Positions 1 through 20,080 of a DNA stretch of 20,080 nt are shown here, one piece after another. The translations under genes and the position numbers were made by a program. The notes under the pieces were generated by a model that ran no database searches, was not told the origin of the DNA, and saw nothing but the letters and a program-made list of their open reading frames with translations. Source of the DNA: a virus; IMG/VR virus record IMGVR_UViG_3300013004_000242, positions 1-20,080 of that record; one strand, given 5' to 3'. Every line of letters starts with the position of its first letter. Positions within the stretch are counted from its first letter, which is position 1.

Positions 1-1
1 A

Positions 2-397
2 TTAGTGCTAGATATCTATGTGACTAGTGCTCTAAGTAAATGGTTAATCTCTGAAGGTTTTGGAGCTGAATTTACCAAGTATGTGGACCCTAACTATTCA
101 TTCGATCAAAAAACGATAGATGACGATGTTACTAAATATATTGAAGAGAATATATTTGATCGTTATGAAATATCAAATATAACTTTCTGGGTGAAAGATT
201 TTCAATCAAAATCTGGTGAACCTCTAATTCGTTTAGATTATACCGATGCTGAAAAGATTGCTAATGGATATGTTACTTCTACTAATTTCCAGACCATTCC
301 ATTGGGAAATAACCCATTGAATTTTAGCTTGATATATAATCTACCAACAGACAAGCAAGTTTCAATTTCTTGCACAGTGAAATTAAATAAAAAATAA
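2..397 (+). CDS. C-terminal part of a phage structural protein (5' end outside window)
   Basis: The frame is open to the left edge of the window. The first possible start, GTG at 5, has no leader visible, so the gene most likely begins upstream and only about 131 residues are seen. The visible part is a soluble mixed alpha/beta protein with no membrane segment and no motif I can name. It ends four bases before the fibre gene at 402 and lies in a run of virion-structure genes, so a baseplate or tail role is likely by context only. The stop at 395-397 is followed by AAGTAAATG, the start context used repeatedly in this genome. Confidence 0.6.
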   Translation, partial: LVLDIYVTSALSKWLISEGFGAEFTKYVDPNYSFDQKTIDDDVTKYIEENIFDRYEISNITFWVKDFQSKSGEPLIRLDYTDAEKIANGYVTSTNFQTIPLGNNPLNFSLIYNLPTDKQVSISCTVKLNKK

Positions 398-401
398 GTA
401 A

Positions 402-2948
402 ATGGCTAACATTTCAATAAAAGAACTTTTTCCATCAGACTCTCTCTTAGATGCGGTTGAAAAGATAAATTTTAACTTCGATCAAGTAATTCTAGGTGGT
501 GGAGGTCCTCAAGGAGAAGTAGGTGTAACTGGTAATGCCGGAGGACAAGGACCTGTTGGAGATCGAGGAAACTATTGGTTTGCTGGATCTACTTATGGAG
601 GAATAACCGGAGATTACTTCGGAAATCCATTAGAACTAGGTGATGGATTTGTGAGTACTGGCGGAACCGTGTTCATATACTCATATACTGGTGGATCTAC
701 TGGATGGTACAATACAGGAATTAATCTTGTTGGACCTAGTGGTCCGGTTGGAGCTACAGGAAGTTCATTCGAATGGCAATATTTTAGAGGAGCTACAGAC
801 ATAGGTGCTAACTCATGGGTTGCAGCTACTGCTGGAGGTGCCACTTCAATAACAAGTTCAAATAGAGATATTATTTCATATGTAGGCGCCGAGAAGAATA
901 TTGTGTTTATGGGATCTACTGGTTGGGCTCAAAACGAGCTATCCGATTTTGGATTCTTTCCTACCGGATCTAACCTACAAAAACAGCTACCCACTCTAAC
1001 GGTTATTCAAAGATATATCGATGGAGATAGTGTTAGTGGAATTGCATTTGGTGCCGTTGGTTTAACTTCTGGCACTGCCGGAACACTTCCTACATCCGGA
1101 GATCTTAATGCATCAGTATCGGCTCTAGACTTTACGTATTATGGATTCGAAACTACAACAACAGATCCTTGGTTTAATGGAACTATAATACAAAGAGCAG
1201 TAGTACATTCTCCTAAAATGCCAATGGCAATTAAGATTGGTGGAACTACTCCTTTAGAATCTCCGGCTAATTATTACCTAGAAGCCCAATATATGAAATT
1301 CAATGATTATCTAAATGAGAAATCTTGGTTAACTGGTAATGATACAACTGGAAGTTCTAATATGGGGTTCCATCATATATTCTCAAAAAGTATTGGATTC
1401 AATCCTCTTTCTACTGGAGTTGGAAAACAAGGTGCAGTAGTAATTCAAGGAGTTGAAGGATCCTATGCGGTTGGAACCTACCAACATAGATTAGGAAATA
1501 CAATTATCGGTTCAACCGCTGGTTTAGCTGGTAATATTGTAGCCGGGCTAATTATATCTAGAGGAAATACTGGAGGAATTAGTGCATCGAATAATTACGA
1601 TTCACATATATCATTACATGCCAATAATACATCAAATGCAATTGCTAAAATTATCGCATCAGTTGATTCAACTGGAGTTCCTAGAACCCAATTTGCATCA
1701 TCCAGATTTGGTGTCGTTGGTCCAGTTCCAGGAGCTACTGGATCTACCGGTTTCTTAAATGGAGCGTGGAATTCAGAATCATATACTCCTAAAGTTCCTT
1801 TCCACGTTATTCAAGATAGTGCAAATCTAAATACAATTAATGGATCCGGTGGTGGTATTAATGGTCTAACTCTTCCAATCAACTTGTCAAATTTAAGAGT
1901 ATTATCGATGAATGATGTTATTAATGCTCGTGGTGGTGGTCTTATTCAAGGACTTACTCCGGCATATAACATAACATCTTTTGTGAGTGGAGCTACTGTT
2001 GTTTATGGATTTGATGATATCGTTCTAAGAACTTTTGCTAGAGGAGCAACTAACCCATCGCCTAATATCTGGATTAATCCTGGTGGAACTGGTGTAAATG
2101 GTGGAGCGGTAGTCGTTGGATTAAACTTTCCAACCGGTAACTCTACTCTCGCTGGATCAACTGGTCAATACATTAGATCTAAGATGGCTATTGGAGGTCC
2201 AGTAACAATCGGTAGTAGTATTGATATACACCGAGATGCAGTTGCACCAACGGATGGAATAAGAATTCAAGGAGCAATATATCAAGGTCATGTAAAAAAT
2301 TACCCTGGAGCATCTGCCTCATATAACCTATTTGGTTATTATGGTGGAACTGGATCTTTCGGAAATGAAGGTATCTTAACTGTAGGTGATGAAATTTGGA
2401 ATAGAGATGCTAATGCATCTTCACAATATTGGCAACAAAATGCTGGAAGTGCTGGAATGCCTTCGACATTTGCCGCTGCTTTTGGTGGAGCCGTTATAAT
2501 TCAAGGAAAATCTCAAGCATCTGTACCGCTTGGTGGAAATATACAGAAGATAACAACTAAAGGACCTACTTCCGTAGATGCATCCCTTTTAGTTGGTGGA
2601 TATTCTATTTTTGGTGATGATGCATATGCACAATCATGGTTTGAAAAAGGACCTTGGTATACAGGAGGTATGGTTTCTAAGGTTGGTGTATTCGGAGATC
2701 CTATTACAGGATATTCAACTCCGGGATACAATCCATTGGGTTTCCCTGATTCCGCAGTTCTATCTGCTAACTCAACCACTAAAGGTTTTGCTCCGCCGAG
2801 AATGACTCACACCCAAAGAATAGCGATCGCTGGAGCTACAGTAGGTCTTATGGTATATCAATTAGGTGGAGGAACTGCTCCAATTGGTCAAGAAGGACTT
2901 TGGGTTTATCATTCAACTGGTTGGACTGGACCAGCAAGAATGGGATAA
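402..2948 (+). CDS. Tail fibre-like protein with collagen-like repeats
   Basis: This 848-residue protein is very rich in Gly, Ser, Thr and Asn and looks like a trimeric fibre. An N-terminal helix-forming stretch (about residues 5-28) is followed by a collagen-like tract at 35-56 made of seven G-x-y triplets. A second tract lies at 111-122, and a GATGSTG patch near 440-450. The long middle is repetitive, polar and beta-rich. The C-terminus has the STTKGFAPPRMT...QR...GLMVY motif followed by GLWVYHSTGW. That ending is known from many Bacteroidetes phage fibres and is probably a trimerising or tip-proximal domain. No S74 peptidase chaperone is visible. The likely role is adsorption to the host. 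It is followed after 16 bases by the membrane-anchored protein at 2965. Start ATG at 402 is preceded by AAGTAA. I am confident of a fibre and less sure which one. Confidence 0.8.
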   Translation: MANISIKELFPSDSLLDAVEKINFNFDQVILGGGGPQGEVGVTGNAGGQGPVGDRGNYWFAGSTYGGITGDYFGNPLELGDGFVSTGGTVFIYSYTGGSTGWYNTGINLVGPSGPVGATGSSFEWQYFRGATDIGANSWVAATAGGATSITSSNRDIISYVGAEKNIVFMGSTGWAQNELSDFGFFPTGSNLQKQLPTLTVIQRYIDGDSVSGIAFGAVGLTSGTAGTLPTSGDLNASVSALDFTYYGFETTTTDPWFNGTIIQRAVVHSPKMPMAIKIGGTTPLESPANYYLEAQYMKFNDYLNEKSWLTGNDTTGSSNMGFHHIFSKSIGFNPLSTGVGKQGAVVIQGVEGSYAVGTYQHRLGNTIIGSTAGLAGNIVAGLIISRGNTGGISASNNYDSHISLHANNTSNAIAKIIASVDSTGVPRTQFASSRFGVVGPVPGATGSTGFLNGAWNSESYTPKVPFHVIQDSANLNTINGSGGGINGLTLPINLSNLRVLSMNDVINARGGGLIQGLTPAYNITSFVSGATVVYGFDDIVLRTFARGATNPSPNIWINPGGTGVNGGAVVVGLNFPTGNSTLAGSTGQYIRSKMAIGGPVTIGSSIDIHRDAVAPTDGIRIQGAIYQGHVKNYPGASASYNLFGYYGGTGSFGNEGILTVGDEIWNRDANASSQYWQQNAGSAGMPSTFAAAFGGAVIIQGKSQASVPLGGNIQKITTKGPTSVDASLLVGGYSIFGDDAYAQSWFEKGPWYTGGMVSKVGVFGDPITGYSTPGYNPLGFPDSAVLSANSTTKGFAPPRMTHTQRIAIAGATVGLMVYQLGGGTAPIGQEGLWVYHSTGWTGPARMG

Positions 2949-2964
2949 TAAAATTAAATAAACT

Positions 2965-3744
2965 ATGAAATTTGATTACAAAAAATTGAAGCTTAATCAA
3001 GTCCTAATGATAGGATTCGTGATTATGTTACTTCTATTTTTAAGACAATGTTCAGTTACTGATGGTCTTAAAGATGAATTAATGATAGCCGGGCAAAATG
3101 AAAAAGCTCTACATGATTCAGTTAGAGTAACAACTAATAAATTAGGTGAGCAAGTTTTCTTAAAGAATACTTTTATTGCAGATGGTAAGAAGTTAAAAGA
3201 ACTTAATGCCGAACTTTATAAAGAGGTTAAAAACCTAAAAGGAGATGTTAAGATGATTACTACGGCTAATGCCGGAATCAAATCTGATCCAATTTATCTA
3301 ACAAATACCATCACTAAATATGCCGATGGAATTGTGGATATTGGTTGGAAATATGATACGATTTTTTCTAAGGGTAACTACAGGAAGTTGGCAGGGATAT
3401 CTAAGATTCAATACGATTCAACGAATGTTCTAGATAAAGGAACCACTATAACAAACGATGAAATTGGCATCTCGGTGACCACTGGTTTGGTTAAGCTCGA
3501 TGGATCTTACCAAATTTTTGTAAAATCTAATTATCCTGGAATGTCAATATCTGATATTCAAGGATCTATACTTGATAAAGATATGATTCAATCAGACGAA
3601 TCCTCTTGGGTATTTGGACCTTATGTTGGTGTTGGTGTTGGAGTAGATCCAATGAACAAAACAGTTGGTCCTAATGTATCCATAGGTCTAGGAATTACAT
3701 ATAACTTGAATAAGAAGATTAAAAGGCTCTTTAAGCCCTTCTAA
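2965..3744 (+). CDS. Membrane-anchored coiled-coil protein, possible spanin-like lysis protein
   Basis: The protein has 259 residues. Residues 1-12 are basic and residues 13-26 form a single hydrophobic segment, which predicts an inner-membrane anchor with the rest in the periplasm. Residues about 33-95 are charged and heptad-like, consistent with a coiled coil. The middle is beta-rich. Residues about 215-250 are a glycine-rich alternating stretch (GPYVGVGVGV ... SIGLGITYNL) resembling outer-membrane beta strands, and the protein ends in Phe. A cysteine (C29) follows the anchor, but the residues before it (L-R-Q) do not make a lipobox. The layout of anchor, coiled coil and possible outer-membrane-contacting end recalls Rz/spanin proteins and spanin-like proteins of Bacteroidetes phages. 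That function is inference; a structural or accessory role is possible, since it sits between two virion genes. Confidence 0.5.
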   Translation: MKFDYKKLKLNQVLMIGFVIMLLLFLRQCSVTDGLKDELMIAGQNEKALHDSVRVTTNKLGEQVFLKNTFIADGKKLKELNAELYKEVKNLKGDVKMITTANAGIKSDPIYLTNTITKYADGIVDIGWKYDTIFSKGNYRKLAGISKIQYDSTNVLDKGTTITNDEIGISVTTGLVKLDGSYQIFVKSNYPGMSISDIQGSILDKDMIQSDESSWVFGPYVGVGVGVDPMNKTVGPNVSIGLGITYNLNKKIKRLFKPF

Positions 3745-3757
3745 ATAATAAACGTAA

Positions 3758-6346
3758 ATGGCTACATCTTCAAAATTTGTTTTACTTAATGATGCCGTAC
3801 TGATGGAATACATCTATGCGGATCAAGATCAGATCAATGTACCCGGGAACGAGTTTCGTATCCCTACTACAACTGCAGCATTATGGAAGACACAAAATCT
3901 ACATACAGGAGAATATCAAATTCTAAATGATGATGCATCCGGAACAATTCAAGATGGTCTTCCAGTTGGAACCGCTAATATCAGGAATCATTCATATGCA
4001 CAAATATCTAAGTCTAAAATAGCAGACCTTGATATTAATCGTATTGTTTTCTATAACGATTACGATCCAGATTTAACACCATCTAACTTACTTCCAATAA
4101 GTTTTAACACAGCTAAATCTCCAGTATATGATACAATAAGATTCCATTTAGTACAAGGATTTAACTTTCAGGGAAATGAAGCTTTTGCTGCGTCAATTAA
4201 GGCAAAGAAAAGAGATGGAAAGAATTTAATTCTTGCAAACTTACTTTATTCAAAATCAGATTCATGGGAAACTCTTAACCCATCATCATTCTTATTTGGT
4301 GGTAGAGTTTATGATTCATATGTGGAAATTAGAGCACTTTCTCTATACAATCTAATATATGATTATTGGTATACTACACTTACTGGAGATTCGGTTGCAG
4401 AAAAAATAACTGATGGATCTGGACTTGTTCAATCACAAAATATTCAAATTGAATTTAGATGGTTGAATAACCCAACTTTTGTAGATGGACAAAATTACCT
4501 AACCTTCTTTGAAGGTGTTCAAGTAGAAATACCTACTAAAGATCAATTTGAAGCTATTAGTGCTTATATTGCTGAATCGAATGATGGAGATTATGTTGAA
4601 TTCTATGGTAAATTTGACGGAGATATCATCGAGAATTTCATCTTAGATATTAATAAGTCTGGATACGATTATATGTTACTACATGATTTAGTCGTATCTG
4701 AATATGTTTACGATCAAACTAGTGCAACCTATACATGGGTACAAACTGCCGATGTACAGCTTTCACAAACAGATAATTATGATTTGCCTAATACTTACCG
4801 TCCTGTAATTAAGAACGGTAATGCTATTTCGTTTAAGATTGATTATGTTCTTCGACTATACAACCGAAACGACAATTCACAGATTTGGAAAACCTCATCT
4901 ATGATTTCTGGTAAAGTTAATAGATATGGTAGAACACTTAAAGCAATTAACTTGGGATCTAATCCTATTCAACTTAAGGTATACAATCAAATTGTATCAA
5001 AAGAAATTAAGTTACAAAGAGTTATTGAGCCGGTAATTAGTAACGTTAAGTATTTGACTTCATTCACTGATAATAATGCAATATCTATTGCATGGGATAA
5101 TGTTGCAACCGGAACCACTGCTGCTGCCGGAACTGTTGAAAGAGTAATTCAAAATGGAACGGTTCTAAGAATATTCCCACAGAGTTTAGGTCGAATAATG
5201 GTATCTAAAGGAGTTTCGTATATCAGATTTACGATGTATCAAAATAAGAATAATGCAAATACTATTCTAGATTTATCTGGGCTCGGTGATCTTATTCTAG
5301 GATTTGGATCTAATACAGACGAATCTATTTCGTTTGAAGAATTTCCAACTCCATCAGCCGATAAAGCTAGAGGTCAAGTTGTATTTCGTCTTAACGAAAC
5401 TCAAGCAACTAATGTTCTTGGACTAAAAGATAGAGAATTTAATATCTACATCCGAAATGAGAAAGGAACTACTGCCGGTCTAACTGGAGCTACTTCGGTG
5501 GATATCACTAATACTGCACAAACCAATGCGGCTAATGCAAGAGGAGAAAAACAATTACTTTATACAGGTAAATTCTATTCATCGGCAGAATATGCTAAAT
5601 TAGCAGAGCTAGACAAAATAGAAGAGTTGATTGGTACCATCAATGAAAAAGATGGCCAGATTAATAGACAAGAAAATATTATAGTTGAACGTAACTCAAC
5701 AGTAGCTAATAAGGACAATATTATAGCAGATCTACAAACTAGATTATCTAAAGCTAATGCGGATTTAGTACAAGCACTCAAAGATCAAGCTACATTCTTG
5801 GCATCAGATAACATAGAAGATGCTCAATTTAAAGCTACAATAGATTCGTTAACTGCTCAATTAAATGCTGCAACTACTTCAATAAACCAAATAAATACTC
5901 AATTACAAAATCTAACTTCTGAGAAAGTTAGTTTAACTAATGAGAATAATCGTTTATTGGCCTTGATCAGTACTCTTAATGCAACTATCGCATCACTTCG
6001 AGCAACTCCAGTAAGAACAGACGTACTCCCATATAGTCCAATAACAATAAGAAATTTTGGAGAATTACCTCTCGTGAATCCAAACAACCCAAGATCTCTT
6101 TTACCTCCGGCATCTTCAATAGTGAGTGTTAATGCATCTAATTTTGCAGTTAGTCCAGTAAGACCTAGTGGATCAAGCTTTGCAAATAACGTTATATCAG
6201 TTCCAAGTTTCACCAATTTTACTAATGTAACAATACCAGCTGCATTCCAATCAACTTCACCATCTAAAGGATCTGCTTCAAAAGGAACTAATGTTAGAAA
6301 TTCAATAGTAGCTAGTAATTTTGGTGGAGGTGGTAGGCCATCATAA
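3758..6346 (+). CDS. Large virion structural protein with C-terminal coiled coil
   Basis: This 862-residue protein has three visible parts. Residues 1 to about 580 are beta-rich and aromatic, in the style of baseplate or tail-fibre network proteins. Residues about 605-750 form a long coiled coil with repeated Leu, Asn and Glu heptads. Residues about 750-862 are low-complexity and rich in Pro, Ser, Asn and Gly, ending in a GGGG patch. I cannot name the family. Its size, composition and position (18 bases before the gp19-like gene, two genes after the fibre) support a tail or baseplate role. The coiled coil suggests it oligomerises. The start ATG at 3758 is preceded by ACGTAA, matching the neighbours' start context. 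Confidence 0.65.
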   Translation: MATSSKFVLLNDAVLMEYIYADQDQINVPGNEFRIPTTTAALWKTQNLHTGEYQILNDDASGTIQDGLPVGTANIRNHSYAQISKSKIADLDINRIVFYNDYDPDLTPSNLLPISFNTAKSPVYDTIRFHLVQGFNFQGNEAFAASIKAKKRDGKNLILANLLYSKSDSWETLNPSSFLFGGRVYDSYVEIRALSLYNLIYDYWYTTLTGDSVAEKITDGSGLVQSQNIQIEFRWLNNPTFVDGQNYLTFFEGVQVEIPTKDQFEAISAYIAESNDGDYVEFYGKFDGDIIENFILDINKSGYDYMLLHDLVVSEYVYDQTSATYTWVQTADVQLSQTDNYDLPNTYRPVIKNGNAISFKIDYVLRLYNRNDNSQIWKTSSMISGKVNRYGRTLKAINLGSNPIQLKVYNQIVSKEIKLQRVIEPVISNVKYLTSFTDNNAISIAWDNVATGTTAAAGTVERVIQNGTVLRIFPQSLGRIMVSKGVSYIRFTMYQNKNNANTILDLSGLGDLILGFGSNTDESISFEEFPTPSADKARGQVVFRLNETQATNVLGLKDREFNIYIRNEKGTTAGLTGATSVDITNTAQTNAANARGEKQLLYTGKFYSSAEYAKLAELDKIEELIGTINEKDGQINRQENIIVERNSTVANKDNIIADLQTRLSKANADLVQALKDQATFLASDNIEDAQFKATIDSLTAQLNAATTSINQINTQLQNLTSEKVSLTNENNRLLALISTLNATIASLRATPVRTDVLPYSPITIRNFGELPLVNPNNPRSLLPPASSIVSVNASNFAVSPVRPSGSSFANNVISVPSFTNFTNVTIPAAFQSTSPSKGSASKGTNVRNSIVASNFGGGGRPS

Positions 6347-6363
6347 CAAATAAAATTAAGTAA

Positions 6364-6930
6364 ATGATACTCCAAAATAGAAATGACCTCTTTAAAGTTG
6401 AGTTACCTAGAATATTTGTACCTCAAGAAATTAAAGAGAGATATGCGCCATATCTTTTTAGGATGCCAACTCCGGTTACTGATGTAGCAGACATAATCAA
6501 TTATTCTATACAATCTATATCAATTCCTAATTTTAACTATCAACCAATTGAACAAGTTAAACCTGGGTATTATGCCGAAGCAAAAGGAACCACCAGAAGA
6601 TTCCGTCAAGCACTTTCACCAGAGATGTTAATTGATCGTAATTTTACCATTACTTTTCAACTCTTAGACGGTAATGTTAATTACTGGATAATGTTAGAAA
6701 CATTCTTCCATTACTACAACTTCGATAATAGAGATCCTTATACATTTGATGTTCCTATTGGAATATTTGATGCTGAAGGAAATAAGATGTATTCATCAAT
6801 TTTCAAAGATTGTTTGTTTACCGGAATGAATCAATTCACAATGTCATACTCTGAACTTACTCCAGAATTTAGAACATTCGAAGCTACATTTGCATTCAAC
6901 GAGCTAAAGCTAGAATTTGAAGTTCAATAA
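6364..6930 (+). CDS. gp19-like tail tube fold protein (tail tube or tube initiator)
   Basis: The 188-residue protein matches the plan of the T4 gp19/gp54/gp48 tail-tube fold. It opens with an LFKVELP strand (residues 9-15). A central beta region reads SIQSISIPNFNYQPIEQ, the loop region that in tube proteins packs against the next ring. The C-terminus carries the typical final strands (FKDCLFTGMN, then FRTFEATFAFNELKLEF). T4 gp19 has 163 residues, so the size fits. In a contractile tail this fold forms the DNA-conducting tube or its baseplate initiator. I judged the similarity by eye. The neighbouring structural genes support it, but whether this is the tube, the initiator or another ring protein is open. 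Start ATG at 6364 follows TTAAGTAA. Confidence 0.55.
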   Translation: MILQNRNDLFKVELPRIFVPQEIKERYAPYLFRMPTPVTDVADIINYSIQSISIPNFNYQPIEQVKPGYYAEAKGTTRRFRQALSPEMLIDRNFTITFQLLDGNVNYWIMLETFFHYYNFDNRDPYTFDVPIGIFDAEGNKMYSSIFKDCLFTGMNQFTMSYSELTPEFRTFEATFAFNELKLEFEVQ

Positions 6931-6946
6931 CCGAAATTTTATCAAA

Positions 6947-6958
6947 TATATAATAAAA
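6947..6958 (+). promoter_or_regulatory. Putative late-type promoter box TATATAATAAAA
   Basis: The 12-mer TATATAATAAAA lies in the intergenic region 13 bases before the ATG at 6972. The identical 12-mer occurs at 16727 and 18170, 15 and 13 bases before an ATG. It resembles the T4 late promoter box TATAAATA, which is a -10-like element. If it is one, the leader would be only a few bases long. Assignment as a promoter is inference from repetition, position and resemblance. Confidence 0.5.
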
Positions 6959-6971
6959 TCAACATAACAAC

Positions 6972-7274
6972 ATGGAAATACCTAATTTTGAAAATTTTAT
7001 CAACGAAGGAAAAGTTACCATCAATAAAATGAATTTCACCATACATGTATTCAACGATACTAAAGGGTTATCTGTTCAATTTATTCCGGATAGTAAAACT
7101 CTAGATAAATTTTCAAAAAATGAAATGGTTGAATCTATTAAAACAAAACTAACCTCAGCAATGCCTAAATTTGCGGATTCTCTATATTTTGCAATAGATA
7201 ATTCAGCTGCTGGTTTAAGTTTCCGTGTTGATACATTTGAATTAAGTGAAATAATTACAAAAGCTATTAAATAA
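6972..7274 (+). CDS. Small protein with capsid-targeting-like N-terminus
   Basis: The 100-residue protein is of unknown fold. Its first 12 residues, MEIPNFENFINE, have the F-x-x-F spacing and the I-N-E site seen in T4 internal proteins, where the gp21 protease cleaves after (L/I)-x-E during head maturation. If cleaved here, about 88 residues remain: a mixed alpha/beta soluble domain. The gene starts a new transcription unit in my reading, because a TATATAATAAAA box lies just upstream. It overlaps the next gene by one base (TAATG at 7272-7276), which suggests translational coupling. Targeting to the prohead is inference; no function for the mature part is known to me. Confidence 0.6.
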   Translation: MEIPNFENFINEGKVTINKMNFTIHVFNDTKGLSVQFIPDSKTLDKFSKNEMVESIKTKLTSAMPKFADSLYFAIDNSAAGLSFRVDTFELSEIITKAIK

Positions 7275-7639
7275 TGAAAACATTCAAAGAATATCTTATA
7301 GAAACTAGCACTTTCTCTGAAGAAGAAATCAAGGCTCTTAATGAGAACCTTAAGACTGAGCTAACTGAAGAAGAAGAAGCTAAAGTAGACAAAGCTATAA
7401 AAGAATTTTGTAGTGAATACCTAGACAAAAATAAAGGAATGAAATCTTTCAATGAAGATCTAACTAATGAAGGTTTCTTGGGATCTATCTTAGGAGGTCT
7501 AACCGGTTTTGCATTGGGTTCATCGGTTGGTAAAATCATTGCAAACGTATTGGGTATTGAAAAAGGTGTGATTTTCGATCTTCTAACTAGTAGATTAGTT
7601 GGTGCTGCATTAGGTGCTGCATTAGGAAAACGTCTATGA
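7274..7639 (+). CDS. Capsid-targeting-like protein with glycine-rich hydrophobic tail
   Basis: This 121-residue protein begins MKTFKEYLIE, matching T4 internal-protein CTS (MKTYQEFIAE as I recall it) position for position in the aromatic residues and the final Glu. Residues about 14-50 are a very acidic helical region. At residues 56-66 a second similar stretch, MKSFNEDLTNE, appears. It is followed by a glycine/alanine-rich hydrophobic region (67-121, LGGLTGFALG ... GAALGAALG) that could insert into or cross a membrane and ends K-R-L. One reading is a packaged protein cut twice, freeing a membrane-active peptide. Another is a prohead core component. The gene is coupled to both neighbours, by TAATG before and ATGA after. 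Confidence 0.55.
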   Translation: MKTFKEYLIETSTFSEEEIKALNENLKTELTEEEEAKVDKAIKEFCSEYLDKNKGMKSFNEDLTNEGFLGSILGGLTGFALGSSVGKIIANVLGIEKGVIFDLLTSRLVGAALGAALGKRL

Positions 7640-8253
7640 TAATAGGAATTGACTTTTCAATTAATAGTACTGCCGTATCTATAAACGACGAAGGTAAATA
7701 CACACTTTTCTCATTCGTTCCAAATTTCCAATCAGGTAAAGCGGCATTCCGTACTCATGATGCAATTGACAAAATTGTAACTATTGTTAGTTATGAAAAG
7801 ACGGCAAATACCAAAGATAGTCTAGAGGATCAACGAATAAAACTTCGTAATGCCAATCGTTTATCCGACCAAATCATTGAACATATTAGACCTTACTTAG
7901 ATAAAGCAGAATTTATCAATATAGAAGGTTATTCATTTGGATCTAAAGGAAATTCCTTTATCGATCTAATTACCTATAATTCATTTCTAAAAGTAAAAAT
8001 TCTACAAATCTGTGGAGAGAAGACTTGGGTTTGGCCACCTAAATCTATTAAGAAGATGTATACCGGTAATGGTAATGCATCAAAATGTATGATGGTTACC
8101 CGTTTCATGGAAGATTCTAGTCCTCTTAGAGATAAAATTTCTGAACTTGGATTTGTCCAAGAAGGCGAATTCGCAATCCCAAAACCTATCGATGATATCG
8201 TCGATGCGGTAGCCCTATCTAGATTAAACCCTATCACCCAATCCATCATATAA
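7636..8253 (+). CDS. RuvC-like Holliday junction resolvase
   Basis: The 205-residue protein has the RuvC/RNase H-fold layout. An opening strand GIDFSINSTAV carries the first catalytic Asp (D6). A second-strand acid, E97, lies in NIEGYSFGSKGN. The C-terminal helix PIDDIVDAVALSRL carries D186/D187 and D190. This acid set is the expected two-metal site for cutting four-way DNA junctions made during recombination and replication. T4 itself uses endonuclease VII (gp49) for that job, so a RuvC-type enzyme would be the alternative in this lineage. It could also trim branched DNA before packaging. It overlaps the gene before it by ATGA (7636-7639). Substrate specificity is not visible from sequence. 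Confidence 0.7.
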   Translation: MIIGIDFSINSTAVSINDEGKYTLFSFVPNFQSGKAAFRTHDAIDKIVTIVSYEKTANTKDSLEDQRIKLRNANRLSDQIIEHIRPYLDKAEFINIEGYSFGSKGNSFIDLITYNSFLKVKILQICGEKTWVWPPKSIKKMYTGNGNASKCMMVTRFMEDSSPLRDKISELGFVQEGEFAIPKPIDDIVDAVALSRLNPITQSII

Positions 8254-8274
8254 GTAGATAAAGACTGTATTTGC

Positions 8275-10104
8275 ATGAAAATTAATATCATAACTAGGCT
8301 CACTCGACCTGAGTACATAAAAGACGTATGGAAGTCGATTGAAGCTTCTCGAATAAAAGATGTTCAAATAGATTGGTATGTTATAATTGACATACTAGGA
8401 AATTTCTCTGTTTCATCGGAGATCTTTCGTTTCCTGGAAGATAAAGCGGATTCAGTTATTATTGAAAAGGGAAAACCTGATACATTCGGATATACCCTAA
8501 TCAATAAGCTAATAGATGTTTTACCTGACGATGAATGGATATACATTCTAGACGATGATAATGCAATACACTTAGATTTTTTCCAAACCGTCAAAGATCG
8601 AGTAAACAAACCAGGTATCTGGGTATTCGATCAATTAGTGGAAGGAAAAGACTTCACTGGTGTACATATCAGAGAAGCTAATATAGAAAATATGAGATGG
8701 CAAGGAGTTGACGTTGCCCAGTTACTTATACACAAAGGCTCAATGAATCCTCATAGATTCCACTCTCATTATAGTGGAGATGGATATTTCATAGATGCGA
8801 TTAAAGCAGACAAACCAGAAGTATTCAATTTTATCAACGAAACTCTTACTCATTATAATTACTTTCAAAAACCCAAGCTCAATAAAAAACTTCCAAGAAT
8901 CTTATTGATACATGACCAAGATGTTGAGCTTTTATCTAACAACCCTCCTTATTTTGAATGTAAAGAACTTACCGTTAAACGTTGTGAAGCTTATGATGAA
9001 AAGGTTGTTTCTGAATTTAACCCTGATTGTATAGTTACTATCGGTGGTGATTGGTCAGATTATCCACAACTTTCGAGTTCATCATTTGACTTTAAACAAA
9101 GATGGTTACATTTTTCTGAATACACTCCAGAAATAGGAGAAGAAGCCTATCAATGTGCAACATCATATATCCTTAATAGAAAAGATGATGAACCTCTTTT
9201 AAGTATCATCACTCCTATTTACAATACCGGAGATAAGCTAAGAAGAACTTACAACTCAATCAAATCACAAACCTACACAAATTGGGAATGGGTAATTGTA
9301 GATGATTCAACTGATGAATATACCACTCGATTAGCTAAAGAAATAGAATCAGAAGATCCTAGAGTAACCGTGTATCGAATACTTCCTATTAGTGGTGGAA
9401 TTATTGGTGAAGCTAAATATCGAGCATTCATGCTTTCTCGAGGAGAAATCTTAATGGAAATGGATCATGATGACGAACTTCACCCAGAAGCAAATGAATA
9501 CATCGTTAAAGCTTACAGAAAATATCCTGATGCCGGTTTCTATTACTCTGATTGTGTTGAGATAAATGAACAACATGAATCTTTAACTTATGGACCAGAT
9601 GGAACATGGGCTTTAGGTTATGGTAAATATTATGACTTTACTCATAATGGAAGAGAATACAAATCCGTCGATCAACCAAACATCAATCCACTTACAATAC
9701 GTCACATCGTGGCAGTTCCAAATCACTTTCGTGCATGGCGAAGAGATGTTTATTTAGCAATAGGATCGCATAATAGAAGACTATCAATAGCCGATGATTA
9801 TGAGTTAATTGTTAGAACTTTCTTACATACCAAAATGGTACACATCCCAAAACCTCTTTACTTCCAATATTATCATGGAGGAAATTCTCAGGATGATGGT
9901 AATGCTAGAGCCGACATTCAAAGAAGAGTAAGATCCATTTCAGTATTCTACAATTGGGAGATACGTAATCGTTTTAAAGAACTAGGAGTAGAAGACTGGG
10001 CTTTTGTTGATACTAACTGGCCTTGGTACGAAAACCCTAGATTCGGTGAGGAAGAGAATTATGTTAATTACTTATTAGATATAAGTGAGAATGAAGGAGA
10101 ATGA
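8275..10104 (+). CDS. Two-domain glycosyltransferase (GT-A fold, GT2-like C-terminal domain)
   Basis: The protein has 609 residues. Residues 1 to about 200 look like a first GT-A domain with the strand YILDDDN (D93-N96), a DxD-like metal site. Residues about 205-305 are a linker domain of Rossmann-like strands (RILLIHD, CIVTIGGD). Residues 307 to about 560 are a clear GT2 domain: PLLSIITPIYN, VIVDDST, the metal-binding DHDDE at 397-401, and ADDYEL as the probable catalytic-base motif. Such enzymes transfer sugars from nucleotide sugars. Targets here could be phage virion proteins, DNA or host glycans; the sequence does not say. The stop at 10102-10104 lies inside a 10-bp tandem duplication. 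Without that duplication the frame would continue for 20 more codons, so the C-terminus may be truncated. Confidence 0.8.
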   Translation: MKINIITRLTRPEYIKDVWKSIEASRIKDVQIDWYVIIDILGNFSVSSEIFRFLEDKADSVIIEKGKPDTFGYTLINKLIDVLPDDEWIYILDDDNAIHLDFFQTVKDRVNKPGIWVFDQLVEGKDFTGVHIREANIENMRWQGVDVAQLLIHKGSMNPHRFHSHYSGDGYFIDAIKADKPEVFNFINETLTHYNYFQKPKLNKKLPRILLIHDQDVELLSNNPPYFECKELTVKRCEAYDEKVVSEFNPDCIVTIGGDWSDYPQLSSSSFDFKQRWLHFSEYTPEIGEEAYQCATSYILNRKDDEPLLSIITPIYNTGDKLRRTYNSIKSQTYTNWEWVIVDDSTDEYTTRLAKEIESEDPRVTVYRILPISGGIIGEAKYRAFMLSRGEILMEMDHDDELHPEANEYIVKAYRKYPDAGFYYSDCVEINEQHESLTYGPDGTWALGYGKYYDFTHNGREYKSVDQPNINPLTIRHIVAVPNHFRAWRRDVYLAIGSHNRRLSIADDYELIVRTFLHTKMVHIPKPLYFQYYHGGNSQDDGNARADIQRRVRSISVFYNWEIRNRFKELGVEDWAFVDTNWPWYENPRFGEEENYVNYLLDISENEGE

Positions 10105-10113
10105 AGGAGAATT
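10087..10113 (+). repeat. 10-bp tandem duplication at the 3' end of the glycosyltransferase gene
   Basis: GAGAATGAAG occurs twice in tandem (10087-10096 and 10097-10106) and is followed by GAGAATT. The TGA stop of the glycosyltransferase falls in the second copy. Since 10 is not a multiple of three, gain or loss of a copy changes the reading frame. Confidence 0.9.
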
Positions 10114-10174
10114 ACCTAGTAACTTACTAGTACTGCCTGAAGAACTATATTATTTCCTCGATCACCTTAGATAA
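10091..10174 (+). other. Out-of-frame coding remnant or 27-residue ORF after the glycosyltransferase
   Basis: In the frame one base away from the glycosyltransferase, ATG at 10091 opens a short ORF that ends at TAA 10172-10174. It reads ENEGE and then LPSNLLVLPEELYYFLDHLR. The same ENEGE ends the annotated glycosyltransferase. Removing one 10-bp repeat would fuse these residues to the enzyme without interruption. The composition (Leu, Pro, Glu, aromatic residues) is protein-like. It could be the displaced natural C-terminus or a coincidental open stretch. Confidence 0.45.
10116..10130. repeat. 15-bp palindrome CTAGTAA-C-TTACTAG
   Basis: This is a perfect inverted repeat with 7-base arms and a single central base. 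The centre is too tight for a full hairpin, so it resembles a two-fold protein-binding site. It lies about 120 bases before the LamG gene and inside the out-of-frame remnant. It may be an operator or chance. Confidence 0.3.
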
Positions 10175-10223
10175 AGGTTATATGTAATTTTGATACGGTC
10201 AGATTCAGTATTTTTATATTGAA

Positions 10224-10232
10224 TATATAAAG
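10224..10232 (+). promoter_or_regulatory. Possible promoter box TATATAAAG before the LamG gene
   Basis: An AT-rich block (10209-10248) ahead of the ATG at 10249 contains TATATAAAG, a variant of the TATATAATAAAA box, 16 bases before the start. This is the only sizeable non-coding gap (about 75-145 bases) before the adhesin gene, so a promoter is plausible. The match is weaker than at the three exact boxes. Confidence 0.3.
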
Positions 10233-10248
10233 TGAATTAAGATATAAT

Positions 10249-11295
10249 ATGCCAACAACCAGAACATTTGCTTATAATACAGGATCTACATTTGCCGGTG
10301 CTGATCAGGTTGGCTTTGTTGCTGCTGGAACACCAAATGCAGGTTTAACTGCGACTGGAGTAACTTGGCGATCTGGTCCGGATGAAGATCCTGGATATAT
10401 TATTGCCTATCCTACGTCTGGTCCTAGAACTGCAGGTGGTGGAACAGAAATAATATCTGTACCGGATATAGGTTATAAACGATCTTTATCTAAGACAGAT
10501 AATTCATTTATTGCATTATCTAATCAAGTAGGAAACCAATCATTTGCATCTTTATATTCTGCCAGAACCTGGTTAAATTCTAATGGATATTGGACATCTT
10601 GGCCAGGAATAGTTTGGTCTGGATTATCATTATATTTGAATCCTTCTAGTAGTATGTCTTATTCAGGAACAGGAACTTCTTGGTATGACCTGAGTGGAAG
10701 TAATTTAACATTGACCTCATTCGGTACTCAAACTCCATTAACGACAATGGGAGGAGCTTCCGGATTTAGTTTCAATAACTCAGGTTATTGGCAGTGTACT
10801 TCTAATTCAAGTTTAGTTGATCTAGGAGGAGATTGTACTGTAATATTATGGATATATGGAGATCAAGGAGGTTCGAGACGAACAATATTCGAAAAGGCAG
10901 GGACCATATATCAATCATATGAACAGGAATTAGCAATGACGTGGGAGGTTGGATCCGGATTAAGTTATTATAGTAGATATAGTAATTATGATTATGCTGG
11001 AACTGAAGCAACTGTTGCAAATACCTGGACAATGATATCAATAAAAATGTCAACCGGGAAAACTTCCGCTGCTAGAACTGGATTTCGAAGCAAAAATGGG
11101 AGCGCTTGGATTCAAGATTATGTTTCAAGAAGTAGCACCGCATTAGTTGCAGCCGGTGATTTACGAATTGGTACAGGTTATTCCGGAACCTGTTATCAAG
11201 GAGGTATAGGCACAGTTCTATGTTACAATAGAATGTTATCCGATGCCGAAATACTTCAAAATTTTAACGCAACTAAATCAATTTACGGACTATAA
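10249..11295 (+). CDS. LamG/concanavalin A-like domain adhesin (tail fibre or appendage)
   Basis: The 348-residue protein has an N-terminal, Gly/Thr-rich, beta-structured part (1 to about 120). From residue 125 to the end it is a concanavalin-like LamG domain. Hallmarks are LSLYLNP at the start, GTSWYDLSG, a beta sandwich containing CTVILWIYGDQ, and the closing YNRMLSDAEILQNFNATK. Such domains bind glycans and are frequent on phage tail fibres and decoration proteins. The upstream glycosyltransferase and this sugar-binding protein may be linked in surface interaction, but that is inference. No signal peptide or membrane segment is seen. It lies apart from the main structural block. Confidence 0.75.
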   Translation: MPTTRTFAYNTGSTFAGADQVGFVAAGTPNAGLTATGVTWRSGPDEDPGYIIAYPTSGPRTAGGGTEIISVPDIGYKRSLSKTDNSFIALSNQVGNQSFASLYSARTWLNSNGYWTSWPGIVWSGLSLYLNPSSSMSYSGTGTSWYDLSGSNLTLTSFGTQTPLTTMGGASGFSFNNSGYWQCTSNSSLVDLGGDCTVILWIYGDQGGSRRTIFEKAGTIYQSYEQELAMTWEVGSGLSYYSRYSNYDYAGTEATVANTWTMISIKMSTGKTSAARTGFRSKNGSAWIQDYVSRSSTALVAAGDLRIGTGYSGTCYQGGIGTVLCYNRMLSDAEILQNFNATKSIYGL

Positions 11296-11298
11296 AAT

Positions 11299-11445
11299 AT
11301 GAAAAAATTTATAAATATGGATTTTGATGGCACCAAATGGTGGGTTGAATATAACGAAGATGGAATAGATAAAAAAGATCTATTTGATACTAAATCAGAA
11401 GCTACGGCTTTTTATGAAACTTTTTTTAATACACCGCACAATTAA
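11299..11445 (+). CDS. Small 48-residue protein
   Basis: A short complete ORF runs from ATG 11299 to TAA 11443-11445, three bases after the LamG stop. It begins MKKFINMDFDGTKWWVEYNE and continues with a charged stretch ending in an aromatic-rich helix (TAFYETFFN). It has the look of a small compact beta-hairpin plus helix protein, and Trp-Trp at residues 14-15 is distinctive. TATAAAAT immediately precedes it. I do not recognise the family. Good codon structure and tight spacing support it as real. Confidence 0.55.
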   Translation: MKKFINMDFDGTKWWVEYNEDGIDKKDLFDTKSEATAFYETFFNTPHN

Positions 11446-11475
11446 ATTTGGCATAAAATAGAAGATAAATATATT

Positions 11476-12102
11476 ATGAAACATATACAACATTTCGATG
11501 ACTTCTTAAATGAAGTAAAAAATGAAGACCAACCTAAAAAGGAAAGACGTGTCGGACATACTGTAAAAAGAGGATATTACAAATCAGATCCACCAGATAT
11601 TGGTCTTTATTCTAAAGGAGGAAGAGATGCAATCAAAGGAACTGGATATGCCAATAAAGAAAAAGCCGAATTTACCATAAAGGAGCTAGATAAACTTATG
11701 GATAAAGGAGAAAGAGTTTGGGCTATGTCTATTGCAACCACAATGGAATCTCGTGCTAAAAAACACCAACATCAAACAGATGGAATGCGTGATGCTATGA
11801 AGATATTCCGTGAATGGATCGATAAAAACAAGAAAAGCGAATCCATTGAAGAAGCTGAAAGTAAAACTCTATTCCATCCCGGTGAAGGAGATAAAGTTGA
11901 AGGTACCGGATATGCTGATGCGGAAGCGGCTAACAAAACAATCGCCATCATTAATAAGTTAAAGAAAACTGATCATAATCATGCTATGGCAATTGCCACT
12001 ACCATGGAAAACCGAGCTAAAACTCACAAGTACAGTACTCCTGATATGAAAGAGGCAGCTAGAATATTTAGAGAATGGATCGATAAAAACAAGAAATCAT
12101 AA
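11476..12102 (+). CDS. Tagged protein with two copies of a helical domain
   Basis: The protein has 208 residues. The N-terminus MKHIQHFDDFLNE shows the aromatic-x-x-aromatic plus L-N-E pattern of a capsid-targeting sequence. Residues about 14-50 are a basic linker. Two copies of one domain follow, at 55-121 and 143-208. Both begin GTGYA, contain AIATTME-RAK, and end IFREWIDKNKKS. The copies have clearly diverged, so the duplication is not recent over most of its length. The domain is helical and unknown to me. A basic helical pair like this could bind nucleic acid, and if packaged could be a DNA-associated internal protein. That is inference. It overlaps the next gene by one base (TAATG). Confidence 0.65.
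   Translation: MKHIQHFDDFLNEVKNEDQPKKERRVGHTVKRGYYKSDPPDIGLYSKGGRDAIKGTGYANKEKAEFTIKELDKLMDKGERVWAMSIATTMESRAKKHQHQTDGMRDAMKIFREWIDKNKKSESIEEAESKTLFHPGEGDKVEGTGYADAEAANKTIAIINKLKKTDHNHAMAIATTMENRAKTHKYSTPDMKEAARIFREWIDKNKKS
11638..12099 (+). repeat. Internal domain duplication within the tagged protein
   Basis: Two direct copies encode 67 and 66 residues (11638-11838 and 11902-12099), separated by 63 bases. They share GTGYA, AIATTME, and the ending FREWIDKNKKS. The last block is nearly identical in DNA (GAATGGATCGATAAAAACAA in both), while the rest has diverged. Confidence 0.8.
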
Positions 12103-12299
12103 TGAATTCATCTTGGCTATATAACAGAAACCGAATAATGAGACAGCAATCAGAAGAGATGTTGCAATTACAACATCAAATAGCTAATTCTGAGCAAGTC
12201 TCTACTGATCTACCTATTGAGCAAACAATGTTACTTTTATTGAATGACGATACAGTAACCACTCTATCTATAGGAACTGGTTTAACTGGACCTGCATAA
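12102..12299 (+). CDS. Small hypothetical protein (65 residues)
   Basis: The ATG at 12102 overlaps the previous stop by one base, which supports translation of this short frame. Residues 1-30 are a polar, Gln-rich helix (MRQQSEEMLQLQHQIA). Residues 35-65 contain a hydrophobic Leu run (TMLLLLNDD) and a Thr/Gly-rich end. No family is recognised. It could be a short assembly or adaptor protein. It is the last gene before the gp32 leader. Confidence 0.5.
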   Translation: MNSSWLYNRNRIMRQQSEEMLQLQHQIANSEQVSTDLPIEQTMLLLLNDDTVTTLSIGTGLTGPA

Positions 12300-12489
12300 T
12301 TTTTTGAAACTAAAAATCTCAAGTGAAGTGAGATACATATAATAACTATAACATCCAAAAAATGTTATAACCAAGTAAGTAGAACAAGCTTAGATTAGGT
12401 GAAACTAATTTAATCCGGAGTAAGTAAGTGAATCTGTTATTTAAGTAAGTTCATATTAAATAAACAACGTAAATTAAAAAGTAAGTAAA
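12300..12489 (+). promoter_or_regulatory. Structured leader of gp32 with AAGTAAGT repeats (candidate autoregulatory operator)
   Basis: These 190 bases have no gene. Three short hairpins are visible. One has arms 12316-12321/12329-12334 with a 7-base loop. One has perfect 8-base arms TATAACAT/ATGTTATA at 12347-12354/12362-12369. One has 5-base arms ATTAG/CTAAT at 12394-12398/12405-12409. Interleaved are four copies of AAGTAAGT, at 12373, 12422, 12443 and 12479, the last ending just before the ATG. TATAATAACT at 12338 could be a promoter box. T4 gp32 represses its own translation by binding a folded leader (pseudoknot) plus nearby unstructured A/U-rich repeats. A similar arrangement here is likely but unproven. 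Confidence 0.55.
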
Positions 12490-13419
12490 ATGGAAAACAA
12501 TTTCGACATCTTCAATCTGTCTTTGGATGATTTCAAAACAGAAGAAAAACCAAAATCTGGTCAGGATCTTTACAAAACAGATCCTAAATTATCTAAAGAC
12601 TCTATCTACAGAGCAATCATTCGTTTCATACCGAATGTTAAGAATCCCAAAAAATCTTTCGTTAAAAAATTCTCATACTGGTTAGAAGACGCAGGTGGAA
12701 ATGGCTTTTACGTAGATTGTCCTTCATCAATTGGTGACAAATCAATTATCCAAGACACATTCTGGAAATTATTCAAATCTGAATCTGCATTCGACAAGAA
12801 ACAAGCAGAAAAGATTAAACGTAAAGAGTACTACTACTCTCTTGTTTATATCATGAAAGATCCACAACGTCCAGAATTCGAAAACACCGTACAAATTCTT
12901 CGTTACCCTCGTGCCGTTAAGAAATTAATTGATGCACAAATCCAACCAGATGTTACTGATTTGGAAATGGGAACAGAACCAACTAACGTTTTTGACTTCT
13001 TTGAAGGTAAAGACTTCTCATTAAAAGTTACAATGAAAGGTGGTTATTGGAATTATGACGAATGTAAATTCGCTCAAGCTAAAACTCCAATCGCTGTAAG
13101 TGGTGTTAAAATGGATAACAATGCTGAATCTCGTAAAATGATTATGGATCTTTACGAAGGTGCTGCTGATATCGAGGTTTATGACTTCAAACCATGGGAT
13201 GAAGATATGCGCCAAAAAGTAAATGGTGTATTAGGTGAAATTACAGGAAATCCTGGTTCTGCTTATAATGCGGTATCTTCTCCTGCAAAATCTGCTCCAG
13301 CCCCACAACGAACCGAATCTGCTCCTGCTTCAATGAATGAATCAATGCCAGAAACTACTCAACCAGCAAATAACGATGAAAACATCGAAGATTGGTTGAA
13401 AGAATTTGATATTAAATAA
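12490..13419 (+). CDS. 32: gp32-like single-stranded DNA-binding protein
   Basis: At 309 residues it is close to T4 gp32 (301). The core OB-fold region is recognisable from YRAIIRFIPN through KRKEYYYSLVYIMKDP (110-125), which matches the DNA-contacting strand of gp32, to LEMGTEP..VFDFFEGKDFSLKV and YDECKFA. The tail from about 255 is low-complexity Ala/Pro/Ser. It ends in an acidic stretch (NDENIEDWLKEFD), as in gp32, where the acidic tail contacts other replication proteins. The zinc ligands of T4 gp32 (His plus three Cys) are missing: only C77 remains in that region, so the core is probably metal-free. It coats single strands in replication and recombination with the primase, UvsY and UvsW downstream. 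A long structured leader precedes it and a terminator follows. Confidence 0.85.
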   Translation: MENNFDIFNLSLDDFKTEEKPKSGQDLYKTDPKLSKDSIYRAIIRFIPNVKNPKKSFVKKFSYWLEDAGGNGFYVDCPSSIGDKSIIQDTFWKLFKSESAFDKKQAEKIKRKEYYYSLVYIMKDPQRPEFENTVQILRYPRAVKKLIDAQIQPDVTDLEMGTEPTNVFDFFEGKDFSLKVTMKGGYWNYDECKFAQAKTPIAVSGVKMDNNAESRKMIMDLYEGAADIEVYDFKPWDEDMRQKVNGVLGEITGNPGSAYNAVSSPAKSAPAPQRTESAPASMNESMPETTQPANNDENIEDWLKEFDIK

Positions 13420-13448
13420 TCAAATATCTTATTAACACATATTCAACT

Positions 13449-13474
13449 AAGGGGTTCTACGGGACCCCTTTTTT
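13449..13474 (+). terminator. Intrinsic terminator after gp32
   Basis: AAGGGGT (13449-13455) and ACCCCTT (13464-13470) form a perfect 7-bp stem, extendable inward by a G-U and a C-G pair, with a small TACG-type loop. The stem is followed by a T tract through 13474. It lies 29 bases after the gp32 stop and would insulate the highly expressed gp32 gene from the primase operon. Confidence 0.85.
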
Positions 13475-13476
13475 CT

Positions 13477-13486
13477 TATAATAAAT
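13477..13486 (+). promoter_or_regulatory. Possible promoter box TATAATAAAT directly before the primase gene
   Basis: TATAATAAAT sits between the terminator and the primase ATG at 13487 with no spacer. It matches the core of the TATATAATAAAA boxes elsewhere. If used as a -10 element, the transcript would start inside the gene, so either it only forms an A-rich start context or expression relies on read-through. Confidence 0.3.
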
Positions 13487-14560
13487 ATGGAACTAAAAGA
13501 ATCTTCAAAGAATCATATCATATCGTTGCTGGATTCAATTCTACGTGAACAATTTACAGGAGAAAAGGCAAATGCCAAGCCTTACCTAGATCGTATAAAT
13601 TTTGCTTGCCCTTATTGTGGCGATTCACATGGTGGAACTTTTAAGAAGCGAGGAAATATTTATTGGAAAAATCTAAAATTCCACTGCTACAATGGTGGAT
13701 GTCCTAAACCACATACAACCGTAGTAGATTTTCTTAAAGATCATGGAAAATCCTTCAATCAGAAAGATGAACTAATCCATGTATTAGATTTTATTCAAGC
13801 AAATACCATTGTTGTACCGACTAAAGATTATCTTCAAGTAGGTATCTTTAATGAATTACGTAAAGGTGCAATTCCTTTAGCTGAAGTAAAATCTAAACTT
13901 AATCTAGTTGAACCTCATCGAAATATGCGTATTGAAGCTTATTTGAAAGCTCGATTCATGCATTACAAAATGGAATTTTTTGCATACGATCCAAAAAAAG
14001 ATCAGCTATACATATTTAATTTAACCCCAGATAAACAACATGTGTTAGGTTGGCAATGTCGTAATTTCGGTAAACGAACCGATGAAGCAAAATATGTAAG
14101 TTATAACATGGAAAAAATGCATCTACTTGTTCGAGAAAAACTACTCGAAGGTAGTGGTGAAACCGTAATGCGTTTGAATACTTTATCTCTATTCTTCAAT
14201 ATAATGTTAACCGACTTTACCAAAACGGTTACTGTGTTTGAAGGTCCTATGGATGCATTCCTTTGTAAAAATGCAATAGCACTTTCGGGTATTGATAAAC
14301 CTTTTGATATGTTTAATGAAATGCCAAATATGCGTTATCTATTTGATAATGATTATATTGGCAGAAAGAAAATGGAAGAAATACTGAAGAAAAAACGATC
14401 AGTATTTATGTGGAACAAACTTGTTAGAGATTATAAAGTTCGTGAAAAGGTGAAAGATCTACAAGATCTATTCGCTTATTGTTGGAAAACTAAGAATGAA
14501 GCAATTAAACATTATGGAGAATATTTTACAGACAACCCTCTCGATATCAGATCTGTATAG
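13487..14560 (+). CDS. 61: gp61-like DNA primase
   Basis: The 357-residue protein (T4 gp61 is 342) has an N-terminal zinc ribbon with C41-x2-C44 and C67-x4-C72, including CPYCGDSH and FHCYNGGC. A linker and catalytic core follow, including a VLGWQCRNFG strand (compare the ESFQGRA region of gp61). The Toprim domain has EGPMDA at 252-257 and DND at 287-289, the expected metal-binding acids. It makes RNA primers for lagging-strand synthesis, acting with the replicative helicase (gp41 in T4), which is not in this window. The stop is followed after one base by the next start. It probably heads a run of coupled genes through UvsW. Confidence 0.85.
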   Translation: MELKESSKNHIISLLDSILREQFTGEKANAKPYLDRINFACPYCGDSHGGTFKKRGNIYWKNLKFHCYNGGCPKPHTTVVDFLKDHGKSFNQKDELIHVLDFIQANTIVVPTKDYLQVGIFNELRKGAIPLAEVKSKLNLVEPHRNMRIEAYLKARFMHYKMEFFAYDPKKDQLYIFNLTPDKQHVLGWQCRNFGKRTDEAKYVSYNMEKMHLLVREKLLEGSGETVMRLNTLSLFFNIMLTDFTKTVTVFEGPMDAFLCKNAIALSGIDKPFDMFNEMPNMRYLFDNDYIGRKKMEEILKKKRSVFMWNKLVRDYKVREKVKDLQDLFAYCWKTKNEAIKHYGEYFTDNPLDIRSV

Positions 14561-14561
14561 A

Positions 14562-14774
14562 ATGGAAAATGAAGCTAAAAAAATTGAAGATTTTGAGGAT
14601 CTAAACCTCAAAGCACCGGTAGATTTTACCGCATCTGAGAAATTAGTGTCCAAAGATCTAGGTAATCAATTAGAGATTCCAATCATAAAATATAAAGTTC
14701 GTCCCAAAAATAAAGGGAAAGCCATCGAAGTTAAACTTGGCAAAAAACAAAAGTCAACAAATAATCTATTTTAA
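14562..14774 (+). CDS. Small hypothetical protein between primase and UvsY
   Basis: I choose ATG 14562, which begins one base after the primase stop and gives 70 residues. An in-frame ATG at 14496 would add 22 residues but would overlap the primase gene by 65 bases. The protein is highly charged. An acidic N-terminal half (MENEAKKIEDFEDLNLKA) is followed by a Lys-rich end (KYKVRPKNKGKAIEVKLGKK). No family is recognised. Its place between primase and UvsY, with TAATG coupling to UvsY, suggests a small replication or recombination accessory, but nothing in the residues proves it. Confidence 0.55.
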   Translation: MENEAKKIEDFEDLNLKAPVDFTASEKLVSKDLGNQLEIPIIKYKVRPKNKGKAIEVKLGKKQKSTNNLF

Positions 14775-15220
14775 TGACAACTGAAGAACAAAAAGTCGAA
14801 ACCCTAGATACCGCATTGACATCCGAACGAGATGATTTTTCTGCAAAAATACTTGATCTAATCAAGAACATAAATGATGTATCTAAGATTGCAGAGGCTC
14901 AAGTTCTTATGTTATCTTATCGTCATATGATGGTAGATAAAATAACCAAATATAGAGTAGCCCTTTATAAAAAGAAAACCTCTGATACTAATTATCGAAA
15001 ACTTCGATATGAATATTACAAAACACAACACGATGTTAGATTAGATAATCGAGAAATTAATCAATACATAGATTCTGATATGGCACTTAGAATTCGCCAA
15101 ACTGAATTATTAGAATCTCAAGTAAACTTCTTTCAGCAATGTGTAGAAACACTTGATAAAATGGGGTTCTCCATTAAGAACCGAATTCAAATCGAGGAAA
15201 TTAATCAAAGAGCATATTAA
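14774..15220 (+). CDS. uvsY: UvsY-like recombination mediator
   Basis: The 148-residue protein is almost entirely helical and close in size to T4 UvsY (137). The C-terminal half lines up with UvsY by eye. A D-x-L-x(6)-L stretch is followed by a Phe-containing helix, then LDKMGFSIKNRIQIEEIN, corresponding to the UvsY ending LDAIKSRGFAIKHIQDM. The middle holds the basic, Tyr-rich helix region (KLRYEYYKTQHD) comparable to the DNA-binding part. UvsY helps load the UvsX recombinase onto gp32-coated single strands. Its position directly before uvsW, as neighbours in the same region of T4, supports the call. Overlaps of one base at both ends (TAATG) indicate coupling. Confidence 0.7.
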   Translation: MTTEEQKVETLDTALTSERDDFSAKILDLIKNINDVSKIAEAQVLMLSYRHMMVDKITKYRVALYKKKTSDTNYRKLRYEYYKTQHDVRLDNREINQYIDSDMALRIRQTELLESQVNFFQQCVETLDKMGFSIKNRIQIEEINQRAY

Positions 15221-16743
15221 TGGAATGGAACCTAACACATAACGACAAAATACTTACTCTCGTTTCAGCGACTGAAATGGAGATTGAGCAACTTAATATA
15301 ACATTTGAACGTGAAGTAGCAAATGCCAAATGGGATCCTAGAGTAAAAAAAGGATGGTGGAATGGTAAAATCTCATACTTCAAATCTAATCGATATCTCC
15401 CTGCTGGTTTATGGAATGAGCTAATGGAGCTATCTAGACAATATAACTTTGAATTAAAAATCAATGGTATTGAACGTAAGTTTGATCGTGATATATCACT
15501 AGAAGATTTGCAGCAATGGGTAGACGAACGTTGGGCAGATGCTAAAATGAAACCTAGAGATTATCAAGTTGAAGCCGTATTCAATATCATTAAGTATCAA
15601 AATTGTTTAGCTGAACTTGCTACATCTGCTGGTAAGACTCTAATTACCTATATGGCAATTGCATATTTGTTAGAGACTAAGAAATCTCATAAGATTCTAA
15701 TGATTGTTCCTACTGTCGATCTAGTTGTTCAAGGCACTGAAGACTTTTATCAATATAATGAAGAATCATGTAGATTGAAATTAGATATTCAACAAATATT
15801 TGCCGGATCGATTATTCGAGAAAAATCAAATGTGGTCATAGGAACCTATCAATCACTAGTCAAAAAAGACAAATCCTATTTTGATGAATTTGATACAATT
15901 ATTGTTGATGAAACTCACAAAGCTAAATCCGCATCTATTAAAACTATTCTTGAAAAATGCGAAAATGCAACAAGAAAATTTGGTTTATCTGGAACTATTC
16001 CCAAACCTGGAACTTTAGATAGATTAACTCTTATGGCATACACCGGCCCAGTTATATCAAATGTCCGAGCAGATTTCTTGATAGAACAAGGTCATATCAC
16101 TCCATGTGAAGTATATGTTGTTGAAATGAATTATGCTTCAAACGAAGTTAAAGAAGGATTCAAAACTCTGTTTCAAAGATCTGAAGATGATCGTAAGAAA
16201 CTTCTTAACATGGAACAGAATTATGCAATTCAATCCGAAGAGAGACTAGATTTTATTACTGATCTGATTCTAAAGAACATGAAAAACTCTCTAGTTCTTT
16301 TTTATCGTATTGAATATGGTCAAAAGATATACAACAAGCTAAGAGATAAAACCGATCGTCGAGTACTTTACATAGATGGAGGAATTGATAAAGATCTTAG
16401 AGAAACTCATCGTGAAGCATTAGAAGAGGGTGAAGGTAAAATTATGATTGCATCCTATGGTACCTTCTCTACTGGTATTAATGTAAAAAATATCCATACT
16501 GTATACCTAACAGAATCCTTCAAATCTGAAGTCATTATTCGACAATCTATTGGTCGAGGTCTAAGAAAACACGAAGATAAAAAGAAGCTACTTATAGTTG
16601 ACTTCGTGGATGATTATAGATCAGGTAAATTCCAAAACTATCTGTACAAGCACTCTCTAGCTCGACAAGCCATCTATGATGAGCAAAACTTCCCATACAC
16701 GATAAAAACAGTAGATCTTCAGAGAATATATAATAAAAAATAG
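15220..16743 (+). CDS. uvsW: UvsW-like superfamily 2 DNA/RNA helicase
   Basis: At 507 residues it is near T4 UvsW (503). An N-terminal domain (1 to about 105) contains WDPRVKKGWWNGKISYF and NRYLPAGL, matching the UvsW N-terminal DNA-binding region. The helicase core has a Q-like site (PRDYQVEAV, about 112-120), Walker A ATSAGKT (134-140), Walker B DETH (230-233), motif III LSGT, a YGTFSTGINVKN segment, and motif VI QSIGRGLRKH with GRGLRKH at 445-451. UvsW drives branch migration, regresses forks and unwinds R-loops to switch from origin- to recombination-dependent replication. Coupled to UvsY by TAATG. The end of the gene (16727-16738) also contains a copy of the TATATAATAAAA box. Confidence 0.9.
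   Translation: MEWNLTHNDKILTLVSATEMEIEQLNITFEREVANAKWDPRVKKGWWNGKISYFKSNRYLPAGLWNELMELSRQYNFELKINGIERKFDRDISLEDLQQWVDERWADAKMKPRDYQVEAVFNIIKYQNCLAELATSAGKTLITYMAIAYLLETKKSHKILMIVPTVDLVVQGTEDFYQYNEESCRLKLDIQQIFAGSIIREKSNVVIGTYQSLVKKDKSYFDEFDTIIVDETHKAKSASIKTILEKCENATRKFGLSGTIPKPGTLDRLTLMAYTGPVISNVRADFLIEQGHITPCEVYVVEMNYASNEVKEGFKTLFQRSEDDRKKLLNMEQNYAIQSEERLDFITDLILKNMKNSLVLFYRIEYGQKIYNKLRDKTDRRVLYIDGGIDKDLRETHREALEEGEGKIMIASYGTFSTGINVKNIHTVYLTESFKSEVIIRQSIGRGLRKHEDKKKLLIVDFVDDYRSGKFQNYLYKHSLARQAIYDEQNFPYTIKTVDLQRIYNKK
16727..16738 (+). promoter_or_regulatory. Putative late-type promoter box TATATAATAAAA inside the end of uvsW
   Basis: This is an exact copy of the 12-mer at 6947 and 18170, here overlapping the last codons of uvsW (R-I-Y-N-K-K). 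It lies 15 bases before the ATG at 16754. Two adjacent stop codons (TAG TAG) follow. Retention of the same 12-mer inside coding sequence at the same distance from the next gene argues for a signal. Confidence 0.5.
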
Positions 16744-16753
16744 TAGACTCATA

Positions 16754-16954
16754 ATGGCTATACTAAAATTCAAACAATTTCGTAACGTAAGAAATGAAGC
16801 TAAAGTTCTTAAGCTAAAAGAGAAAGCTTCTAAGGCGTTTAAAGAAGCATATTATGCCAAGCTCGAAAACTACGGAGCTAAAGATGCATCTGAATTGAAT
16901 GACGAACAACTTACTCAATTCCTAGAAGAATTAAAAACCTACCGAAACCAATAA
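16754..16954 (+). CDS. Small helical protein with capsid-targeting-like N-terminus
   Basis: The 66-residue protein begins MAILKFKQFRNVRNE, with F6-x2-F9 and a Glu at position 15. The residue two before that Glu is Arg, not Leu or Ile, so the protease site is less canonical than in the neighbours. The rest is Lys/Glu/Ala-rich helix (16-45) and a second amphipathic helix (LNDEQLTQFLEELKTY). It could be a prohead core or internal protein. The family is unknown to me. A TATATAATAAAA box is 15 bases upstream, and the next gene starts 6 bases after its stop. Confidence 0.55.
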   Translation: MAILKFKQFRNVRNEAKVLKLKEKASKAFKEAYYAKLENYGAKDASELNDEQLTQFLEELKTYRNQ

Positions 16955-16960
16955 ACCATA

Positions 16961-18187
16961 ATGGCAGAATTACAATCCCTAAAGACTATATTCCAGAGAG
17001 AAGGCTTAGAATTTATCCAAAAACTTTTCAACAATTTTGTGATTGTTTCGGAGAAAGTTGGTGGGACTAGATTTGCATTCGAAAAAACTGAGAATGGATT
17101 GACTTTCTTTAAGAAGGAAGGAAAAATCACTAAGGTTGATAGATCTTTATCTCAGCTATATGAACAACCAATAAGATACATCGAGACTTTATCAAAAGCT
17201 ATTATCAAAGAACTTCCGGAAGGTTATCGCTATGGATTCAGATATTTCTTAAACACAAAACCCGAGACTATTCAATATGATAATATGCCTCTTAATGGTC
17301 TAATACTGACAGATGTTCAACGAGTATCTGATGGTAAAATGATTGAGGATCCAAAAATTTTACAAAAGATATCCGATCTTTTAACGGTTCAATCTCCGCC
17401 AATTATTTGGTATGGTAAATTAGATGATAAACAGAAAGATGATCTTTTGACGTTTATTAAGACTCCTGAAAGTGAATTAACTTTACTTTTCAAAACGAGC
17501 TCATTTACGAAATATGTAATTTCCATCTTAAATCCCAAACTTAAGAAAACTGCTTTAAACAACGACTTAAGTAAACCCATCGATTCAATTATATTCAAAT
17601 TCTTATCCGATGAAAATCGTGAAACGGTTTCTGCTAAAGTAATAGAACCTATTATTGCAGAAATCAATAGAGATACGAAAGTAGATAGAGAGCCAACCGA
17701 TATGTATGGAATTATTCTATCTGATATCGTTGAGTTTCTTAAGATCACTGGTCTTAATCAATACACTCTAAAAGAAACCGAAGAGGAAGACAGATTCCTT
17801 GAGTTAATGTGTCTTATTTTCAATGAATATATTAAGAAGAACGAATACAAATATCAAGGAGTAGAAATGGATCCTTTGTCTTTTAATGATGTTCCTCAAT
17901 TTGATCTTAATATCGGATTCATTATCAATCAAACTACTCGTGAATACTTAGAGAAATCCAAGATAAACAAAATCATCTTCCGTATATTGGTATCTTCTAT
18001 CATCAAACCCAAGAAGAAACCAACCGGAACTCTTACCGAACTTCTTCTAAGAGACCTAAAAGACATATCTACCAAAATCACTAATAAAATTCAAGGTAAA
18101 AATGACCCAATCAAGAATGAAGGTCTAGAGACCTTTGAAGACTTCCTAAAAAGAAAACAGGAAGGGAAATATATAATAAAAGACTAA
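16961..18187 (+). CDS. Possible nucleotidyltransferase/ligase-like protein
   Basis: The protein has 408 residues. Residues 26-60 read VIVSEKVGGTRFAF ... LTFFKKEGK, which resembles motif I (K-x-x-G, here K32-V-G-G35) and the following beta strands of the DNA/RNA ligase nucleotidyltransferase superfamily. GYRYGFRYF further on could be motif III, and DSIIFKF at 208-214 could be a degenerate motif IV. The Asp or His usually found before the final Gly of motif I is replaced by Gly, and a clear motif V is not seen, so activity is uncertain. The C-terminus carries LETFEDFLKRKQE, which resembles the N-terminal tags of neighbouring proteins but sits at the other end. The last codons contain a TATATAATAAAA box. 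Without the ligase idea this is a hypothetical protein. Confidence 0.4.
   Translation: MAELQSLKTIFQREGLEFIQKLFNNFVIVSEKVGGTRFAFEKTENGLTFFKKEGKITKVDRSLSQLYEQPIRYIETLSKAIIKELPEGYRYGFRYFLNTKPETIQYDNMPLNGLILTDVQRVSDGKMIEDPKILQKISDLLTVQSPPIIWYGKLDDKQKDDLLTFIKTPESELTLLFKTSSFTKYVISILNPKLKKTALNNDLSKPIDSIIFKFLSDENRETVSAKVIEPIIAEINRDTKVDREPTDMYGIILSDIVEFLKITGLNQYTLKETEEEDRFLELMCLIFNEYIKKNEYKYQGVEMDPLSFNDVPQFDLNIGFIINQTTREYLEKSKINKIIFRILVSSIIKPKKKPTGTLTELLLRDLKDISTKITNKIQGKNDPIKNEGLETFEDFLKRKQEGKYIIKD
18170..18181 (+). promoter_or_regulatory. Putative late-type promoter box TATATAATAAAA before the gene at 18195
   Basis: This is the third exact 12-mer copy, within the last codons of the upstream gene (K-Y-I-I-K-D) and 13 bases before the ATG at 18195. 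The spacing equals that of the copy at 6947. Confidence 0.5.
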
Positions 18188-18194
18188 ACTTCAT

Positions 18195-18452
18195 ATGAAA
18201 GCTATTCCAGAATTCAACAAATTTAAAGAAGATGTAAATGAAGCACATGATAATGTCGAACATTACATGTTCTTTAAGAATATAGAAAATATCAAAGTAA
18301 TGATAGATGAATTGTTACAAATGAATCCTACTCAAGTAGATATGCTTTTGAACAATGGACATGATTGGGCAGCTGATCATATCACATCATCTAAAGACGA
18401 TATTCAAGAAGTTACCGACTTTCTTAAAAGTGAAATAAAACAACAATCATAA
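18195..18452 (+). CDS. Small protein with capsid-targeting-like N-terminus and HDWAADH motif
   Basis: The 85-residue protein begins MKAIPEFNKFKEDVNE, with F7-x2-F10 and a V-N-E site at 14-16. The remainder is helical and includes NNGHDWAADHITSSKDDIQEVTDFL, a pattern I associate with small uncharacterised phage proteins. The His/Asp cluster (H59-D60 and D64-H65) could bind metal, but nothing proves it. It follows a TATATAATAAAA box and is 15 bases before the next gene. Packaging into the head is inference from the N-terminus. Confidence 0.6.
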   Translation: MKAIPEFNKFKEDVNEAHDNVEHYMFFKNIENIKVMIDELLQMNPTQVDMLLNNGHDWAADHITSSKDDIQEVTDFLKSEIKQQS

Positions 18453-18467
18453 AAATATCAATTTAAC

Positions 18468-18824
18468 ATGTCACAAGATCTAAACGAAGGGACACATCAA
18501 ATAAAAAGAAAATACGGAGAATACACTGCTATTAACGTATATGAAAGAGGTCCTATCCGCAACAAAATCATTGAGTTTGTAAAAAACAAACACGTTACTG
18601 AATCTGAGCTAAAAGAATTCGTTAAGAAATTAGCCGAAGAAAGAGGTGCTGATTTTGATTCTAATAAATGGTTCAAAAGAAACGAAAGATACTTTGAGGC
18701 TTATCAAAATAGAGGTCAACAAGTTTATACTCTTTCTAAATTCGGTCAACGAGTTTATGAGTATATTGTTAAAAAAGCCGCACAAAAACAAATCAATGAA
18801 TCAATTGGTCTTTTTAAATTCTAA
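18468..18824 (+). CDS. Hypothetical protein, possible winged-helix fold
   Basis: The 118-residue protein is basic. A likely winged-helix or helix-turn-helix-like order is visible: helix (IRNKIIEFVKN), helix after VTESELKEFV, a third helix with NKWFKRNERYF, then a short hairpin (QVYTLSKFGQRVYEYI). Such a fold often binds DNA. The N-terminus MSQDLNE carries an L-N-E but lacks the paired aromatic residues of the tag, and an I-N-E lies near the C-terminus (QINESIGLFKF). Function unknown; the fold call is by eye. Confidence 0.5.
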   Translation: MSQDLNEGTHQIKRKYGEYTAINVYERGPIRNKIIEFVKNKHVTESELKEFVKKLAEERGADFDSNKWFKRNERYFEAYQNRGQQVYTLSKFGQRVYEYIVKKAAQKQINESIGLFKF

Positions 18825-18841
18825 ACAAAACAAACATAAAT

Positions 18842-19864
18842 ATGAAATTACTTAACTTTAATGAGTTTGTTACTCATTTAAATGAATCACAAGAACTTCT
18901 ATTAGAAGCTTTCAATTCTAGTATCTTACAAAGCGTTGTAACCAAACAACGTGAAGGAGGAATTGATAAGAAATTCTTCGATGTTCTCTCTAAAATAGGA
19001 GTTGCTGCCTCTGAGGTAACTAATTTAGATATTACTACTCTTGCTCCAGCCGATGCAGCTAAATATGCTGCCGCAAACCCAAACCAAATTCTAATTTATT
19101 ATTCAACAACAGAAAAACCAAATCCTTACGTATCACCAGACGGTAAATACTATTATGGAACTATTAAAGCTGATGTTCCTTTGGCAGTTGTTAAAGGTAA
19201 ATTGTTCATGGGGTTGGCTTATGATCGTTGGGCTTCTAAAGGTGGAAAAGCCGAATATAAGATAGTTGCTGGTACTGATGCTGGTACATCATTAGGTCTT
19301 GGAAATAAAGATTCTCGCGGATATGGTTCTAGTGGAATTAATACACTTAAGAAAATGGCCGATGTTTCAGATGTAGTTTATGCTATTAATCCGGATACCG
19401 TTCCATCTTCTAAAGCTCTAAAAGCAGAAAGATCAGAATCTAGAGCTGGTGCAATCGCATACAAAACAGATAAAGAATTCAAAGCGGAAAATCAATCTCG
19501 ATATGAAGCTATTCTAAGAGATCGTGCTTCTAATGAAGATATTGATAAAATGGTTGGTGATGCTATTGATACTCTTACTCAACAAATTAAAGATGCAATC
19601 GCTAAAGGTGCTAAAACTTCATACGGAGATGTTCTTATTGGTTTAAATCCTAAAGGAAGAGAAGTTAAGATGTCCGATGCCGGTCACTTAATGAGTACTA
19701 TCCTAAGAGATTATGGAACATATGCATCTGCTAAAAATGACGAAATTGAATCAGAAAAACGTCACGGTGAAACTGATAGATACTATCGTAATCGTTCAGC
19801 AGAAGCGGCAAAAGCTATTAAAGACGGTCTTAATAAAATTAAGAACTTAAATTACGCTTGGTAA
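18842..19864 (+). CDS. Tagged protein of unknown function, candidate internal head protein
   Basis: The protein has 340 residues. The N-terminus MKLLNFNEFVTHLNE has F6-x2-F9 and an L-N-E site at 13-15. A second site, L-L-E, follows at 20-22. The body (about 40-215) is mixed alpha/beta with a YYYGTIKADVPLAVVKGKLFMGLAYDRWASKGGK core and a Gly-rich loop (SLGLGNKDSRGYGSSG). The last 120 residues are highly charged, Lys/Asp/Glu/Ala-rich helices. It is the largest of the tagged proteins, so it might carry an enzymatic activity delivered to the host, as T4 Alt does, but I see no ADP-ribosyltransferase motif. Followed one base later by a DUF3008-like gene. Confidence 0.55.
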   Translation: MKLLNFNEFVTHLNESQELLLEAFNSSILQSVVTKQREGGIDKKFFDVLSKIGVAASEVTNLDITTLAPADAAKYAAANPNQILIYYSTTEKPNPYVSPDGKYYYGTIKADVPLAVVKGKLFMGLAYDRWASKGGKAEYKIVAGTDAGTSLGLGNKDSRGYGSSGINTLKKMADVSDVVYAINPDTVPSSKALKAERSESRAGAIAYKTDKEFKAENQSRYEAILRDRASNEDIDKMVGDAIDTLTQQIKDAIAKGAKTSYGDVLIGLNPKGREVKMSDAGHLMSTILRDYGTYASAKNDEIESEKRHGETDRYYRNRSAEAAKAIKDGLNKIKNLNYAW

Positions 19865-19865
19865 T

Positions 19866-20080
19866 ATGCCATCAACCTCTATTGCACAACAAAGACTTAT
19901 GGGTCAGGCTTACGCTCTCAAAACAGGAGAGCTTAAGTCTTCCGACTTAGATCCTAAATATCGTAAACAAATCGAAGATCTAGCTGATTCAATGTCCGAA
20001 AAAGACCTTAAAGATTTTGCTGAAACTTCACATAAAGGTTTACCACAAAAAGTAAAAGAAAATTATAAAATGAATAGACA
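19866..20080 (+). CDS. DUF3008-like small protein (3' end outside window)
   Basis: The frame from ATG 19866 is open to the window edge and gives 71 visible residues. It begins MPSTSIAQQRLMGQAYALKTG, the signature of small DUF3008 proteins (P-S-x-S-x-A-Q-Q-x-x-M-G-x-x-Y-A), and continues to DFAETSHKGLPQKVKEN, which matches the family's conserved T/S-x-H-K-G-L-P end. These proteins occur in bacteria and phages and have no known function. It starts one base after the preceding stop. Only a short end is likely missing. Confidence 0.75.
   Translation, partial: MPSTSIAQQRLMGQAYALKTGELKSSDLDPKYRKQIEDLADSMSEKDLKDFAETSHKGLPQKVKENYKMNR

Follow-up and report, generated by a model that had tools for sequence, protein, structure and literature searches.

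Tagged genes of the window

The window, the whole 20,080-nucleotide stretch of viral DNA analysed here, is a piece of a T4-like phage genome, with genes for a gp32-like single-stranded DNA-binding protein and a UvsW helicase (Table 1); relatives of the window were located via the helicase. The original prediction held that six of its genes, encoding unrelated proteins, begin with a T4-style capsid-targeting leader removable by a gp21-like protease. The quoted N-termini and start positions of all six open reading frames (ORFs) were correct, and five of the six contained the aromatic-x-x-aromatic core. Glu fell at residues 10-16 in the window, and the P3 residue was Ile or Leu in four tags and Val in the 18195 tag. 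The 16754 gene was not accepted as tagged, since it carries Arg at P3, where Leu or Ile is needed, in the window and in five aligned relatives, and so does not fit (L/I/V)-x-E. It had no clear match among T4 small proteins and none in the PDB.

Table 1. Features of the window and the N-termini of the genes considered
Feature	Coordinates	Strand	Length	N-terminus	Next residue or remark
Tagged gene	6972..7274	+	100 aa	6972-7007 MEIPNFENFINE	predicted cut before G13
Tagged gene	7274..7639	+	121 aa	7274-7303 MKTFKEYLIE	T
Tagged gene	11476..12102	+	208 aa	11476-11514 MKHIQHFDDFLNE	V
gp32-like ssDNA-binding protein	12490..13419	+			PF08804, phrog_224; T4-like phage context
UvsW helicase	15220..16743	+			T4-like phage context
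Gene in original prediction, not accepted as tagged	16754..16954	+	66 aa	MAILKFKQFRNVRNE	A
Tagged gene	18195..18452	+	85 aa	18195-18242 MKAIPEFNKFKEDVNE	A
Tagged gene	18842..19864	+	340 aa	18842-18886 MKLLNFNEFVTHLNE	S
DUF3008 domain gene	19866..20078	+			ORF continues past window end

The register of the 7274 tag is identical to that of the T4 internal-protein leader. The C-terminal 55 residues of this protein (from 7472) form a conserved Gly-rich hydrophobic stretch, and the C-terminal part showed 59% identity with LR756500. TNE followed by GF(L/M)G precedes this stretch as a second, weaker candidate cut site; its reading as L/I-x-E was rejected, with T-N-E in the window and I-N-E only in LR756500. 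The 18195 tag is a looser fit, with Lys after the second aromatic and the predicted cut at V-N-E, and among the loci compared this gene was present in near relatives only. At the tag position, the L014 relative of the 6972 gene has MNIIPTFDGFINE, and relatives of the 18842 gene have MKLYNFEEFLNE and MKDLMSFDEFVNE; in the 11476 tag, M1, F10 and E13 were the only invariant positions among 8 sequences. The 11476 body comprised a low-confidence linker and two helical domains with no fold match at E 0.001, and neither this protein nor the 18842 protein had a sequence match in the PDB or in named phages.

The tag in relatives of the window

The strict pattern occurred in 3 of the 22 window genes (0.09 expected, p 1e-4) and the looser pattern in 5 of 22 (0.4 expected, p 2e-5); both were composed after the window tags were known, and the relatives served as the independent test. 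A search beyond the window, as the original prediction had suggested, found the tag on 20/230, 34/324, 22/649 and, in LR756501, 58/985 called genes of relatives of 160-735 kb, against 0.8, 0.9, 1.9 and 3.7 expected from protein interiors and shuffled maxima of 3, 4, 7 and 9, respectively. Further counts were 31/273 and 9/340 genes, with expectations within 0.8-3.7; G2 and G3, being nearly the same phage, do not count as independent. At 52 other loci 99 of 456 distinct ORFs were tagged against 5.3 expected, a count in which homologous genes recur and which includes a locus (L011) near G3. Gene starts came from a simple purpose-made caller rather than a trained gene finder. In 130 distinct tags the Glu lay at residues 10-18 (mode 13), the search being confined to the first 22 residues. 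A control run on T4 recovered gp61.1 and two internal proteins, IPII and IPIII. The tag holds up in five of the six genes named in the window, and its extent goes well beyond what the window alone reveals.

The 131 proteins with the looser pattern, which include some false positives such as a capsid protein, fell into 96 body families. Tagged cargo domains included PPK2, radical SAM, a metallopeptidase with VWA, PNK phosphatase, RimK and LRR; some tagged proteins resembled ordinary intracellular enzymes, which counts against a capsid-targeting role. Alignment of 88 proteins gave the N-terminal consensus MKxIxxYxxFxNE and elsewhere a single lone Gly; K2, I4 and the Asn lie outside the requirements of the search pattern. 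As tags drifted, the aromatics, the aliphatic residue and the Glu were mostly kept while other letters changed. Of 86 alignment rows of G1 tag relatives (<=90% identity, paralogues counted), 67 retained the strict pattern. The tag was kept in 23 of 25 rows of the G1 39626 family, 22 of them at 26-43% identity; in the G1_38276 family only 6 of 18 relatives retained the strict pattern, several misses having Trp as the second aromatic or an over-long start. Interior motif copies, used as the retention control, gave 4 cases, of which 2 were kept, one probably being itself an internal tag. For six pairs in a G3 array, the tag DNA was 92-97% identical, the next 60 nt 28-53% and the 20 nt upstream 30-55%.

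The residue after the Glu, which played no part in the tag search, was Ala, Ser or Gly in 74 of 132 tags, compared with 440 of 3004 other N-terminal Glu (p 1e-26) and 18 of 137 interior motif copies (p 6e-14); in the window, the Thr of 7274 and the Val of 11476 lie outside this set. A skew of this kind is what a cleavage site shows, and cutting at this position is predicted.

Faster turnover of tagged genes was considered and rejected, as a G3 relative was found for 15/20 tagged G1 genes versus 167/205, no difference. In the reverse direction the counts were 14/34 versus 170/286 (p 0.045), a comparison confounded by the incompleteness of G1. Relatives in LR756500 were found for 2/34 tagged versus 83/286 untagged G3 genes (p 0.003) and for 3/20 versus 64/205 G1 genes (p 0.2), the latter showing no clear difference. 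T4 late and sigma-70 promoter words showed no clear excess over shuffles, with a deficit of sigma-70 words in LR756501.

Protease, scaffold fusion and related phages

A gp21-like protease, which the original prediction had proposed to look for, was located as a Peptidase_S77 gene in six records, among them the near-identical relative of 160 kb. In the PF03420 profile search these 6 of 11 records (G001-G003, G005, G006 and LR756500) scored 44.7-50.7 bits against a cut-off of 27; the five records without the protease are fragments of 19-55 kb, and the window fragment contains no protease gene. The S77 matches in LR756501 and LR756504 (24.1 and 24.7 bits) fell below this curated cut-off. The top Foldseek matches of the protease were to T4 gp21, the nearest solved structure being 5jbl. 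H71 and S126-S127-R128 were invariant in 29 fusions, and the GEL[DN]HP and SSR motifs aligned with T4; the His and Ser of these motifs are presumably catalytic. The gene sits between the Portal_T4 and Gp23 capsid genes, and 4 of the 9 genes in the 6.3 kb preceding the portal are tagged.

Fused to the protease is a scaffold-like, helical region, predicted with one 171-residue helix (pLDDT ~70; model mean 59); phmmer gave no T4 gp22 match. In LR756501 the fused region contains the tag core 14 times, and another protein (619760-620383) contains it three times. By motif density the fusion ranked first in LR756501 and LR756504 only; by a ten-residue tag profile it came fifth in G1 and missed the top six in G3, in LR756500 and in the first 200 kb of LR756501. 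The part shared by tags and fusion is a seven-residue core only, and Ala, Ser or Gly followed the Glu in only 8 of 30 scaffold copies.

PAU, a cultured Sphingomonas/Sphingobacterium phage with the host Sphingobacterium, has a portal, capsid and protease related to those of the window clade; the host strain, HER1398, came from a reference centre (PMC3738902). Since this host is a Bacteroidete, the different host phylum put forward originally is favoured. A leader of other wording, MK[TSGN][LIV]xx[LM][YF]E (MKTLxxLYE), was found on 19 of 290 PAU genes and on none in the other gene sets of the comparison; this pattern, like that for the Lak phages, was composed after the N-termini were known. It ends in L-Y-E, then Ala or Ser, with Ala, Ser or Gly next in 16 of 19. 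Its carriers include gp142 and gp154, both with the annotation internal capsid protein, and gp152, whose annotation is scaffolding. The PAU protease and scaffold are separate genes, whereas they are fused in the window clade. No excess of the PAU leader core was detected in the PAU scaffold and no copy of the core in T4 gp22; P-TIM68 has one core copy in its scaffold and no tags.

T4 internal proteins bear a 10-19 residue N-terminal propeptide that gp21 cuts after L/I-x-E (described in passages of PMC9026906, PMC3012670 and PMC12373910); residues 4 and 7 of the leader target, and 8 and 10 permit processing (PMC9026906 sec. 2.6). The window clade resembles this T4 capsid-targeting sequence (CTS) in its short putative N-terminal propeptide, residue register, predicted L/I-x-E cut and unrelated bodies. 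It differs from T4 in having about 20-58 cargo genes, enzymes included, instead of three, a protease fused to a scaffold-like region with the tag core, and probably another host phylum. In phiKZ and SPN3US, many head proteins are cut after Glu before ejection (PMC9026906, PMC5694885), but the propeptides are mostly long, with S/A-x-E in phiKZ. Salmonella phage Munch shares the portal-protease-scaffold-capsid order, but its protease and scaffold are separate (fusion residues 22-350 align across both at 26%, weakly over the scaffold gene), and it showed no excess of the tag (1/262 in 200 kb). Prevotella Lak phages have an S77 domain 48-49% identical within a long fused ORF, but with an acidic spacer free of repeats; the strict tag occurred in 2 of 402 Lak genes, and 5 of 402 start like MNKNIKKLLESLFDD. 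Bacteroidetes bS21 phages, according to passages of PMC9723584, carry a gene for prohead core scaffolding and protease close to the capsid genes, as here, but a bS21 search of six records matched only LR756501 and none of G001-G003, G005 and LR756500.

Proposed role of the tag

The shared N-terminus is very probably a T4-type capsid-targeting propeptide, greatly expanded and with lineage-specific wording, an assessment raised by the presence of the PAU leader on annotated internal capsid proteins. Apart from the 16754 gene, the proposed gp21-removable leader on unrelated cargo passed the available sequence tests, and packaging and cleavage of the tagged proteins are well-supported predictions. 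We infer that such proteins dock to the core, are cut and are packaged: during assembly a short amphipathic helix would bring them into the inner core of the prohead, its two aromatics and next aliphatic residue doing the binding. The S77 protease of the prohead would then cut after the Glu of (L/I/V)-x-E, and the mature body would remain in the head beside the DNA. Many mature bodies may afterwards be delivered to the host at infection, on the model of the T4 internal proteins.

Each genome or large contig of the clade has some 20-58 putative cargo genes and a protease fused to scaffold. Where phages use this wording, the fusion holds copies of the tag core, so a tag might dock by imitating a single repeat of the scaffold. 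In the clade (200-735 kb), the tag might even be a copied head-scaffold unit: its helix would slot into a coiled coil of 14-residue repeats, which is joined to the tag-cutting protease. A gene could then be made loadable by ~13 codons, and some 20-58 preloaded proteins, enzymes included, could be carried into the host as an arsenal that can change. We rate this bold, fuller model as less likely than not, and its odds were lowered by the PAU leader without scaffold repeats and the P-TIM68 copy without tags. On the evidence of the same two phages, the rule that a scaffold without repeats means no tags was rejected, and scaffold mimicry as the docking mode fails for T4, PAU and P-TIM68.

Tagged proteins might enter the prohead and be cut, with most of them forming a structural core that stays in the head, like T4 gp67/gp68, rather than injected effectors. 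In both G1 and PAU, tagged genes neighbour those for the portal, the protease and the capsid; this arrangement, the leader on the annotated PAU scaffold and the retention in the G1 39626 family favour the explanation, but the cargo consists of varied enzymes and domains and, as a weaker objection, few tagged G3 genes have an LR756500 relative, with no clear difference for G1. We consider it unlikely. A docking peptide that stays uncut and brings proteins to another phage structure could account for the core inside the scaffold fusion and the three copies in the LR756501 619760-620383 protein; this is improbable given the Ala/Ser/Gly skew in both the window clade and PAU, the agreement of (L/I/V)-x-E with the known gp21 cut and the S77 matches in G001-G003, G005, LR756500 and, below the curated cut-off, LR756501 and LR756504.

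The tandem arrays with near-identical tag DNA speak for a likeness without present function, left by duplication of a single ancestral gene or by an effect on codons around the start. Against either stand the unrelated bodies, the motif positions kept as other tag letters change and the same design in other wording in LR756500, LR756501 and PAU, which make it highly improbable. Chance likeness among short N-termini would suit the few cases in the window alone, but it is refuted by the ~6- to 37-fold N-terminal excess in tag-bearing relatives and retains next to no probability.

In the literature listings and passages covered, no account of a leader of this kind in huge phages from metagenomes was found. 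For a capsid-targeting propeptide, the tag would be a sequence signal, read from metagenomes alone, for probable virion cargo of uncultured huge phages, and a mostly uncharacterised set of genes would become candidates for injected effectors or counter-defence proteins. It also points to a short, portable address label with which proteins might be loaded into large phage heads; PAU, a relative that can be cultured, opens this reading to direct testing. At the end of the window lies the DUF3008 gene, whose frame continues in G001 to MNRHVPTFESFINE, a tag-like stretch at about residues 69-82 of 218.

Tag counts and conservation

The window is an IMG/VR fragment of 20,080 bases from a T4-like phage, with genes for gp32-like, primase, UvsY-like, UvsW, RuvC-like and tail-tube-like proteins; none of 50,697 named phage records is a near match. 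Relatives were gathered via UvsW, which is identical in G001 (G1, a 160-kb contig; window position = G001 position + 303), 94% identical in G002 (G2), G003 (G3) and G005 (134-254 kb), mostly near 80% in shorter contigs and 52% in the huge-phage record LR756500 (462 kb). G2 and G3 are near-copies of a single phage.

Genes were called with a simple codon-usage caller, and the first 22 residues were examined for a strict motif, [FY]xx[FY][LIVM] with Glu within a few residues, using protein interiors (same motif) and shuffled N-termini as controls. This motif occurred on 3/22 genes in the window (0.09 expected), 20/230 in G1 (0.8), 34/324 in G3 (0.9), 31/273 in G2 (0.9; not independent of G3), 22/649 in LR756500 (1.9), 58/985 in LR756501 (3.7) and 9/340 in the first 200 kb of LR756504 (1.6), the last two being further huge-phage records. 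At 52 other clade loci, 99 of 456 distinct ORFs, which include recurring homologous genes, were tagged (5.3 expected), with at least one tag at 30 loci. These counts far exceed the interior expectation, and the shared N-terminal tag of the original prediction is real. In the T4 control, the motif marked 3/250 genes: two internal proteins, which we take to be IPII and IPIII, and gp61.1. The third internal protein, presumably IPI, was missed owing to its longer leader. The motif was found on none of the genes of PAU (0/290) or P-TIM68 (0/234) and was not in excess in Prevotella phage Lak-A1 (2/402) or Munch (1/262).

Under a looser pattern, 131 tagged proteins from five sources fell into 96 body families, in keeping with the claim that unrelated proteins share the tag. 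Alignment of 88 of them gave MKxIxxYxxFxNE at the N-terminus and, further on, a single Gly. Among gene pairs of a G3 tandem array with tag identity of at least 70%, six had tag DNA 92-97% identical, whereas the next 60 bases were 28-53% and the 20 bases upstream 30-55% identical. The tag is a module carried by unrelated bodies.

The tag is also maintained as a motif. The relatives of window gene 11476 start with MKHIQHFDDFLNE, MFLKYKEFLNE, MINLPTYEEFLFE, MKNIMDFDEFINE and MKNLKTFDQFLLE, with M1, F10 and E13 the sole invariant tag residues among eight aligned sequences, and those of 18842 with MKLYNFEEFLNE and MKDLMSFDEFVNE. For tagged G1 genes and relatives at ≤90% identity, the strict pattern was kept in 67 of 86 alignment rows, which include paralogues and rows matching a later domain only. 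It was kept in 5/5, 5/5, 3/3, 23/25 and 25/28 for five genes, in 6/18 for G1_38276 and in 0/1 for each of two others. Gene 16754, the weakest of the six sites proposed, was dropped from the tagged set because Arg occupies the key position in all six aligned sequences.

Predicted cleavage and the proposed protease-scaffold fusion

In the T4 leader, as a passage of PMC9026906 describes it, residues 4 and 7 target and residues 8 and 10 permit processing, and gp21 cuts after L/I-x-E. Window gene 7274 (MKTFKEYLIE) matches this register. Ala, Ser or Gly follows the Glu, at a position outside the search motif, in 74/132 tags versus 440/3004 other N-terminal Glu and 18/137 interior motif copies. By its sequence, the tag looks like a cleaved leader.

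The gp21-like protease sought in the original prediction is present: PF03420 scored over cut-off in 6/11 records (G001, G002, G003, G005, G006, LR756500), the other five being fragments of 19-55 kb, and under cut-off in LR756501 and LR756504. In G1, nine genes, four of them tagged, precede the portal (PF07230), protease and capsid protein (PF07068) genes, and a tagged RimK-like gene lies 3.7 kb past the last. In 29/30 distinct relatives the ORF encoding the protease measures 577-663 aa (220 aa in the remaining one); in LR756504 and LR756501 its length is 764-807 aa. An AlphaFold2 model (mean pLDDT 59) comprised a protease domain, a helix of 171 residues and an end domain that is also helical; the top Foldseek matches of the protease domain were T4 gp21 (E 2e-6). 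Munch has separate protease and scaffold genes, whereas this clade has one fused ORF; since a single match of the fusion covers both Munch genes, we infer that its second half is the scaffold. In Lak-A1 (400 kb examined) the protease is likewise part of a long fusion, of 584 aa when TAG is translated as Gln, with an acidic spacer where this clade has repeats.

Those repeats are copies of the tag core, [FYW]xx[FYW][LIVM]xE, searched outside N-termini. The fusion holds the most of any protein in LR756501 (14; next protein 7) and LR756504 (11; next 2), 3 in G3 and G1 (next 1), and 2 in LR756500, level with two other proteins; by density it ranks first in LR756501 and LR756504 only. These two have runs of 12 and 10 copies spaced exactly 14 residues apart, typically YSEYIAE or YAEYIAE, near to the T4 leader YQEFIAE. 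The tag could accordingly be a mimic of the scaffold repeat, a reading we consider less likely than not. As a general rule it is opposed by T4 gp22, which has no core copy, by P-TIM68, whose scaffold has one copy yet which has no tags, and by PAU, which has a leader without scaffold repeats. Since Ala, Ser or Gly follows the Glu in 8/30 fusion copies, these bear more resemblance to docking units than to cut sites.

Predicted cargo and likely host

Scanned one by one, 37 tagged proteins gave Pfam matches at E ≤0.001 in 12 cases (see table for cargo); the five window bodies had none at the 0.001 level. A pooled PADLOC scan gave one viperin-like match, presumably the LR756501 radical SAM protein. 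Packaging and cleavage of the tagged proteins are highly probable. T4 Ip1-3, according to a section of PMC12373910, are injected, each block distinct GmrSD enzymes and have the leader alone in common, and serve as the precedent; by this analogy, injection of most cargo is slightly favored. The principle is that of T4; what is new, to our knowledge, is its scale, its wording, the architecture and the group of hosts.

The host of the clade is likely, but not proven, to be Bacteroidota. The upstream word TAnnTTTG, which we take to be Bacteroidota-type, occurred forward versus reverse in 19 vs 7 of 89 gaps in G3, 14 vs 7 of 61 in G1 and 73 vs 46 of 363 in LR756501, with no forward excess in LR756500 (26 vs 34 of 234). 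The last two residues of some signal peptides are AQ, GQ or SQ. Among named matches listed outside huge metagenomic phages, the best-scoring protease domain was that of Lak (Prevotella). PAU infects Sphingobacterium, a member of the Bacteroidetes, as noted in part of PMC3738902.

Features and predicted cargo by record
Feature	Record	Position
Tandem array of tagged genes	G3	133,186-137,603
Long protease fusion	Lak-A1	187878 (record position)
Most PAU-leader genes (L334)	PAU	100248-121069
Protein with a collagen-like stretch, 207 aa	LR756501	619760-620383
Shorter leader, examples	LR756501	474651, 475399, 475851
Very short optional leader	window	18468-18824
DUF3008 gene	window; G1	19866-20078; 19563-20219
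Small N-arm protein (just past window end)	G1; G3	20541-20777; 78281-78517
Small N-arm protein	LR756501	730457-730711
Small N-arm protein (gp61.1)	T4	18966-19130
Cargo: PPK2; radical SAM protein	LR756501	
Cargo: DUF2201 metallopeptidase with VWA; LRR; PNK phosphatase	LR756500	
Cargo: RimK ATP-grasp; glycosyltransferase; RNA-ligase-like protein	G1	
Cargo by looser tag: PAP2	G3	
Cargo by looser tag: nucleotidyltransferase	G1	

Other leaders and shared peptides

Leader wording differs by lineage. In Sphingomonas phage PAU, a cultured phage whose portal, capsid and protease are related to this clade's, 19/290 genes carry MK[TSGN][LIV]xx[LM][YF]E, with A/S/G next in 16/19; this pattern was absent from 12 other gene sets listed (one being part of another). 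A looser form marked 22 genes (2.1 expected; shuffles ≤6), whose bodies lack similarity to one another. The leader is borne by gp142 and gp154, labeled internal capsid proteins, and by gp152 (scaffolding); gp151 is labeled the capsid maturation protease. In several genes, MKTLxxLYE(A/S) is followed within a few residues by a further LNE. In Lak-A1, 5/402 genes start like MNKNIKKLLESLFDD (0.8 expected), which is only suggestive of a leader; the PAU and Lak patterns were drawn up after their N-termini had been seen.

Relatives of window gene 18468 start with MSQDLNE|G, MEENLNE|G, MNTRQIFE|A or just M-ARTQIKR, which indicates a very short, optional leader with a possible cut site at its end. In the DUF3008 gene, the domain is followed in frame by the tag-like MNRHVPTFESFINE (about residues 69-82). 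The tag may thus lie within the protein, or translation may begin at an internal start.

Another peptide, DPYGEE (consensus LDPYGEE[ND]W), is shared among proteins of LR756501 (735,411 b; loci L125-L134, L190-L216), with 108 copies in 93/985 called proteins against 0.01 expected. Of these copies, 41 lie no more than 14 residues from the C-terminus and 22 are close to the N-terminus. Since 107 copies are encoded by 48 different 18-mers, the peptide is conserved at the protein level. It was found neither in the window nor in ten further genomes or genome parts used for comparison; at the DNA level, a scan located it in 71 stretches on 27 IMG/VR contigs. DPYGEE looks like a phage-wide docking peptide. 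A shorter leader (MIKKFKLFE, MIRKYKLFE), ending mostly in (I/L)-F-E, occurs on 17 further LR756501 proteins; DPYGEE is present in 10 of these as well. The protein with the collagen-like stretch has three scaffold repeats (YAEYLAE, YQEYIAE, YSEYVAE) and ends in DPYGEEDWSV.

The small N-arm proteins consist of three parts: a short leader, which is a tag in LR756501 and T4, a stretch copying the N-arm of the capsid protein, and a tail rich in lysine. The gene of T4 gp61.1 lies close to known anti-toxin genes, as stated in an excerpt of PMC9391042. These proteins are perhaps a packaged capsid decoy or a core-shell linker.
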